DNA of 64,000 nt, taken from IMG/VR virus record IMGVR_UViG_3300020446_000001, positions 62,001 through 126,000 of that record. One strand, given 5' to 3'. The notes beneath the pieces are model-generated. The model ran no database searches, was not told the DNA's origin, and saw nothing but the letters and a program-made list of their open reading frames with translations. Shown here piece after piece: positions 1 through 64,000 of this stretch. Origin of the DNA: a virus. The position numbers and the translations under genes are program-made. Every line of letters starts with the position of its first letter. Positions within the stretch are counted from its first letter, which is position 1.

Positions 1-927
1 TCTCAATTGCTGCCTATGTGTACAAGACATGGAATGCTGGGCGGCCTTCAAACCATTAAACATGGAGTTTTGGAACATGATGCGCCTAGTGTTGAAAACC
101 CTAAAATGGACTGGTTCGGCATTCCAAAGAAAGTCCCGATGTTTTTCACATTTGGATTTGCATCTGGTTCTAAGGGGCTGGATTATTTTGTCGATGCGGC
201 AATCAAAGCTTCGGAGACGCCAGGGTGCCCTTACTTCGAGGTTGTGATATCTATGTCTCCACATCCAGCTTGGTCGTCAGATGAATATAGGGCAATGGTG
301 CATGAAAAGGCAAGCGCCTGTGATTTTATCACGGTGGTCGATGGTTTCATGTCGGAAGAGGAAATAGATCGCCATGCCTCCGCATGTGACTATTTGGTGT
401 TTAGTTATCGCTGGCCTCAAACTGTTTATTCCGCCTCTGGGGCTGTTCGCAGAGCGTTGGGGCATGGCAAACCTGTCCTCGTTTCAGATGAAGGTCGGTT
501 GCGTGATTTGGCAGGGGGTATCCATGGATGGAAATTCGGCCAATATGACATAGATTCGTTTGCAAAATCAATAGTTGACGCTGTTCACTCTTTTGGCACT
601 GAGAAATACCAAACTTTTGAGGCCAATGTTAAGGAACTTTGTCAAAAAGATTCTTGGACAAATACCGCCAAGCAGCATATTGACCTGTATGCAAAGATAG
701 GTTCAACATGGTCGGTCATTCCGGAGCCAATGATTCGGGCAAGAAAGGTAGAATCGGAAAAACCCTATCCAGAACTAATTGATGCAGTTCTTGAAAGTTC
801 TGCGGGACCTGAACCTATGAGGGATAACAGTCTTTCTGTTGAAGAAGAAATACACTCTCAAATGAAAATATCCGAGATGTTGCTAGAGGAGTTTCCGGAT
901 TTGTTAGAAAAAGGAGGCGAAGAATAA
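1..927 (+). CDS. GT-B glycosyltransferase, 5' truncated
   Basis: The reading frame is open from base 1, so the N-terminus lies outside the window; about 308 residues are visible. The middle part looks like the C-terminal nucleotide-sugar-binding half of a GT4-like GT-B enzyme. It has a strand followed by a 'GFASGSKGLDYFVDAA' segment, a 'DGFMSEEEIDRHASACDYLVF' type helix-strand unit, and an 'SGAVRRALGHGKPVLVSDEG' stretch typical of the donor-site loop. It would transfer a sugar from an NDP-sugar to a glycan or protein. The stop (TAA) overlaps the ATG of the next glycosyltransferase, so the two are translationally coupled. Donor and acceptor cannot be read from the sequence. Confidence 0.8.
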   Translation, partial: SQLLPMCTRHGMLGGLQTIKHGVLEHDAPSVENPKMDWFGIPKKVPMFFTFGFASGSKGLDYFVDAAIKASETPGCPYFEVVISMSPHPAWSSDEYRAMVHEKASACDFITVVDGFMSEEEIDRHASACDYLVFSYRWPQTVYSASGAVRRALGHGKPVLVSDEGRLRDLAGGIHGWKFGQYDIDSFAKSIVDAVHSFGTEKYQTFEANVKELCQKDSWTNTAKQHIDLYAKIGSTWSVIPEPMIRARKVESEKPYPELIDAVLESSAGPEPMRDNSLSVEEEIHSQMKISEMLLEEFPDLLEKGGEE

Positions 928-1727
928 TGACTGTCAAAATTTCGTTAATTATGTCTACTGCAAGAAAACAAGCAGGCTTACACACGCTACTCAAAAGCAT
1001 ATCAAAACAGACAATAGATCTTAGATTGGTTGAGTTCATTTTGGTTGACAAAGCATATGATGAAAGGAAGGAAAACTATTTAGATGTATTAAAGTCGTTT
1101 TGGGATAGAGATAAACCAGAAACTGCTCTACACAATGTCAAGTACATCAAAGACGAAAGTCAAAAGGGATTTGTCGCAATATCATCTGCAAGAAATAAAG
1201 GCGTTGAGAATGCAGAGGGAGAATGGATTGTGTCGATAGATGATAGAACTATCCTCTACCCAAATACCCTGGAATTACATCTAAAATATCTTGAGGCAGG
1301 GTACGATGGTGCGGCTGGTTTTTCTGATTTTCATCATACAGATGGTTTTGCGATTTCTGAACCGGACAAAGTAGATGAAAGGTTCAATGTACCCGGGGCA
1401 AGCAACGGTCTTTTCGCTGCAAGACATTTTTACGGCTATAACATGGGTTTTACAAAAAAATCATGGAAGAAAGTAAAAGGATTTGATGAAACATTCGATG
1501 GCACATACGGTTGGGAGGACATCGATTTTGGCATGAGAATATATAATGCTGGAGGCGTTATTAAGTTAGCTCCAGAGTGTAAAGTTTTACAGGTGAGAGA
1601 TAAGGCACATCACAATACATTCGATGACAAAAAAGCTCCGACTACAATTGTTGCTGGTCGTTTGAAATGGAAGAATGATAAGTGCCATAGGTTAACTTTA
1701 ATGAATCAAAGGAGGATGAGATGGTGA
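927..1727 (+). CDS. GT2 family glycosyltransferase
   Basis: A 266-residue GT-A fold enzyme. The N-terminus 'VKISLIMSTARKQAGLHTLLKSI' and the later 'ISSARNKGVENAEGEWIVSIDD' segment match family 2. The 'IDD' acts as the DxD-type metal/nucleotide-sugar motif. The C-terminal 'GYNMGFTKKSW...GWEDIDFGMRIYNAGG' block is the acceptor-side motif of GT2/galactosyltransferase-like enzymes. The ATG sits in a TAATG overlap with the upstream glycosyltransferase and has an AAGGAGG ribosome binding site at about 911. Its stop overlaps the start of the basic mini-gene. The pair probably glycosylates a surface or virion component; the role is inferred. Confidence 0.88.
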   Translation: MTVKISLIMSTARKQAGLHTLLKSISKQTIDLRLVEFILVDKAYDERKENYLDVLKSFWDRDKPETALHNVKYIKDESQKGFVAISSARNKGVENAEGEWIVSIDDRTILYPNTLELHLKYLEAGYDGAAGFSDFHHTDGFAISEPDKVDERFNVPGASNGLFAARHFYGYNMGFTKKSWKKVKGFDETFDGTYGWEDIDFGMRIYNAGGVIKLAPECKVLQVRDKAHHNTFDDKKAPTTIVAGRLKWKNDKCHRLTLMNQRRMRW

Positions 1728-1855
1728 AGAAAAATAGCAGAAGATACCGTAGACTGATGAAAGCATGGAAGAAAAATCGTAGAGGGCGTAAGAAGCCTGT
1801 TGCCTCAAAGCGGCAGGGCCCTCCGGTGAGAAAGAAGCGACCTAGGAGGTATTGA
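1721..1855 (+). CDS. 44-residue Arg/Lys-rich protein
   Basis: The gene starts at an ATG overlapping the upstream TGA (ATGGTGA) and has GGAGG ten bases upstream. The product is 44 residues and nearly half Arg or Lys, with 'SRRYRRLMKAWKKNRRGRKK' and a C-terminal 'RKKRPRRY'. It has no acidic residue, so it probably binds nucleic acid. Its own end carries AGGAGG, which serves the next gene. Coupling on both sides supports it as real. No family is recognised. Confidence 0.7.
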   Translation: MVKKNSRRYRRLMKAWKKNRRGRKKPVASKRQGPPVRKKRPRRY

Positions 1856-1856
1856 T

Positions 1857-2489
1857 GTGGTTGAAGGTCTCCTTCAACATGATGACTGGCATGATGTATG
1901 TCCGATTTGCAAAGAGATAGTTACGGAGGAGGAGTGGCCGGCTCCGATTCAAAGGAAGTCCACAGAGACTCAATCATTTCCTCCGTGTATCGTTTGCGGT
2001 TCAGAGGAAGACATACATTACAACTATCTGACTTTGCCTCAAAAAGACGGAAGGGGTTTTACCCATAATATGATAGTATGGTGTGAATCTTGTGGAATGG
2101 GAACTCATCATGATGGATTCGATGTTTTGACGGGCAAGCCAAAGATTGCTATGCGTCTGCCTGATGAAATATCGAGCGATTCGATGGAGATGTTAAAACA
2201 GCGTATTATGAAAGCCAAGTCTAGTGGTGAACAGGATGAGGATGCTGAAAAATTACTTCAATTTGGATTGTTGGCACGAGCTTATTTTAGAGTTCATCAC
2301 TTCCCATGCTTAGACGATGGTTGGGATGCTATGGGACATGGAGTAAGACCGCTTGAACGCACAGACATCATGAAGAGATTTTACGAATGGTCTAACGATC
2401 AAGCGATTGGTAATGCAGAGATGACGGATAATCCACTTCAAAGGCCTCGTTCGAAACCTAGAAAACAAAAAAAGCGTAAATGGTGGTAA
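1857..2489 (+). CDS. Zinc-cluster protein with basic tail
   Basis: 210 residues starting at GTG, with AGGAGG seven bases upstream inside the previous gene. An ATG two bases earlier is in a frame that soon stops. Three CxxC pairs (C15/C18, C44/C47, C76/C79) suggest two zinc sites, the second formed by 'CIVC' and 'CESC'. The C-terminus is a basic tail ('RPRSKPRKQKKRKWW'). It may bind nucleic acid or protein. No precise family is recognised. It ends the glycosyltransferase cluster. Confidence 0.75.
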   Translation: MVEGLLQHDDWHDVCPICKEIVTEEEWPAPIQRKSTETQSFPPCIVCGSEEDIHYNYLTLPQKDGRGFTHNMIVWCESCGMGTHHDGFDVLTGKPKIAMRLPDEISSDSMEMLKQRIMKAKSSGEQDEDAEKLLQFGLLARAYFRVHHFPCLDDGWDAMGHGVRPLERTDIMKRFYEWSNDQAIGNAEMTDNPLQRPRSKPRKQKKRKWW

Positions 2490-2532
2490 GTCTTCAATCG
2501 ACTTTATACGACTGGTACCCCTGATTTGATTC

Positions 2533-2682
2533 ATGCGAGACCCAACAATTAAAGTTGTACTGAGCGGCAGCGATGCAGATGGAAATGAAATTACTTTGTC
2601 TTTGGATGTTCCAGAGAACCAAGTAGAACAGGCTCACGCCACATTAGCCAAACTACTCTCTACCCTCAACAATAAGGAATAA
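2533..2682 (+). CDS. Small acidic protein of 49 residues
   Basis: An ATG frame of 49 codons fills the space between two larger genes. It encodes a beta-hairpin-like N-terminal half ('TIKVVLSGSDADGNEITLSLDV') and an amphipathic C-terminal helix ('ENQVEQAHATLAKLLSTL'). The well-formed secondary structure pattern and third-position bias favour a real gene. No strong ribosome binding site is visible. Function unknown. Confidence 0.5.
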   Translation: MRDPTIKVVLSGSDADGNEITLSLDVPENQVEQAHATLAKLLSTLNNKE

Positions 2683-2686
2683 TCAT

Positions 2687-2700
2687 GAGCCGATAGGCTC
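2687..2700 (+). promoter_or_regulatory. Short perfect hairpin, GAGCC-GATA-GGCTC
   Basis: A 5-bp perfect stem with a GATA tetraloop lies in the short spacer before the 2728 gene. No T-tract follows, so it is not a typical terminator. It may affect mRNA stability or translation of the downstream gene. A stem this short can arise by chance. Confidence 0.25.
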
Positions 2701-2727
2701 AATACATGGAACCCTTTGGGGTGAATC

Positions 2728-3285
2728 ATGCTGCCGAGACCTCATAGTGCTGTGGACGATGGTAATTACAATTCCATCGGATCTCATACGCTATCTGATG
2801 CAGGAGTATCGGCCAACAATTCATTATCACTGCGCAAGCGTGCAAAAAACAGCCGCCTAGTTCAAATGAATAATCGGAATGCTCAGGGTTTGATGAATAC
2901 CAATAAGGACATTCAACCATTAGGAACCGTTCATACAAGAGGCCCGCAAACAGGTAAAATGGGAAACACATCTGTTTTGGGCGCAGCAGGATATTACGGC
3001 CCGGTGGCAATCGGAACAACAATGTTAGGCGTAGGCATTGGAGCCATGGCGCTTTTGAAAACCGTAAACAAGCGTACAAAGTTTGGGAAGACAGCTCAGT
3101 TTGCAGCAATAACTGGAACTGTCGCTGGAGCTTTTAATTATATAGCAACCAAAGACCCATCTATTTTTATTGGTAGTGCGGGTCTAGTAAGCGGCTTAAC
3201 CATAGGAGCAAACATATTCAATGTGAAAATGAGCCCTGGCCCTGTAAATACCGTCACTAGAGGGATGAGAGAAGTAAATCTGTGA
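2728..3285 (+). CDS. Membrane protein, 185 residues
   Basis: The start ATG follows GGGGTGA. The first 80 residues are polar and rich in Asn/Ser. The rest carries about three hydrophobic Gly/Ala-rich segments (around residues 90-115, 125-145 and 150-170). The stop overlaps the GTG of the next gene (GTGA). Similar Gly/Ala-rich small membrane proteins recur at 7320, 20773 and 21711, but I see no firm sequence identity. Probably a virion or cell-membrane component; function unknown. Confidence 0.65.
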   Translation: MLPRPHSAVDDGNYNSIGSHTLSDAGVSANNSLSLRKRAKNSRLVQMNNRNAQGLMNTNKDIQPLGTVHTRGPQTGKMGNTSVLGAAGYYGPVAIGTTMLGVGIGAMALLKTVNKRTKFGKTAQFAAITGTVAGAFNYIATKDPSIFIGSAGLVSGLTIGANIFNVKMSPGPVNTVTRGMREVNL

Positions 3286-3773
3286 GCAGAATTTCAGATT
3301 ATCAACCGAGGGCGCAAGTTAAACGGTTGAACCCACTGCCACCAACGATGACGGCAGAAGATGATAGCCACACGCTACGGATTTTCACATTATTATTTGT
3401 GAATTCATTTTTGATTGGAGCAGCGGTCGGAATCCACCAACAGGGACTATGGTTTCCGGAAGAAGATAATTGGGCAAAGATTGGCGGACTTTACATGATG
3501 GCAGCAACCTTTGTACAGATGGTTGCATTTATGGTTTACAAATTGTTCTTCCAAGAGCGTCTAGAAGATCAATCATATGTTCAGAACTTGATGAGTCAAT
3601 CAAGGAGAAATATGAAGAAAATAAATGCAGAGATGCAGAGATGGCAATTGGGGATGGAGATGGAAGTTAAGAAGCGTCAGATGTCAAAGCAAATGGAACA
3701 ATTGAAGGCTGCACACCTTGGCGATGACGAGGAACCCTCTGCGCAAGAAAAGATGATGATAGAGTTGCAGTGA
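3282..3773 (+). CDS. Two-span membrane protein with C-terminal coiled coil
   Basis: 163 residues from a GTG overlapping the previous TGA. Two hydrophobic spans lie around residues 35-52 and 65-85. A charged, Met/Gln/Lys-rich amphipathic helix (about 95-150) follows and probably forms a coiled coil. The N-terminal region contains 'KRLNPLPP', similar to the NP motif of the giant proteins further on. The stop again overlaps the next start (GTGA). Function unknown. Confidence 0.7.
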   Translation: MSRISDYQPRAQVKRLNPLPPTMTAEDDSHTLRIFTLLFVNSFLIGAAVGIHQQGLWFPEEDNWAKIGGLYMMAATFVQMVAFMVYKLFFQERLEDQSYVQNLMSQSRRNMKKINAEMQRWQLGMEMEVKKRQMSKQMEQLKAAHLGDDEEPSAQEKMMIELQ

Positions 3774-3988
3774 TTTTAATGCGAGGCATACTTTTCCCAA
3801 CCGAATCGGCTACACAAGCAGAGGTCATGGCTGAGGCGTTTGCAAGTAAATCGATATGGGATCTCCGATGGTACAAATTCAAATTGATGCTATACACAGT
3901 GATTGCGTTTGCAGCAGGAATACTTGGAACTACAATGATAGAATGGTTTTTCGAAGTATCTCTTTTTGAATGGTTTTTCGGCCTGTAG
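3770..3988 (+). CDS. Small membrane protein, 72 residues
   Basis: The GTG at 3770 overlaps the upstream TGA; an in-frame ATG at 3779 is an alternative start. One strong C-terminal hydrophobic segment ('KLMLYTVIAFAAGILGTTMIEWFF') spans the membrane once, possibly with a short re-entrant end. It is the last of three coupled membrane-protein genes. Function unknown. Confidence 0.6.
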   Translation: MILMRGILFPTESATQAEVMAEAFASKSIWDLRWYKFKLMLYTVIAFAAGILGTTMIEWFFEVSLFEWFFGL

Positions 3989-4018
3989 ATTCAAACGGTA
4001 GAACCCACTCGTAGGTAC

Positions 4019-4768
4019 ATGACCCTACAAGGATTCATCCCCTCAGCCCGTAAACCTGGAAAGTCAAAAGTAGCCGGATTATTGAAAGCAATTGGTTTTG
4101 CTGACAAAGGTTCAAATTCGGCTCAGTGGGTGTTTGGTAAAACAAGATTTAGAGTTGATGTAGTAGATTTCAGAGAAGATTTAAGAGATTCTGAGATATA
4201 TTGGGCTGAGGATGTAGGATGGGACTACAATTGGGCTGTTCGTATTGCAGTAAATCACAAGAATAGAACTGATGATAATTACATATTATGGCATGCTCTT
4301 TTAGTGACTTTATCTGAGGCCATGGGAGTAAGAGAAGTGTGGCTTGACGGAGGCACAGGAATCCCCCAACAACCATACACTATGAGAGAGTTGTTTCCTG
4401 AGCTTAGAAGTGATGAAGGTGAGGATTTAACAGAAGAATCTGATTACGAACCTGTTGTTGTTGATGCAGTAGAACCCCACCCATCTCAAATTGAAGAGGA
4501 TTTACCCGAACCAAAGGTCGCACAGGCAACCGTGCCCGCACCCGCACCCGCGCGAGCGGCCACCCACGCTGGCACGCTCGAGCCCGCACTCGAAGACGAT
4601 ATGCCTGAAAAGCCTTCTCTGGTTGCCCATGAGGATGATGAGGATGATGAGGATGATGATTGGGACGATGATGATGATTGGGACGATTGGGGCGACGATG
4701 AAGACGACGAGGACGAGGATGACGGCCAAGGCGAAGACTCTGGAGTCGATGTCATCACTGACTGGTGA
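4019..4768 (+). CDS. Protein with a highly acidic Asp/Trp tail
   Basis: 249 residues. The first 125 form a compact alpha/beta-looking region with 'VFGKTRFRVDVVDF' and 'LWHALLVTLSEAMGV'. A Pro/Ala linker and a tail (about 203-245) almost entirely of Asp and Glu with interspersed Trp follow. The acidic tail could mimic nucleic acid or bind basic partners. It lies just upstream of the GTPase and may be its regulator. No family is recognised. Confidence 0.65.
   Translation: MTLQGFIPSARKPGKSKVAGLLKAIGFADKGSNSAQWVFGKTRFRVDVVDFREDLRDSEIYWAEDVGWDYNWAVRIAVNHKNRTDDNYILWHALLVTLSEAMGVREVWLDGGTGIPQQPYTMRELFPELRSDEGEDLTEESDYEPVVVDAVEPHPSQIEEDLPEPKVAQATVPAPAPARAATHAGTLEPALEDDMPEKPSLVAHEDDEDDEDDDWDDDDDWDDWGDDEDDEDEDDGQGEDSGVDVITDW
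4636..4735 (+). repeat. GAT/GAC-GAR acidic coding microsatellite
   Basis: Imperfect runs of GATGATGAG and GATGATGATTGGGACGAT units encode the Asp/Glu/Trp tail. Slippage could vary its length. The mixed codons (GAT and GAC) show that acidity is maintained at the protein level. Confidence 0.6.
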
Positions 4769-4772
4769 ATAG

Positions 4773-5501
4773 ATGGTTGATGTCCAGACTGGTCTCGCTT
4801 GGGGAGGCATACTTTATCTGAAACATTTGTGGGAATCATGGCGAACCCACCATATAGGAATTTATGGGATATACGGGAGTGGTAAAACTACGCTAAATCG
4901 TTATCTTGGAACTGCCGGGGAACTAGAAGAAGATGAAGCTATGGAAACATCTACAGTTCATCCATACGACCAAAAAGCTGGCAGGTATATACTTCCCGAG
5001 GCTTCAAGGAAACGAGTTCATGTGTTGTCAGAAGCAAATCAAGGACATCGAAGAACAATACTTTCAACTGATGTTGGAGGCCAAATCGAATATTTTTCTT
5101 TATGGCTAAGGGACATGGTGAATCGGCAAGTTGAGATTGTAATATATCTAATTGATAGTAGGCACGATCCGGATTTCGCACAAGCAGAGTTGTTTGGTGA
5201 GTTTGCCAGTGCTGTGGCAAACTCAAAGTATCCCACTAAAACCCGCAAGGAAAAAAAGAAGGCTAAAGGCTACCGCCCTCTTGTAGTAGCTTTAGTAGCC
5301 AACAAATCTGACCTTTGGTTAACTGATGAGGACAAAAATAATTATGCTCATATTGGGCTTCATCCCATTTTTGACCCATATAGAAAACACCTAATAAAAC
5401 TTCAAAGGGCTGGGGTGCCAACTCTGAAAAGAACTATTTCGGCTCTCCACGGATATGATGTTGAGAGACTAGTTTGGGATTGCTTAAAGGCTAAATCATG
5501 A
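4773..5501 (+). CDS. Ras/Arf-like small GTPase
   Basis: 242 residues. The P-loop is GIYGSGKT at residues 32-39. The G3 region 'STDVGGQ' keeps the Gly-Gln of the DxxGQ switch II. The G4 motif is 'NKSD' and the G5-like motif is 'SALHG'. The order and spacing fit the Ras/Arf/Rag superfamily of signalling GTPases, not translation factors. The start ATG is five bases after the acidic-tail gene. The stop overlaps the next ATG (ATGA), which begins a coupled chain to 7712. It is probably a GTP-controlled switch for the proteins encoded downstream; that partnership is inferred. Confidence 0.85.
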   Translation: MVDVQTGLAWGGILYLKHLWESWRTHHIGIYGIYGSGKTTLNRYLGTAGELEEDEAMETSTVHPYDQKAGRYILPEASRKRVHVLSEANQGHRRTILSTDVGGQIEYFSLWLRDMVNRQVEIVIYLIDSRHDPDFAQAELFGEFASAVANSKYPTKTRKEKKKAKGYRPLVVALVANKSDLWLTDEDKNNYAHIGLHPIFDPYRKHLIKLQRAGVPTLKRTISALHGYDVERLVWDCLKAKS

Positions 5502-6301
5502 ATCGTGCATTAAATACGGTTGAACCGCTTGGCAGTATCATGTCCATGTTCGGTGAAGAGGGCTCTGGGGGTCGTTTGGACCAACATTTTATGTCAAATG
5601 TAAGGTTTCAGTTCGATGATGACCCAGACCCATACAAAAGAAGAAAGAAAAACATGAAGAATGCGTTACGCGTCTTGAAGCCTAAGCGTTCTCGGTGGCC
5701 TCCTTGGGGTCCAAAACATAACAATCCAGGTCAATGTTGCGTTACTGGTATTGATTTAAGGCCACTTGGATACGAAGGATATGACCGTATTCTGTTAGAT
5801 CCTCAGACTTTACAACCTGTAGAAGATGGGAGAACTCTAATAACTGAATTTTTTCAAGACTCTATGACTGGCAAACCAACTCAATTTAATGCTTTGACTA
5901 ATGTCACAACAGGTATACCGCTTCGTTCATCTTACGCTCCTGGATTATTACAGATTTATTGGCTTTACACGCAATGGTCGTATGAAGCAGAAATGGAGAA
6001 GCAAGGTACTTCAAGTTCATTTTTACGGTCTCGGGGAATTGAAATTAAACCTCTGCGTAGAAAATCTGGAAAAGAACAATACAGACCGCCTCTCGTAGAT
6101 GAGCTTGAACCTTTTTACTTGAAATGTAAACAAAACGAGGGCCGAGGAGTAAACATAATTGAAACGCCAAATCCAGAATCTGGAGAGGTGGATTTCGTTA
6201 CTATTCAGTTGGATTTAAGGAAGATGAGAATTGAAGCATTACAAGCGGAATCTTCAATTGCAAGTACTACTACCGCAGGTACGGGGCAGGGAACAGTATG
6301 A
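5498..6301 (+). CDS. GTPase-operon protein, 267 residues
   Basis: Coupled to the GTPase by an ATGA overlap. The N-terminal part is basic ('KRRKKNMKNALRVLKPKRSRWPPWG'). A mixed central domain and a C-terminal Ser/Thr-rich tail follow. No transmembrane segment or known motif is seen. The tight overlaps on both sides suggest it works with the GTPase and the following protein. Function unknown. Confidence 0.7.
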   Translation: MNRALNTVEPLGSIMSMFGEEGSGGRLDQHFMSNVRFQFDDDPDPYKRRKKNMKNALRVLKPKRSRWPPWGPKHNNPGQCCVTGIDLRPLGYEGYDRILLDPQTLQPVEDGRTLITEFFQDSMTGKPTQFNALTNVTTGIPLRSSYAPGLLQIYWLYTQWSYEAEMEKQGTSSSFLRSRGIEIKPLRRKSGKEQYRPPLVDELEPFYLKCKQNEGRGVNIIETPNPESGEVDFVTIQLDLRKMRIEALQAESSIASTTTAGTGQGTV

Positions 6302-7014
6302 GTGGATTTTACGAAGCGAATCAAGTCGGTAAATCAGCCGCAGTAGGAGCGCCTATGTTCACTCAAACACCACAGAGACCACCAGTTCCTACCGCCCCTC
6401 CAGCCGGTTATGCTCCAGGAGCCTCACCATATGGTGCATATCAAGTTACACCAGGGCAACTTTGGTCATCCATACGAACAGATGATGTACCTATGGGATA
6501 TCAAGCGGAACCTACTATGGTTGAAGTGGTTCGAGATTTAGTCAAAGCGTCCAACGACAGTGCTAGATTTGCTGTCGGTGGCGGGTTTGTTGCATTGTCC
6601 CAAATAGTTCAAGAAACTATTGACTTTCGATTAACCCAATTTTTTACAAACTTCCGTATTGAAATCCACCAAGTAGAGGGGGGTTCTGGTGCTATGTTTT
6701 TGAAACCTGCAGCAGAACAGCCTACAGAAGAAGGTAAGCGTCTTCAAACTCTAACCAACTCGGATCTTTCAGCAAAGATTGAAGAAATCAAATCTGCAAT
6801 AAATGAAAATTTATTGGCAGGTGCGGATAGCACAATCAGTCTCCATGCGCAGGCCGCTGCACTTGCAACTCAGCAAGGTATCGTTGGTGGTTTGTTACAA
6901 GAAGCAGCAACTAACGGAAGAGGCGGCATTGTTTCAGGTGCGGCCAGCGTAGTTGGGGGAGTGCTCCGTTCAGCAGCAGGCTTGCCACCTGCACCAAAAC
7001 CACCGGGGGCTTGA
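6298..7014 (+). CDS. GTPase-operon protein with Pro-rich N-terminus
   Basis: 238 residues, with an ATGA overlap with its upstream neighbour. Residues 15-55 are Pro/Ala/Gly/Tyr-rich and probably disordered. The middle is predicted helical ('VVRDLVKASNDSARFAVGGG...IVQETIDFRLTQFF'). The C-terminus is Ala/Gly-rich with a short weakly hydrophobic stretch. No known family. The pattern suits an adaptor or scaffold acting with the GTPase. Confidence 0.65.
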   Translation: MSGFYEANQVGKSAAVGAPMFTQTPQRPPVPTAPPAGYAPGASPYGAYQVTPGQLWSSIRTDDVPMGYQAEPTMVEVVRDLVKASNDSARFAVGGGFVALSQIVQETIDFRLTQFFTNFRIEIHQVEGGSGAMFLKPAAEQPTEEGKRLQTLTNSDLSAKIEEIKSAINENLLAGADSTISLHAQAAALATQQGIVGGLLQEAATNGRGGIVSGAASVVGGVLRSAAGLPPAPKPPGA

Positions 7015-7017
7015 TGA

Positions 7018-7323
7018 ATGCCTGATACAAAAGAAATTGAAGATTTATTGACTCAAATGAACCTTGAAACGGCAGAAACTACTGCAAAAAAAGGTAATAA
7101 ACTTGGCGTTTATGATCTGATGGATGATTGGTTTCAACCCAAAAGCGAATTGATGAAGCATGTAATTATAATTCAAATGATTGCGTGTTTCATTGTATCT
7201 TGTTTCTTGTTAGTAACAAGCGGAGACAATATGAGCTCGGAGGCTCTTCTAATAGCCATTATGTTATTTATGCTGTTTGTTGCTGGCATGTTTGGATTTT
7301 ACAACAGGATGGTGTACAGATGA
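7018..7323 (+). CDS. Two-span membrane protein, 101 residues
   Basis: The polar N-terminal 40 residues are followed by two hydrophobic helices (about 43-66 and 76-96) joined by a short loop. The C-terminus is basic. It begins four bases after the previous stop and its own TGA overlaps the next ATG (ATGA). Possible membrane anchor for the GTPase operon. Confidence 0.65.
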   Translation: MPDTKEIEDLLTQMNLETAETTAKKGNKLGVYDLMDDWFQPKSELMKHVIIIQMIACFIVSCFLLVTSGDNMSSEALLIAIMLFMLFVAGMFGFYNRMVYR

Positions 7324-7712
7324 CAGTTTTAGAAAACATTGGTCGAGTTAGAGCCGCAAAGCATAGATGCAATGAAGTCGAAAATAATAAAAAACAGATG
7401 GGGATAACAATCAGCAAATCGATGCCTGATGAAATCACAACCGAAGACCGATATCAAGAAATATTTTCAGTGGGCCTCGATGCAAAAAGACCAAAATTAA
7501 AACCAAGTGGTTCTGGATATGAAATGGTACCTTCTACAGGAAAAATAATCGGCACAACTCTTATCCTTCTTGCAGGTTCAGTGGGGGCTGGATATTTGTC
7601 TTACGACTTTTTTACTAGAGAAGATCCTGATTATTTTTCAGGAGCAGTAGCAGCGCTGGCTGCGTTGGGTTCAGCAGCCATGGTGACTCCTAAAGAGTTC
7701 CCTTTGCCATAG
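7320..7712 (+). CDS. Membrane protein, 130 residues
   Basis: I place the start at the ATG overlapping the upstream TGA; the longer open frame upstream lies inside the previous gene. Residues 1-72 are charged. Two hydrophobic Gly/Ala-rich spans follow (about 77-95 and 105-122). It ends the coupled chain that starts with the GTPase. Function unknown. Confidence 0.65.
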   Translation: MTVLENIGRVRAAKHRCNEVENNKKQMGITISKSMPDEITTEDRYQEIFSVGLDAKRPKLKPSGSGYEMVPSTGKIIGTTLILLAGSVGAGYLSYDFFTREDPDYFSGAVAALAALGSAAMVTPKEFPLP

Positions 7713-7722
7713 AGGTATAGAC

Positions 7723-8001
7723 ATGTTCGATGCGTTTAATGTAGGAAATGGTCCGGTGCAGTTCAACCAGTTAGTTGAAGCGCCAAGCCCACCTGATTAC
7801 AAAGCACCCAACGGGTTAGGGGCTGTGTTTGGTAATTCGAAAGCTTCGTTTGGGATGCCAAAGTCTATCAAAATAGGCCTACCTGTTGCTTTGGCTGGTT
7901 TGACAGTGATGGAAATATATAGAAATCCTATGAATTGGAAATGGTGGTCTAGTGGGCTAATCTTGACAGGCGCTATGAGCTTGGCAGCGATTCAGTCTTG
8001 A
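7723..8001 (+). CDS. Membrane protein, 92 residues
   Basis: The start ATG follows a GAGGT ribosome binding site. There are two hydrophobic segments (about residues 48-64 and 73-90) after a polar N-terminus. Its last ten bases overlap the end of the convergent minus-strand gene at 7992, which marks the switch in transcription direction. Function unknown. Confidence 0.6.
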   Translation: MFDAFNVGNGPVQFNQLVEAPSPPDYKAPNGLGAVFGNSKASFGMPKSIKIGLPVALAGLTVMEIYRNPMNWKWWSSGLILTGAMSLAAIQS

Positions 8002-8483
8002 TACTCCTCATCATCGTCTTCCTCAAGATAGTGGCATTCGATTCCAAAATCTCTAAACACGCTTGGTTGTTCTGCGTCATCGTCTCTCAATTCTACAAGT
8101 TTTTGGACTAAAGCAACTCCTAAAACACCATCTTCTAAAGAGAATCTCCAGAACATGGTTACAATATTGAATTTTTCTCCTCCACCCGTTAGCGCAACGA
8201 TTTCTAGATTGTGGCCCTCATAGTTTTCTTCAAATGATTTAGTATTTTTTTGAATCCACTTCAATATTTCATCGATACCAGTTAAATCGTCTGCTTCGAA
8301 TTGCACTTCTACATTCCAACCCCTCATCTCAGCAACTATTTCCCGTACTGCTTCTTCTATTGCAGATTTCAGGTTCCCGTTTAGATCTACAAATTTTTCA
8401 CTATCACAAATCTCACAGGCTTTTTTGCCGTCATCCCATTTTGTTCCACAGACTGCACATTTTCTCAATCGTCTCCCCTCCAT
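7992..8483 (-). CDS. Zinc-ribbon protein with alpha/beta domain
   Basis: 163 residues. An N-terminal zinc ribbon has CxxC pairs at C9/C12 and C24/C27. A mixed domain (about 40-155) follows, rich in acidic residues and with an 'EEDDDEE' end. The start overlaps the 36-residue zinc-ribbon gene upstream by 19 bases. Possibly DNA- or protein-binding. No family is recognised. Confidence 0.65.
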   Translation of the reverse strand: MEGRRLRKCAVCGTKWDDGKKACEICDSEKFVDLNGNLKSAIEEAVREIVAEMRGWNVEVQFEADDLTGIDEILKWIQKNTKSFEENYEGHNLEIVALTGGGEKFNIVTMFWRFSLEDGVLGVALVQKLVELRDDDAEQPSVFRDFGIECHYLEEDDDEEYQD

Positions 8484-8575
8484 TCATTTGCTCCACATTC
8501 TAGGCACATTACTATTACTCCGTTCTCTACAGGTCGGACAATCGTATCCGAGCTTTGACAGTGTGAACATATCAT
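8465..8575 (-). CDS. 36-residue zinc ribbon
   Basis: A short frame starting at an ATG that overlaps the upstream stop (ATGA). It encodes two CxxC knuckles ('CSHC' near the N-terminus and 'CLEC' about 20 residues later), a complete minimal zinc ribbon. Coupling to both neighbours supports it. Possible role in transcription or protein contact; unknown. Confidence 0.6.
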   Translation of the reverse strand: MICSHCQSSDTIVRPVENGVIVMCLECGANEWRGDD

Positions 8576-9147
8576 TTAGATCGCATCATATTTTCTGAAA
8601 CAGAACGCATCATGGTATCCCATTCGCCGTGTTTCCAAGTCAAATCACCAACCTGTACTCCGTGTCTTGTTCGGCCATCGATTTTCACTTTCAATAGTTT
8701 GGCGTGGCACCAAGGATACTCACCATATTTTGTAAAGTATTCTTCAATCGCATCGAAAGCTGTTTCTATGTCTCTCGTTACTGCTTCCAGACCATAATCA
8801 ACACCAGACCTTCTTGTTGGACAATCTTTTTTGTGACAATATACTGCTTGGTTATGGTTGTAGACAATGTATATGCTTTCATCGCCACGAATTCTTGCTT
8901 TAAGTCTCGCAAAAAATCCCATCTTTTTAGGCTCATATTTTGCAGCACCATTAAGGGCATTCTGCATTTCTCTTTGATGCATTTCCCTCATACTTTTGAT
9001 GTCTTTCTCATAACGATTTTTTATCATTTGGTCGCGTTTTTGAAGTTCCATTTCGATTTCTAAATCTTGAGGCTGCACCATCAAGGGCTTATTTTGTGCC
9101 ATTTCTCGCTGTTTCTTTTTTCTACCTTCTGAGCGGTTTTCTCCCAT
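8572..9147 (-). CDS. Coiled-coil protein, 191 residues
   Basis: A basic start ('RKKKQREMAQNK') leads into a long charged amphipathic helix (about 25-70). A C-terminal alpha/beta region (about 90-185) with 'IYIVYNHNQAVYCHKKDCPTR' follows. The two Cys and His near 104-110 could bind a metal. The stop overlaps the downstream zinc-ribbon start. No family is recognised. Confidence 0.65.
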   Translation of the reverse strand: MGENRSEGRKKKQREMAQNKPLMVQPQDLEIEMELQKRDQMIKNRYEKDIKSMREMHQREMQNALNGAAKYEPKKMGFFARLKARIRGDESIYIVYNHNQAVYCHKKDCPTRRSGVDYGLEAVTRDIETAFDAIEEYFTKYGEYPWCHAKLLKVKIDGRTRHGVQVGDLTWKHGEWDTMMRSVSENMMRSK

Positions 9148-9151
9148 TTTA

Positions 9152-9325
9152 TCATCTCCTACTTATCCAATCAATTAATGTCAATAACATTAGACTAGAA
9201 CCAATCAAAACAAGGAATCTTTGGCCTATGCCCTCATCAAACATGAGACCTAACCCTACTAATCCAAGTCCAAATTTGCTAAATGACCGTTTGTAAAAGG
9301 ATTCTGTATCTTGCAACAGAGTCAT
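9152..9325 (-). CDS. Small membrane protein, 57 residues
   Basis: The start is chosen at 9325 because GGGAGG lies eight bases upstream and the preceding gene ends at 9328. One or two hydrophobic helices lie in the second half ('FGLGLVGLGLMF' and 'FLVLIGSSLMLLTLIDW'). Function unknown. Confidence 0.55.
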   Translation of the reverse strand: MTLLQDTESFYKRSFSKFGLGLVGLGLMFDEGIGQRFLVLIGSSLMLLTLIDWISRR

Positions 9326-9327
9326 TA

Positions 9328-9786
9328 TCAATACCTCCCGTCCCAATCTCTCACTTGCACAGTGGGTACTAGATTTATTCCTGCAGATTTACACTCTGAA
9401 CAAGAACCTGGAAACCTCTGATGATAACTGCAACCATCGGTTTCTGTTCTCGCATCGGATTTGGAACAAACATATACCTTTTTTACAGTCCAAATAGGTT
9501 CATCGAATTCTTTGTAAATCATCGGCAATTCTAACATGGCCCATTTAGAACCAAAGAAATCAATGCCTGATTCATCAAGGTCAGACGGAGCCATTGCAGT
9601 GGCATGAGACATTTTGTGAAAAGGGCCAAATGCTTGATTTACCCGTTTTAAGTATGCGAGGTTCGACATTGTCCTAGGTACACCTTTTCTAACTTCTTCC
9701 GTTAGTTCGGCAAGAATATTTTCTTTAGTTTCTGCTATAGTTTTGTCATCGATGATTTTGATTGCCCAATACATTTTCACTTTCAT
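9328..9786 (-). CDS. Uncharacterised 152-residue protein with Cys cluster
   Basis: A predicted alpha/beta protein. The C-terminal third has four Cys and a His ('CSKSDARTETDGCSYH...CSECK') that could bind zinc. The start overlaps the stop of the upstream membrane-protein gene. No family is recognised. Confidence 0.6.
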   Translation of the reverse strand: MKVKMYWAIKIIDDKTIAETKENILAELTEEVRKGVPRTMSNLAYLKRVNQAFGPFHKMSHATAMAPSDLDESGIDFFGSKWAMLELPMIYKEFDEPIWTVKKVYVCSKSDARTETDGCSYHQRFPGSCSECKSAGINLVPTVQVRDWDGRY

Positions 9787-10013
9787 TCCTCCTTCAATAG
9801 TTGTTTGAAAAGTTCTTGTGCAACAATACGGTCATCAGCAATCTCCGGACCTTGGAACACTTCCAAAACAAACCACATAACGGCTCCTGCTATGCATGCA
9901 ACCCCTAGGTAATTATACCAAGTATCTGGATTACCTATGAAATATAATGCGACTGCTGTTAGTAAGCCTGCAAGTCCGGCCCTGGATAAGCCCATCAGAC
10001 CTTGTCCGCCCAT
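9783..10013 (-). CDS. Two-span membrane protein, 76 residues
   Basis: Preceded by GAGGAGTGA. Two hydrophobic helices (about 11-27 and 33-53) precede a charged amphipathic C-terminal helix. It is one of many membrane proteins of this size in the window. Function unknown. Confidence 0.6.
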   Translation of the reverse strand: MGGQGLMGLSRAGLAGLLTAVALYFIGNPDTWYNYLGVACIAGAVMWFVLEVFQGPEIADDRIVAQELFKQLLKEE

Positions 10014-10019
10014 GTGTAT

Positions 10020-10817
10020 TCACTCCTCCTCTGTCGTATCACGATTGCTCTTGAGAATCGAAGGTTGGACGCCGGAAATTTCCACACCATCTACTAATAC
10101 GGAACCAGTTTCATACAGATTCCGTCTATCAATTATTTTCGATATAGATGAACGGTGCCAAACGGCTCGGCCTGTTCTGGATTTGTGGCCGTTTTCCGCA
10201 CACCAATTGATTATGTCAGTTATGTCCCCGCCTGAGTCTAGAATTTTGAACATAGCCTCTATAACAGTTGCCTCTTTTTCGTTCACAACGAGAATGCCTT
10301 TTTGTTTTCGTATGCCTGCATCATCTACTTCGACGGACATATCATAACCGTAGGGCGGAGAACCGAGCCACAATCCTTTAGCTCTTGCACCCTGCATACC
10401 CATCTTCACTCGCTCTTTTATTTCGTTACGACGAAGTTCGGCAAGTGCAGCGAATACGATGTAAAAGAATCGTCCTTGAACTGTCGAGGTATCCATTTGT
10501 TCACTTATACATGCAATATGGCAGTCGTTCTTACCGAGATGATCTACAAATTCTATAGCATTCATCGTATTACGATGAAATCGGTCTAGTTTGTATGCTA
10601 CGACTGCATCCCATTTTTCACCCATGTCTTCGAGCATGGTAGTGTATCCTTGGCGGTGTTCAACAGCACCACCAGAACCCGTGTCGGTGTAGTGCCCGAC
10701 TAGTTTCCAACCTTGCATTTCTATGTATGATTCACACATCCTTTTTTGTTCATCTAGACTATGTCCGCGAGCTTCCTGTCCTTCTGTTGAGACTCTTGTA
10801 TATACAACTGCTCTCAT
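10020..10817 (-). CDS. Serine recombinase (resolvase/invertase family)
   Basis: 265 residues. The catalytic domain begins 'MRAVVYTRVSTEGQ', with Arg8 and the nucleophile Ser10. It continues with 'HSLDEQ', 'TDTGSGG' and 'LDRFHRN', which carries the active-site Asp/Arg. A Recombinase-type DNA-binding domain follows ('GSPPYGYDM...SRTGRAVWHRSSISKIIDRRNLY'). It lacks the zinc ribbon and long coiled coil of large integrases, so it is a compact member. It would cut and rejoin DNA at paired sites to resolve, invert or integrate the element. AGGAGG lies upstream of the ATG. No att site was recognised. Confidence 0.93.
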   Translation of the reverse strand: MRAVVYTRVSTEGQEARGHSLDEQKRMCESYIEMQGWKLVGHYTDTGSGGAVEHRQGYTTMLEDMGEKWDAVVAYKLDRFHRNTMNAIEFVDHLGKNDCHIACISEQMDTSTVQGRFFYIVFAALAELRRNEIKERVKMGMQGARAKGLWLGSPPYGYDMSVEVDDAGIRKQKGILVVNEKEATVIEAMFKILDSGGDITDIINWCAENGHKSRTGRAVWHRSSISKIIDRRNLYETGSVLVDGVEISGVQPSILKSNRDTTEEE

Positions 10818-10818
10818 T

Positions 10819-11019
10819 TTAATTGCCTCCTTCTCTGTGCTTGTGAGAATGTAGTACCCATGAAGTAAACCTCATGTTTGAAAACACCTTTCCATCGTCA
10901 AGCAATATCATAGAACGGTCTTTAGAGATCCAACCAAATGGTACTGAGACATTTTTTTCACTTCGATAGTAAATTCTTAGGGCGTCTTCCTCTGGCGGGG
11001 GGATTTTTGATGATGGCAT
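10819..11019 (-). CDS. Small soluble protein, 66 residues
   Basis: The start ATG overlaps the upstream TAA (TAATG) and has AAGGAGG upstream. It is beta-rich with a central 'VPFGWISKDRSMILLDDGKVF', and no membrane span. It lies directly before the recombinase and may be its accessory factor. No family is recognised. Confidence 0.5.
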   Translation of the reverse strand: MPSSKIPPPEEDALRIYYRSEKNVSVPFGWISKDRSMILLDDGKVFSNMRFTSWVLHSHKHREGGN

Positions 11020-11138
11020 TACTCATCCTCCTTAATCAGTTCTTGTTGAATAGGATTATGGCTTTCTTCTTGATACAACACCTTGCCGAGAAAGTAAACT
11101 CCGACAAAAAAGATAACAAAAAACAGCATTTCATTCAC
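11019..11138 (-). CDS. Single-span membrane protein, 39 residues
   Basis: I choose the GTG at 11138, eight bases after AAGGAGG, over the ATG at 11129. The frame overlaps the end of the upstream gene. One strong N-terminal helix ('MLFFVIFFVGVYFLGKVLY') is followed by an acidic tail. Function unknown. Confidence 0.5.
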   Translation of the reverse strand: MNEMLFFVIFFVGVYFLGKVLYQEESHNPIQQELIKEDE

Positions 11139-11457
11139 TTTTACCGCCTCCTTCTTTGTCCCAAGACTCCCATATCTTTCTAAGCTCGGCGCTGCCAACA
11201 TTTGACTTAGTAATGACCTGACCTCGCAACAAAGTATCATTGCGCCTGACATCTACCATTTCTTGTAAATCGGATATTGTTTGTATTTCGCAGTCTTCAT
11301 TAGTGCAACCCGGCACTTCCAGATAATCGAGAAGTAAGGCCACCATATATCCGATTTCATCAACTCTGCCTATGACTTTCCCTATGTAATAGCCCAAATA
11401 TAGCAAACATGAAATTATAACTAAAGATGCTCCAATTGTAATATGATTTTCGTACAT
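11131..11457 (-). CDS. Single-span membrane protein, 108 residues
   Basis: The start is placed at the ATG at 11457; an upstream extension to 11505 is open but less likely. One N-terminal transmembrane helix (about residues 6-27) is followed by an acidic soluble part with two close Cys ('CTNEDC') and a charged C-terminal helix. It is the first gene after the 403-base gap, so its promoter probably lies there. Confidence 0.55.
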   Translation of the reverse strand: MYENHITIGASLVIISCLLYLGYYIGKVIGRVDEIGYMVALLLDYLEVPGCTNEDCEIQTISDLQEMVDVRRNDTLLRGQVITKSNVGSAELRKIWESWDKEGGGKSE

Positions 11458-11860
11458 GGTTGATCGCCTGAACCTTGTTCGGTCTACGCTACGAAGGTCA
11501 GCCATATCAAGGCGTGGGTTCCCAAAGCCCTTCCTTTATCTAAAGACAGTAAAAATGCTACCCTTTAGGTGTATATACCCGATAGGGCAGGGGGGCGTAG
11601 CACCACAAAGGAGTTCCTTCGTCTGCGACACCCTATCCTTCGTGTCAATTTCTGCCTCTTTGATAACTATGCACTTCGGCTCTCATCACATCTCATCTGT
11701 GAAATTAACAAATCATTTCTGGTGCATGGTTCTCATTCGCTCAACCACGGCAGGTTCGCTTGCGCTAACCATGGTTCACAGACTTTCTCCTTCACATACT
11801 AAAGGAAACATGAGATATTATGGAAACAAGAGGAAATAACGGAGCTTAATCTCCAAATCT
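11458..11860. other. 403-base non-coding gap
   Basis: This is the longest gene-free stretch. No frame has a convincing ribosome binding site or protein-like composition. On the minus strand an A/T-rich 'gggtatatacacc' stretch near 11566-11578 could be a TATA-type element for the genes at 11457 and below. The element's origin or a structured RNA could also lie here. No tRNA cloverleaf was found by eye. Confidence 0.4.
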
Positions 11861-12295
11861 TCACTTGTGTTTGAACATCATCAGAGGCTCTCCATAGGAA
11901 GAGTTGCGAAAAACATCCATATTTTTGTGTCGAAGTAGGTCGCCACTTCCCATCTTTGAGTACCACCAGTTGCCTTCTTTTCTGGAACCATGCTTAACAT
12001 CGACATTACCGAAGTTGATGAATCCATATACGCAAATTACTGCTTCATCCTCGTTCATAGTGGGGATATAACCGTGTAGATCGTAAAATCGGACAAATTC
12101 TGTATAAGCAGATGTGCCGTCTCGGTTGAAATCTATTTCGTCCCAAACCCAACGATCTGTAACACCTATTGTAAATGCTATGCAGTTGTAAGTTTTAGTG
12201 AAGCGGTCTATGATTTCATAATTTAAATGAGGAAATTCACTCTCATACAGGCGGTGTAATTTCGGCCTGTGCGGTGGCATTCCTCCATAAAGCAT
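11861..12295 (-). CDS. DUF7689-like protein
   Basis: 144 residues from an ATG eleven bases after the upstream stop; earlier in-frame codons lie inside the neighbouring gene. The pattern 'YNCIAFTIGVTDRWVW', then 'FVRFYDLHGY', a strand 'AVICVYGF', 'DVKHGSR' and 'WWYSKMGSGDLLRH' matches, from memory, a small family with an N-terminal Cys and a later His. These residues are arranged as in papain-like/NlpC hydrolases. A peptidase or amidase role is possible but unproven. Confidence 0.6.
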   Translation of the reverse strand: MLYGGMPPHRPKLHRLYESEFPHLNYEIIDRFTKTYNCIAFTIGVTDRWVWDEIDFNRDGTSAYTEFVRFYDLHGYIPTMNEDEAVICVYGFINFGNVDVKHGSRKEGNWWYSKMGSGDLLRHKNMDVFRNSSYGEPLMMFKHK

Positions 12296-12305
12296 GCTCA
12301 CCTGC

Positions 12306-12536
12306 TCACCTCTGTCTGTAGATATCAAGAGCCCTGCTACCCAAGGCAAGAGCACCTGCAAACGAGAATAATGCTGTCGTCTGTAGGAGTCCTTGAAGCG
12401 TACCCGTCCCTGGTGCTCGCTTAGACGGGGGTAAAGTCTCGGCAGTAGAAACGGCCATGATTGAGTAGAGAGTGAAACCGAGAGCCCCATTCACTAATTC
12501 TTGTGCCTCTTTTTTCTTTTTCTTGCTCAAGGCCAT
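12306..12536 (-). CDS. Membrane protein with basic N-terminus, 76 residues
   Basis: The leader GAGGTGAAAAG precedes the ATG. 'MALSKKKKKEAQ' is followed by one weak and one good hydrophobic segment (about 16-30 and 50-68). The same leader precedes the next gene upstream. Function unknown. Confidence 0.6.
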   Translation of the reverse strand: MALSKKKKKEAQELVNGALGFTLYSIMAVSTAETLPPSKRAPGTGTLQGLLQTTALFSFAGALALGSRALDIYRQR

Positions 12537-12545
12537 CTTTTCACC

Positions 12546-12701
12546 TCATTCAAGAGTCCTTTCAAGAATCGTCACGCCCAAAACTGTGGTGACCACTCCT
12601 AATTTTTGTGTTGCGGCTTTGATTTCGGCACCTGAAAAAGCCAAACCGATACCACTGAGCACCATTATGGTTCCAAGCACAACTTCTCTTTTGTTGCCCA
12701 T
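12546..12701 (-). CDS. Two-span membrane protein, 51 residues
   Basis: A GAGGTGAAAAG leader precedes the ATG at 12701. Two short hydrophobic helices (about 7-23 and 34-46) are separated by 'GAEIKAATQK'. The leader is almost identical to that of its downstream neighbour, which supports both as real. Function unknown. Confidence 0.6.
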   Translation of the reverse strand: MGNKREVVLGTIMVLSGIGLAFSGAEIKAATQKLGVVTTVLGVTILERTLE

Positions 12702-12710
12702 CTTTTCACC

Positions 12711-13337
12711 TCAGAAGCCGTATGGCTGCCCAAGGAGACCTCGGGCATTGGAATGCCCATCGAGGTTAGTATAGCGACGACGAGAGATTTCGCAAAACTC
12801 GATGAACATTTTTGTTGTCGCATTTAAGTTTGTGACTTTGAATCTAATCCTGTGCCTGTAAGGACGAAGACCACGGAACATAGCGACTTTTAGTGTAGCA
12901 GTATCTTGTTTCAAAAAGAAATTACCATACTGTTCAGGCATACCGAGGTCAGAAACTTCTTTCAAAGTAATTCCCTGGAAGGACATTGCGGTTGCTGAAT
13001 CGTAGTGGCCTTCTAATCCGCCCTGAGCAAAGCCGTCCAATTGAAGGAAAACAGCCATGTCTTCGGGATTAGCAGGAGTTGTGCCATCCGGGAGATCTCC
13101 TGAGTCTGCAGTTGCCTTAATCAACAAATAGTTTAATTCACCTGACTCGCGCTCGTCTAGAATCGTAAGTGTGCTTTTTGGTTCTATGATGAGCTTACGA
13201 CGACGAAAGGTAATGTCTCTTAGGTCTGCTTGGTCGGCTCGCCCGTGCCCTAGACCCATCATTGGGTCAATCAGCAAGGGGATTTCCATAGGTGGTTCTT
13301 GGTCGATAATTTCTGTTATTCCGTCTGGTTCATCCAT
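12711..13337 (-). CDS. Probable beta-rich virion protein, 208 residues
   Basis: The first 45 residues look disordered. The rest alternates hydrophobic and polar residues as in a beta-sandwich ('LTILDERESGELNYLLIKA', 'TATLKVAMFRGLRPYRHRIRFKVTNL', 'TKMFIEFCEISRRRY'). Its start overlaps the end of the GSGYT-repeat protein gene. Position in the structural block and fold pattern suggest a capsid or spike component, possibly a jelly roll. No direct family match. Confidence 0.5.
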   Translation of the reverse strand: MDEPDGITEIIDQEPPMEIPLLIDPMMGLGHGRADQADLRDITFRRRKLIIEPKSTLTILDERESGELNYLLIKATADSGDLPDGTTPANPEDMAVFLQLDGFAQGGLEGHYDSATAMSFQGITLKEVSDLGMPEQYGNFFLKQDTATLKVAMFRGLRPYRHRIRFKVTNLNATTKMFIEFCEISRRRYTNLDGHSNARGLLGQPYGF

Positions 13338-16318
13338 TAGTAATCCCTCCGATGTGAAGCTCTAGGGTCTCTTCCACGATTAGTTCTTCGGCTTCCTGAG
13401 CCATTGAGAATGTTTCCTGTCATCGGTGTATTTTGTGATGTAGCATTGTCGTATTCTGCCTTGTTCATAGGGGTTCCTTTATGGTTTTTCACATGAACCG
13501 ACCAACCATCTCTAGGGCCTGCTGCACCGGCGGTACCTCTACCGAGGGTTTGTCCTTCATATGCGTCTAACGCATATGGTATTACTTCGAATTTATACCC
13601 TCCAGACCTACGCTGCATACGCTTGACTTCATCTTCTGGGACAGGCCGTAATGAATATTTATGTCCTGTAAATGATAATCTTGGATCTATAATGTCTTCA
13701 TCGTTTGCTGCTGCTTGAAATTGAGGTAAATTCTCTTCTCCAGAACCAATCCACAACATATAAGTTGGGTTTGGAGCTTTTGCTGGAGATTCTGACGCTG
13801 TGATAAATCCGGTTGGGTTAATCATTAATCCATCATTTTGCAACAAACCGTTTTCATCAACTACAGTTGATGTGTCGTCTAGGAATCCGACAGTTTGTGC
13901 TGCGAATCTCGGCACACCTTTTGGTTGGAATACTCTGACTCTTGCACTCGTATATCCGGTGAATGTTTTGGTGGCCCCGCCTATTGTCCGACCTACAGCA
14001 TCGGAAATGGCTGATGTGGACCTACTAACATGGCCCGAGGTATTATCGTCAGCCATCTTTCCACCTTGGCCTGCTGCTGATGTACCTAAACTAATCCTGT
14101 AATCTGCTACTTCTTCGCCGTTTTGTGTTAAAGTAGTCTCAGCAAAACCTCGACCTGCTTTAGCAAAAGTACCATTGGCAGCAATGTATTTTGGAGTGTA
14201 GTTCAACCCAAAACCAAGATGATAAACCACTTCGTTATCTCCAACAGATAAAGTGTCTAAGCCGTCAACAGTGAATTCGTCCAATAAGAAATTTGTAGTA
14301 GTTCCACTATTACCTGGAATGAATTGAATTCTTACAGGAGTCCCAACTACGAAACTTTCGTGTAGAGTCATTGTTCCCACTGTAATTGACAAATCTGGAG
14401 GAGACCCGGTGGGGATTATGTCAAAGGTTCCCTCTCCACCTGAAAGAGTTACAGCGCTACTCCCAATGGATGATAATTCGACACCGTCCATCATTCGATA
14501 TGCTTTACGATATTTTCCATCTCCAAATATAATTCTTGTACCCAACGGAATGGTTATTGTTTGAAGATTTGGATCTGATTCTGTTAATTTAAGAGTCACA
14601 CTAGGAAAAGTTCTGCCACCTGCAGTTCTACTAGAAATTGCAGTTATTTCTGCCTGTAAACCCAATGGTTGACCAAATGAGATTCCTTCTACGCCAGTCA
14701 CTCTGTAAAGGCCGCCTTTCATCATAGCTAATTGTCCAACCTTGAGTTTTTGCTTAACTTTTCCACCTACCGAAAAATCAGCACCAGTTGTATCTTGTGA
14801 ATCGGAAGGTTGTCGTTTTACTATCAAATCACTGATTCCATCGAGTGAGCGTGCAGAAATGGGATTTCTAATTGCTTCATTAGTTGCATTTTGGTTGTAA
14901 TTATTTAGTTTTGCGACAGCGGTTGCTCCTGTGCCACCGCCGGCTGCAATGTCAACTGCTGGAGCTTGATAATATCCGCCACCAAATGAAGTTATTTTTA
15001 TTGATTCGACGCTTGTAGCAGTAAGGTTGCATGCTACGCTTGGATGGGTTCCCAAAGTGTGACTACCGCTACCAAGGCCAACTGCATTAACTAGAGAGCT
15101 TGCAGCAACATAATCGAAGGGATGCGGATAAACACCATTGGTATCTCCATATTTGCTAGTCGGTGTTACTTTGAAAGTAGGCTTTGCAGTAAAACCTGCA
15201 CCACCATTAGTAACAGTAACAGAAGCAATTGTTGTTGGGACTAATACAACCTCTCCAGCAGCGCCTGTTCCGCCTCCTCCACTGAATGATATAGTTGGAG
15301 TGCCTGTGTATCCAGAGCCTGCGTTAGTTAGGGATACACCGTTAATCGCACCGCCGCTTACTGTAACTGTTGCTGCTCCGGAAGAACCTCCGCCTCCGGT
15401 TATGGAAACTGTTGGTGGACTTGTATAACCAGAACCACCGTTTGTTATCATAATTCTGCCAATGGTGGTTGCCGTCAATACGGCGTCCAGCACTGGTTCT
15501 GTAGTTGGTTGGTCGTCATTAGAAGGTATCGCTGTAATAAGCGGAGTTGCGGTGTATTTTGGAGTAACCACTGCACTGGCTGAGTTAACCGCCACGCCCG
15601 TAATACCAGCACCGTTATCCACAGTGATAGATGCAATACTGGTTCCAGTAAGCTTAGCAAGTGCTGTTGCGCCACCGCCACGATCTACAAATGCATTCAG
15701 AACCGCATCTTTAGTTGCAATGTCTCTAGTAGCACCGTCTACTTTGCCTGGAGTACTGCCCTCTGCATCAATAGTAAAACCTGTGATTTTTATGTTATCA
15801 TAACCATGGTTTGCATCGGTTGAGGGATTGATTTGCTGCCTTGTCAATACAACACTCTTAATTTTTCCTCCCCTAACAATTCCAAAAGGAATCGCTTCGA
15901 CTGTCGGGCTTCCATCATCTAAAATGGTAATTTTAGGGCCTAGTTCGTACCTTGTTGTGGTGTCTGCGGCTACAGTCATAGCCGAGGCAAGAGTGGCCCT
16001 TCTGTCACTTCCCCTGTAATCTGAAATTATACTAAAATGACCTTTGTTAGTTCCATCTGATATGTAAATTGCGCCCTGATTATAAAAATCATCTGTGCTA
16101 GATGCCTCACTAGACAGGAATATATTTGTGGTTGTATTTGAGCCTGGTACATCAGGTAAAGTCACATTGCCATGTGAGTGTGCGTGTCCTCCAAGATAAC
16201 CATCTCCCCCATCTTCAACTTCTATGTGAGTGATGTAGTTGTCCCTAATTGTTACGGTTGGTGCGTCGGTATAACCAGAACCACCGTCCGTAATGGTGAT
16301 TTCTTTGATGCCTGCCAT
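13337..16318 (-). CDS. Large GSGYT-repeat structural protein
   Basis: 993 residues. The N-terminal half repeats units of about 50-70 residues built on 'GGSGYTxxPTVxI...GGGGxGAxAxxxxxxG' (clear copies near residues 1-50, 290-360 and 360-400, with diverged ones between). Similar glycine-rich repeats are common in structural proteins of marine viruses. The C-terminal 150 residues ('GVPRFAAQTVGF', 'LWIGSGEENLPQFQAA', 'FTGHKYSLRPVPEDEVKRMQ') align with the C-terminal part of the 16332-17099 protein. The two therefore share a domain, perhaps for anchoring to the virion. Probably a fibre, spike or decoration protein. Confidence 0.7.
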   Translation of the reverse strand: MAGIKEITITDGGSGYTDAPTVTIRDNYITHIEVEDGGDGYLGGHAHSHGNVTLPDVPGSNTTTNIFLSSEASSTDDFYNQGAIYISDGTNKGHFSIISDYRGSDRRATLASAMTVAADTTTRYELGPKITILDDGSPTVEAIPFGIVRGGKIKSVVLTRQQINPSTDANHGYDNIKITGFTIDAEGSTPGKVDGATRDIATKDAVLNAFVDRGGGATALAKLTGTSIASITVDNGAGITGVAVNSASAVVTPKYTATPLITAIPSNDDQPTTEPVLDAVLTATTIGRIMITNGGSGYTSPPTVSITGGGGSSGAATVTVSGGAINGVSLTNAGSGYTGTPTISFSGGGGTGAAGEVVLVPTTIASVTVTNGGAGFTAKPTFKVTPTSKYGDTNGVYPHPFDYVAASSLVNAVGLGSGSHTLGTHPSVACNLTATSVESIKITSFGGGYYQAPAVDIAAGGGTGATAVAKLNNYNQNATNEAIRNPISARSLDGISDLIVKRQPSDSQDTTGADFSVGGKVKQKLKVGQLAMMKGGLYRVTGVEGISFGQPLGLQAEITAISSRTAGGRTFPSVTLKLTESDPNLQTITIPLGTRIIFGDGKYRKAYRMMDGVELSSIGSSAVTLSGGEGTFDIIPTGSPPDLSITVGTMTLHESFVVGTPVRIQFIPGNSGTTTNFLLDEFTVDGLDTLSVGDNEVVYHLGFGLNYTPKYIAANGTFAKAGRGFAETTLTQNGEEVADYRISLGTSAAGQGGKMADDNTSGHVSRSTSAISDAVGRTIGGATKTFTGYTSARVRVFQPKGVPRFAAQTVGFLDDTSTVVDENGLLQNDGLMINPTGFITASESPAKAPNPTYMLWIGSGEENLPQFQAAANDEDIIDPRLSFTGHKYSLRPVPEDEVKRMQRRSGGYKFEVIPYALDAYEGQTLGRGTAGAAGPRDGWSVHVKNHKGTPMNKAEYDNATSQNTPMTGNILNGSGSRRTNRGRDPRASHRRDY

Positions 16319-16331
16319 TCATTCACCACCC

Positions 16332-17099
16332 TCAGATGGTGAAGTCGTCTTGCATAGTTCCGGCATGAGGCAGACCGTATTCGCTTACTATTCTGTAGTG
16401 AAGTTTTCCACCATTCTGTGCTTTCATTTGTTCAACACGCTGAGGAGAAAGAGGAACCACGCGAATTTTATAGCCTTCGAGATAAATGACTGGATCGAAA
16501 ATTGTCTCGCCTGACACATTTAAAAATCTAAAATTTGGCAGGTTCGCTTCTCCTTCGGAAATCCAGATGCCAAATGCTGGGTTCGGATCATCTTGTGGAC
16601 TGTTATGTACATCTATCCAGCCAGTCTTGTCGTCTCCAGGTGCTTCATCAGCGCTCCACCTTGGAATACCTGCAGGATGCTGCAAAAATACACGACCGCT
16701 TATGTCGCCAACTTTGGTCCTGCTTGCTGCACCGATAGTTTTCAAAGCACCGCTTAGTGTGTGTTCTGAAGTGTCGTTAGGGAATCCAACTCCATTATAT
16801 GAACCGTCACGAGATATGAACTTGGGTTGGCGGCTTAATGCTGGCATTAGGAAATACATGTGGTTACGGAATGGTTCCAAGTCTTTATCTTCAAAGAATC
16901 CAGAATCATAGCCGTTTCCAACTTCTGTTCCTGCTGTGTTTCCGTTTGCTGTTACTAAAACTTGATAATTCATACCTTCTACCGAGTCCACCATAAAATA
17001 GTGGGCACCTTTCTTGATGATATATCCAGGTTTTACCATGTTTTCAAGAGGATTATATCCTCTTGTGCTTGCCGATCTTCCAAAATTTACTCTTGCCAT
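16332..17099 (-). CDS. Structural protein, paralogue of GSGYT-protein C-terminus
   Basis: 255 residues, with GGAGGTAATTGAA before the ATG. Residues from about 155 on ('HPAGIPRWSADE', 'FGIWISEGEANLPNFRF', 'LEGYKIRVVPLSPQRVEQMK') follow the same order as the end of the 993-residue protein. Both contain '(G)EENLP/GEANLP', 'DP.(I/L)' and a basic 'RVVP/RPVP' strand. The N-terminal part is unique. Likely a virion protein carrying the shared domain without the repeat arm. Confidence 0.65.
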   Translation of the reverse strand: MARVNFGRSASTRGYNPLENMVKPGYIIKKGAHYFMVDSVEGMNYQVLVTANGNTAGTEVGNGYDSGFFEDKDLEPFRNHMYFLMPALSRQPKFISRDGSYNGVGFPNDTSEHTLSGALKTIGAASRTKVGDISGRVFLQHPAGIPRWSADEAPGDDKTGWIDVHNSPQDDPNPAFGIWISEGEANLPNFRFLNVSGETIFDPVIYLEGYKIRVVPLSPQRVEQMKAQNGGKLHYRIVSEYGLPHAGTMQDDFTI

Positions 17100-17135
17100 T
17101 TCAATTACCTCCCCCTGTTTGTGTGATTTGGGGAA

Positions 17136-17366
17136 TCATATACTTAGAAGGGTGCCTCCTAAAAAGTGCCCGGCTAGGAAAGCTCCTGCCAAAGGCGCGT
17201 ATTCTTTGGTGTTTTTATTCATGAACATTAGTGCTACTCCAACCGTTGCTATCAAAGAAGCTCCACCATACAAAGGGACCCCTCCTAAACTACCTGATAA
17301 TTCACCAGACATAGGTTGCATGTTTTGGTTTTGCAAATGCTGTTGAGTGTAGCTCATAGGACGCAT
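17136..17366 (-). CDS. Membrane protein, 76 residues
   Basis: The start at 17366 has GAGGTGAAATTT immediately upstream and lies after the previous stop. The Gln/Asn/Met-rich N-terminus is followed by two hydrophobic segments (about 33-48 and 57-74). Function unknown; likely part of the virion-like block. Confidence 0.6.
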   Translation of the reverse strand: MRPMSYTQQHLQNQNMQPMSGELSGSLGGVPLYGGASLIATVGVALMFMNKNTKEYAPLAGAFLAGHFLGGTLLSI

Positions 17367-17376
17367 AAATTTCACC

Positions 17377-17862
17377 TCAGAATGTGTCTTTAGCAACTTG
17401 TTCTAATCCTTTGACTGACGGCTTTCCAATGACTGGAATAGCGCTGGCTACATCTTTGACTGCATCTGTCACGGGACTGAGGGCTTTTGATGCGCCAGTA
17501 ATGACACCGTCAAGTGGGCCAATTCCTGTAAGTTTCTTCCTAGTTGAAAAGTGAGAAATGAACACGGATGCTACGATGACTCCGGTTGCGGTCAATACTA
17601 GATTCGATGATGCTGCTTGTCCGAGACCCCTAGAGCCAAAGAATAGGCTGTTTCCTTGTGAAGCATAGCCTGTGCGACCACCGGGATACCCTAAGTTGCT
17701 ATACATGCCTGGAGTTGGTTGTCCAGCAACGCCTCCGCCGAATGTATTGTCAAGTGCTTTTTTCTCATTGCTTGTATGAGATCCAAAGAATAGAGAGTTC
17801 CCTTGTGAAGCATAGCCTGTGCGGCCACCCGGATAACCAAGGCCTGGGATAACGGATGACAT
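17377..17862 (-). CDS. Repeat-bearing membrane protein, 161 residues
   Basis: The ATG at 17862 overlaps the upstream stop and follows GGAG. The N-terminal half contains an exact 21-residue repeat, beginning LGYPGGRTGYASQGNS and ending LFFGS, separated by about 28 residues. A transmembrane helix (about 85-103) and an Ala/Val/Lys-rich amphipathic tail follow. Function unknown; it may interact with two partners or two copies of one through the repeat. Confidence 0.65.
   Translation of the reverse strand: MSSVIPGLGYPGGRTGYASQGNSLFFGSHTSNEKKALDNTFGGGVAGQPTPGMYSNLGYPGGRTGYASQGNSLFFGSRGLGQAASSNLVLTATGVIVASVFISHFSTRKKLTGIGPLDGVITGASKALSPVTDAVKDVASAIPVIGKPSVKGLEQVAKDTF
17382..17862 (-). repeat. Two 21-codon repeats within one gene
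   Basis: The stretches around 17630-17692 and 17777-17840 encode the same 21 residues with mostly synonymous differences. This indicates selection on the peptide after an older duplication. Confidence 0.7.
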
Positions 17863-18395
17863 CAAACTCCACCCCTGGCATAAGCCCAGAGTGAAATCTT
17901 GTATCCGTCTCCAACCGCTAGGTCGTCAGTATCTTCATGGGGTGCAGAAAGGATAAAACTAACCGTACCCCCGTTGATTGAAGTTACATTGAGCACTCCT
18001 GGCAAAGCGCCAGTGCCTTCTGCTACATAAGCGGCGGCTGCACGAGTGGAGAAGTCTCCATGAGCCATGAAGATGTCAATGCTGTCACTGTTGTCGCCTG
18101 TTCCAACAACCCATGTGCCAGCAATTTGTCCGGCAGGGCTTACATCACCAATCGTGATTGAACCTGCACCGTATGAGACGGTTGCTGAAAGGGAAGTGGT
18201 TGGTGAGCTTTCATCATTGGTTGTAACTGTAGCAGCGCCTTCGTTGTCGATAAAGATGTGACCGCCCTCGGTGCCTCCACCAGATGCTGCTGCAAGTCGT
18301 CCAAAAATGGAAACGCACATTTGGCGTGGTTTTGAACCGAATGCTTGCTCGTATCCGCCAATAGCCGCTTGGGCAGAAATGCCTGCGTCGACCAT
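17862..18395 (-). CDS. Abundant-type structural protein, tandem paralogue A
   Basis: 177 residues beginning 'MVDAGISAQAAIGGYE', Gly/Ala/Thr-rich and predicted all-beta. It is clearly related to the protein encoded next to it (18408-18902). The N-terminal 20 residues and the block 'GALPGVLNVTSINGGTVSF' plus 'PHEDTDDLA' are shared; the middle differs by insertions. It lacks catalytic motifs. Tandem copies next to other beta-rich proteins suggest a coat or decoration protein. Confidence 0.65.
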   Translation of the reverse strand: MVDAGISAQAAIGGYEQAFGSKPRQMCVSIFGRLAAASGGGTEGGHIFIDNEGAATVTTNDESSPTTSLSATVSYGAGSITIGDVSPAGQIAGTWVVGTGDNSDSIDIFMAHGDFSTRAAAAYVAEGTGALPGVLNVTSINGGTVSFILSAPHEDTDDLAVGDGYKISLWAYARGGV

Positions 18396-18407
18396 GAGGA
18401 TTCCCCC

Positions 18408-18902
18408 TCAGACGCCACCACGGGCGTAAGCGAAACAGTTGATGAAGAATCCATCACCGTCTGCGAGATCGTCGGTATCTTCGTGTGGGCACGAAATGAT
18501 GAAACTCACGGTTCCCCCGTTAATTGAAGTTACATTGAGCACACCTGGCAAAGCACCAGTGCCTGCTGCCACATAAGCGGCGCCTGCACGAGCGGCAAAG
18601 TCTCCATGTGCTGCAAATATGTCAAGGTCATCGGTGTTATCTCCAGTTCCAATTATCCACTTGCCTGCAACTTGTCCACCTGATGCTGCTGGAAGAACTA
18701 CTGAACCAGCGCCAAATGCAATGGTGCTTGAGAAGTTTGTTCCAGTGTCAGTTTTGGCTCCATCTCCGTCAGTAAAGCTTGAGCCGCCTCCAGATGTGGA
18801 AAGGCGTCCGAAAAGAGAGATGCCAAGCAAGCGAGGTTTGGAACCTGCTGCCAGTTCATATCCGCCAATGGCGGCTTGTCCTGAAATTCCTGCGTCTACC
18901 AT
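18408..18902 (-). CDS. Abundant-type structural protein, tandem paralogue B
   Basis: 164 residues, with AGGAGG before the ATG. It starts 'MVDAGISGQAAIGGYE' and ends 'FAYARGGV', matching paralogue A at both ends. The C-terminal 60 codons are also similar at the DNA level, so the duplication is fairly recent. The middle loop is shorter. Likely the same structural role, perhaps at a different lattice position. Confidence 0.65.
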   Translation of the reverse strand: MVDAGISGQAAIGGYELAAGSKPRLLGISLFGRLSTSGGGSSFTDGDGAKTDTGTNFSSTIAFGAGSVVLPAASGGQVAGKWIIGTGDNTDDLDIFAAHGDFAARAGAAYVAAGTGALPGVLNVTSINGGTVSFIISCPHEDTDDLADGDGFFINCFAYARGGV

Positions 18903-18942
18903 ATTTGATCCTCCTGTGTGTTAAATGGACCTAGCAGGAGGC

Positions 18943-19542
18943 TCAGTTAAGCTCTCCTGAGTTCGTAGTTTGTTGAATAAGCTCATGATGTTGGCCAACA
19001 ACTAGGCCGATTACACGAATCTTTTCTGCACTTAGAGAACCTTGGTCGGTCTTAATACGGACATGCCAGTCGATTGTTTTTTCCGGTTCAACAACTAAAG
19101 GTTCCTCGTAAAAAACGAACGGTTCTTCTAATACTGCAAGTACTTGATTTTCAACGACAGGCGTAGTTATACCTGCAATTGCCCACTGTGTTTCAACTAT
19201 GTTCAGAGGGCTTACTTGGTATTGCAACCCAGTCAATAGTGTGTAGAGCTCTTCCAAGGACTTAAAACTCAAAGCCTTGTCAATCCAACCCTTTGATGCG
19301 GTTGTTGCAGATTTGCTACCAGATGTACCGATTGAAGTGTTAGGAATTTGCCATACACCTTGAGTGTCTAGTATTGAAAAGTGGTCTGCTCTTAGAGTTC
19401 CGCGGCCAAATTCCCCTTTTGCCCAGACACCACGATTTGTGGTACCCCAGTTAGGGTAGGCGAAACCAATAAACGAATTTACTTGGTCTAGGTAGTCAAT
19501 CAGCGTTGCTTGTGGGCGATCATAGTATGGCGTTAACATCAT
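18943..19542 (-). CDS. Beta-rich structural protein, 199 residues
   Basis: It starts with two ATG codons (19542/19539) behind a weak GAGATGATGAG. It contains Trp/Gly-rich loops and alternating strands in the C-terminal half ('PFVFYEEPLVVEPEKTIDWHVRIKTD', 'KIRVIGLVVGQHH'). It is first in the minus-strand structural operon and faces the RHH regulator gene across the operator cluster. Candidate capsid protein; no family is recognised. Confidence 0.5.
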   Translation of the reverse strand: MMLTPYYDRPQATLIDYLDQVNSFIGFAYPNWGTTNRGVWAKGEFGRGTLRADHFSILDTQGVWQIPNTSIGTSGSKSATTASKGWIDKALSFKSLEELYTLLTGLQYQVSPLNIVETQWAIAGITTPVVENQVLAVLEEPFVFYEEPLVVEPEKTIDWHVRIKTDQGSLSAEKIRVIGLVVGQHHELIQQTTNSGELN

Positions 19543-19613
19543 TTTCTCATCATCTCTCTATTTTTTTTCAAAGTCGGGTTTGTTTTCCGATGGTGTGGCT
19601 ATTGAGGCGTAGC

Positions 19614-19620
19614 ATATAAT
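19614..19620 (+). promoter_or_regulatory. TATA-like element in the divergent spacer
   Basis: ATATAAT lies in the spacer between the genes at 19542 (-) and 19726 (+), just outside the GTCCC operator cluster. It could act as the archaeal TATA box for one or both directions. Assigned by eye only. Confidence 0.3.
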
Positions 19621-19635
19621 GGGGCGTGGGCATTA

Positions 19636-19684
19636 TGTCCCTTATTGTCCCATAAAGGGACAAAAAGGGATTAATGGTCCCTTT
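19636..19684. promoter_or_regulatory. Cluster of GTCCC/GGGAC operator half-sites
   Basis: TGTCCC occurs at 19636 and 19646, GGGACA at 19657, AAAGGGA at 19664 and TCCCTTT at 19678. They form two inverted repeats: TGTCCC-ATAAA-GGGACA (19646-19662, spacer 5) and AAAGGGA-N7-TCCCTTT (19664-19684). Half-sites spaced about one helical turn apart are typical of ribbon-helix-helix operators. The cluster lies upstream of an RHH gene and opposite the structural operon, so it probably controls both. Confidence 0.7.
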
Positions 19685-19725
19685 AGAGTCGTTGCACTCA
19701 TACGACTGAACCCCCTCACACATTC

Positions 19726-19950
19726 ATGGCGCAAGTCGACCCAGATGCAAAGACGGTCAAAATCCGTCTCAAGGGGGAGTTAGCAAAAGAGCTTCAAACC
19801 TTTGCTGAGGAAAACGGTCTTGCGTTGTCAAGTGCAATTCGGCTATTAGTGTCAGAGGCACTAAGAGCAAGACAACAAGAAGCAATCGATGACAATGAAA
19901 GAAGGAAGCGGACATCTGAAATGTTTCGCAGGCAGATCGGTGGTAATTGA
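19726..19950 (+). CDS. Ribbon-helix-helix transcriptional regulator
   Basis: 74 residues. 'KTVKIRLKGELAKELQTFAEENGLALSSAIRLLVSEALRAR' has the strand with alternating charged residues, then two helices with the conserved small turn, as in Arc/CopG-type RHH proteins. A basic C-terminal tail follows. It binds DNA as a dimer through the strand. The operator cluster directly upstream suggests autoregulation. The stop overlaps the next ATG. Confidence 0.85.
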   Translation: MAQVDPDAKTVKIRLKGELAKELQTFAEENGLALSSAIRLLVSEALRARQQEAIDDNERRKRTSEMFRRQIGGN

Positions 19951-20276
19951 TGAGTTTCGCTGAAGCTTTGGGTCCAAGTACGAACCTGCTCATCATTGAC
20001 ATGATGGTGGATGGTATTGCCAGAACCAGGATAGATGTTCAGAATGAGTTGATTCTGATAAAAGACAGATACAATGTGAAATCATTATTGTTAGACGCAA
20101 GGAAGGTCGATACTGGAATTGAATCGATAACTTACTGGTGTGAGTTGTTAGCAGAGAACGGTTTTCTTCAAAAGGTGTCTGCTAAACCTGCAACTTACAA
20201 GATCCACTCAAACATATTAGTGTCAAATGACAATGAAGGATTGATGCTACTTAGGAAAGATGCTCTCGAAGATTAG
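19950..20276 (+). CDS. Small protein coupled to the RHH gene
   Basis: 108 residues from an ATG overlapping the previous TGA. A helix-rich centre ('ESITYWCELLAENGFLQKV') followed by 'AKPATYKIHSNILVSND' resembles the recognition helix plus wing of a winged-helix domain, but this is not a secure match. A regulatory role beside the RHH protein is likely. It ends two bases before the convergent gene at 20278. Confidence 0.55.
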   Translation: MSFAEALGPSTNLLIIDMMVDGIARTRIDVQNELILIKDRYNVKSLLLDARKVDTGIESITYWCELLAENGFLQKVSAKPATYKIHSNILVSNDNEGLMLLRKDALED

Positions 20277-20277
20277 G

Positions 20278-20460
20278 CTATTTCTCCAGGAAATAATCTG
20301 GGCCATGCGTCAACAATTCCATTAGGGCCACCCATGCAACGCCGAATCCAACAACAACTAACACAGTATTTATGCCATTTTGTAATATTGAGTCCAGGAG
20401 CTCTCCGTGGAGTTCGTTTAATTCTTCATAGAAGGCATCTTCTTCTTCAGGAGTCCACAT
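20278..20460 (-). CDS. Single-span membrane protein, 60 residues
   Basis: The start at 20460 is chosen because the preceding gene ends at 20471. The N-terminal half is a strongly acidic helix ('PEEEDAFYEELNELHGELLDS'). The second half is a transmembrane helix ('TVLVVVGFGVAWVALMELL'). Function unknown. Confidence 0.5.
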   Translation of the reverse strand: MWTPEEEDAFYEELNELHGELLDSILQNGINTVLVVVGFGVAWVALMELLTHGPDYFLEK

Positions 20461-20470
20461 CAAAACCACT

Positions 20471-20746
20471 TCACAAATTTTGCGCCTTATCAATCGTGTA
20501 TTTTACCAAATTTACACCAAAACCGCCGACAAATGCACCAAACCCGATATTCTCTATGGTCTGGAATATGTCGCTTATGTCCGATCGCCAAGAGAAATTT
20601 TTTTCCAATTTCAGTATTCTCGGAACCTGATTTAACAATGCCCCCGCAGATATGGTACCCATTACTAATAAAAGTCCGCCACCCATTGCGTAATCTGCAA
20701 CACTAAAGCCTTGTGGCTCAGCATTGAAATTCGCTACTAGTTGCAT
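20471..20746 (-). CDS. Membrane protein, 91 residues
   Basis: The ATG is preceded by GGGGTGAAGG. Two hydrophobic Gly-rich segments (about 20-40 and 65-82) are separated by a basic/polar linker. Same style as its neighbours up to 22283. Function unknown. Confidence 0.6.
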   Translation of the reverse strand: MQLVANFNAEPQGFSVADYAMGGGLLLVMGTISAGALLNQVPRILKLEKNFSWRSDISDIFQTIENIGFGAFVGGFGVNLVKYTIDKAQNL

Positions 20747-20772
20747 CCCTTCACCCCTAATTACATATACCT

Positions 20773-21207
20773 TTATGGGATCATAATTTTTTGCGTGATT
20801 CGTCCTGAGTAGTAAACCAGAGAGGCTGCACTAAATCCAGCCACGAATGCCGAGCCCCCTATAGGTCCGAATAATTTTTCATTGTTGAACTGAACATCGT
20901 ATATGCCAGCAAGTGTTATGGCTGCCATAGCCAAAGTTGTAAATGGATAGTCTAAATGAAAGGTGGCTCCGGTTTTGCCTAATGGCTTGGCAGGAAAGCC
21001 GGAAGCCTCTGCTCTATTGTGAGCTTCTTGGAACGAGTTTCCTTCTTTCATGTACCTATGCATAGCATCGATGTGTTTTTGAGAGGTTCCTGGAGGATGC
21101 TTTTGTCTGATTTCTGATTTAGACATTCCGAGACTGCCTCTAAAGCTTGCCTTATTCAATAAGTCCGGGTCCAAGATGTATCCCATGTGAGGCGGTCTTG
21201 AACTCAT
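20773..21207 (-). CDS. Membrane protein with helical N-terminal domain, 144 residues
   Basis: Preceded by GAGGAATTAAA. The N-terminal half is soluble and helical ('SEIRQKHPPGTSQKHIDAMHRYMKEGNSFQEAHNRA'). The C-terminal half has two hydrophobic spans (about 87-104 and 115-134). The soluble part could contact DNA or another virion protein; unknown. Confidence 0.6.
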   Translation of the reverse strand: MSSRPPHMGYILDPDLLNKASFRGSLGMSKSEIRQKHPPGTSQKHIDAMHRYMKEGNSFQEAHNRAEASGFPAKPLGKTGATFHLDYPFTTLAMAAITLAGIYDVQFNNEKLFGPIGGSAFVAGFSAASLVYYSGRITQKIMIP

Positions 21208-21216
21208 TTTAATTCC

Positions 21217-21471
21217 TCAAAAAGCGTAAGAAGTTCGGGTGCCTTGCGCTAGTGCAGCACCAAAGCCTGTCAAGATTATTAACACAGGAAGTACTTCGCC
21301 CTCTCGGGGAAGCATACCCAGACTCAAAATCTGTGCAAGGGCGTCGCTCACTGGACCGTCGAATCTAAGATTCCCGCTCATCTGTGCAATACCCATCAAG
21401 CCACCTAGACCAATTAAACCTCCCGCAAGTGAAATATTGACCGGATTAGCAGTATTGGAGTAACTAACCAT
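21217..21471 (-). CDS. Membrane protein, 84 residues
   Basis: The ATG at 21471 overlaps the upstream stop and follows GGAGGTGG. Two Gly/Leu-rich hydrophobic segments (about 12-32 and 57-75). Function unknown. Confidence 0.55.
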   Translation of the reverse strand: MVSYSNTANPVNISLAGGLIGLGGLMGIAQMSGNLRFDGPVSDALAQILSLGMLPREGEVLPVLIILTGFGAALAQGTRTSYAF

Positions 21472-21686
21472 CACATACCACCTCCAACCATGCCAAGAGC
21501 ATATCCTAAACCGACTGGGGTAATAAGTACCGGGATAATTGAGGATTTATCATAATCAAAAGATAATATGGCTGCCCCGACGATGCTTAGAGCCGCAACT
21601 GTGCTTACATTTAGTCTATTCAATTGTATGTTGTTACTGAATCCCATCGGGGAGTTTCTCATATTATTCATATTCATTTGGTACAT
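21471..21686 (-). CDS. Membrane protein with Met/Asn-rich N-terminus, 71 residues
   Basis: The ATG at 21686 is preferred over an in-frame GTG at 21695 because AGGTGAAGAAA lies directly upstream. 'MYQMNMNNMRNSPMGFSNNIQ' is followed by two hydrophobic segments. The Met/Asn-rich style recurs at the C-terminus of the histone-like protein at 22315. Function unknown. Confidence 0.55.
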   Translation of the reverse strand: MYQMNMNNMRNSPMGFSNNIQLNRLNVSTVAALSIVGAAILSFDYDKSSIIPVLITPVGLGYALGMVGGGM

Positions 21687-21710
21687 TTTCTTCACCTATT
21701 GTATTGATAC

Positions 21711-22283
21711 CTAAGGACTCATAATCTCCCTTAGTCTTCGAGGATTCATCGAATGAACAGTTTTGGTATTGTTATTGTTTCCAACAACTGGCATTTCGAC
21801 GGAGTTTACGGCTTGTTTGAACTGGCTTAGTTGGGCCGGAGTGTTTAGTAGTGGGCCTTGTCGACCTAATACCGCATTTAGATGGCCGTCAAAGACTCCA
21901 GACGCAGCAGAACCTATGCCTCCTGCTTGCAGTCCTGTCAACAATCTGTACATGGCGATTCCAATGGCAGAGAACTGAATCAAATCTCGAGTTTTCTTTT
22001 TTGTCATATCGCCAACCAAGCCGCCTTTGAGATCAGCAAGCATCATTTCAGTCACGATGAAACCTGATGCCATAATAGCCCCTGATTGTAGGGCAAGTCT
22101 TCCATCTGGTCCAAGTTTCTGAGAGACTTGGTTTAGTGGTCCAAAGTTTGTTGAATAACGGCCAAGGCTTGAAAGCAAAGCGCTCGAAGCTCCAACTCCG
22201 ACTACAGCCAAACCAGCAGTGGTTACTTCATTTACATCAATTGACTTTATGCCCTTGATGGTTTTGTCTAGCCTGCCAGCCAT
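21711..22283 (-). CDS. Membrane protein, 190 residues
   Basis: AGGAGGATTACGC precedes the ATG. About three Ala/Gly/Val-rich hydrophobic segments span residues 20-125 and a polar C-terminal region follows. It lies directly downstream of the histone-like gene, so the two may be co-expressed. Function unknown. Confidence 0.6.
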   Translation of the reverse strand: MAGRLDKTIKGIKSIDVNEVTTAGLAVVGVGASSALLSSLGRYSTNFGPLNQVSQKLGPDGRLALQSGAIMASGFIVTEMMLADLKGGLVGDMTKKKTRDLIQFSAIGIAMYRLLTGLQAGGIGSAASGVFDGHLNAVLGRQGPLLNTPAQLSQFKQAVNSVEMPVVGNNNNTKTVHSMNPRRLREIMSP

Positions 22284-22314
22284 GCGTAATCCTCCTGAGT
22301 CAGGCGTAGCCTGT

Positions 22315-23601
22315 TCAGAACAAGTTTACTTTTCCACGGCGAGCAGAGCGAGTGCCAAACAGGTTACTGTTGTTGTTTGGTATGTTTTGTTGTGCAACAT
22401 TCAGGTTGTTACCTGCATGAGCGCCCATTGTCATCATGTTGTTATGGTTCATACCGTGTCCGGCCATGTTGTTATACATGCCCATCATGTGGTTGTTCTT
22501 GTGTCCAAACATCTTTTTGTTAGACATACCTAAGCCGCCAGACAATCCTGGTATTCTGTTAAGCAGTGCATTAGCGTTTCCAGATGCCATGTTTGCAAGT
22601 ACACCAGAGCCCATGACTCCTGGAGCCATCAACAATTGGCTACCAATGACTGCAACAGCAGCAATGGTTCCTTTTGCAGCAGCGTCTTTGCCCAGATACA
22701 TCTTTGCTGGCTTACCGATCAACTTTGTTTTGTTGATTAGCATGTCCATAGCGGTTGTTACAACAACAGTTGCAAGTCCAACCTTAACTAGAGCATCAGC
22801 AGTAGCGGAGAATCCGCCAGTGTAAGATAGTGCATTGTCATACAATCCAGTGATTGCGCTTGGAATAAGTCCGCTTGCAACTCCAGAGGTTACACCGTAA
22901 ACACCAAGTCCGACAGCAGCAAGTACTGTTGCTTGTAGACCAAGTTTTACTGAACCTATGAATCCTGAATTCTTGAACATCTTTCCTAGGCCCTTCATCT
23001 TTGTTGAACGGCGCTTGTAAGTTCTGCGCTTGGATGTGCGGCGCTTTGAGGAGCGGCGCTTCTTTCCACTGTTGCGTCTGCGAGTTGCGGCAGCCTTCTT
23101 TGCAGCACGACTACGCTTTGCAGCGTTGCGCTTGCGGGTTGCAGCAGCTTTCTTTGCAGCAGTACGGCGCTTTGCGGCGGTACGGCCTTTTCCTTTGCGC
23201 TTGGTTGTCTTGCGCTTTGAGTTACGCTTGCGAGTTGCGGCAGCCTTCTTTGCAGCACGACTGCGCTTTGCTGCATTGCGCTTGCGAGTTGCGGCAGCCT
23301 TACGAGCAGCAGCAGATCTCTTTGCCTTTGTTGGTCGTCGGCGGGAGGAGCTCGACGATTTCTTTGAACGGCTCTTTGCCGATGCATTACGGCGGCGAGT
23401 GCGCCATGCTTTCTTTGCAGCAGCGCTGCGTGCAGCCTTAGTTCCACGGCGGGCGGTAGGCTTGCGGGTCTTTCTAGCGGTAGTCTTCTTTCTTGTTCGG
23501 GTTTTACGGGCAGCCATCTTAGTCTTCCTCCTGGACTTTCGTGACCCACCTTTTTTACTACCCTTTGGAGGGTTGACTAGGACTAGGGTTCCGAGTGCCA
23601 T
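22315..23601 (-). CDS. Histone H1-like basic protein fused to membrane domain
   Basis: About 428 residues. The start is uncertain: I prefer the ATG at 23601 (no ribosome binding site, but an A/T-rich element about 27 bases upstream, as for leaderless archaeal mRNAs); an ATG at 23628 is also open. After 'MALGTLVLVNPPKG' comes a ~180-residue Lys/Arg/Ala domain. It has repeated 'AAKKAAATRKRN' units, like the C-terminal tail of H1 or bacterial H1-like proteins, and would bind and compact DNA. Three or four hydrophobic Gly/Ala-rich segments and a Met/His/Asn-rich tail follow. It could tie packaged DNA to a membrane. The VNPP near the start matches the NP motif of the giant proteins. Confidence 0.75.
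   Translation of the reverse strand: MALGTLVLVNPPKGSKKGGSRKSRRKTKMAARKTRTRKKTTARKTRKPTARRGTKAARSAAAKKAWRTRRRNASAKSRSKKSSSSSRRRPTKAKRSAAARKAAATRKRNAAKRSRAAKKAAATRKRNSKRKTTKRKGKGRTAAKRRTAAKKAAATRKRNAAKRSRAAKKAAATRRRNSGKKRRSSKRRTSKRRTYKRRSTKMKGLGKMFKNSGFIGSVKLGLQATVLAAVGLGVYGVTSGVASGLIPSAITGLYDNALSYTGGFSATADALVKVGLATVVVTTAMDMLINKTKLIGKPAKMYLGKDAAAKGTIAAVAVIGSQLLMAPGVMGSGVLANMASGNANALLNRIPGLSGGLGMSNKKMFGHKNNHMMGMYNNMAGHGMNHNNMMTMGAHAGNNLNVAQQNIPNNNSNLFGTRSARRGKVNLF
23036..23420 (-). repeat. Repeats encoding AA(K/R)KAAATRKRN units
   Basis: About four near-identical stretches encode AA(K/R)KAAATRKRN followed by basic spacers (AAKRSRAA, SKRKTTKRKGKG). They build the H1-like domain and probably arose by slippage or recombination. 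The matching open frames on the plus strand are artefacts of this composition. Confidence 0.7.
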
Positions 23602-23718
23602 TGAATAAGGCTGATAGATGTCCCACATATTAAGAGCGTGACGCAATGGTGATAGCAACTTGCATCAAAATGATGGATTTTGCTTTTTTCCCGAGCGATG
23701 GTGCTATTTGGCTGAACC

Positions 23719-23762
23719 TTTTGGGGTGTAATGAGTCCAAATGCCAATCATACACCCCAAAA
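23719..23762. promoter_or_regulatory. Perfect 12-bp inverted repeat over a start codon
   Basis: TTTTGGGGTGTA (23719-23730) and TACACCCCAAAA (23751-23762) are exact reverse complements separated by 20 bases. The ATG of the RHH gene (23741) lies between the arms. The layout fits an operator bound by the RHH protein to repress its own operon. The divergent histone-like gene may also be affected. Confidence 0.75.
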
Positions 23763-24121
23763 AAGATTCATCCGAAGTAAAAAGTCCTGAAAAAGATGTA
23801 AAATTAGTGTCAGAGGAAGAATACAGAGCGTCAATGGAAAGGGAGATGCGGGAAAAGATACTTGCTGAACTCAAAGCAAACCCGAAAAAGAAAAAAGAAA
23901 AGGTAAAGACTGACACAGGTAGTAATCGCCATCAATTTAGTTTGCGATTTCACCCTAGTATGTTTGAATGGCTTACTCAAGCGGCGGAAAACGAATCTAG
24001 GAGTATAACTAACTTAATTACGACTTATTTGGAGCTTGTGCAACATATACCAACATGGGAACTTCGACAAATTCTTGATTCCCAAAGCGGCAGTAAACGA
24101 CGCTCAAAGCGAAATCGATGA
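23741..24121 (+). CDS. RHH-type DNA-binding protein with charged N-terminus
   Basis: 126 residues. The first 60 are highly charged, with a Lys-rich 'KANPKKKKEKVK'. The next part, 'NRHQFSLRFHPSMFEWLTQAAENESRSITNLITTYLELV', has the strand-helix-helix pattern of a ribbon-helix-helix domain. The C-terminus is basic. The perfect inverted repeat across its start suggests autoregulation. The stop overlaps the ATPase ATG (ATGA). It may regulate the ATPase or guide it to DNA. Confidence 0.7.
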   Translation: MPIIHPKKDSSEVKSPEKDVKLVSEEEYRASMEREMREKILAELKANPKKKKEKVKTDTGSNRHQFSLRFHPSMFEWLTQAAENESRSITNLITTYLELVQHIPTWELRQILDSQSGSKRRSKRNR

Positions 24122-24876
24122 GGGATTATATGTTTGATGCACCAGCACCGCTAAGAAAGAGTATGACACAAATTTACAAAGCAGTATCCGAAGGGCATAC
24201 AATCATATCTGGGCAAACAAAGTATGGAAAAACTACTTTCGCAAGGGCCCTACTAAGAAACGATAGTATCTTTGACCGTAGAAAAAAACCAATATACATA
24301 TTTCTTGATACAAAACATGACGATTCGCTTTTAGGTGATGGATTTGTAGTAGATAATATTCTAGATCTTCGCTACCATATAGATAATAAGGATAGGAGAA
24401 TTATATACAGACCACCTGGAACAAATGAAAGAAAGAAACACCTCACCGACATAGTAAATACTTTATTTTCTTACAAAACCATGAATTCGCATTCAACTGT
24501 GCCATTCCTGCTTTTCGTAGACGAACTGCAGTTGTACGCAGGCAAAATGTCTTCTCATGAAGGTCTCGAACGGTTAGCAACTACTGGAGCTGGAAAGGGC
24601 ATAATTGGCATCTTTATGGCTCAAAGACTTCAAGATATACATGAACAAACATTGTCTCAGTGCAATAACACGATTGTATTCTTCATGCGAGAAAGACCAG
24701 AATATCTGAAAAGCAGGAATCTTTCAGTGCTGATACCTTGGATGGATTGGCTAAAAGCAAATAAGTGGTTTTTTGCTTACCAAACAAGTGAAAATAATGA
24801 TTGGGAGTTGCACGAACCTGTCCCTATGGTCAATGTTAAACCCTCTCTAAATGATGAAGCCGTTTTTCTGCCTTAA
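24118..24876 (+). CDS. FtsK/HerA-type ATPase, candidate DNA-packaging motor
   Basis: 252 residues. Walker A is GQTKYGKTT at 32-40. Walker B is 'LLFVDE' at 131-136. A following 'GKGIIGIFMAQR' (about 159-170) is the sensor/arginine segment typical of the HerA/FtsK branch. The small size and lack of membrane or N-terminal domains fit packaging ATPases of membrane-containing and other tailless viruses, but plasmid partition or transfer ATPases are alternatives. It is co-transcribed with the RHH protein. Packaging is inferred from the context of structural genes and the absence of a terminase. Confidence 0.75.
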   Translation: MRDYMFDAPAPLRKSMTQIYKAVSEGHTIISGQTKYGKTTFARALLRNDSIFDRRKKPIYIFLDTKHDDSLLGDGFVVDNILDLRYHIDNKDRRIIYRPPGTNERKKHLTDIVNTLFSYKTMNSHSTVPFLLFVDELQLYAGKMSSHEGLERLATTGAGKGIIGIFMAQRLQDIHEQTLSQCNNTIVFFMRERPEYLKSRNLSVLIPWMDWLKANKWFFAYQTSENNDWELHEPVPMVNVKPSLNDEAVFLP

Positions 24877-24940
24877 CATTGGGTAATTATTTTATGGATG
24901 AATTGAATGCATCATTTCGTCGGCCAATCACCTTCGCTCT

Positions 24941-24983
24941 GCATCCCATTCCCAGATGCGTTCGGGGGGTCGGGGAGGCCGAC
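24941..24983. terminator. Two short hairpins between convergent genes
   Basis: GCATC...GATGC (24941-24959) and GTCGG-GGAGG-CCGAC (24969-24983) are perfect 5-bp stems in the 133-base spacer between the ATPase and the chaperonin stop codons. They could end transcription from either side. There is no clear T-run after the stems, so support is modest. Confidence 0.3.
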
Positions 24984-25009
24984 TTCGTTCATAAATCCCC
25001 GGCTCCCAC

Positions 25010-26497
25010 TTATCTGTGGCTTTCTTCAAACATTTCTTGGAATGATTTTGACTTGATTATCGCATGAGTTCTAAGTAATGCAACGCTGTTTTCAACTGCG
25101 GCTTTCATAGCGCTCTGTACAACTGCTAAGGGTTCCCGCACGCTCATGTGCGAGACCGCGCCGGCAAGTGCGTCCACGCCCGCCCCTGCGTCCTGCGAGA
25201 GTTCGTGCATTGTATCCATAAGATCCATGCCTGCTGATTCGGCTAATGTTTTCGGAATCAAAAGTAATGCCTCGCCAAAGGCTAATTTCGCTGCCTCTGC
25301 TTTTGAATCTAAGGTCGGAGCGGCTTTTTCAATTGCTCTCGCCATTTGATTCTGTATTGTGCCTGCCCCTGTCACCATGTTTGGTTCTGTTGCTACTAGC
25401 CAGGCTACACCTATAGCATCATCTAGAGCCCTCATTATTTCTTGGGCGGACTGTTCTGTAATAGCATAGAGAAGTATGGAAATAGAACCTTTTTCTGGAC
25501 CTGTCACAGTCGTATATGCATTGGGTTTTGCTTTTACAAAATTTACCTCACCTGTTCCAATATCTTCTTCGGATAATGATGCTAGGTCTGAAACTATAGT
25601 TGCTCCTGTTACCTCTGCGATTCTGTGGATATCTGATTTACGCACTTGGCGTAGAGCAAGTATGCCGGCTTTTCTAAAGACTTGTTGGGCTCTACTGTCA
25701 ATCTGTTTTTGACAAAATACTACTTTTACATCGAGTTCTAAGATACTGTTGAGCCTATTCTTGATATATTCGTCCTGTACCTGCGCAATTTCAGCGATTT
25801 TAGTCGGATCGCTCAATGATATGTTTGCTTGAGGGGGTGCGAGGTCTTCGTCTAGAACCAAAATCTTACCCTTTGCTTTTGGCGGCATGGCTGATAGGCA
25901 TGGTTCTTTCATAACTACCACGCCCTCAATAACTTGGGAATCTTCTGTATTACCCGGCATTGCCAATATTTTCGCTTCTTCTGGCCTTGCAGATAAAGCG
26001 GCTGTCGCACATAATTCGATTAGTTTGTCGGAGTAGTCCCCGGCGGTTTTTCCAGTCAAAGCTGTTTTGGCAGCCTCCATGGCACCTTCATGCGGGTCAA
26101 GACTGAAACTGTTAAGTTTTGCAGATTCAAGAGCGATGCGTAGACCTTCACGATATCCACGGGATATATCATTCGGGTGAATACCACGCTCAATCAAGGT
26201 GTCTGCAAGTCTTAGTAATTCAGATAGAAGTATAACCGTTGTTGTAGTTCCATCAAACACTTGTTCTTCTTGGGCTTTGGCTACTTCAACAATCATTTTC
26301 GCTACTGGGTCTCGGAAATCTTGCATTTTCAGAATTGTTGCCCCATCATTAGTTTGCAAGTGCTCACCCATGCGGTCTACCAACATCATATCGAAACCGA
26401 GTGGGCCTAGTGTTTTGCGTACTCTTGAGGCCACTTCAATTGCGATTTCAACAATATGCCTTTGAGCATCTCGACCTCTTATGACTTCATCTTCCAT
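25010..26497 (-). CDS. Group II chaperonin (thermosome-like)
   Basis: 495 residues, shorter than the usual 540-550. Nucleotide-site motifs: 'LGPLGFDMMLVD' (30-41; usual LGPKGMDKML), 'NDGATIL' (50-56) and 'DGTTTT' (82-87). The apical domain is clear ('KILVLDEDLAPP', 'VVFCQKQIDSRAQQVFRKAGILALRQVRKSDIHRIAEVTGATIV') and keeps a lid-type protrusion. The usual GGGA.E motif is changed to 'GAGTIQN'. The start is 17 bases after the giant-protein stop; longer frames overlap it. It should form a double-ring ATP-driven folding chamber. An element-encoded copy could fold the very large proteins encoded alongside or alter the host chaperonin. Confidence 0.92.
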   Translation of the reverse strand: MEDEVIRGRDAQRHIVEIAIEVASRVRKTLGPLGFDMMLVDRMGEHLQTNDGATILKMQDFRDPVAKMIVEVAKAQEEQVFDGTTTTVILLSELLRLADTLIERGIHPNDISRGYREGLRIALESAKLNSFSLDPHEGAMEAAKTALTGKTAGDYSDKLIELCATAALSARPEEAKILAMPGNTEDSQVIEGVVVMKEPCLSAMPPKAKGKILVLDEDLAPPQANISLSDPTKIAEIAQVQDEYIKNRLNSILELDVKVVFCQKQIDSRAQQVFRKAGILALRQVRKSDIHRIAEVTGATIVSDLASLSEEDIGTGEVNFVKAKPNAYTTVTGPEKGSISILLYAITEQSAQEIMRALDDAIGVAWLVATEPNMVTGAGTIQNQMARAIEKAAPTLDSKAEAAKLAFGEALLLIPKTLAESAGMDLMDTMHELSQDAGAGVDALAGAVSHMSVREPLAVVQSAMKAAVENSVALLRTHAIIKSKSFQEMFEESHR

Positions 26498-26513
26498 GAG
26501 TCTACGACACGGT

Positions 26514-29500
26514 TCAGCCGTTTGAAGATTCACGCACAGCCATTGAGTCAATTGTCTGGAACAAACCTAATGCCATAGCGTGTCGACCATGTTTATTATG
26601 AGCATTTTCCATCTTTACATTTGATTTAATTAGTTCAATAATATCTTGCAATGCTAATTCATCCATCCATACTGTGTTAGGTTTTGAGCCTCCACTTGGC
26701 ATCAACGGTGATAGTGCATTTGTCATCGCTTGGTCGACATCGTGTACCGTACCGATATCTTTGTACAACAAAAGTGCTAACAAAATATGCATGTTTGAGA
26801 CTCTTCCAGAAAACCCATTTATGTATTGTCTAGCAGCATCTATGAAAGATTCTGTCGCACCTGAAGAACGGAGCATGTCTAATTTATCAGGGATTCCGGA
26901 AAATCGTTTCTTTCCACTGTGATTTGAATCGGGCAAGTATACTCTAACAGTGTTGCTGGCTTTTTTAGTAGATTTTTGTCGTGGGTCATTGCGGTCTACA
27001 TGAATTAACTGTGGTTGAATCAAATCCATTCCGATTCTGAACCTAGTTATTGCTCTTTCAAGGTCTTCATTCGACAAATCTTCCAAATATGCTGAATTTA
27101 ACGGATGGTTTAGTGAAGGGTTCTGTTTACTATCTAAAATCATCATAGGAGACAACTCGAAGCATTTGTACTCAGCATAGTACTCAGGGATAGCTTTGCA
27201 CATTTGTTTGTTGATATATCTTGTTTGGTCTACAACAAGGAACGGTTTGTCACCATTCTTCTCTTGAAATTCGGCCTCAGAGGCATTGAACACCGATGCA
27301 ATATCTTTCTCGAATTCTCCGGCGATTTCAGCCATCTCCATAACTTCAAATCTTTCACTTTTGGGAAAGTGGAACCAGTCGATACGATCTGCCATGACTG
27401 TAAAATGGTCGCATATTCCAAGGTTGGTAAACATTCCATGATACACCATGAAATCCTCTGGAGATGATTGCGAGGGCTCCCATGCGGCAGGGTGAGTATG
27501 GTAAAATGCATCGGCATCCATCATCATTCTGCCATCTACTCTCGCTTCATTCAAGTGTGGGTGACCTTTTTTCCAGTAAAGTATTCCATCTTTCGCATAG
27601 CCGCACCCCTCTCCATAATTTTGACATTTTCTTGCTAGTTGCATGAGAAAAGCATGTGAGCCTATTTTTCCTTCTAGCTTCTCTTTTTTGAAAATCCTAT
27701 CGATTTGTTTTTCAGTCATAGGTTTATGATCTTCGATGTACTCTTTTCCGTGACTGTCTATTGGATTAGATAGCACTCTGTTGGCTTGACCGACCCCCCT
27801 CATTAGAATGTTGCCACTTGGCATTTTGTCTGCTGTGAATTCAGTCGATGCCGTTATGTGATAAGGTATTCTCTTAGGGCTAGGGACGACTTCTTTTCTG
27901 CGGAGGAATGAAAATTCTTTTAGTAATTCGCGTCTGTTCATCTTCCTCTTAGGTTTAATGTCTATTTCCCAATCAAAATAATACTCTTGATTTCTTTTCA
28001 TCATTCGGCGTTGGACTTTAGACTTCAAAACCTCATACTTGTCTGTTTTCATCCCTTTCTTAGGTATGCCGAGGGCTTCTGCGAACATCTTGGCAGTTGG
28101 CTTCATAGGAGTCCCTACAGGGTTCTGTCGTTTGGAGGTTTCAACAGTTTGATTGACGATTATTTCGTCATAAAGAGGGTGCTCCTTTCCACGAATGACA
28201 ACGGTATGTTCTTCCCCATACAATTCTAAGTTGCCTCTAGTTTCTAGACGCAAACGAGGTTCGCTTTTCTTGTCAGGGAAATGTTTCAATCTAGCATAGC
28301 CATTGACTTGAACTTTGTTTTTCGCGTAGTAGTGTTTGCCGCCCGTTTCCACAGATATGATGTATTGTGGTTGTTTGGCAGCATTAACAACGGTAAATCC
28401 AGCCTTTTTACGGAACATGTTGATTCTGATTATTTTGCCATATGTTTTGTCTAATTTGCCCGATGGTGGTTTTTCTAAAACCCCAACATCTAATTTAGAT
28501 TCTGCCCCATTTGAAGTTACTATAACGGAGGCTCCTTTGACAAACTCTCCTGTCACATCCATAGTAAATTGTCCAGTTTTTGGAATAGCATGTACTGGAG
28601 GGTTTGTTTTTACTCCTAATTCTGCTAGTAATTTTTCTGATTTTTCCTTACTGTTTACTGAACCGATGTTAGACTCTTTAGCCTTTTTCTTCACATCTTC
28701 TAGTGAGATTCCCGCTTTTTTGGCAAGTTCTACAGTTTCTTGAAACCAGTTTTTATCTTGCTTTTTGTCTTGTTTTTTGTCTTGTTGTTGATTGGTTTGT
28801 TTCTGTATTTGAGGAAGGAGGTCGCCCATCACTAGCCTTGACACTGTGGTTGTCAACTGTTTAGGTCTGTATGTGGATTTTTTCGCTTGACTCGTTTGTC
28901 CTGCCGGAGGTCTTGAACCGATTCCGGGCCTTTGGTGACCAGGGTTAGTTTTCAAAGTGGTCGCATCTAAAACCATGTCGACAATTTTTTGTTGTTCGTC
29001 TTCACTTATGTTTTGAGCATTATACATCAAAACTACTTTAGAGTTGGATTGGAACTTCATAGTTATGTTTTTTCTTTCGGGCGGAAACATGGTAAGATAT
29101 CCACCACCTGCCGATGAGGTTTGGTTCCAAGCTTTTTCTGTGAAACCGTAATCCTCTAAGTTCATTTTTAGACGATATAATGGGATACTTCGGCTTAGGT
29201 CGAATCTAAGCACCATTTGTTGAATGACTGTGCCGGGAGGAGGGTTGGATTTTACCTCGCCGCAGAAGAATTCAACTATTGCCTCTGCAATAGGGAATAG
29301 ATCTTCATCTTCTCGGATTTCAATTAATTCTGATTGAGTTAGGCCCGCTTTCGCACCTTTTGTTTGGATATAATTTCTATGGTCTGCTCTTTCGATAAAT
29401 ACAGAGAACCCTGATGAGGCAAGGTGGTCGGCAAGTTTTTGTGTGTTTTCCTTAACTTGTTTTGGATAGTTTCTGTTTGTGAATAGCACTACTTGGTATG

Positions 29501-32500
29501 CATTCCACTCTGGATGGTTTGGTGGATATGAATGTATATCTAATAATATTGAACATTCCTCAAGACTATCGTTAAGGTTTTCATGGAATTCTGAGTCTTC
29601 TGCTTCAACCCTGTTAAGGTCTAAGAATGAACGGTTTATTTTCCCTACCAGCATTTTCACTTTTTTGCCTTCTGCTCTCATCCGACTTGCTAGTGCGGTG
29701 GCTAGAGGCATTGCTGCATGATCCGTGTGATGGAAATGTTCGGCAGTCGGAGCTTCTGATGCGTGTGGCACTGTCATTAAGATGGCACTAGTACTAGCAG
29801 GAGGGTTCTCCGTCAATGATTTCCCACACAGTTCACATGAGACTATCCTAGTTTCTGGTTCATCTGATGAACGCATCTGTTTCTTTTCTTCATTCCAATA
29901 TGGAGAGCCACATCCACAGTGCGGACTTTCAGAGGAGAGTTTGCCTCCTTTTTTGTAACAAATCAAACTTCGGCGTCTTCGGCGGACATCAATGTCTCGT
30001 GGTTTTGCCTTTCCAAGTCGTTGTAAGTTTTCACGGCAAACTTGGAGATACTTAGAACGGTCTGCTTCGGCTGCGGCTGGCGTAGAATATAACTGCGCTG
30101 CAAACACATCTCCTAACGGCTTGTAAATGTGCTTCAACCGAGTCTCCATCGACATGTGCATAGGCACCCTCTTTATTCTCTCTAAAGTAGGTGGTGGATT
30201 GAATAAGCGTTGTTGACCTGCTTGCATTCGTCCCTCTGCTTTTTGTTTATTGAAATCGACCTTCATAGCATGGGCTTGCTCATACTGGTCTGCGTTGATT
30301 AGAAATACATCTCTTTTCCAAGGTATAGACAAAGTTTCTGTGACTGTCTTCATACCTGCTTTTTTCATTTGTTTCTTTACTTTTGCACTATAATAAGAAA
30401 AATCGTGCGCGAATATACCCTCATTTTCTTTGAGATATTGGGACAAAATTTCTTGAGGCAAAAGATTGCCGTATATGTCTGGGTTAGATAATATGAAAGG
30501 CATCGTGAATTCAGGTTCAAGTAGACGGCGAGGGTTAGATAGCCATTTACCTTCGCCCTCACCTGCAACTTGAGATAAGCGTAAATCTTGGGGATTCAGT
30601 TCTTTGTCGCTACGATATCTTTTGAAAGATGGTTGAAACAACGCTGGCGCCCTTTTTGTGCCTACCTGAGTCATAACGCCGTCAATCATTCTGTAAACTG
30701 GTTTATCCCCCCAATTCAAAGCTCGATACTCAATTTCTGCAACCATCGCAGTCTCGTTAAAGAGTGTTGGGTCTACGGCGAACATCATCCCCTTCCCTGT
30801 GTCATCGTGGTTTGTCGACATTGAAGGTTCACTTGCAACATAATGACCGCCCCATTTTCGGCTATCGGAATCGTCTTTGATTGGCACCTTTCCAACTCGA
30901 AGAGTTTGTTCTATTACTTTACGATCTTCAACTGTAAATCCTGTGCCAACATTCCCTGAGTAAATGTAATCTCCTTTTTCATCCATAAATGCGAGAGCCA
31001 AACCTCCTGCTATATCTTCGAAAGCACCACCTCGACCAACTCTCTCACCTGATGAACCGTAATAGTATCCGATTATTGCAAGGTCGGCGGTCATGCCCCC
31101 CTTTACTTTGAATGTTGATTTCTTTCCAGTAGGGAATCTTAAAACTGCACCCTCAAACTCAGGCTCTAACATTCCCTCCCTCCACAAGGATTCCAGTGGA
31201 GATTTCCCTTGACCTTGTTCCATAGGAATAGGGAATGCCGATTTACCGCCTTTGAGCAGTGTCCCTACGGTGGCAATCCGTGTTTCGTATGGCGTATCGC
31301 TCATATCAACTCCATCTAGCATGAGAATGTCAAAGGCTGCATACCGAATCCGCTTTTGTCTTTCAAGTGTCGATGAATCTCCTGTTGTTTTGATGATTGA
31401 AGCCACTGTTTCAGAACGGCCTTCTTCATCTCTGTCGCCACCAGTCATAGGCAACATTTTGCCTTCTTTATCAACTGCAAATAATTCACCCATAATCCAA
31501 GCTTCTTTCACTTTCTGCTTCTTGAGTAGTTTCGTGATTTCTTCGGTAATGTGGAAGTTGGCTCGCCACCTGTCATACCAGTTCCAAAGAACTGTTTCAT
31601 TCCCATCAAAGTGTGCGAGGACCCCTTCGCCATCAATCTTCAAAGTCGCAATGTAAGGAGTTCCGTCTTCTTCCAATCTGCCAGTCCAATATTCATAGTC
31701 TGTTTCCCCTGATTTGAATGTAGACTTTTTCCATTGTCGGGCTATGAATGGCAAAGGAGAGAAATTTGGATCGTCAACTGGAGTAAATGTGTCTTTGTAT
31801 CTTGAACCGTATTGTTCATGTTTTTCGTTCGGCTCTCCACTTATCGCTTTTCCAATGTCAACCTGCTTTACTTTTCCGTCTCCCAAATATAGTTGTCCAT
31901 GTTCTCTTGTTTGCGATCTTAATGGTATTTTTTGTGAACCCGTCATCATTGTTGCTGGCGGATTGCGCTTAGTTTTCTTCTTCATCTTCTCAATGAACTT
32001 AGCATATACTTTTTGCGCGGCTTTTATTCCAGGAGTTTGGTGTGCATGAAATCTTGCTCTTTGTTCCATAGCCATTGCTGCTTGTATCTTATGAGCATGA
32101 GTTTTACCGGAACGCTTGATTATGTTTATTGACTTAATAGCAGTTGCTTTATCTTTGAACCCTAAGCCTTGTATTGTGTTTTCTTTATCCTCATCATCAA
32201 ACAAGTCTGAATGTTCACTCTTAGGTTGTCCTTCATACTTCTTGGGTATTCTATGTGCGCCACCATGAGGGTTTGCTAAAGCTTCTTGCCACTTTGAATC
32301 AAAACCGGGTTCTATTACCGCAACTAACATCTCATTCGATTTAACTGGGTCCGTTTCAATCAAAAGTTCGACTACATCATTTTCGTATTTGAGTTTCAAA
32401 TATCTAGTTTCATTTTGCTCCGTTGCTATTTGCCTTATGGTGTCAAGAAGTTCAGGGTCATTTGCTACTTTAAGTGCGTATTCTATGGCTTCCTCGGTGG

Positions 32501-33893
32501 TATACCCTGAGCCCATATCTTCTTCAAAATCTTTAGGACTATCTTCATGAGCGGGATTGGTTTTTGTTTTGGTTTTACTTTCCCTCCAACACACTATGCA
32601 CCCTGGCCCACACACTCTTGACGGCGCTCCATCTCCGCCGTCTTCCTTCGATGTATTAGCAAAGTTCTTTGCATTCATGAAAGCATCTCTTTCGGTATCA
32701 TCTTTGAATGGTTTGTCATCCCAATTCCATGTTTTCTTGTAATTTTCTTTCATATATTTGGTGACTGATTTTTCGTGTTCTTTCATTCCTTTTATGTTGT
32801 CGTCGTGGACTTTTTGCGAATCAGAGTACCACTTTGCAGAGGGGACGACTGAGGGGTCAAAGGAATATGCAGTGGGTGGAAAAACGCCATATTTTTTCTC
32901 TGGTAGAACGGGATTTGCTTTGATTAGCCCTGCTTCAATCGCAAGTTGATAGTCTCCCATCTTTTTGTTGCCCTTCTTTACTGTGTTGCCCAATGTTACA
33001 AAAGAATAAACTCTTCCTGCCGCCCATTGGTGTTGTTGAACTCCGGGTCTGTGTCCAGTTCTCCACGCAGCCAAACCCTTATCGTACACTTTTTGCAGTA
33101 TACGCTTCTTGATCTTTGTTGCTTTTGCTATCTTGTCTATGAATTTGCCCTTTTCTGGTAATGGACCATACATTTTGATGAACTTTTTCTTGTATTTACT
33201 TGGTACTGTTTTGTAGCCTCTTGCTGTTGCTTGTATATCAGATTTCCAATATTCGTATGCTTTTGGATCATCTATATCGTACTTGTAGCCTTTGTCGATT
33301 TCCTTGATCGCAATCTGCATCTCTTCCTTCGTCAAGCCCTTTAGGTACCGCTTCGGAATCGTTTTGCCTCCTGGGGTTTTCTTTGGCGGATTATTCTGTA
33401 CCTGTTGAACCTCAGTTACAATCCCTTCAAGCATGATTTCAAATGGTGTGAATTGTTCATAGTCAAGTTGGTTAGATTGGAATGGTTTTCCCCCCTCTTC
33501 TGTGTTTACAGCGATTGTAATGTGCGGGAATTTGACTTTAGGGCTAATTGGATGAGGAGGTTCAACCCTCAAAGCCATCACTTTGTCATTAAGTCCGTAA
33601 GACACGCCTCGAAGAGTAACTGTTGAACCAAGCGGGTATGTTGGAGAATAGTCGTGTTTACCTTTTGGATGAGTAAGTTCGCCCATAGTAATAGTCATGT
33701 GATGAGCAAACTCTGTCCACCCATTCGGTAATTCAAAAGCAGATAGTAGTGCATTTCTTGACTCAGGAGTCAAGACAACGCCAGTGTAGCTGACTGGATT
33801 AATGAGGTCTGCATATCTTAGCCATGGGTGTGTTTCAACACCTTCGCCGGGGAAAAAGGGCGTGACTTTGTTTGGTAAATCCCCTATAATCAT
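26514..33893 (-). CDS. Giant multidomain protein: 2H, ligase, FGase-like, JAB
   Basis: 2459 residues; ATG at 33893 follows GGGGTGA. In order: (1) residues ~30-140 with two HxT-type motifs (HMTI 65-68, HITI 124-127), as in 2H/LigT phosphoesterases; (2) ~170-445 unknown basic region; (3) ~645-1115 ATP-dependent ligase, motif I KIDGEG with Lys752, then 'MGELFAV', 'AAFDILMLDG', 'EGAVLRF' and 'TFKVKGG'; (4) ~1363-1550 N-formylglutamate-amidohydrolase-like ('VPHAS', 'DLNR', 'LLDIHSYP'); (5) ~1650-1925 unknown; (6) ~2045-2255 JAB/MPN metalloprotease with YHTHP at 2131-2135 and a later S/D; (7) ~2260-2459 helical. An Asn-Pro motif recurs at 168, 327, 446, 541, 644, 1120, 1137, 1232, 1363, 1550, 1650, 1764, 1924, 2043 and 2258, often at domain edges. 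It may be a polyprotein. Confidence 0.85.
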   Translation of the reverse strand: MIIGDLPNKVTPFFPGEGVETHPWLRYADLINPVSYTGVVLTPESRNALLSAFELPNGWTEFAHHMTITMGELTHPKGKHDYSPTYPLGSTVTLRGVSYGLNDKVMALRVEPPHPISPKVKFPHITIAVNTEEGGKPFQSNQLDYEQFTPFEIMLEGIVTEVQQVQNNPPKKTPGGKTIPKRYLKGLTKEEMQIAIKEIDKGYKYDIDDPKAYEYWKSDIQATARGYKTVPSKYKKKFIKMYGPLPEKGKFIDKIAKATKIKKRILQKVYDKGLAAWRTGHRPGVQQHQWAAGRVYSFVTLGNTVKKGNKKMGDYQLAIEAGLIKANPVLPEKKYGVFPPTAYSFDPSVVPSAKWYSDSQKVHDDNIKGMKEHEKSVTKYMKENYKKTWNWDDKPFKDDTERDAFMNAKNFANTSKEDGGDGAPSRVCGPGCIVCWRESKTKTKTNPAHEDSPKDFEEDMGSGYTTEEAIEYALKVANDPELLDTIRQIATEQNETRYLKLKYENDVVELLIETDPVKSNEMLVAVIEPGFDSKWQEALANPHGGAHRIPKKYEGQPKSEHSDLFDDEDKENTIQGLGFKDKATAIKSINIIKRSGKTHAHKIQAAMAMEQRARFHAHQTPGIKAAQKVYAKFIEKMKKKTKRNPPATMMTGSQKIPLRSQTREHGQLYLGDGKVKQVDIGKAISGEPNEKHEQYGSRYKDTFTPVDDPNFSPLPFIARQWKKSTFKSGETDYEYWTGRLEEDGTPYIATLKIDGEGVLAHFDGNETVLWNWYDRWRANFHITEEITKLLKKQKVKEAWIMGELFAVDKEGKMLPMTGGDRDEEGRSETVASIIKTTGDSSTLERQKRIRYAAFDILMLDGVDMSDTPYETRIATVGTLLKGGKSAFPIPMEQGQGKSPLESLWREGMLEPEFEGAVLRFPTGKKSTFKVKGGMTADLAIIGYYYGSSGERVGRGGAFEDIAGGLALAFMDEKGDYIYSGNVGTGFTVEDRKVIEQTLRVGKVPIKDDSDSRKWGGHYVASEPSMSTNHDDTGKGMMFAVDPTLFNETAMVAEIEYRALNWGDKPVYRMIDGVMTQVGTKRAPALFQPSFKRYRSDKELNPQDLRLSQVAGEGEGKWLSNPRRLLEPEFTMPFILSNPDIYGNLLPQEILSQYLKENEGIFAHDFSYYSAKVKKQMKKAGMKTVTETLSIPWKRDVFLINADQYEQAHAMKVDFNKQKAEGRMQAGQQRLFNPPPTLERIKRVPMHMSMETRLKHIYKPLGDVFAAQLYSTPAAAEADRSKYLQVCRENLQRLGKAKPRDIDVRRRRRSLICYKKGGKLSSESPHCGCGSPYWNEEKKQMRSSDEPETRIVSCELCGKSLTENPPASTSAILMTVPHASEAPTAEHFHHTDHAAMPLATALASRMRAEGKKVKMLVGKINRSFLDLNRVEAEDSEFHENLNDSLEECSILLDIHSYPPNHPEWNAYQVVLFTNRNYPKQVKENTQKLADHLASSGFSVFIERADHRNYIQTKGAKAGLTQSELIEIREDEDLFPIAEAIVEFFCGEVKSNPPPGTVIQQMVLRFDLSRSIPLYRLKMNLEDYGFTEKAWNQTSSAGGGYLTMFPPERKNITMKFQSNSKVVLMYNAQNISEDEQQKIVDMVLDATTLKTNPGHQRPGIGSRPPAGQTSQAKKSTYRPKQLTTTVSRLVMGDLLPQIQKQTNQQQDKKQDKKQDKNWFQETVELAKKAGISLEDVKKKAKESNIGSVNSKEKSEKLLAELGVKTNPPVHAIPKTGQFTMDVTGEFVKGASVIVTSNGAESKLDVGVLEKPPSGKLDKTYGKIIRINMFRKKAGFTVVNAAKQPQYIISVETGGKHYYAKNKVQVNGYARLKHFPDKKSEPRLRLETRGNLELYGEEHTVVIRGKEHPLYDEIIVNQTVETSKRQNPVGTPMKPTAKMFAEALGIPKKGMKTDKYEVLKSKVQRRMMKRNQEYYFDWEIDIKPKRKMNRRELLKEFSFLRRKEVVPSPKRIPYHITASTEFTADKMPSGNILMRGVGQANRVLSNPIDSHGKEYIEDHKPMTEKQIDRIFKKEKLEGKIGSHAFLMQLARKCQNYGEGCGYAKDGILYWKKGHPHLNEARVDGRMMMDADAFYHTHPAAWEPSQSSPEDFMVYHGMFTNLGICDHFTVMADRIDWFHFPKSERFEVMEMAEIAGEFEKDIASVFNASEAEFQEKNGDKPFLVVDQTRYINKQMCKAIPEYYAEYKCFELSPMMILDSKQNPSLNHPLNSAYLEDLSNEDLERAITRFRIGMDLIQPQLIHVDRNDPRQKSTKKASNTVRVYLPDSNHSGKKRFSGIPDKLDMLRSSGATESFIDAARQYINGFSGRVSNMHILLALLLYKDIGTVHDVDQAMTNALSPLMPSGGSKPNTVWMDELALQDIIELIKSNVKMENAHNKHGRHAMALGLFQTIDSMAVRESSNG
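28743..28790 (-). repeat. Short DKKQ coding repeats
   Basis: TTGCTTTTTGTC/TTGTTTTTTGTC units encode 'QDKKQDKKQDK' within a Gln/Lys linker of the giant protein, between a Thr/Pro-rich segment and a small helical domain. Confidence 0.5.
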
Positions 33894-33897
33894 CGTC

Positions 33898-34083
33898 TCA
33901 CCCCACAAGTGCCTCTAACACATTGAATTTAGCATCTTTCTTGAATAACATCGTGTGTCCACATTCTGAACAACTGATGGCTTGGAATTTCTTGTTTGAG
34001 TAGTTGAATAACCTGCTCCATTTGCCTTGCATGATAACTGTGTCTGATTGCAAGTTGCTACTTCCACATACTATACACTTCAT
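33898..34083 (-). CDS. Zinc-ribbon protein, 61 residues
   Basis: The start at 34083 has GGAGGTGG directly upstream and overlaps the previous stop (ATGA). CxxC pairs near the N-terminus ('CIVCGSS') and in the middle ('CSECGHT') frame 'WSRLFNYSNKKFQAISC'. This is the layout of a widespread small archaeal/bacterial zinc-ribbon family of nucleic-acid-binding proteins. It sits between two giant genes. Exact function unknown. Confidence 0.7.
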   Translation of the reverse strand: MKCIVCGSSNLQSDTVIMQGKWSRLFNYSNKKFQAISCSECGHTMLFKKDAKFNVLEALVG

Positions 34084-37000
34084 TTTTCCACCTCCACAAT
34101 CCCAAACCGACTCTTCTCGCGTGAACCAACCCATGACACATCTGGACAAGGAGGCATCGGTTCTGGATCTACTTTGAGGGCATATCGCCAAGGGTCGTGG
34201 CCCCAAATCCAAAGTCCGAGTAGTTTCCTTTTTGGTCTGCCTTTGTCATCTAGATAAGCTCCTTTCATAGAACGGTGTCTTGTGTTGAAATTGATTTGTT
34301 TTTGAGCCCATTGCCAAAAATCTAACATAATGCCTCTCCCCCTATCCTTTGAGCGTGTTTTGTGCCAATCTTTTACTGGAGTTTGCTTCATCTTCATGAT
34401 TGCAAGTGCTGAGTCGCGCCCTGATGAGATACCTGCCTCTTTTGCCTCATCTCTGCTCAACCCCGCACGCTTGTTTCCGAGGTCTGAGTCATAGAACCGT
34501 TTGAGTTCCTTGTGAGTCATGTTCACCAATTCAAGCCATCGTTTGCGAATCTCTCGCTTGCGTTCCAAGGAGAGTTCCTTTCCCGGCTTGGGTATGCCCG
34601 GAGGGTTTTTGATTGCCATGTTTCTTTTCAACCATGCAAAGGTCTTCGGGGCTCGCTTGGGAAGTTCAGCAAGCCCCTCGCCTATGCCGGGGATGAAATA
34701 CACATTATCATAGTTGGAAGAAAGTTTTGAGATGTTTTTTAGATCTTCCTTCAGTTTTTTTACATTTGCATCGTATTCAGTATCTGTGTAGTATGCTGAC
34801 TTATTTCTTTTCGGTGCTTTTTTTGTTCTTATGCCAACTGTGTTAGATTCGTCTCGAATTTGTGCTTGACCTTTTTTCCCTTGGCGCAGGTCGTTGTCTC
34901 CAAATACAAACAGCGTTTTTGGGTGTGAACGCACATATTTAGGAGTAATTTTTTCTGGATGGGGGTTGTCTTTTGCATCGATTGATTTGAACAGTTTTTC
35001 TTTTACCCTAGTGCCTGTTTGATACAAGCGGCCAAATTTGTTCTCAACTACTGCATCAAAATCGTAGCGTTTGTAGTCTTTCATCATTTGACTTCCCACC
35101 ATTGCTCTTTGTCGGGCCTCTGCTTCCGTCATTTCTCCACGCTGCATCATTATCTGGAATCTTCGTTCTTCTGTCAGTTTGTTTTTCAAGAATACTGAAA
35201 ACACCATGTTTTCACCAAATGCTTCCCTAAGTTGCCTTAGGCCTGTAAAACTAACATCGACAATAGGATATTGCGTGCCCATTAGTTCGTCATACCTTCT
35301 CCCGTAGTAGTGTCCGTTAGCTTGTTGTTGATACAGTTTGACCCCTTTGGGAGTAGTAAAAAGTCCATTTTCAATCATCTCTTCAAAGGATTCCTTAGTA
35401 ACGAAGTTCTTATCGAAACCATCAACCTCGTCTGGGCGACGGTCTCGTGTTGTGTATGATAGAATAATTTCAGCGCCAGGGAGGCGTTCTTCCAGATGAG
35501 CAGCGACTGTGGACTTACCTGAGCCACTAGGGCCGCAAAAAGCGATAATTGTTGGTTCTGTCATCACAAGAGGGTTTGCCAACACCTGCGCAAGTCCGCT
35601 TGTTGCATCTTCTTTCGCCTTGGCCTTTTGACCGTAAGGTGCTGACGCTGGATGCTTTTTTTGATACCATTTAGGAGCCTTTGCATCATCGAGTTGTATC
35701 TCCCGCTTAAGACGGCGTGTTTTATGTTGTTTTGGTACACGATAGGACTGAACTGCCCATTTGCCATCAATCTTCCCTACGATTGCTTGTACGGCGATTC
35801 CTTGGTCGTAAAGGTCAGAGTATCTCTTGTTTCTGTTGAGCATCCCTCTGGTTTGATTGAACTTCTTTCCTTTCAATGTCCTAAAGCTTGAACCGTCGAA
35901 GATGTCTTGGTCGAACTTCCAAGGCACTTCCTGGCGATGAGCAGTAAATCTTGGATATGGATTTGGTAACGGAGGCCTGTACTGCCAGTCTGTGTAATCG
36001 GCTGGGAGTTCTTTGTCTGAATCAAAGTGTTCCCAATCATTTCTATCCTTCTTGCCGTATAGGTTGTAGTCGCCATATTTGCTCATAGGGTGTTTCTCTG
36101 TTCCTTTTCGTTCAAGCGACCTATCAAGCAGGTCTTTCACGGACAAAGAATCTGTGAGGTCATCACCCTCCCCATCATACTCAATGGAAAATGGAATTGT
36201 TGGCGGGTTCAATTGAACCTTGAAACCTCGATTCGCTGCTTCCTCTAGCCGTCCTGCCAACAAAGGATATTTTTGCTTCCAGTTCGGATCTAGTTCTTTG
36301 TAAGTCCAGCCAAATGTCCGTCCTTGTGGCTTATGTTTCAAAGAGCCCATACGAATTTGGTCGGCAATCATTTGAGTAATGCCGCCTGGATATCTGTCAT
36401 AAGGAGGGTTTATCTGTGCTAGTGGCACTCCAGTGTCAAAGGTTGCATCTTTTCCTTTTCCTCTTTTCTTACCGAAGGCTGCTACCATCTTAGGGTCACC
36501 TTCTAATAAATCCGAGAGTGAACGAATAAACGAGCTTAGGTGTAGAACTCTTGGATTTCTTAATGTTGGCATCCTTCTTTCGCTATGTTCTATTAGATAT
36601 GATGGGCCGATATCAATCATTCCACCGCCTCCAAGACCAACGAGGCGGTCAAGATTGTAGTCTGTTGACTGACCCGGGAGTGTACCTAATGCGCCTTCTG
36701 GTTCAGGACGAAAAGTTGGACCATCGTACTTTGCTCGTTGGTGTTTGAGACGGTATGTAGTTTGCATTTTTTGATTTGCGAAACCATCATACTCAATACG
36801 CAGAATCAAATTGGCTTTTAGTGGATTCACAAAAGCGATATTATCCATAGTGTGAGTAACATGGTTCATCAAATGTTCAAATATTCCTCGCCTGTTCTCG
36901 ACCGTAAATCCTGACAATGTTGAGATTGTACCTAATGGGTAGAATATTTCTGTTTTTCGCCTCTTTTTACCCATTTTGACCCGTTCTGTGTCCATAAGTG

Positions 37001-38873
37001 CAACAATCATGTTTCCTATTTCGCCATTCTGTGGTCTTTTACCTTCAATATCAAATCCTATCACGACTGCATCCAGTGTTCTAGGAGCGTATACTATCGT
37101 TCGAGTGTTGTCTTCGTCATAAGCCATTACTGCTTGGGCAGCACCTTGCACTACCTCATCATAATATAATTCTGCTACATTACCCATGCTGTATCTTTCT
37201 GGGCGTATTGAATCATCGGCAATCAAAGCAAGTGTAGACCACTGCCGCCATGAGTCTTCGGGAATACGGTTCAATCTCACTATAAGGTCGTCCCAAATAA
37301 CAGTCAATACCCCTAGTGATTCTTCTGATTCTAGGGAGTATTGAGTCGTTGCTAGTTCAGTGTTGGGTATCGTGCATTGTATTGTTAAGTCATCGATGCC
37401 AAGATCCTTACACAAAATTTCCATTTCATTAGTTTGTCTAAGATTTGTTAGCACATTGTCTCTGTTTAGGCATAACACGGCCTTATTGTTGGAAAAATGC
37501 AAGATTGCGTCTCGACCTTCTGATACAGCATGACAAAGTATCGCATCCCGTATGTCTCCTAATTTCCCTTCTTTCGGTTGATTTCTACGCATTTCTGCAA
37601 ATGCTTCCACAGCCCTTTCTGACATTGTTGGTTCTATCGATGAAATATCCGGCACCTCAATCAAACCTGCAAGTCTGTAGAATGTGACTGCTTTTTGCAC
37701 TAAGTCACCTGCACGGTATAATACTACCTCAGGGTGGTCGTCGTACCCATGACTGAACTGCTTAGTCAGTGGTGTAATTGCTAACCCAGACGCTACTGTT
37801 TTGTTGATTTTATGGCCTCCCTCCCCTGGACTCGAGGCACTAGACCTCGGAGCCCTTGGCTGGATGTGAAGGGAAAAGGCGAACATGAACGGCGCTTCTT
37901 TCAGTCCTACGAATGACTCCTTAACTGCGATGCAATCCAAAAATTCCATGTCTTTATAGTCGAGACTGGTTCCCTGAGCAGCGGATCTACCGCCGACCAT
38001 TCTTCCGCCTACATCACCCATTGCTTGGTAGACTTCACCAAGAGAAAGGGGGACCATTCCTCGGGTAAAATGCACGACCATGCGGTCGCCAAATGTCATA
38101 GGGAGAGAGCCAATGTCTTCTTTTTCAGCGAGTAGTCTGCATAATTTTATGACGCTATCTCTGAATTGGCCTTTTGTTGCAATTTGTCCTTTAAATTTTC
38201 GAGCTTTGAAAATCACTTGCACGACCGTATCTGGGTTTTCTTCTAGAGCGATACCTACCGATTGACCAGAATTGTAAGAACCTTTATCTTGCTTCAACTC
38301 TGACCTTCCTTTTGTCATATCAAAGTGTATATACCTCTTGTTTTCAACCTTTAATCTAGCATCCATGTAGCGTAAAAGACGCATGGCGTAAGATGCTCGA
38401 AGTCTTCGCTGCGACTCTGTTAAAACAATTTGTTCTTCGGTCAGTTCTGGATAATTCACATCGGTTATCATTGATGTTTCTGTTAGCATATTTGGGTCTG
38501 GGCCAAGTCTACTCCCAGCTTTGTGTTCACGAAAAAGGTCAACTGCTTGTGCTGCGATTAGCCTTGGTAGGATTTCAAAGGGCACTCCTGGATAATCAAT
38601 TTCCGGTATCAACACAGGTCTCGCTCCTTCCGGGCGCAAACCCCCCGATTGACCCTGTCGTTCTGCACCCGGAGGTAATAATTCTTGATTAAGGCCCCCT
38701 GCTCCTTTTGAGATAAAGTACAGCAATGGCCTAGTTAGAAAAAGACCGGGTCTTTTTTTATCCCCACCAACCCAGCGTAATGCTTGGTCTATTACATCTT
38801 GTTCTTCTAAAGTTGGATCTCTGTCGAATAAAGTCGCCTTAAAGATAAACGATAGTCTCTCAGGCATCTCCAT
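34080..38873 (-). CDS. Giant multidomain protein with guanylate kinase
   Basis: 1597 residues from the ATG at 38873, which has GGAGG upstream; longer frames overlap the previous gene. Residues 1-770 are unrecognised alpha/beta regions. Asn-Pro motifs occur at 773, 822, 889, 1100, 1303 and 1423. Residues ~1105-1300 are a guanylate kinase: P-loop GPSGSGKST 1114-1122, then 'SYTTRDRRPDEVDGFDKNFV', the GMP-binding segment. It would phosphorylate GMP to GDP or act as a protein-binding GK domain. Residues ~1303-1420 contain 'LFVFGDNDLRQGKKGQAQIRDE', seen in phage and bacterial proteins of unclear function. Residues ~1425-1597 have 'AGLSRDEAKEAGI' and end 'LLGLWIWGHDPWRY', another recurring uncharacterised domain. 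Confidence 0.8.
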   Translation of the reverse strand: MEMPERLSFIFKATLFDRDPTLEEQDVIDQALRWVGGDKKRPGLFLTRPLLYFISKGAGGLNQELLPPGAERQGQSGGLRPEGARPVLIPEIDYPGVPFEILPRLIAAQAVDLFREHKAGSRLGPDPNMLTETSMITDVNYPELTEEQIVLTESQRRLRASYAMRLLRYMDARLKVENKRYIHFDMTKGRSELKQDKGSYNSGQSVGIALEENPDTVVQVIFKARKFKGQIATKGQFRDSVIKLCRLLAEKEDIGSLPMTFGDRMVVHFTRGMVPLSLGEVYQAMGDVGGRMVGGRSAAQGTSLDYKDMEFLDCIAVKESFVGLKEAPFMFAFSLHIQPRAPRSSASSPGEGGHKINKTVASGLAITPLTKQFSHGYDDHPEVVLYRAGDLVQKAVTFYRLAGLIEVPDISSIEPTMSERAVEAFAEMRRNQPKEGKLGDIRDAILCHAVSEGRDAILHFSNNKAVLCLNRDNVLTNLRQTNEMEILCKDLGIDDLTIQCTIPNTELATTQYSLESEESLGVLTVIWDDLIVRLNRIPEDSWRQWSTLALIADDSIRPERYSMGNVAELYYDEVVQGAAQAVMAYDEDNTRTIVYAPRTLDAVVIGFDIEGKRPQNGEIGNMIVALMDTERVKMGKKRRKTEIFYPLGTISTLSGFTVENRRGIFEHLMNHVTHTMDNIAFVNPLKANLILRIEYDGFANQKMQTTYRLKHQRAKYDGPTFRPEPEGALGTLPGQSTDYNLDRLVGLGGGGMIDIGPSYLIEHSERRMPTLRNPRVLHLSSFIRSLSDLLEGDPKMVAAFGKKRGKGKDATFDTGVPLAQINPPYDRYPGGITQMIADQIRMGSLKHKPQGRTFGWTYKELDPNWKQKYPLLAGRLEEAANRGFKVQLNPPTIPFSIEYDGEGDDLTDSLSVKDLLDRSLERKGTEKHPMSKYGDYNLYGKKDRNDWEHFDSDKELPADYTDWQYRPPLPNPYPRFTAHRQEVPWKFDQDIFDGSSFRTLKGKKFNQTRGMLNRNKRYSDLYDQGIAVQAIVGKIDGKWAVQSYRVPKQHKTRRLKREIQLDDAKAPKWYQKKHPASAPYGQKAKAKEDATSGLAQVLANPLVMTEPTIIAFCGPSGSGKSTVAAHLEERLPGAEIILSYTTRDRRPDEVDGFDKNFVTKESFEEMIENGLFTTPKGVKLYQQQANGHYYGRRYDELMGTQYPIVDVSFTGLRQLREAFGENMVFSVFLKNKLTEERRFQIMMQRGEMTEAEARQRAMVGSQMMKDYKRYDFDAVVENKFGRLYQTGTRVKEKLFKSIDAKDNPHPEKITPKYVRSHPKTLFVFGDNDLRQGKKGQAQIRDESNTVGIRTKKAPKRNKSAYYTDTEYDANVKKLKEDLKNISKLSSNYDNVYFIPGIGEGLAELPKRAPKTFAWLKRNMAIKNPPGIPKPGKELSLERKREIRKRWLELVNMTHKELKRFYDSDLGNKRAGLSRDEAKEAGISSGRDSALAIMKMKQTPVKDWHKTRSKDRGRGIMLDFWQWAQKQINFNTRHRSMKGAYLDDKGRPKRKLLGLWIWGHDPWRYALKVDPEPMPPCPDVSWVGSREKSRFGIVEVEK

Positions 38874-38874
38874 T

Positions 38875-41826
38875 TCAGTCGTCCTCCAGCAGATTTGTTG
38901 GATCGACGAAAACACCGTATTTTTCTGCTACAGTGTCGATTCCGATTGAGCCATCTTGTTGGAAAGCGTCTCGTACCTCATTTATGAATTCTTGACTGAT
39001 TTCGCCATCATATAAGTCTGGGTCGAACATACCCCTAATTGTCACTGTATTATCTTCGTCCAAAGCCATCATTGCGATTGTATTAAGGAAAGTTTCCTCG
39101 GCCTCGGTCGCTTCTCTTTGGACTTGCTCAGGCATTTGTTCAACATTATCAAGGTCAACCATCGGCCCAATGTCGGCAAGGTCAAATGTTTTTTCCTCAT
39201 TGTCCGTTTCTTCTGTATCAGTTTTAGTTTCAGTTTTAGTTTCTGTTTTAGTTGTAGTTTCGGTTTCAGTTTTAGATTTAGCCTCGAAAGGAGTTGATGT
39301 ATCCATTACTTGGCTCAAGTCTTGTTTTTCACCGACATTTATGATTCTTACATCTATTGGCTCTGGAGTTTGTGGTATCGTATTTCTTTCTGATTCTTCG
39401 TGTAACAAGATTGCGAACAAGAAAGCGTGTCCTCCATCTAAGGCAACTGCATCCACGAAATTTTCAACCATTTCAGCATAGTCTTCGCTGATACTAATAG
39501 CCTTTGATGCGTGGTATACTGCTGCTACTTCGGCAAACCAACTAATGTCAAGTGGTTTTTGCCCGTAAGCCCACTTCAAATATTTATCTATTAAATTTGA
39601 TGACTCTTGCTTTGTCGTCATTCCTTTCGTTTGTGTTGGCGGTGGCATCCAAGAAGCATAAGGCACATCTGTTCTTCGGGTTTCTGTACCTAGTCCGCCA
39701 AATGCGAATGCAAGCATTTGCACGAATCTAGCACCCGGAGGCGGATCGTTTTGCGCATCAGACAAAAGTTTTCTCCAGTAATCCTTGATGTCTGCTGCTC
39801 CTTTGGGTTTTTTGCCTTTTCCAGTAATAACTTCCTTTGTAGTCAGCATGGCAAATGCTAATCTGTAGTATGCTAAGATTAAGTGAGATAATTTGTTTTT
39901 CTCGAACGCGTCGATTTCTGCTCTAGTTCTTGCATCAAGTGGAGCTTGGAAAAATTGAGGGGTGCCGTCTTCGGCAGTAGCGCCCCAATTGAGATAGTCT
40001 CGGAAGTTTAGCATCCAAAAAAGCATGAGTTTTGCAGGGTCTCCAAAATATGCTTCGACCGCAAGTAGCCGGCCCCCCACCACATCTTTGTCGGTTACAT
40101 TCATTGACTGGAATGGAGATTGCAGTTGGTTGAGTAAGAGGTTGAAGTGGAACTGTGCATGGTAAGTCGCAATCCCGATAGCGGCTGAATTCCCAATTAG
40201 TGCATTGATTGTTTCATCATATCTTGTGTGAGAGGGGCTTTGTTTGGTGCCTTTTGCTGCCTCGACTGCGTTGTCAAGCATGATAATTTCAATTACTTGC
40301 CCGAAGGCGTTGAATAGTCTTGCTTCTGATGGATCTACAACTGATTCTTCGGAGCCAGCACTTGACATAATTGTGCAATACCCGCTTCTACCGTCATCAA
40401 ATATTATATTTCCAGAAGATAATGTTCCATCATTGTTCAACGATTGAAGTTCACCGTCTCTAAATGTTGCCGAAAAAGTAGCTTCAAGTGCTTCAAGTCT
40501 GAAAGATACCATTTCATCATCATATGTTTTTGTTTCTGCATTGTATTTCACTGATTTAGAGGACATTATTCGATACATATGTTTGACGAGGTTTTCAAGA
40601 ACTATACATCCCGGGACCCGGGCCTCTTTGTTTTCAAGATTTGCAGGGCTTTGTCTACCCATTTGTGCGATGGAACGAATGCTATCTGCTTGGCTTGACC
40701 CACTCAACAGGTGGAGCCCGACTCGGATTTCTATATCGTCATCTAATACCACTGCTGTTGCTGGAATTTCTTTTGTCCCTATGTTCATTATGATTACTTC
40801 GTATTCTGTAGTGAGCAAATTCCTCAAAGCAAAAACCGCGTCGTCATTGTCGAGGTCGTAAATTGCAACTATCAACTGGTCTAGATATCCAGAACCGTCA
40901 AACTCTTCTATTTCTTCCCATTCTATTGGGTATTCTTTGAGGGCGCTTTCGGCAAGTCCGTGTCTGCCCGCCTCCTCGGCTAGAAGAATGTTGAGACCGT
41001 ATGTAGTCAGCGTAGTTCCTTGCTCTACTGAAAATTTCTTTTCACCGGAAGGGTCATCGAGTAACGAGAGTTTTGTGGGTTTTGTCTTGCTTCCTAGTTC
41101 CTCGAACATTGCCAACAATGGTTTTCTATATCTTTCTTCAACTAGTATCTTGCCGTCTTCGGTAGTTGTCGGGATGCGATTTACTGTTTTCAACATGGAT
41201 TCCTTGAATGTTTTTTTCTGCTCAGTAGTCAATGTGCTGTAATACTCTTGAATCATACCGTACCGTGCGTCAGGAAGAGGTTTTATCGGGTCGTCAATCA
41301 ATGTTTTCAATCGTGTAAAAGGAAAGAGTACATCCATTTCAAGGGTCGATTCTGAGGCTAATATCTTATCATTTTCATCTACTTGTCGGATTAGGTTTTG
41401 CAAACGCTTTCTAATTTCTCTCTTAGATGATGCTTTCTTTTCGATTTTCACTTTCTGTTTTTTTAGAGCTTGTCCTGCGTTATCATACAGCATAGGTCCA
41501 AGGTATCTCACTAGATACATTTGGGTTAATGGTGTGATTTTTACTGGACTTCCATCGTTATTGTATTTGAATGGGACTAATTTTTTCATTTTGTCGATTA
41601 GATTTTTTTTCTCTTGGATTGCACCTTTTGTGCTGAAATTTCCGTCTACTCCAGCGAACGGCCTTGGAATAGATTTCATTTCGTTTTTTACAAAAAGGCC
41701 TTCAAATGATTGATGTTGTTCAACATCTTCAATCTCGTCCTCGATAGGAGTTTCGACAACAGAACCTCTAGTCGTAGGTACTGCGTCTTTTTCCTTGGAG
41801 CCGACCGGGATGTCTGTCATTGTCAT
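38875..41826 (-). CDS. Large acidic protein, 983 residues
   Basis: GGAGGAGATGA precedes the ATG. The protein is mainly helical with no recognised catalytic motif. Residues ~855-885 are a Lys/Thr/Glu repeat linker ('KTETETTTKTETKTETKTD'). The last 60 residues form an acidic helix-rich domain ending 'DPTNLLEDD'. Unlike its neighbours it lacks the NP motif, so it may be a single polypeptide. Probably structural or scaffolding; the role is inferred only from size and context. Confidence 0.65.
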   Translation of the reverse strand: MTMTDIPVGSKEKDAVPTTRGSVVETPIEDEIEDVEQHQSFEGLFVKNEMKSIPRPFAGVDGNFSTKGAIQEKKNLIDKMKKLVPFKYNNDGSPVKITPLTQMYLVRYLGPMLYDNAGQALKKQKVKIEKKASSKREIRKRLQNLIRQVDENDKILASESTLEMDVLFPFTRLKTLIDDPIKPLPDARYGMIQEYYSTLTTEQKKTFKESMLKTVNRIPTTTEDGKILVEERYRKPLLAMFEELGSKTKPTKLSLLDDPSGEKKFSVEQGTTLTTYGLNILLAEEAGRHGLAESALKEYPIEWEEIEEFDGSGYLDQLIVAIYDLDNDDAVFALRNLLTTEYEVIIMNIGTKEIPATAVVLDDDIEIRVGLHLLSGSSQADSIRSIAQMGRQSPANLENKEARVPGCIVLENLVKHMYRIMSSKSVKYNAETKTYDDEMVSFRLEALEATFSATFRDGELQSLNNDGTLSSGNIIFDDGRSGYCTIMSSAGSEESVVDPSEARLFNAFGQVIEIIMLDNAVEAAKGTKQSPSHTRYDETINALIGNSAAIGIATYHAQFHFNLLLNQLQSPFQSMNVTDKDVVGGRLLAVEAYFGDPAKLMLFWMLNFRDYLNWGATAEDGTPQFFQAPLDARTRAEIDAFEKNKLSHLILAYYRLAFAMLTTKEVITGKGKKPKGAADIKDYWRKLLSDAQNDPPPGARFVQMLAFAFGGLGTETRRTDVPYASWMPPPTQTKGMTTKQESSNLIDKYLKWAYGQKPLDISWFAEVAAVYHASKAISISEDYAEMVENFVDAVALDGGHAFLFAILLHEESERNTIPQTPEPIDVRIINVGEKQDLSQVMDTSTPFEAKSKTETETTTKTETKTETKTDTEETDNEEKTFDLADIGPMVDLDNVEQMPEQVQREATEAEETFLNTIAMMALDEDNTVTIRGMFDPDLYDGEISQEFINEVRDAFQQDGSIGIDTVAEKYGVFVDPTNLLEDD

Positions 41827-41840
41827 TCATCTCCTCCACC

Positions 41841-42044
41841 TTATGACTCATCGAATTCGCGGGAAATAGAGCCTATCACGATAGTACCGAGGAGGTAAGA
41901 TATTGAACCAACACTCGCCATAAAAAGAAGGTGCCCGAGTGGGTTGCTGATTAGCCCATACTTACCGTATGCATATGTGTTGATGTCTTTTGCCAGTGAG
42001 CCCTTAATGTTGCTCAAAGTGGCAGATAATGTGTGTTTACTCAT
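41841..42044 (-). CDS. Single-span membrane protein, 67 residues
   Basis: A polar N-terminus is followed by 'GLISNPLGHLLFMASVGSISYLLGTIVIGS', which gives one long or two short hydrophobic helices. It lies between two large genes in the same operon. Function unknown. Confidence 0.55.
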   Translation of the reverse strand: MSKHTLSATLSNIKGSLAKDINTYAYGKYGLISNPLGHLLFMASVGSISYLLGTIVIGSISREFDES

Positions 42045-42045
42045 A

Positions 42046-42648
42046 TTAGTTCACCAGCCATAGTAGTCCGTCTCCTCGTTCTTCAATGTCCCAATCTCCT
42101 CCGAAAATCACAAGCATTCGCTCGTAGCCAGGTGGCGGGCATGTGACATACAGGCGGGGTTTGGTTCCCCCTTCCTCTCCGAAGTGATGAATGTACTTGT
42201 CTTCTTCGCCCTTACTATTAGTTTTTGCAGAAGAATATCCAACAAATGGGCAAAAACCCTCCCCAAGTGCCACTAAAGGAGAGCTTTCATCAGGTAACCA
42301 AACTTGAGTGTGCTTGATGTCTGTTGGATCAGTTCCGTTGAATCTTTTGTAAAGTTCAATCGCATCTTGGTCTGTGGCTTTTGCACCCTTCTTCTTTTTG
42401 CCCTTCGGGTTAGGATTGAATTTTGCTGCTATCTTTTTTATCGGAAGTAGCCAATCTCGTTTCATTTTCTTCGGTGCAACTCCGTCAACAAAATGTGGCT
42501 CAATATCCCAAGCCCTTAGACCACGGATTGCTGCCTCAAGGGCATGCATATCCTTGGCCTTGTTTGAAGGACCTTCAAATCTCACTTGGAGGGTACCTCC
42601 CTCCTCGTGGTATATCGTCATTGTCCATTTTGATGACTGTCGGGGCAT
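42046..42648 (-). CDS. Uncharacterised 200-residue protein with NPNP linker
   Basis: The ATG at 42648 overlaps the stop of the upstream giant gene (TGATG). An N-terminal alpha/beta part of about 75 residues ('KWTMTIYHEEGGTLQVRFEGP') is joined by a basic linker 'AKFNPNPKGKKKKG' to a second domain. That domain has 'YVTCPPPGYERMLVIFGGDW'. The linker contains the same Asn-Pro motif as the giant proteins. No family is recognised. Confidence 0.6.
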   Translation of the reverse strand: MPRQSSKWTMTIYHEEGGTLQVRFEGPSNKAKDMHALEAAIRGLRAWDIEPHFVDGVAPKKMKRDWLLPIKKIAAKFNPNPKGKKKKGAKATDQDAIELYKRFNGTDPTDIKHTQVWLPDESSPLVALGEGFCPFVGYSSAKTNSKGEEDKYIHHFGEEGGTKPRLYVTCPPPGYERMLVIFGGDWDIEERGDGLLWLVN

Positions 42649-45600
42649 CAGTCTGCCTCCAACCGATACTTCGCACCACAGTCCTTGCACTTGTGCATGT
42701 GCGGGTTTTGCTTCATTGTGTAAAGCAGACCACCACAAGGCGACTTTTGTACCATGTAAATACAGGTATGACCTTCAAGAACTTTCGAGCGGCGCTGGTC
42801 TTTCATCGAATCGATGTATTCTTTTGCTTGCTTGAGCAGTTTGAAATCCATATTGCCAGATTTCTTCTTGACTCTGTAGCCTTTCTTCAATTTCTTGATT
42901 TGTACGCCTTTGTACATTCGCTTGTTTGGTGGATTTGGTCTTCTTCTTGATACGCCTTTCTTTTTCATAAATTCGTCTATATTGTCTCTTTCGATGCGTT
43001 CACCACTCGGTAAATCAGTGTAGTGGTAATAGTCGTATTTCAAAAATAATTCTACCGCGTCTTTGTATGCGGCAACTGCAGTTTGCATTTTCGAGAGGCC
43101 ACCCGGTAACAACTCAAGTTCCCAACCTGGCTTTTCTTCTACCCAGGAATCATGAATAATATCAAGGTTGTCTGGTCCAACATCTTCAAACTCTCCCCAT
43201 CCCAAATTTCTTAGATATTCTTCTCCAAACTCTTGTGTCATTCTTTCATAAGTACCCTCTGGACCCCCGCCATGGAAGGATGTCCCAATTATTCTAAAGC
43301 CTTCGTCTGATGCACAAAACATGGGGAAATCTGTACGCTTAAAATTAGCAGTCTGTCTTCTAATTGTATCGAGATATCCATCCAACACATAAACTACCTC
43401 TTCCGCACCTACGCTGTCAGCAGGTTGATACATTTGTTCTCCTCGGCTATAATAATCGTATGGCACACGAACCAAACCTGCCGCTAACAAATCTCTGTGT
43501 ATCGATTCAGGGATAGCTTCGGGATGTGAACTCTTTACGGATCTGCGGCTTAGTTCTACCAATTCTTCTTCTTCTTCTTCTTCTTCGTATGTAAGTTGAC
43601 CAATTTCTTCACTCCAGTTTTCTACTAAGATACTCTTGGGGTCAATAAGTGTTCCTCCGTCTCCATGTTCAATTAGTGCTATAATATTGGTTCCGTCTGG
43701 TTCAGCTATAGCCGCCAAGAATAATATTTCGCCTTTACTAGACATTTGTACTAAATCATCATTCGTTGCATATGCCGGTTTGAATTCTGGCTTCAATGCG
43801 TCGCCTATGTCACTATATGTTAGTAATTGAAACTTTGGCCTCATTTGGTCTAAGCCTTTATACCTTTCTTTGTCAGGCAAAATTAGGTTAGGAAAGTGTA
43901 TGGTTAGTAGTTCAGGATAGAGTGTCTCGTTCAAGGGCATGTCCTCCAATACTACTTCTTGATTTGCTTTTTCCAATGCTTCCAGTAGGAACTCTTTTTC
44001 AACAGTATTGTAGGTTGGTTCGGACTTCTGCGACTCATCATCAATGGCTGGTGCTTTCTCGCCAGGACTTTCCTTAGAAATCAAAGGAGCGACAGTCTCT
44101 TTCGCTTCATCAGGAGTTTTTTTGTCGAAGTCGATTATTGCTTGTATTGCCCCGGCTGCCTTTGCAGCAAGTCTATCTCCTTGTTTTGTATAGTAAGTTT
44201 CTGGATTGGTTATTATGCGGTTGGCTGCTGTGACGATGATATCTCGAAGGCTTTCATCTACTATAGTGCCCATGATATCGGGATCATCCGATATATCTGC
44301 GGATTTTTTGATTGCTGCTTTGAGTTTATTAGGCACTTTGCCATTGGTTTGTTTGCTGTATTTTTCCATCCACTTTTTCAAGATCTTAAATGCGCTGGAA
44401 GCTGTGCCTGATTTCATAGAATCTATTGAACCTACCAATTCTTCGAGGCCTTGGTAGGCTTTTTCTGTTTGAGCCTTCTCCGCAGAAGCAGTTATCGTTT
44501 CTTCTGCTTCTACTTCAATCGCCTTTATCTTATCAATTTCATCGATGAGAGCCTGCGCTTGATTGCTCTGTTCCTCGGGCAATGTGTCGACAAAGTGCTG
44601 CAAATAATCCTTGAGCACTCTTGCAATAGTCTCTATTTCAGGAGCGAGGTTCTTGTTTTTGGAGTATCTTGTCAGTATTGTTGTGAACGATTTCACTGCT
44701 GTTTCTAGTTTCGCAGTATCTTCAATGACTTTACTGCTCATGGATACGGTTGCTCCTTCTAATTTTTCTTTAGTCTTTTTCAGTGTTAGTTTCGTTGTTA
44801 GTAGTAGTAAGTTGAGTGCTCCTAATTTTCTTAGGTTACCTTTCTCATCAGTTTCTTCTGCTAAACGGAAGGCTGACTTTGCCGCAGCCAAGGTTTTGAC
44901 AACATCGTCAAACACATCCTTGATTGTATCAATAGATTCTTCGCCTGTTGCAAGTTGAGCCGTCATTGCTGCCTCAATTTTCTTCTTTTGGCTTTCTGTC
45001 AAGGCTTTGATTTTTGCTTTTTCCCAATACTTTGTACTGACTTCACCCTGCTTGTCTTTTGCAAGGAATGGTAAAATGCTTGGAGGGCGGGCCACCTTTC
45101 TTCGTTTGAGAACTTTTCGTTCTGGATCGTATGGCGTTAATGTTGTAAACAATCTGCCATAGCCGGCGAGATAATCCTCAATTCGTTCTAATTCTTCTTT
45201 TTCGATTTCAAGTTCATTTGCGGCGTCTTCATCAATAGCATCAGACATTTCTTGTACTTCAACCGCACTACCTTTCAATTCCTCTAATTTTGTTAAGAAC
45301 TTACTGAGTGCTCCATCTTTTTCACTGAGATGAGAAAGTGTTAATCCGATTGCTTGGTCTGTTCGACTTTTTCCTGTGCTATCAAACACCCCAAGTAAAA
45401 GAAGTATAATCAGGTATTCTTGAGCGTTGATTTCATACCCCATAGACTCCATCGCTTGGTTTCCAATCAAATATAGTAGGTCGTGGACTTCTAGTTGCAC
45501 ATTTTCGTTTGCACCAAGCATAGACCAGTATTCATCAATTACTTGCATGGTAGGAATCATCCAACCACGGTTCCAACCGATAGGAGGTAAAGTAAACCCT

Positions 45601-47087
45601 CTGTTGTGTAGTGGGAGAAGCATTTGAGTTCCAAGTGTAGGCTTGCCCTTTACGGACTTTTGTTGCAAGTTTTTAGGAATCTCTGCTACTTTGGATTTAC
45701 CATATGCACTAAGATATTCATGTTGCGCTGGAGAGATGAACAAATCTTTGGGTTTTATTCTAATCTTTTCGGGTTTTTTGTTAGGCGCTCCAAAGTATAC
45801 TCCTGTTACACTGTATGTCGTAGGATTTTCCATTTTTTCCGAAACTTCTTTTTCGTCTAGCATCCACCAGTCTCTGTTTTCTTCTGTTTGAGCATCTTCC
45901 GGCTCTGGTAAAGCGCCAGTGTCTTCATCAAATCTCAAAGTCAGTGGACTTTCTGCCAGTACACTAACTGCGGTTCTAGTCTTGAGGAACATTTGAGGTG
46001 CTTTGCTTTGGTAAGCTTTCAGCATTGAACGAGCGGTGGCTTGGTTACTACGGAGTCTTTGAAGTCTTGATGTGGATTGCCTTAGTCCGAGCAAGTATTT
46101 TTTGAAGAAGTCTAATTTCTTTGGAGCCCTTGCTTCCTTAGCACTGAAAAACATCAGTCGCTCTCCTCGGAACAGATGGTCTGGGGACGGCATGAGGTAA
46201 TCTATCATCTTGTCAAGTGGCACTTCGTTTTCGTCATCTCTTTGGAACCCTGGCACCATCAATTCGATGAATGGTGCATTACGCTCCCTTACTAAATGGT
46301 ACAACGCAATCATTTCTCTAAAATCGTTGATGTGAGTTCTTGTTAAGAATATGTGATTGTCGATGAACGGAAATTGTCCCAAATTCAATGTTTTTCCTTT
46401 TCTATCCTTTACTGTTCCAGCAATCCCTAATATTTCTGATATTCTTTTCCTTAGGCTCGCTTTGAATCTTGAATCTACTTGAGCAGACCTAGGAGGCTTT
46501 ATTCCCAATGCTTGGTATGCAATTTTTTCACGGCTTACTGGTTGGTTGTTTGGACCAGTCAATATTTTGGCGACTGGTGAAGGAATCGCTCTCAAAGGTT
46601 CTGTGCCACTTGACATCTTAGCCATTGTCAAGTCAATCGCCGCCCGTTTACCACGACTTGACATCATGTTCGCTAATTCAAGCTGAGTAGTTTCCGGAAT
46701 GATTTTTCCCAATGTAGTCAACATGTCCTCTCGTTGATCCATACCTGCGTCAACGATTGCGCTTGCGACTGCCTCCGAGGGGTTGGATTTCACTTCCTCA
46801 ACGCCCCATTCTGTAGTTGCTAACCCGACTGTAACTTCGCCTTTGTTTGCATCTTGCATATCCAAAATCTCGTTGTGGGTTTTCATTACAGGCATCGAAC
46901 CGGATTTCGGTAGAACAAATCTTGTTCCTTTGATTTGGATTTCTGGATTTGATTTCTTTACCGCTTGTTTCTTGTTTTCTGCATCTTTCATCAAACTCAT
47001 GATTCTAGTTGATTGACTCTCTCCCTTGCGGTATTTTGGGGTAAATTCAATCGCAACTACCTTTCCTTTATGCTTCATCATCATCAT
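42648..47087 (-). CDS. Giant helical protein, 1479 residues, with NP motifs
   Basis: The ATG overlaps the upstream stop. The N-terminus (1-46) contains 'VVAIEFTPKY', a module also found near the end of the 47084 protein. Asn-Pro motifs lie at 47, 102, 1385 and 1461. Residues ~100-640 are mixed alpha/beta; ~640-1050 are strongly helical with coiled-coil character. The end has a small basic domain (1385-1460, 'MYKGVQIKKLKKGYRVKKKSG') and a CxxC zinc knuckle after NPH (1461-1479). No enzyme motif is recognised. The modular ends suggest several mature products or an extended virion protein. Confidence 0.7.
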   Translation of the reverse strand: MMMMKHKGKVVAIEFTPKYRKGESQSTRIMSLMKDAENKKQAVKKSNPEIQIKGTRFVLPKSGSMPVMKTHNEILDMQDANKGEVTVGLATTEWGVEEVKSNPSEAVASAIVDAGMDQREDMLTTLGKIIPETTQLELANMMSSRGKRAAIDLTMAKMSSGTEPLRAIPSPVAKILTGPNNQPVSREKIAYQALGIKPPRSAQVDSRFKASLRKRISEILGIAGTVKDRKGKTLNLGQFPFIDNHIFLTRTHINDFREMIALYHLVRERNAPFIELMVPGFQRDDENEVPLDKMIDYLMPSPDHLFRGERLMFFSAKEARAPKKLDFFKKYLLGLRQSTSRLQRLRSNQATARSMLKAYQSKAPQMFLKTRTAVSVLAESPLTLRFDEDTGALPEPEDAQTEENRDWWMLDEKEVSEKMENPTTYSVTGVYFGAPNKKPEKIRIKPKDLFISPAQHEYLSAYGKSKVAEIPKNLQQKSVKGKPTLGTQMLLPLHNRGFTLPPIGWNRGWMIPTMQVIDEYWSMLGANENVQLEVHDLLYLIGNQAMESMGYEINAQEYLIILLLLGVFDSTGKSRTDQAIGLTLSHLSEKDGALSKFLTKLEELKGSAVEVQEMSDAIDEDAANELEIEKEELERIEDYLAGYGRLFTTLTPYDPERKVLKRRKVARPPSILPFLAKDKQGEVSTKYWEKAKIKALTESQKKKIEAAMTAQLATGEESIDTIKDVFDDVVKTLAAAKSAFRLAEETDEKGNLRKLGALNLLLLTTKLTLKKTKEKLEGATVSMSSKVIEDTAKLETAVKSFTTILTRYSKNKNLAPEIETIARVLKDYLQHFVDTLPEEQSNQAQALIDEIDKIKAIEVEAEETITASAEKAQTEKAYQGLEELVGSIDSMKSGTASSAFKILKKWMEKYSKQTNGKVPNKLKAAIKKSADISDDPDIMGTIVDESLRDIIVTAANRIITNPETYYTKQGDRLAAKAAGAIQAIIDFDKKTPDEAKETVAPLISKESPGEKAPAIDDESQKSEPTYNTVEKEFLLEALEKANQEVVLEDMPLNETLYPELLTIHFPNLILPDKERYKGLDQMRPKFQLLTYSDIGDALKPEFKPAYATNDDLVQMSSKGEILFLAAIAEPDGTNIIALIEHGDGGTLIDPKSILVENWSEEIGQLTYEEEEEEEELVELSRRSVKSSHPEAIPESIHRDLLAAGLVRVPYDYYSRGEQMYQPADSVGAEEVVYVLDGYLDTIRRQTANFKRTDFPMFCASDEGFRIIGTSFHGGGPEGTYERMTQEFGEEYLRNLGWGEFEDVGPDNLDIIHDSWVEEKPGWELELLPGGLSKMQTAVAAYKDAVELFLKYDYYHYTDLPSGERIERDNIDEFMKKKGVSRRRPNPPNKRMYKGVQIKKLKKGYRVKKKSGNMDFKLLKQAKEYIDSMKDQRRSKVLEGHTCIYMVQKSPCGGLLYTMKQNPHMHKCKDCGAKYRLEAD

Positions 47088-50000
47088 TGTCCACCCCCCT
47101 GTTGGAAATGTACTATTTTCTTTGAAGAAGGCACTCTGGCACGGTACATTATGTCTCCATCGATTTTGTAGCGGTCTGGTCGGGCTCTAACTGTTTTACC
47201 TTCTAGTTCCACAGCAACGCCTGGAGTAGTGAAGACTTTCTTCACACCCTCATGGACTGCAATGTCTACTACCCTTTTACCTGCAGAACCGGATTGCCTC
47301 ATTTTTCTTGCTGTTCTGTCTGAAATCAAACGGAAACCTCCCATGCCCAAGTTTGTTTTGAATTTTGGAGTGCCATAGTATCTCTCGACTTCGGATAGTA
47401 AGTTCTTCATGCCTGTGTGAGCATCACTGCCTTTCTTTGCTAATATCTTGCCATCATCTCCTTGACGGACTAAAATATGTGGAATCATCAATAGCCAAGG
47501 TACGAATTCATTGTTGTCTTTTCTTGGAGCTTTTATCATCTTCAATGCTGTTTGATTGCCTTTGTAAACCACATAGGAGTCTCCTGTTATGCCTTCACCT
47601 TTCTTTTTACCTTTCTTCACGCGACCTTCTTGCGCTTTTGAGCGAGTTGATGTCTTTGCAAACTTATCATACAATTTTTTGATTTCGGGATCGGTCTTTG
47701 CTATCATCTTGAGCCACTTTGCATCTTCTCTTGACTTGTGTATAGTCAAATCAGCCTTTGGAGTCAATTCTATCGCAATGGTTTGACCCATTGAACGACC
47801 GCCACCTTTCGCTGGATTAGATTCTGGGAATGGTGGAGGCTCGACCAATTTTTCCATCTGTTCCTCAAAACTTGGATAATACCCTGGTTGAGTCATTTCT
47901 TTGATAGATGTCTCTGCTTTGTTTGGAGTATACGAGAAAACAAATCCATAATACGGGATATTTATTGGCGATGTAGGCGAGTATGAGCCGATTCTAAAAT
48001 TATCATCCGGGAATTTCTCACTATTCTGTTGTGCAGTCCGAGCAACCTCAATCTCAAATTCTCCATTGTACATTACTCCTAAATCGAATCCGATTTGGTC
48101 TAATTTTTGGCCGGTGTCGGTGGCAAAAACGGATTTCACGAAGTCCTCTAATTTGTCATAGTTGAACAAGGCACGAATCCCCAACAATTTGAGTAATGCA
48201 GCGTGACCATGGGTGCCCAGCCGTTGATAGTTATCGTCCATGAAAACCTGTTTACCTTTTGAATATCCAGTGAATATTTGATTAGAATTACTGAGCGGGC
48301 TTATTTTGCCAAAGCGAGCAGGCATTCCGGCGAGGAAAGCTCCCCTTCTGTCCTTCATTCTCACCGTGTCATTATATTCGTCACCGTAGACCTCATCGAT
48401 ATCCTCAAGGTCTAACGCTAATGATTCAAGTGCCGGAACAAATACGATATGGTAAACATCTTGTTTGGCGTAATCCATGTAAGCCTTCAATGGTTCGTCA
48501 AGGAAAGTTTCCGCGAATTCTTCTAGATTTTTTGCATATGCGCTACTTCGAGCTTCTTCTGCCTTTTCCATGTACTCTGGACCGTCAAACGGAACATTCG
48601 ATAGAGTGTCTACAAGTATGTAATCGCCATCAGCGTGAAGCACTACTCCTGGCATTTGAGCTAGTAATCTTTTGGCTTGTGCCTTGTTTGTCCCTTTAGG
48701 GAATGCTGCCTTCAAAGGTTTGAGGCCCGCTGCGCCGCCTTCCTTCTTTAGAATCTTTTTGACTGGTTCAATGTAATCATGGTAGTCCACGCCAAGAATG
48801 ATTCGGCGCTTTGCAGATCTGCGGCCAAGTAATCCAGAAAGGTCAGATGTTTCATCTTCATCTACATCGGAAGTTTCTGACGGTTGCATGGCTTGTATGT
48901 CTGCGGTAAGTTGTTCCTCTGCTGCCATTCCTGTAAGGTCTGTCGGAGCCTCTTGGGGTTTAGAACGATCTGTGAAAGATTGAGCCGGTGCTTCTGTTTT
49001 GTCAAACAACCCTCCGTAGTCTTCGAATATTATGTCTACCTGTCCATATACATGGTTGCCGCCGTCTTCAATTTTCAAGAGACCATTAGTACTCGTTTTA
49101 GTTTCTTTTTTGTCGGAATCATTACCTTTGTTTCCGCCACGATTTCTTTTTTTGCCGTGTTTATTCTTGACAGAACGCCTACCAGTAGCCCTTACTGAGG
49201 CAGTGCCTCCGTGAGGTCTAATAGATACAAGCATGGTCCCTTTAGGTACTAAGTCGTCGAAACCACTGTCAACTCTTGCGTGTATCAAAAGTCGTACTGT
49301 TCTTTCCGATTCATCTAAGCCTTTGAATGAATTTTCTCCAACCTTTGTCGGGCGGACGGCGGCTGATGTCGGTACAGTTACTTTGTTTTTATTTTGTTTT
49401 TGGTTTAAAGCAGCGAAAAAGAACGGCCAATCTGTTGTGATTGCTACGGTAGTTTTGTTCTTGAAAACCCTTGAGCCTGGAGTTCCTTCGGCTGGTAAAG
49501 GTGTTCCGACAACTCCATTTTCTGCTATTTGGTATGCCGGACCAGACATAAGATCTCTAATTGCGGAAATACCGGGCCATCCTCCATCTGGACCTACTGT
49601 TTTATCAACTGAAACTAGAAGTTGTACATTCGGCCCTTTGAGTGCGATTTTTTTATTCCTCACTGTTGGCGCTGCTGCGTGTACAATGAACATTTCACTC
49701 AATCCTAATTGGAAAAGGTCAGGTGCTAAACCATACTCAAGTTGCAATTTCTCAATGCCTATCCTAGCACTGGCGTAATCGCCTCTTTTGTAAGCGGAAA
49801 CTGCGCTTTGGGCTTCTGAAAACGCATCAAGGAGGTTCGCGCCAAAGGTTCCATCTGTCAACATTTTTCTGACTTTGCCTTGTGTACCATGCATCATTGC
49901 GAGCCTGAATCTTTCGATGTTTCCACTGTCAACGATTCTTTGCATCACTTGGAGAGCGTCGTGCTCTAACGGCGAAAGTGCAACGAAGTCTTGGAACAGT

Positions 50001-50662
50001 GCATCGTACATATTCCGGTTTTCAATAAATAATTGATTTAGTGTGTAGTGCGTGTAAGTTCTTTGTGGAAGCATGTTTAGTAGTTCTATGTGTAAACCCG
50101 TCAAATCGTGAATAGATACTCCAGCAGGTAAAGAAAGGGGTTTTGCTTTTTTTGTTGTTGCTCCTTTGCTATCTGTCTTTTCTATGATGCTCTTCCATTC
50201 TTTTGATGTAGAGCGGGTTTTTCTAGCAGTAGAAGTGCTTTTTTTGGTGCCCCCGATACACCAATACAGTAGTTCTCCCATTTTCAAAGCTTCATCTTTC
50301 GGGTAGTTGTCTGGAATGTTGTTTAGGTATTCCTCATGATTGATGTCGTTACCGCCCCAGTCAACGAAAAATAACGCCAAACTGGTTCGTGCTTGTTCTG
50401 GAATATTTTTCACTGCCGTGTATTCTTTGGCTTTTGCCGTTGTTGCGTTCTTTCTAATGTGGGCGAGCATGTGGTGTAGTTGAAATGCATAAATCTCTCC
50501 AGTAGGATTTGATTTAACGCCCGACATTTTCGTCATTATTTGGTGCGCAGGAGTGCTAACAGGACTGGAACGCTCGTGTAATAGATTTTGGATTTCTTGA
50601 TTGTGCAACTGCTGACTCGCCCGCCTCTTTGAAGTTCTTTTCTTTGTGGATTGTCGAGCCAT
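47084..50662 (-). CDS. Giant protein, 1192 residues, with NP motifs
   Basis: The ATG at 50662 is preferred over a GTG at 50671 because AGGGTG lies eight bases upstream. A basic N-terminus ('ARQSTKKRTSKRRASQ') precedes 'GVKSNP' (Asn52). The middle has a basic, RG-rich linker ('RRSVKNKHGKKRNRGGNKG') and a 'GRRSAKRR' segment before a second folded region. At 949 'ESNPAKGGG' introduces a C-terminal domain that starts 'TIAIELTPKADL', matching the N-terminus of the downstream giant protein. No catalytic motif is recognised. Confidence 0.7.
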   Translation of the reverse strand: MARQSTKKRTSKRRASQQLHNQEIQNLLHERSSPVSTPAHQIMTKMSGVKSNPTGEIYAFQLHHMLAHIRKNATTAKAKEYTAVKNIPEQARTSLALFFVDWGGNDINHEEYLNNIPDNYPKDEALKMGELLYWCIGGTKKSTSTARKTRSTSKEWKSIIEKTDSKGATTKKAKPLSLPAGVSIHDLTGLHIELLNMLPQRTYTHYTLNQLFIENRNMYDALFQDFVALSPLEHDALQVMQRIVDSGNIERFRLAMMHGTQGKVRKMLTDGTFGANLLDAFSEAQSAVSAYKRGDYASARIGIEKLQLEYGLAPDLFQLGLSEMFIVHAAAPTVRNKKIALKGPNVQLLVSVDKTVGPDGGWPGISAIRDLMSGPAYQIAENGVVGTPLPAEGTPGSRVFKNKTTVAITTDWPFFFAALNQKQNKNKVTVPTSAAVRPTKVGENSFKGLDESERTVRLLIHARVDSGFDDLVPKGTMLVSIRPHGGTASVRATGRRSVKNKHGKKRNRGGNKGNDSDKKETKTSTNGLLKIEDGGNHVYGQVDIIFEDYGGLFDKTEAPAQSFTDRSKPQEAPTDLTGMAAEEQLTADIQAMQPSETSDVDEDETSDLSGLLGRRSAKRRIILGVDYHDYIEPVKKILKKEGGAAGLKPLKAAFPKGTNKAQAKRLLAQMPGVVLHADGDYILVDTLSNVPFDGPEYMEKAEEARSSAYAKNLEEFAETFLDEPLKAYMDYAKQDVYHIVFVPALESLALDLEDIDEVYGDEYNDTVRMKDRRGAFLAGMPARFGKISPLSNSNQIFTGYSKGKQVFMDDNYQRLGTHGHAALLKLLGIRALFNYDKLEDFVKSVFATDTGQKLDQIGFDLGVMYNGEFEIEVARTAQQNSEKFPDDNFRIGSYSPTSPINIPYYGFVFSYTPNKAETSIKEMTQPGYYPSFEEQMEKLVEPPPFPESNPAKGGGRSMGQTIAIELTPKADLTIHKSREDAKWLKMIAKTDPEIKKLYDKFAKTSTRSKAQEGRVKKGKKKGEGITGDSYVVYKGNQTALKMIKAPRKDNNEFVPWLLMIPHILVRQGDDGKILAKKGSDAHTGMKNLLSEVERYYGTPKFKTNLGMGGFRLISDRTARKMRQSGSAGKRVVDIAVHEGVKKVFTTPGVAVELEGKTVRARPDRYKIDGDIMYRARVPSSKKIVHFQQGGGQ

Positions 50663-50672
50663 TGAGAACACC

Positions 50673-51062
50673 CTATGCGTAAATTATGTAGTAGCCACCG
50701 TACAACTTGCTGGTTGGCTTTAAACCGAAAGCCTCAAACATCAATCCCATGCCCGTTAAAGCGTGAACATCTGCCACAGGCATTACTTTTCCTTTTTCGA
50801 TGACAGTGAAGGTCACGAAAGAACTGATATTCTCAAGAATCATTTTTTGGATTTTTGAACCCTTAGAAATTGAAACCTTTTGCCCATTGCCAGCACGAAG
50901 GTCAAGGAATTTAGCCAACCTCGCTGATAGACCCTTTCGGTCGAGCCTAAGGGCAAGCTTGCTTCTGTCAAGAACTTCCTCTAACTTTTCCTCGCCCATC
51001 GCATTGATGTTCCTTTTGTAGTCGTTTTTTTTGACATGATATATTGTAATCCGTGAACCCAT
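50673..51062 (-). CDS. Uncharacterised 129-residue protein
   Basis: GAGGTGAGGAA precedes the ATG. Basic alpha/beta protein with 'KLEEVLDRSKLALRLDRKGLSARLAKFLDL' and a hydrophobic C-terminal strand pair ('MGLMFEAFGLKPTSKLYGGYYIIYA'). No membrane span or known motif. It lies between two long structural-type genes. Confidence 0.6.
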   Translation of the reverse strand: MGSRITIYHVKKNDYKRNINAMGEEKLEEVLDRSKLALRLDRKGLSARLAKFLDLRAGNGQKVSISKGSKIQKMILENISSFVTFTVIEKGKVMPVADVHALTGMGLMFEAFGLKPTSKLYGGYYIIYA

Positions 51063-51071
51063 TTCCTCACC

Positions 51072-52511
51072 TCATGCTACTGTCGGGGTTGTAGTTGTTG
51101 ATTTGCGTTGGCGCTTTTTTATTGCCTTATCTAGTTTTATTTGCTTGGAGTGTATTCCTGCACCAATTTGATCTTGAAGTCTTTTTGTTCTTTCTGAGGT
51201 ATAGGCTTTGCCTAACTGTACTAATCCATATCCCAAGACGCCAAGCGCAGCAATATCAACGATGGTTTTTGTTTTGAATTGAACATCATCGCCAATCTCT
51301 ATAGTGGCGCCCAATCCATGACCGCCTACTCCAGCCATGCGGTTTCGTGTCATTTTGGTCGCCATTTTATTTTTTCTAGAACCGCTCATTGCCCAGTATC
51401 CCTCTTTGGACGCCAATCTTGGGTCGTTTTGTCTGTGAGATGGTAAAAACGAAGTATCGACCGCAAGTGCAAGGGCGTTCTGCACCGGCGGTTTTAGTTG
51501 ACTTTCAAGTGAACCTACCCACGGGTATCCTGCTGGACCCTCTAATAACGAGTATGCGCTTGGGTCTGAACTAATCATGTTCGGAACCCAATAACCTACT
51601 GTTTGAGCCATATGCGATTTTCCCGTGAATTTCCAATCGGCAGTGCGGAATCCATCTCCTTTTTGAGAATTGTTCGTAGCGCCAAGTGCCCCTGAAATTC
51701 TTGTTCCTTGCAAAGAATTGTCAGCAACTTGTTGTAATACATTTGATGCGGCAGCGATTGTCCTATCCATTTGTTCAAAAATTGTTCCTAAGTTTCCTGA
51801 GAAGTTTTTGATGGCGTCCAATTGCTCTTCAAAAAGAGAATTTCGTCTGCCAATCAATGTATGAATTTCATCGTACTCTGCTTGTGTAAGAGCACCTGAT
51901 GTCAAGTTAGACTCGGCTTGTGCGAGCATGATTGCTCTTGCAGTTTCTCTTTGACCTATTTCTTTTCGGGCAAATGATCTTTCAGCAGATGCTCGGAAAT
52001 TGACGATACACTGCTCTATTTCATCAAGAGCTTGGCTAGAGGCCTGTGCTGCATCTTGTTTTCCTGATATGGTGCCGTATGCAGGAATAGCGTTCATTGC
52101 CTTGTCTTTTAGACGGTTCAACGAACCCATTTGGAACTGTGATAGATTAGCAATTATGAACCCGTATTGGCTCATCAATGTATTGAAACCAGAAGCAAAT
52201 GCTTGGCGTACTTCGTCATAGTTCACTTCTCCTGTTGGCCCTGCCGCAGTTTGGCCGAGAAGAAATAGTTCTTGTGTCGTATTGTTTTCAAGACTCATGT
52301 TCACCATAATATCTTCAATTTGCCTTTTTACATCAAGCCAAGTTGACTCTCTAGTAAGGGCATCCATGTCCTCTGTAGAGTCAGCCCAAGCGTTCATTAG
52401 TGCCTTTATCGGACCAAAGCGATCTGTCTGTACAAATCTATCTACACCCATTCTTCTTGCAAGGTTTGAAACCTCAAGCTCTTTCGGTTCTAGCAAACTA
52501 GCCTCCGCCAT
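51072..52511 (-). CDS. Helical protein with C-terminal membrane span, 479 residues
   Basis: Residues 1-280 are predicted helical and Gln/Ala/Leu-rich ('ERSFARKEIGQRETARAIMLAQAESN'), like a coiled-coil bundle. The next 120 residues look more globular. A hydrophobic segment (about 425-445) precedes a Lys/Arg/Thr tail. Probably a membrane-anchored virion or secretion-like component; inferred. Confidence 0.6.
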   Translation of the reverse strand: MAEASLLEPKELEVSNLARRMGVDRFVQTDRFGPIKALMNAWADSTEDMDALTRESTWLDVKRQIEDIMVNMSLENNTTQELFLLGQTAAGPTGEVNYDEVRQAFASGFNTLMSQYGFIIANLSQFQMGSLNRLKDKAMNAIPAYGTISGKQDAAQASSQALDEIEQCIVNFRASAERSFARKEIGQRETARAIMLAQAESNLTSGALTQAEYDEIHTLIGRRNSLFEEQLDAIKNFSGNLGTIFEQMDRTIAAASNVLQQVADNSLQGTRISGALGATNNSQKGDGFRTADWKFTGKSHMAQTVGYWVPNMISSDPSAYSLLEGPAGYPWVGSLESQLKPPVQNALALAVDTSFLPSHRQNDPRLASKEGYWAMSGSRKNKMATKMTRNRMAGVGGHGLGATIEIGDDVQFKTKTIVDIAALGVLGYGLVQLGKAYTSERTKRLQDQIGAGIHSKQIKLDKAIKKRQRKSTTTTPTVA

Positions 52512-52575
52512 GTATCGTGCATCCTATTCCTGCACTTCAAATCGACCCGTCACACCGTAACGCTTTGAACTACGA

Positions 52576-53436
52576 TTATGTTAGTGCGCGACCGATTCCA
52601 ATCCCAAGACTTACGACTGATTTTGCAATTGTAGTTGCAGCAGCACCAATTAGTGGCGTCCATATTGGAGCAGACGCTACAACTACAATACCAGACAAAA
52701 TTAGTGGTGTTGCTAATGCAAGGTCCCCTACAAACCTGTAGCCTGGGATTGCGCCAACTTTGTTTAGTCTTTGTCCAACTACTGCTTCTGCAATTGGTTT
52801 TGTTCCCAACCAATCACCCTCTAAAGGTGTTTCCGCCAGTTCCGCAGCAGTCATACGACCTCCATCGGAAGTTTGCCAAGGCCAAAGAGCCGTTGGCGTG
52901 AATTTAGAAAACGGTGCATAAATCGGGCCTGCTGAATGGGCTTGAGGCGAATCTATTTCCCCAACTGACATCCATTCAAGTGGATTATCCCCCTTAATAT
53001 ACGGGTTATCGTCGGGTTGCATAAAAGTAAACAAATTTTGTCTATCTAAACCATGTTCTGTCCCTTTTATTATTGAAATTTGTTGAGGATATCTGTAATC
53101 AGGGTCGTAGTTATTTGGTCTTGACATCCTACCATGAATGATTTCAACATTTCCAACTTCGGGCATAGTGGCAGCAATCATGTCTGCAACAGAATAATTC
53201 TTGATTTTTCTATACCTACTACCACCGCCAACAATGTTCAAACCTCCTTGTATCAAACTGTCTAGGCCATCTGGGATCGCATCATCGATGTCTGTTCTAA
53301 CGGCTGTTTCTAGTGCAGCAGATACTGGGTCAACGGTGACGCTTTTCACTGACTTTAGTGCATCAATCCCTGCTGAACCAACATCTATCGCTGCCCCTCC
53401 TGTTGTTTTGAGTGTTTTCAGTATGGCAGGATTCAC
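52576..53436 (-). CDS. Protein with two C-terminal membrane spans, 286 residues
   Basis: The GTG start follows GAGGGGATAG. The soluble part (to about 230) includes 'KIKNYSVADMIAATMPEVGNVEIIHG' and a loop rich in Pro/Trp. Two hydrophobic segments (about 238-258 and 262-282) end the protein. It begins 'MNPAILK'. Function unknown; it resembles its neighbours in having a membrane-anchored C-terminus. Confidence 0.6.
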   Translation of the reverse strand: MNPAILKTLKTTGGAAIDVGSAGIDALKSVKSVTVDPVSAALETAVRTDIDDAIPDGLDSLIQGGLNIVGGGSRYRKIKNYSVADMIAATMPEVGNVEIIHGRMSRPNNYDPDYRYPQQISIIKGTEHGLDRQNLFTFMQPDDNPYIKGDNPLEWMSVGEIDSPQAHSAGPIYAPFSKFTPTALWPWQTSDGGRMTAAELAETPLEGDWLGTKPIAEAVVGQRLNKVGAIPGYRFVGDLALATPLILSGIVVVASAPIWTPLIGAAATTIAKSVVSLGIGIGRALT

Positions 53437-53446
53437 GACTATCCCC

Positions 53447-54139
53447 TCAGTCTCTTAAGGGTTCAACAATTCCTTCATCTACACTTTCAGTCAAACTTTT
53501 TACAAAGTTGGGGACTACTTTTGCAAAGACAATACTAGCCCCTACGACGCCTGCACCAATCATCAACCAACCAAACGGAGCTTGTATCATGTTTGTAAAT
53601 ACACGCTTATACTGTTTGTCTTGTTTGTGGGCTTCTAACCTACCGCCTTCTTCTGTTTGGAACAAATTAAAGCTTGAAGGCACCGTATCGCCTGCACCTG
53701 TGGCAATAAAGATAGAAGGTGACGCTAATTCTGCTGCTTTTGTAAAAGGCCCGATTTCTGCATCACGAATGTATCCTTTGTATAGTGAGATTGCTTCTTC
53801 ATCGCGCCCGGATGTAATACGGGTGTCCCACCAAGGCTGTAAGAGCAATGAGTCTTTGTTGACATCATTGTTTGGGTCGAGTCCAAAGTATCGTGCTTGT
53901 TCATCCTCAGTAGGGTCATCTAACAATGTAACTCCGTTGTCGTTTGGATCCAGCATATAGTCAGACCAACTCCTAGGTTTGGGCATTGATTCAACTCGGG
54001 CTTCGAAAGCCTCGAAACTTTCACCTTCCTTTTTTTCCGCATTGCTTCGGTTTTTCTTACGGCGTGCTCTTTCTTCGAGCCATTCAATCATTGTCATCGA
54101 ATATTGTGGGCTGTAAGTGAAACCTCTTAGTTGATTCAT
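53447..54139 (-). CDS. Tail-anchored membrane protein, 230 residues
   Basis: The ATG overlaps the previous stop (ATGA). A charged soluble domain precedes a transmembrane helix at about 191-210 ('GWLMIGAGVVGASIVFAKVV') and a short tail. No known motif. With 51072 and 52576 it forms a set of three C-terminally anchored proteins. Confidence 0.6.
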   Translation of the reverse strand: MNQLRGFTYSPQYSMTMIEWLEERARRKKNRSNAEKKEGESFEAFEARVESMPKPRSWSDYMLDPNDNGVTLLDDPTEDEQARYFGLDPNNDVNKDSLLLQPWWDTRITSGRDEEAISLYKGYIRDAEIGPFTKAAELASPSIFIATGAGDTVPSSFNLFQTEEGGRLEAHKQDKQYKRVFTNMIQAPFGWLMIGAGVVGASIVFAKVVPNFVKSLTESVDEGIVEPLRD

Positions 54140-57100
54140 AGATAGTAAACCTCCTCATCTTCATCGCTTTGTATTGGTAAAAACAAAATATCGTCATCGG
54201 CTTGATTTTCTAGTTTGACTTGAGTACCTTGAACGCTAAATCTTGTTTGTATTTCCGGACCATATTTTTCTACAAAATCTTTAGTGTTGCTTTTATTGGT
54301 TCTGTTTGTTGGTTGATTCGGAGCCTGTTGTAGGTTCATCGCATTCAATAATTCACTGACTTTTGTGTTTTCTTCGGTGTTAATCACACCTTTTTCTTCA
54401 TCATTACCCAATCGTTCATCCTCGAAGAACCATGTTTCGGACGCTGGGTTCCAATAATCTCTATAATCGTATCCTTGAGGCAGACCGCCTGCGTCTATGG
54501 CTTTTGTAATTGTTTCATAGGCATCTTCTACTTGCATTGTCATGTATCCTTGGCCTAGATGGTGACGCATGATGAATCGACCAGACAGAATACCTGCCTC
54601 CATACTTGTCTTTACCTTCAATGTCATTTGATTGTAAGTAGAGAGGCGGTGCTTTACGCCTTTTTCGTCGTATTGGGGTATCGAGAATACTCTTTTTGTT
54701 CCGTCTTTTGTAGGTTTGAGTGATTTTGGTATAACTACTGTACGCTCAAGTTCTCCTTGCATTGGATAGTATGCCATGATTTCTACAACGCCCGAAGCAT
54801 TGTAACCAGAAGCAAGTCTACCCATGTCATATTCTCGGGCTGAGTCTGTGCCTTTTCTTCTAAATTGCACCAAAGAAGTGAGTGGTATCGGCTTTGGTTT
54901 GATTCCGTAAGAGGTGTCAAAATATGCTCTTTCGATGTAATACCCCTTATATGCAACTCTTTCTCCTATCTTTGGAATATTTGGTGCAGGTGTCAAAACA
55001 GATGTCCCGTCTCTTTCTGCTTCGTACCTTCTTTCATATTCGCCTAGACGACTAATATCGACTGTCGATTCGTCCATTAATACGATGTTAGCTGTGTCAA
55101 ATAGTTTTGCTGTAGTTTTGGTTGATTTACCGCCAATAGGCCAACCTTGAGTTTCACATTCAGGATATGCTAAAGCAAGTATAGAATAGATTGTATCTGT
55201 GACTGGATCTTTGTCTCGTGGTAGTGGAGGGAACATGGCATTCAGTTGGAAGTTTGTCATTCTCAAGAATTGCCCGTTACCAGTATCTTTTCTAGGTAAT
55301 AACTCTGCACCTACTACACCAATCGGAGTTGTGTCTCTTTCGTCAATTGTTCTGTAGTAAAATCCTCCGGGAACACGCAAACGACTTACAGGAAATTCCT
55401 TTGGTTTGAAAGATTTGCCAGTTGGCACTACGCCATCAAACATTTCTGTGAGGGCGGCTCTAGTTGTTGCTGGTAATTGTTCGAATGGTGTTGCATCTTC
55501 ATCGTTAGATTCAATAAGTGCTGGACTTCCATCTCCATTCAAATCTTGTAGTCTAATTAACTGATATTCACCTGGACACAAATCAACGCTGAAAGAACCA
55601 CTGATACTGTCTGATTCAACAAATAGAGTTTCTTTAGCGGCGGCCCATGTGTTAGTTCCTTTAGGTTTTATCTTAAACCTCATACCCCTAACTGCTCTTG
55701 CTCCAACAACTCCTGCTTTACTGGCAGCCCTACCAGATTCGCTTACAAATTCTTCATATTGTAGGATTTTATCATCATACCCATCTCGGTTTGACGATGG
55801 AGTTCTGTCAGCGTTTTCCCAAATCGTGTTTGCTTGTGGACGCATCACTCTGAATTCCAGAGTCACTTTTTGGTGTGCCGGAATCATATCTCGGTTTGGT
55901 TCTATTTCCCATCTTAATTTTAGGTTTCCAGACTCTGGAGGCACTTCTACAAGGTGCATCGGTAATGGTTCCATGTGAACAGGAACAACAATGTTAAGTC
56001 TAGTGTATGCTCCTTCTTCGACTCTTAGGTTTTCAGACCATAACACTTGTAATGGCTCCGCAGTTCTCAATTTTCCTTCTCTCCGGATAGATCTTGAATT
56101 TGGTTTGGAATAAGTTGTTAACCTAGTGTTGCCCCAATCCCCTTCTGTGTTATTAGGCGTGGATACAGTTATTTTCAAATTACCTTTAGGCCACGGAAAT
56201 TTCCCGTTTGTCCCTTCTCCTGTAGCTTTGTAGGCGTACAAGAAGTGGTAAAGTTCGCTTCCAAGTGTTTGGCCTTGCCACTGAGAACGCCCTTCTTGTT
56301 CTATTGTTATATCTCCAGTAACTCCCTCTTGGAACAAAGTTTGACCGGAACCAAATTGACCTGGATTCGCTCCCATCCCAGTTTGTTGTCGAGCGTCGTC
56401 AAAATTTACTACACCTCTCACGCTCAAACGATAGGGTAGTTGTTTGACTTCTTTTCCGTTTTGGTCTTCAAACTTTACAGATATCGCATATAGCGGGTCT
56501 TGAGGCATTAGTTCTACAGTGCTATCACTTGTCCCAGCATCGGTCATGAAAGCTTCTAATGATATTCCTCGAGCATTTCCCTGTGCTCTCAGTTTTTTGT
56601 AAGTTTGAATTAGCATCCTATTTCTGCTGATGATTTGAGATACAACTTCTGGGTCTAAATAATTTGATAATATGTTGATGTTACAGTCCTCTAGCGCACG
56701 GATTCTTTGAGATTGTTCGTAAGAAGCGTAATACATTTTTGCCAAAGCAAAGTCGTCTTTGCTTCCGATGAATGGTATTGTAGAGGTTCTCGAAGTGTTG
56801 AGTTTTAGAGGGAATTTGATGCCTCCATCAGGTGATTTTCCCCTTCTTTGTAGTTCAAATGTCAAATCTTCCGGCAAGTGAGTGTCTGCCATCAATATAG
56901 AATCTAATTCTGCAAAGGTTTGAGCCATGTTCGAACCAGAGCCGGTTACTAAACGGTTTCTTTCAATAGTTAACTGCTGGAATACATTGAATGCTTCTTC
57001 GGGTGAAAGGGTATATCCGGCTGTTCCTGTTGAGGAAGGTCGGGTAGATGTTGGGAATAACCTTTTTTCTGCTGCAGTTCCTTGGCCTTCAACTATTGCA

Positions 57101-57243
57101 AAACCTACTCCTTCTGGGACAGGAGACTGGAGTAAAGTCACATCGGAATTAGGAATAGTTCCGATGATAGTCCAGTCGGGTGTCCAACTAGCGTTTGATG
57201 AGCCTAGACCATTCTTGTAGCCTTGAAAGGTTCCCCATACCAT
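54136..57243 (-). CDS. Large beta-rich structural protein, 1035 residues
   Basis: The ATG at 57243 overlaps the upstream TGA. The composition suggests mostly beta domains with helical stretches near the N-terminus. Several segments look like beta-sandwich strands ('ARQQTGMGANPGQFG', 'NIVVPHMEPLPMHLVEVPPESGNLKLRWEIEP'-like region around 395-430, 'GSFSVDLCPGEYQLIRLQDLNGDG' around 540). The 'DLNGDG' could bind calcium. No transmembrane span or catalytic motif. Likely a major virion, spike or surface protein. Confidence 0.6.
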   Translation of the reverse strand: MVWGTFQGYKNGLGSSNASWTPDWTIIGTIPNSDVTLLQSPVPEGVGFAIVEGQGTAAEKRLFPTSTRPSSTGTAGYTLSPEEAFNVFQQLTIERNRLVTGSGSNMAQTFAELDSILMADTHLPEDLTFELQRRGKSPDGGIKFPLKLNTSRTSTIPFIGSKDDFALAKMYYASYEQSQRIRALEDCNINILSNYLDPEVVSQIISRNRMLIQTYKKLRAQGNARGISLEAFMTDAGTSDSTVELMPQDPLYAISVKFEDQNGKEVKQLPYRLSVRGVVNFDDARQQTGMGANPGQFGSGQTLFQEGVTGDITIEQEGRSQWQGQTLGSELYHFLYAYKATGEGTNGKFPWPKGNLKITVSTPNNTEGDWGNTRLTTYSKPNSRSIRREGKLRTAEPLQVLWSENLRVEEGAYTRLNIVVPVHMEPLPMHLVEVPPESGNLKLRWEIEPNRDMIPAHQKVTLEFRVMRPQANTIWENADRTPSSNRDGYDDKILQYEEFVSESGRAASKAGVVGARAVRGMRFKIKPKGTNTWAAAKETLFVESDSISGSFSVDLCPGEYQLIRLQDLNGDGSPALIESNDEDATPFEQLPATTRAALTEMFDGVVPTGKSFKPKEFPVSRLRVPGGFYYRTIDERDTTPIGVVGAELLPRKDTGNGQFLRMTNFQLNAMFPPLPRDKDPVTDTIYSILALAYPECETQGWPIGGKSTKTTAKLFDTANIVLMDESTVDISRLGEYERRYEAERDGTSVLTPAPNIPKIGERVAYKGYYIERAYFDTSYGIKPKPIPLTSLVQFRRKGTDSAREYDMGRLASGYNASGVVEIMAYYPMQGELERTVVIPKSLKPTKDGTKRVFSIPQYDEKGVKHRLSTYNQMTLKVKTSMEAGILSGRFIMRHHLGQGYMTMQVEDAYETITKAIDAGGLPQGYDYRDYWNPASETWFFEDERLGNDEEKGVINTEENTKVSELLNAMNLQQAPNQPTNRTNKSNTKDFVEKYGPEIQTRFSVQGTQVKLENQADDDILFLPIQSDEDEEVYYL

Positions 57244-59585
57244 CAATACCTACCCCCGGCTCTTGGGTCCTGCAAGAAGTTGCGGAAGCCACCAGAAGAC
57301 CGAGAGGACGATGTTGTCGATGTTGAAGCTCCGAAACCTTGGTTGAACATTAACGATCTACTCGTTCCTTTGAAACCTGGAGCAATTGTGGCTGTTTCTG
57401 TTTTTGGATTGAATGACGATACCTTGAGAACCGTTGATTCTGCGAATGACTTATCGACCAATCCCGCTTCAATACCCTTTGAGAATTGTATGACATCTGG
57501 GCCTTTTCCGGTGTACAGTGATGCTTGGTGCGCTGTAGTTGGGTCTGGAGCCATTGTACTCACATATATTCGATTCATCGGAATATTTAGTGGACCCTTT
57601 TGAGTCTGTTTTGCTAGAGTGGCTTTGTCTCCGGGCACGAACAGTACAGTTGGTACCCCCTTTGGATTATCAATTACTTGGTCAATCGTGCCACCTTCCG
57701 GATTCAAGCCTGGGTCAAACACAAACGGCGTATATTGGTTCTTTGAGAAGTCAAACTGTACTGTGGCGAGTGCTCCATCTGCCAAAGGAAGCGCTGCTAC
57801 ATCGTGAACGACCCCTCCTTTAGCCCCGGTGTCCCTCGATACTGTTGAGACATTCACGCCGGATCCGGTGCTTGGAGTCGCAAATACTGTTTGATAGGTT
57901 GTCGTATTGTCTCCTGTTGGAGATAGGAGCCCTCTTTGTACTGTCAATGGCCGGTATTGAGCAGAATAGATTTGTGTTTTTGAAACACCGACCGGTTCAA
58001 GGACTGGAGAACCTATTGCTACTGTTGTGGTGGTTGCCCCCTCTCCTGAAGTATCATAGAAGGTGCCTGCACTTGCACCCGGAACCGCAGTGCCTCTTTG
58101 TTTCTTAATCGGTAGTAATGATGCGTTGTAAACTGCTGCTGCTGGACCAAGTCCGTCAGCATCTCCTGTTTCTTTGTTTGTGCGATCATATCCAGGAGAG
58201 CCTGGTACTTCTGCTCCAGCCCTTTTTGTAAATGCGCTAAAGTCGGTGTCGAATACTTGATTTTTCTGGCCGGGGAAATTTTGTCCGGCGCTAAATGTCC
58301 GAACTCGCCCTTGAGTATCAAATCTTGTTGCAGGGTTCGTGTCCGCTTGTCCTTTTGCATCGAAAGGAGAATCTCCTCCAACAGACCAAGTCAACTGTTG
58401 TGATGGATTAGTTGATGTGTAAACTTTTGCTCTAACATCACCAGATACTACCCCACTACCGGGCACGAAAACTCCGGGTTTGACATTTAAAACACTCAAA
58501 CCCTCGCTGTAAACTTGTGAAGATTGTCCGGGTACTACAATACCTGCGGCTTTTTGTAAAGGAGTACCATCTGTTTGGAAAACATGTGATGTACCTGTGC
58601 CAATCCAAGGTATAGGGGATGCCGCTTGAAACTTTGTTGGTGACCCATCTTTGTTTGCAGTATGGACATGCGTGTTTGGCGCTCCTTGCCATGGGTCACC
58701 CGCTTTGGGAATATACAATTGATCTCCTGCTGCTTGTTTAGAAGTAATCGCATCAGCACTCGGAGGAATAGCTAATGATGCTTTGTAGATTCCATCTGGA
58801 TATACCATTTGGCCCCCATTGTCAATTGGATTTTTAGAATAATATGTTTTTATTGTTCCCGGAACTTTTGTTCCAATATCAGTAGTCGTAGTTTCTAAAT
58901 TATCATCATAAACCAGATATCTACCTAGTGCATTAGGCCATGAACCCGGTACAGGCCTTCCAGGTATTTTTTGCACTGGAGTAACTCGGTCCAACCCAAA
59001 TACATAATTAGGCAAACCGGGGTAATCACTTCCTGCTCGACCACTGATTCCATTACTTTTTGGATTCTTCGCTAAATTTGTCAAATATACTGGGGGTGCT
59101 TTAGGCGCCCTTGCATTTGGAGTGAACCCTGGCTCTCCCCTTTTCGGACCAAACCCTGGCTCTGCTTTTGGGCCAAATCCTTGATTGAACATCAGGCTTG
59201 GTTGTTTCTTAAAAAATGGACTCCCTTCATCTGCTCTTTTAATTGTTAACGGGTCACCTTTTGGCTCAAATTTGTTTGTGAATAAACCAAATGTTGATTC
59301 TGCTCTCTTTAACACGGCTTCAAGGAAAGAACCCGGTTTTGCGGTTGGCATGCCCCTGTTGTTGAATAGTGGTTGGTTCAAAGTAATCGCACCACTGGTT
59401 AGTGCAGTGTTTAATGATGCTTTCAGAGCTTTTGCTTCCCTCAACTGACCTTGTAGGGCGGCTCTCGTTCCAAAGGGATTTGGTTTTGCTAATTCGGCTT
59501 CAAGGACACGGATGGTTTTGTCTAGTCTGTCTAATACATCTCTTGTAGTTTCTGTGTCTACGCCGCCATTGTTATTGTTTACCAT
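57243..59585 (-). CDS. Repetitive VPG-motif protein, 780 residues
   Basis: GGGGTGATAAA precedes the ATG at 59585. A short coiled coil (about 12-60) is followed by a long Gly/Thr/Pro-rich region. That region has at least six diverged repeats of 40-60 residues built on 'PL/PI...G..VPG.....Y.T'. The nonapeptide SLMFNQGFG occurs at 130-138 and again at 744-752, bracketing the repeat region. The C-terminus is Ser/Arg/Gly-rich. Looks like an extended fibre or surface protein. Confidence 0.65.
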   Translation of the reverse strand: MVNNNNGGVDTETTRDVLDRLDKTIRVLEAELAKPNPFGTRAALQGQLREAKALKASLNTALTSGAITLNQPLFNNRGMPTAKPGSFLEAVLKRAESTFGLFTNKFEPKGDPLTIKRADEGSPFFKKQPSLMFNQGFGPKAEPGFGPKRGEPGFTPNARAPKAPPVYLTNLAKNPKSNGISGRAGSDYPGLPNYVFGLDRVTPVQKIPGRPVPGSWPNALGRYLVYDDNLETTTTDIGTKVPGTIKTYYSKNPIDNGGQMVYPDGIYKASLAIPPSADAITSKQAAGDQLYIPKAGDPWQGAPNTHVHTANKDGSPTKFQAASPIPWIGTGTSHVFQTDGTPLQKAAGIVVPGQSSQVYSEGLSVLNVKPGVFVPGSGVVSGDVRAKVYTSTNPSQQLTWSVGGDSPFDAKGQADTNPATRFDTQGRVRTFSAGQNFPGQKNQVFDTDFSAFTKRAGAEVPGSPGYDRTNKETGDADGLGPAAAVYNASLLPIKKQRGTAVPGASAGTFYDTSGEGATTTTVAIGSPVLEPVGVSKTQIYSAQYRPLTVQRGLLSPTGDNTTTYQTVFATPSTGSGVNVSTVSRDTGAKGGVVHDVAALPLADGALATVQFDFSKNQYTPFVFDPGLNPEGGTIDQVIDNPKGVPTVLFVPGDKATLAKQTQKGPLNIPMNRIYVSTMAPDPTTAHQASLYTGKGPDVIQFSKGIEAGLVDKSFAESTVLKVSSFNPKTETATIAPGFKGTSRSLMFNQGFGASTSTTSSSRSSGGFRNFLQDPRAGGRY

Positions 59586-59589
59586 TTTA

Positions 59590-61443
59590 TCACCCCATGA
59601 ATATACTTCTTCCACCTCTACGAGTAAAAACGCCGCCTGGACTCATACCTCCATTGGAGATTACAGGTTTATTGCTAACCGAATTGTTTTGATTAGCCTG
59701 TTGGCTATTTTGCCGTATTTGGTCTTGAATGTTGTTAGGATAGTTGTTCTGTTTTTGGTTCATCTGTTGGTTCATTTGTTGATTGACTTGTTGATTGACT
59801 TGTTGATTGACTTGTTGATTGACTTGTTGATTTAACATATTTTGCAAAGTATTGTTTTGACCTGACTGTTGTTGTATAGGTGAATTTTGGTAGCTTTGTT
59901 GAATCATTTGTTGTACAGGTGATGAGGTCTGTGCAACTGACTCTTGATTTTGACTCAATGTTGTGATTTGTTGGTCGATAGTTCCTAGCAAATACTCAAG
60001 ATACATCTTATCGTATTCATCCCACGCCGGACTTGCCATTGTGTATAGAAGTGATTGTCTGATTATTCCAAGGTTTTCTAATCCAGAACTTGCTCTTGCC
60101 CATATTGTAAATTGCCCACTCGGCCTAATTAGGTTCGGATCATTGTTGGCAGTTGCTTCCCTCAAATCATTCCCTATGATAATTTGATTACCAGCTTGAG
60201 GATTGAAATACAGATTTCCATCGATTGTAAATACATCATTTAGTACTGTTGCCATGTCTGGTTTTTGTCTACGAATCGCTTGGTTTACTACGGGTGAAAA
60301 ATTTAACGCACGGCTTTGGAATTCTGGAGATATGCCGTTAGATGGTTGTCCTTGCTGGTTAGTACGGCCCCCTCGACGAACTGATTGCATAGCTTCTTGC
60401 CTAAGAGAAATTGCTTGTTCGATTTGTAAGAGTTGTTGCTCGTTGCCTTGTTCAGACGCTTGTTGCGCCATCGCCCGAAGCGTTGGTAAATTCAATGTTC
60501 CATATGGCATATTCAAAGCCGACATTCTCGGTCTCATATTGTGAACATTGTAATTCGATGGAATGTAACCGCCACGCCCTCCCGAAGGTGTCGCGTATAT
60601 TTGGTCTAGTAGTCCAGAAGAAGGTCTAATTGTTGAGTTGGGTCTGCTACCTAGACTGTTCAAGATTTTATTTGCTTCTCTTAGATCCGAAGCCATTTCG
60701 TAAATTGCCCTCATTTCAGTGATTTCCCCTTTCACCAACTTGCTGACTATATCTCCTGCGGCTTCTGCATCGTATCCCAATTGTGTTAATTTGGCACCGG
60801 ATTCGATTGCGAGACTTATTAGTTCGTTTCTAGCGTTTGCTGGAGATGCGCCGTTGGAAACTCTTTCTCTAATCAAAGTTGAAATAGATGTTGACAGTGC
60901 TTGTAACGCTGCTTGAACTTCTGATGATGCTTGGAGGTTTGCTACAATTTGGTCTGTTGTTGCCCCTGCAGTCAGACCTAGTCCGGCATTGAGATTATTC
61001 GCATGTTTTATTGCTTGGTTGTAGTAAGAATTGGTAGCTTGGTTTTGGTTGATAACTGTTTTTGCTTGATTTTTTAGTTGTAGTTGAATGTCGCCGCTAT
61101 TCCAATATTCATTCTCTGTCAAACTAAGCATACCTTGTCGTATTTTATTCATGTTGTTTCCGACAGTGTTGGGCACTGGTAGTGAGTCTTTTTGATTTTG
61201 TTCAAAACCAAAGTATCCTACTGGTGCTGCTGAATTGTTGATGTAATTACGGGCAAACCATCGTCGAGTATTGGTCTTGACTTTAGTATCCTCTGCTACT
61301 GGCATTTTCAGCAGGTCGTGTAACTTTTCTCTTTGAGCAATATATAATCCCCTAGACATTTGTCCTTCTGCGTATCTTTTCTCTATGCTTGCTAAAGTTG
61401 ACCTTGCAGTTGCCGCTTCCTTTCTTGAAATCGTTTTCATCAT
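59590..61443 (-). CDS. Helical Gln/Asn-rich protein, 617 residues
   Basis: AAGGAGG lies eight bases before the ATG at 61443. The N-terminus is a helix hairpin ('KEAATARSTLASIEKRYAEGQMSRGLY'). Long helical regions rich in Gln and Ala follow. Near the C-terminus a run of 'QQVN' and 'QQMN' tetrapeptides forms a low-complexity linker before a Gly/Arg end. Probably structural. The Gln/Asn composition could favour self-assembly. Confidence 0.6.
   Translation of the reverse strand: MMKTISRKEAATARSTLASIEKRYAEGQMSRGLYIAQREKLHDLLKMPVAEDTKVKTNTRRWFARNYINNSAAPVGYFGFEQNQKDSLPVPNTVGNNMNKIRQGMLSLTENEYWNSGDIQLQLKNQAKTVINQNQATNSYYNQAIKHANNLNAGLGLTAGATTDQIVANLQASSEVQAALQALSTSISTLIRERVSNGASPANARNELISLAIESGAKLTQLGYDAEAAGDIVSKLVKGEITEMRAIYEMASDLREANKILNSLGSRPNSTIRPSSGLLDQIYATPSGGRGGYIPSNYNVHNMRPRMSALNMPYGTLNLPTLRAMAQQASEQGNEQQLLQIEQAISLRQEAMQSVRRGGRTNQQGQPSNGISPEFQSRALNFSPVVNQAIRRQKPDMATVLNDVFTIDGNLYFNPQAGNQIIIGNDLREATANNDPNLIRPSGQFTIWARASSGLENLGIIRQSLLYTMASPAWDEYDKMYLEYLLGTIDQQITTLSQNQESVAQTSSPVQQMIQQSYQNSPIQQQSGQNNTLQNMLNQQVNQQVNQQVNQQVNQQMNQQMNQKQNNYPNNIQDQIRQNSQQANQNNSVSNKPVISNGGMSPGGVFTRRGGRSIFMG
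59776..59823 (-). repeat. Four perfect 12-bp repeats, TTGTTGATTGAC
   Basis: Four exact head-to-tail copies of TTGTTGATTGAC (as read on the plus strand), flanked by imperfect ones, encode the QQVN tract. Exact copies suggest recent slippage and possible length variation between strains. Confidence 0.8.
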
Positions 61444-61444
61444 C

Positions 61445-63106
61445 TTACATGCCTCCTTGATATTCAAATTCAAGACCTGAGTTCGCCAAATGATTCACGA
61501 GTTCCTCAAGTTCAGTCAGAGGGGCAGAGAAATCAAACTTTAGGTTAAAGTTGCCCGCTGAGAAATTAGCGATCAAACCGGCTCCTGTTGATTGCCTCTT
61601 GCTTGCTGTAACACCGTTTGCTAGGATTTCTTCAATCATATTTCTATATGCAATCATCCTATTACCACGGTTCATTTCTAGCAAAGCCATCACTCTTGCT
61701 GAACCCGGTACATAAGATTGTGATGCGCCTAGTTTTCCAATCTTTTGAAGCAGGTCGTATTCATCATCATCAATTGCATCACTTATCATATCTAAAGCGC
61801 CAAGGAAGGCTTCATAATCTCTTACTACTTCTGGGGATACTACATATTCTGCCATCATTGATGTCGGGCTCTTAGAAATCGCTTTTTGGGCTTCCCGAAG
61901 GTTTTCAAATAAATATCTTTCAACATCCATTTGTACCGCAGATAGATGCGCTGCAAAAACACGAACTACGGCATCTGCGTCAAATGTCATCGTGTTAGAT
62001 GCAACATTCCGAGCGTTTTCTAACATCCGGACTGCTTTGTCGGCTTCTAATGAACGGGATCTAACCATAGATGATGCGTCGTCAATTGCTTGTTGAATCA
62101 TTGCATCTTCTTCTAATAGTAGGGCTTTTTCATTCTCGAGTATTTGTAGTTGCTCTACTAGTTTGTTGTACTTGTTTTTGCACATTTTCATACTTGAATT
62201 CAAAGTTCTAAGCAATTGTTTTTGGTCTCCTTCTGCATTCATTCTTTCTAGATGGAGACCTAGATTGTTTATTCTTTGGTGTATTTGCATATTTCTGTTT
62301 GCGAGCACCTGCGTTTGTGACCTTAGAGACATAAGTGATTCTGCTTGTGCTGTGATTGCGCCTGCTGGCAAGATTTTTTCTATATTTTGTATTTGTCGTA
62401 GCTTATTTTGCATCTCTGCGCCAATTGTTTGTTTTTCTTGAGATAGTGTACGCATTTCGTTTTTGAGTTTGTTGCATTCTTCAATAGAATTTTTTAACTT
62501 GTAGTAAGATGTTTCTGCTGCCTCGCATTCCATCATTGTTTGATGTACTTGAATTTGTAAGCCTTGGATATTTGAATCAAATTGCATGAATTGGTTTTTT
62601 GATGGCCTTTTGTTTTCTAAAGCAATTAATTCAAGATTCAGTCGTTGCACATCACTGGTGGCGTTTCTTGCAATACTGTCTAAATTATTTAAGGCGGTTC
62701 CTGTGTTTGACTTTTGTTTGGCAGTTTCTAGGATAATTTTTACTGGTTTTGCAAATGTATGTGCGGCAAATGCCAAACGACCTCCATCAGCAGACTCTGG
62801 GACTCTTCTTATAGAACCACCATGGTTTCCTGTAGCCGAGATTTGTGGGTTCAAATCTAATGTTTCTCCAATAGCCCAAACCTTGTCAGCAAGTAAAATT
62901 CTGTAATCTCCGTTAATTAGTCCGACTAATTGATTAATCGCTTCTGAAATGTCACCCCGGCTTGCTCTAATATCTCCTGTTTTCGATATTTCGTCTGCAA
63001 TTTTCGTTGCATAGTTTGACCAAAAGCCAAAATACGGAAATTTACCTCGGGCATTTCCTTGAGGTACTTCTATTGTTAATCCTGTTGCTTCGTCCATTTT
63101 TTTCAT
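61445..63106 (-). CDS. Long coiled-coil protein, 553 residues
   Basis: AAGGAGGCATATTC precedes the ATG at 63106, and the start overlaps the 36-residue gene upstream (ATGA). Residues ~170-370 are an extended coiled coil ('LNLELIALENKRPSK', 'SYYKLKNSIEECNKLKNEMRTLSQEKQTIGAEMQ', 'KLVEQLQILENEKALLLEEDAM'). Flanking parts are helical and end 'LEFEYQGGM'. No motor or ATPase motif. Likely a filament or scaffold. Confidence 0.65.
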   Translation of the reverse strand: MKKMDEATGLTIEVPQGNARGKFPYFGFWSNYATKIADEISKTGDIRASRGDISEAINQLVGLINGDYRILLADKVWAIGETLDLNPQISATGNHGGSIRRVPESADGGRLAFAAHTFAKPVKIILETAKQKSNTGTALNNLDSIARNATSDVQRLNLELIALENKRPSKNQFMQFDSNIQGLQIQVHQTMMECEAAETSYYKLKNSIEECNKLKNEMRTLSQEKQTIGAEMQNKLRQIQNIEKILPAGAITAQAESLMSLRSQTQVLANRNMQIHQRINNLGLHLERMNAEGDQKQLLRTLNSSMKMCKNKYNKLVEQLQILENEKALLLEEDAMIQQAIDDASSMVRSRSLEADKAVRMLENARNVASNTMTFDADAVVRVFAAHLSAVQMDVERYLFENLREAQKAISKSPTSMMAEYVVSPEVVRDYEAFLGALDMISDAIDDDEYDLLQKIGKLGASQSYVPGSARVMALLEMNRGNRMIAYRNMIEEILANGVTASKRQSTGAGLIANFSAGNFNLKFDFSAPLTELEELVNHLANSGLEFEYQGGM

Positions 63107-63213
63107 GAATATGCCTCCTTGTGTGCTGTGATTACTCCGTAGTAAGCTCCTGAGACTATCAGCCATGCGTAATCTGACATGACTAATGTTTTTACAATGC
63201 TCAAGATTTTCAT
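63103..63213 (-). CDS. Single-span peptide, 36 residues
   Basis: A 36-codon frame between two larger genes, starting after a GAAAGGA sequence. Its TGA overlaps the next ATG. The peptide 'MKILSIVKTLVMSDYAWLIVSGAYYGVITAHK' is one membrane-spanning helix. Coupling and composition support it. Function unknown. Confidence 0.5.
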   Translation of the reverse strand: MKILSIVKTLVMSDYAWLIVSGAYYGVITAHKEAYS

Positions 63214-63218
63214 TCCTT

Positions 63219-63614
63219 TCAGTCCTCCAAGTCGGGTAGTAAGTCATCATCGCCATAAGATTCTAGTGCTCTACCTGCAAGTGCTTTTGCCGCCCTATAA
63301 CTTCCGTAAGCGATTGCAACTGCCATTGCAGCTACCCCTGCCTTTTTTATCACACCGCCCATTTTCGGTTTTGTTGTACCCAAAGATGATGAAACATGGG
63401 GTAAAACTGACCCCGTTGTAAATGGCGGAGGGGGTGAAAAGTTTGGAGCTACAGGTGGCGGTGCGGGAGCTCCCGATAACTCTGTACTTTCTGTTGTCAT
63501 AATTGGTTGTGGGGAAGGTACCGGGGCTCTTCTAGCAATGTGTCCTAATCCCGACCCGTCTGACATGGTCTCTGGTTTATCTTCAATCAAACTTTTATAC
63601 AATCTTGGGTCCAT
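63219..63614 (-). CDS. Pro-rich membrane protein, 131 residues
   Basis: The ATG at 63614 is preferred because AGGTG lies seven bases upstream, inside the previous gene's end. The first 80 residues are Pro/Ser/Thr-rich and probably disordered. A hydrophobic Ala/Val segment (about 87-108) and an acidic tail ('GDDDLLPDLED') follow. Function unknown. Confidence 0.6.
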   Translation of the reverse strand: MDPRLYKSLIEDKPETMSDGSGLGHIARRAPVPSPQPIMTTESTELSGAPAPPPVAPNFSPPPPFTTGSVLPHVSSSLGTTKPKMGGVIKKAGVAAMAVAIAYGSYRAAKALAGRALESYGDDDLLPDLED

Positions 63615-63619
63615 TTTTT

Positions 63620-64000
63620 TCACCTAAACACTGCTGGAATCATTCTTTTTACTTGAGGCCGGAGATCGTAATCTCGTACAATTAGAGGAATATATTTTGT
63701 TATCTTTACCGAGTCACCAAGAGGCAAAGGGTGTATTAGTTCAATAGGAAACCAGTTCGAGCCGTATACTGAATTACTTTGCATGGTTTTACTAGCCAGC
63801 ATTACATGGTTAAATTGTCCAGGGGAGCCTTCGTCTGCATCAACAATCATCAACATCGCTGGACGGCCTGATGCTGCAATCACACACGCTGCTGCTAAAG
63901 CAATATCGTCGCAATCTGCTCCGCTTTCTCCTGCTTGAATGTCTCTGATAACTTTGGCTGGACTTTGGAAGTATTCAGTGTCGTAAGGATCGTATTGATA
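63620..64000 (-). CDS. Transglutaminase-like protein, 3' part
   Basis: The frame is open to the end of the window, so only the C-terminal 126 residues are visible. 'GESGADCDDIALAAACVIAASG' followed about 25 residues later by 'GQFNHVMLAS' carries the Cys and His of the transglutaminase-like/papain-like fold. Such domains in virus genomes act as peptidases or amidases, sometimes in the virion. The catalytic Asp would be near 'NWFP..L'. The substrate is unknown; processing of the neighbouring long proteins is possible but unsupported. Confidence 0.7.
   Translation of the reverse strand, partial: YQYDPYDTEYFQSPAKVIRDIQAGESGADCDDIALAAACVIAASGRPAMLMIVDADEGSPGQFNHVMLASKTMQSNSVYGSNWFPIELIHPLPLGDSVKITKYIPLIVRDYDLRPQVKRMIPAVFR

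Follow-up and report, generated by a model that had tools for sequence, protein, structure and literature searches.

Phage T4 gp21 cuts after L/I-X-E and removes capsid-targeting leaders (PMC9026906). The T4-type internal head proteins and propeptides of the gp21 system, as in Kyanoviridae, resemble the locus described here in carrying the same cassettes, singly or in polyproteins, behind capsid-targeting-like leaders, and in marking borders with a short degenerate signal; they differ in that the borders in our probably archaeal viruses are N-P rather than L/I-x-E, with no S77 or S78 match. Head proteins of phiKZ and SPN3US, processed by gp175/gp245, are likewise cleaved many times behind a short motif as the head matures, with cargo that is ejected, but there the cut follows Glu, the viruses are tailed giant phages, and mainly N-terminal propeptides are removed rather than shuffled cassettes. 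Polyvalent proteins are likewise very long injected-type chains joining many unrelated enzyme domains, for which embedded peptidases and release by cleavage have been proposed (Iyer et al. 2017, PMC5512222); archaea have few of them, and nearly all those above 1,000 aa are bacterial (PMC5512222). A text search of PMC5512222 found no boundary motif for polyvalent proteins. In 2A peptides (D[VI]ExNPGP), too, an NP lies close to the point where polyproteins separate. We regard the arrangement reported below as a novel variation on processed cargo.

The stretch analysed (the window, W; 64,000 nucleotides) comprises bases 62001-126000 of a 127,570-base marine virus record in IMG/VR (127.6 kb). Four giant proteins in it are genuine open reading frames, all on the minus strand:

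26514..33908, minus strand: W2464, giant polyprotein of 2464 aa, TTG start with an ATG at codon 6; NP 17 vs 6.0 expected
34080..38915, minus strand: W1611, giant polyprotein with guanylate kinase and DUF7831; NP 9 vs 3.3 expected
42648..47087, minus strand: W1479, giant protein; NP 6 vs 2.5 expected
47084..50671, minus strand: W1195, giant protein; an insertion has its right edge at the NP of residue 952

Pfam scans of W2464 recognised DUF5824, an ATP-dependent DNA ligase, a TFIIS-type Zn ribbon and, weakly, FGase. With the ligase, guanylate kinase, Zn ribbon, FGase-like, DUF5824 and DUF7831 domains, the adjacent ORFs of W2464 and W1611 meet the polyvalent criterion of 2-15 unrelated effector or nucleic-acid domains per chain. 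No MuF, DarA, ArdA, MPTase, PBECR or other polyvalent hallmark appeared in the Pfam scans, which distant versions could escape.

The initial annotation had described a recurring Asn-Pro motif in the giants, strictest as VK[ST]NP and numbering about 28 copies with looser forms. All four strict sites are present (W2464 1555 and 1769, W1479 102, W1195 55), and the total was an underestimate: the giants carry 34 NP, where 300 composition-preserving shuffles gave 14.3. The corresponding values were 12 vs 1.6 for [ST]NP, 10 vs 0.7 for NPP and 4 vs 0.007 for VK[ST]NP, and none of the 300 shuffles matched any of these observed counts. DP, SP, QP, KP, GP and PN showed no enrichment over shuffles in the giants. 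The comparison with non-giant proteins, also proposed in the annotation, came out the same way, with no excess in the remaining 41 window proteins (NP 32 vs 26.9; NPP 1 vs 1.5) and not a single NP in a 983-aa protein within the giants' cluster. The NP signal is real, strong and family-wide in its conservation, and a composition artefact is excluded.

Enrichment and border position were both strong in W2464 and W1611, where six NP of W1611 sit at block borders. W1479 and W1195 each have a single NP at a demonstrated block border: the NPP at residue 1385 of W1479, shared with X1005 (919) and V1258, and the NP at 952 of W1195, where the insertion that it ends is missing from V873. The earlier view that the motif falls at domain edges is thus well supported for the first two proteins and reduced to one border NP apiece for the others. 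NP copies lying within cassettes, e.g., W1611 227, 697 and 787, look incidental.

Full comparisons were made among W and three relatives: X (G002, 56.8 kb), Y (G004, 128.8 kb) and V (contig 65 of G005, 128 kb). G006 (L042, 72.8 kb) and G007 (L072, 61.5 kb) were added later. A structural protein of the window (16332-17099) is conserved in all five relatives; G003 (60.9 kb) has it as well, with no match to the two largest giants. No relative was added by a scan of phages or by one of genome contigs, and further relative scans returned only those already known. W2464 consists of at least eight NP-joined cassettes with rearranged counterparts in X, Y and V. Pieces of both W2464 and W1611 recur in changed order in X2789 and X1107, and are likewise reordered in Y2151/Y985 and V2020/V1921. 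Residues 836-900 of W1611 correspond to X2789 2560-2637, W1611 1437-1606 to X2789 1581-1750 (76% identity), and Y2151 1100-1234 to X2789 858-990. The cassettes and junctions of the window are as follows:

32559..32915, minus strand: cassette W2464 332-450, also X2789 1423-1581 and V1921 991-1136, both NP-bounded
31965..32273, minus strand: cassette W2464 546-648 (RIPKK..KKTK), common to T4-like phages
30537..31964, minus strand: DNA ligase cassette W2464 649-1124 (Pfam PF01068/PF04679), also X2789 2165-2554 and V2020 46-539
29247..29807, minus strand: FGase-like cassette W2464 1368-1554 (PF05013, E=5e-5, under the curated cut-off), also X1107 103-438
28125..28604, minus strand: cassette W2464 1769-1928, 51% identical to X1107 730-886, both beginning K-x-NPPV
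27123..27767, minus strand: JAMM/JAB-like cassette W2464 2048-2262, with HTHP..SxxD
34968..35576, minus strand: guanylate kinase cassette W1611 1114-1316 (Pfam; AlphaFold and Foldseek, TMt about 0.7)
34608..34967, minus strand: DUF7831 cassette W1611 1317-1436 (Pfam E=4.5e-36), also the X2789 C-terminus and Y2151 708-829
34083..34607, minus strand: cassette W1611 1437-1611, C-terminal in W1611 and internal in X2789 (1581-1755), 76% identity
29241..29246, minus strand: junction EVKS-NP-PPG, W2464 1555, with NPP at V2020 1032 too
28599..28604, minus strand: junction GVKT-NP-PVH, W2464 1769, a block border with X1107
36405..36410, minus strand: junction AQI-NP-PYD, W1611 836, the V1921 insertion point

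The domain-edge sites that had been listed from the ATG as 1363, 1550, 644, 1120 and 2043 exist, five codons further on when counted from the TTG (1368, 1555, 649, 1125 and 2048). At W1611 836, V1921 carries an extra cassette (817-920) that starts NPPTILYHGTTRSRAK, has NPP on both sides and is inserted exactly at the NPP. An NP opens the JAMM-like cassette in all four of W, X, Y and V; NP(P) closes it in W, X and V, while in Y2151 it stops at the natural C-terminus (..QISKSKA*).

We then placed 84 distinct breakpoints from eight polyproteins against 20,000 random placements. Within five residues of an NP lay 43 of the 84, compared with 5.7 expected and a maximum of 15 in the random placements; near breakpoints NP reached 56%, vs 2-26% for other dipeptides. 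Local alignments may be drawn to a conserved NP, so the dipeptide was masked before alignment, alone or with one or two neighbours on either side. With NP masked, 42 of 76 breakpoints fell within 10 aa of it (9.5 expected), and across all maskings the count was 42-44 of 76-78 within 10 residues against about 9.6. An origin in BLAST ends biased toward conserved NP was rejected, since the signal persisted after masking. The two relatives found after the hypothesis was set, G006 and G007, gave 10 of 19 breakpoints within 10 residues of NP (P=0.0002), or 10 of 15 with NP masked (P<0.0001). Of the 95 NPs that the eight main polyproteins contain, only 53 coincide with demonstrated breakpoints. The aligned proteins show that cassettes have been shuffled at NP across six related viruses.

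The consensus of the 53 junctions has V/I at -3, K at -2 (22/53), S/T at -1 (17/53), N, P and then a second P (27/53). Between W and V (56% identity), NP was kept at 15 of 21 aligned sites and other x-Pro at 70 of 154 (P=0.035), and conservation peaked at K -2 (0.76), N (0.76) and P (0.86). The P value of this W/V comparison is modest. At NP sites, the Asn codons were background-like (AAC 47%, AAT 53%), all four Pro codons were used with only a mild bias (CCT/CCC up, CCG down), and no fixed DNA word was found. That cassettes move and break at NP could suggest that its codons form a DNA recombination site, with the amino acids a by-product. We consider this very improbable, given near-background Asn and Pro codons, the absence of a fixed DNA word, and conservation of NP and K -2 at the protein level; near-background codon choice indicates that selection acts on the protein.

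A form of ribosome skipping like that of 2A, separating cassettes during translation, was also considered. VK[ST]NPP looks like the last part of the 2A consensus D[VI]ExNPGP, archaeal aRF1 is eRF1-like, and the stretch before W2464 1769 (LLAELGVKTNPP) is superficially 2A-like. However, none of the junctions listed has NPGP or DxE, G-P does not follow the NP, the sequences upstream of junctions are unrelated where 2A requires about 20 fixed residues, and the host is probably archaeal. The literature searched contained no report of archaeal 2A, and we give this explanation almost no weight. Two further mechanisms were rejected: self-cleavage of the FlhB/YscU type, because junctions lack NPTH and the flanking cassettes are mutually unrelated, and inteins, because Asn is followed by Pro rather than Cys/Ser/Thr and Pfam scans of the giants found no Hint domain.

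An AlphaFold model of W1611 1100-1611 places three NPs (model positions 15, 218 and 338) in stretches of low confidence (1-20, 195-222 and 335-347) bordering the predicted guanylate kinase and DUF7831 folds, the former complete by Foldseek. The concern that copies might be buried in folded domains is not borne out for these three, which are modelled in disordered linkers. The outer ends of terminal cassettes lack NP, and W1611, X2789 and V1921 terminate where another virus carries one. The shuffled homologous modules, this one predicted structure and the C-termini stopping where NP would be show that NP marks junctions between separable modules; it marks junctions, not domains.

Two smaller proteins of the window also carry NP:

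42046..42738, minus strand: conserved small protein with an N-terminal part, an NP with a Lys-rich linker, and a C-terminal domain
22315..23658, minus strand: H1-like basic protein whose N-terminal leader ends LVLV-NPP-K (residue 29)

The first is 56-77% identical in X, Y and V, where its NP is invariant, and its C-terminal domain is an NPP-preceded cassette in L042 (40% match, residues 1091-1191). The second could plausibly be a core protein; in four viruses its leader ends [LV]-L-[VI]-N-P-P, and the sequence beyond the NPP has diverged. A short conserved leader followed by diverged sequence fits a cleaved leader, although cleavage is inferred. This leader, ending in NPP like a T4 capsid-targeting sequence, is what speaks for each NP being a targeting tag by which cassettes are recruited into particles. 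A single tag in each chain would be enough, however, and terminal cassettes without an outer NP indicate that it marks junctions. As NP occurs only at internal junctions, a pure targeting role is disfavoured, and we hold the recruiting tag to be a slim prospect.

The same cassettes occur in T4-like phages. The W2464 546-648 cassette (44-57% identity to proteins of S-SM2, Bellamy, P-TIM68, Mosig and G001; also L072 1280-1384) and the DUF5824 region are found in Kyanoviridae polyproteins, and in P-TIM68 a gene with a shared cassette lies two genes from the major head precursor. Matching borders read KKKTKR/NPPATMM in W against KKKTKK/MNEAKEN in Bellamy, and WQERSGIKSNPM in Y against WQERGQKKESVTFRKFNEK in G001. 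Phage borders such as KKTKKMNE/AK, SVKE/S and ELDE/A are hydrophobic-x-Glu, the T4 gp21 type, and hydrophobic-x-E-[ASK] is enriched in Kyanoviridae cassette proteins (28 vs 12.9). A second cassette (X2789 858-990) occurs at a minimum of 592 IMG/VR loci, from which 74 copies were read for their borders. Its phage-type copies are mostly proteins of 130-230 aa with leaders such as MKLILENWKRFLTEA; hydrophobic-x-Glu lay at most seven residues from the cassette in 46 of 70 leaders, compared with 19 in shuffles (maximum 27). None of 72 phage-type copies had NP at this border, and the only two of the 74 that did are in G006 and G007, both carrying the structural protein of the archaeal family. The tailed-phage identity of the other cassette contigs was inferred from leaders and neighbours, not one by one.

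With NP at archaeal borders where phage borders have Glu sites, NP appears to have replaced a prohead-protease site. The sharpest competitor is that NP(P) is only a linker, a stiff helix-breaking hinge in an intact multidomain protein that is never cleaved. The NPs do sit in disordered, Pro-rich linkers, such linkers are common in cellular multidomain proteins, and no protease was found. Yet a hinge needs no Asn-Pro specifically, and DP, SP, KP and GP are unenriched; K -2 and NP outlast the flanking sequence; the equivalent phage borders carry protease-type sites; and a hinge makes no sense in a small basic protein with a short NPP-ended leader. We therefore think it unlikely, though it cannot be dismissed. 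The annotation had left processing, targeting and linker roles side by side: the junction role holds, pure targeting is disfavoured and, since the same cassette borders in T4-like phages carry gp21-type hydrophobic-x-Glu sites, processing is preferred to a plain linker.

No enzyme could be assigned to the NP sites. Peptidase_S77, the gp21-type protease, is encoded in all five Kyanoviridae records examined, and the search that detects it in phages gave no match in any of five archaeal-virus records or MAG. The S78 and C48 models found nothing in the archaeal viruses (the latter search lacking a positive control), Pfam and PHROGs identified no protease among the conserved neighbours of the giants, and PDB profile searches with three families of their cluster returned nothing. 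The JAMM-like cassette has the only protease-like motif inside the polyproteins. Its earlier assignment as a JAB domain stands only as far as the HTHP..SxxD motif, for which Pfam and PDB sequence searches gave no recognition. JAMM enzymes usually act at ubiquitin-like tails, and for both reasons we do not claim this cassette as the processing enzyme. Pro at P1' makes a poor substrate for most proteases; a Pro after the scissile bond being unusual, the cut may fall beside rather than at N-P.

A group II chaperonin adjoins the giants, and the same genome encodes an RNA polymerase protein with an Rpb1 domain and a TFIIB-like protein. Pfam and PHROGs found no terminase, portal, HK97 capsid or other known structural family among the proteins scanned, and AlphaFold modelled the structural candidate at 16332-17099 with a pLDDT of 33 (two-sequence alignment). 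Clade 1 Marine Group II viruses typically carry chaperonins of archaeal type (PMC5332604), and the 128-kb contig that is the closest relative belongs to a bin named Euryarchaeota archaeon; from these two observations we infer that the host is probably an archaeon of Marine Group II.

Our preferred explanation, which we hold with some but not strong confidence, is that the giants are virion cargo polyproteins which an unidentified maturation protease splits at V/I-K-[ST]-N-P-P. The giants would be chains of self-contained cassettes (DNA ligase, guanylate kinase, Zn ribbon, FGase-like, DUF5824, DUF7831, JAMM-like and others) linked by [VI]-K-[ST]-N-P-P, most likely made late and packed as particle cargo. 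A virus maturation protease would cut at or beside Asn-Pro, and the cassettes, freed as separate proteins, would be delivered into the next archaeal host, NP doing the job of the gp21 sites (L/I-x-E) in T4-like internal head proteins. That the giants are packaged and cleaved is inferred, as are the bond cut and the protease: there are no proteomics, cleavage is unobserved and no protease is identified. Location of the giants in the virion is likewise inferred, from the phage relatives and the conserved neighbours of the cluster. We argue that the same cargo under two punctuation systems implies that NP serves, as the Glu site does, for cassette release at particle maturation. By analogy, the NP tag probably marks where an unknown archaeal-virus packaging system cuts. 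Whether archaeal viruses kept the T4-shared cassettes and swapped the punctuation, from S77 Glu sites to an Asn-Pro recognised by an unknown protease, with a single late polyprotein bringing an enzyme kit into the archaeal host as an unrecognised maturation class, seems to us evenly balanced.

The punctuation code allows giant 'hypothetical' proteins in an uncultured family of marine archaeal viruses to be divided into testable enzymes, and it predicts an unknown Asn-Pro-directed viral protease. It would also mean that the same cargo cassettes circulate between bacterial and archaeal viruses under two different cutting signals, cutting at NP being inferred. The means by which archaeal viruses arm the cell on entering it thereby become testable through N-P ends in metaproteomes.

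In the early half of the viral record (G000), at bases about 12,900-57,000 (stretches L003, L004 and L005), dozens of start codons on the minus strand are accompanied by a short word, ACCGCTCATG. In L004 alone (20 kb), AACCGCTCATG with no more than one mismatch occurred 48 times, on a single strand throughout, against 0.25 expected. The late half does not use the word as a start signal, and scanning the window gave 1 match versus 0.8 expected. The ACCGCTCATG word is a start-site signal immediately adjoining the ATG, and it differs from, and is not, a Shine-Dalgarno sequence.

A single gene of the related virus Y (L028:14080-15501) bridges both ends of G000 (the end of stretch L007 and the start of L003), and the record is therefore probably a complete circle, despite its classification as linear.

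Three further genes were noted:

L003:8480-11011, plus strand, RNA polymerase Rpb1 domain-5 protein, 843 aa (domain match)
Window 4773-5501, plus strand, small protein resembling GTPases, with an NKSD motif and a weak match to Arf
Window 24118-24876, plus strand, P-loop ATPase adjoining the chaperonin

The Rpb1 domain-5 protein is an unusual gene in an archaeal virus. Because its match stretched across residues 82-653, it is probably interrupted by an insertion. The GTPase-like protein has a counterpart in the related virus G003 (47% identity), and the P-loop ATPase, a possible packaging ATPase, shares 48-56% identity with counterparts in viruses X and Y.

Further proteins were noted, with remarks on the Asn-Pro (NP) signal:

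L025:10015-18984 (Y), minus strand, repetitive protein, 2989 aa, ELN.LDG.T repeats
Window 22315-23658, minus strand, H1-like basic protein, AAAKKAAATRKRN[AS] repeats
L008:1501, L009 and L012, Kyanoviridae (T4-like phage) versions of a single cassette, beginning (M)SNPRIPRK

The repetitive protein of Y, which is fibre-like, shows no NP excess. The periodic RKRN[AS] of the H1-like protein, likewise Asn-centred, could have some connection with the NP signal. The L009 copy reads ..EEESNPRIPRK at the cassette start, and the SNPRIPRK start in this Kyanoviridae cassette may be left over from an exchange with viruses that use NP as punctuation.
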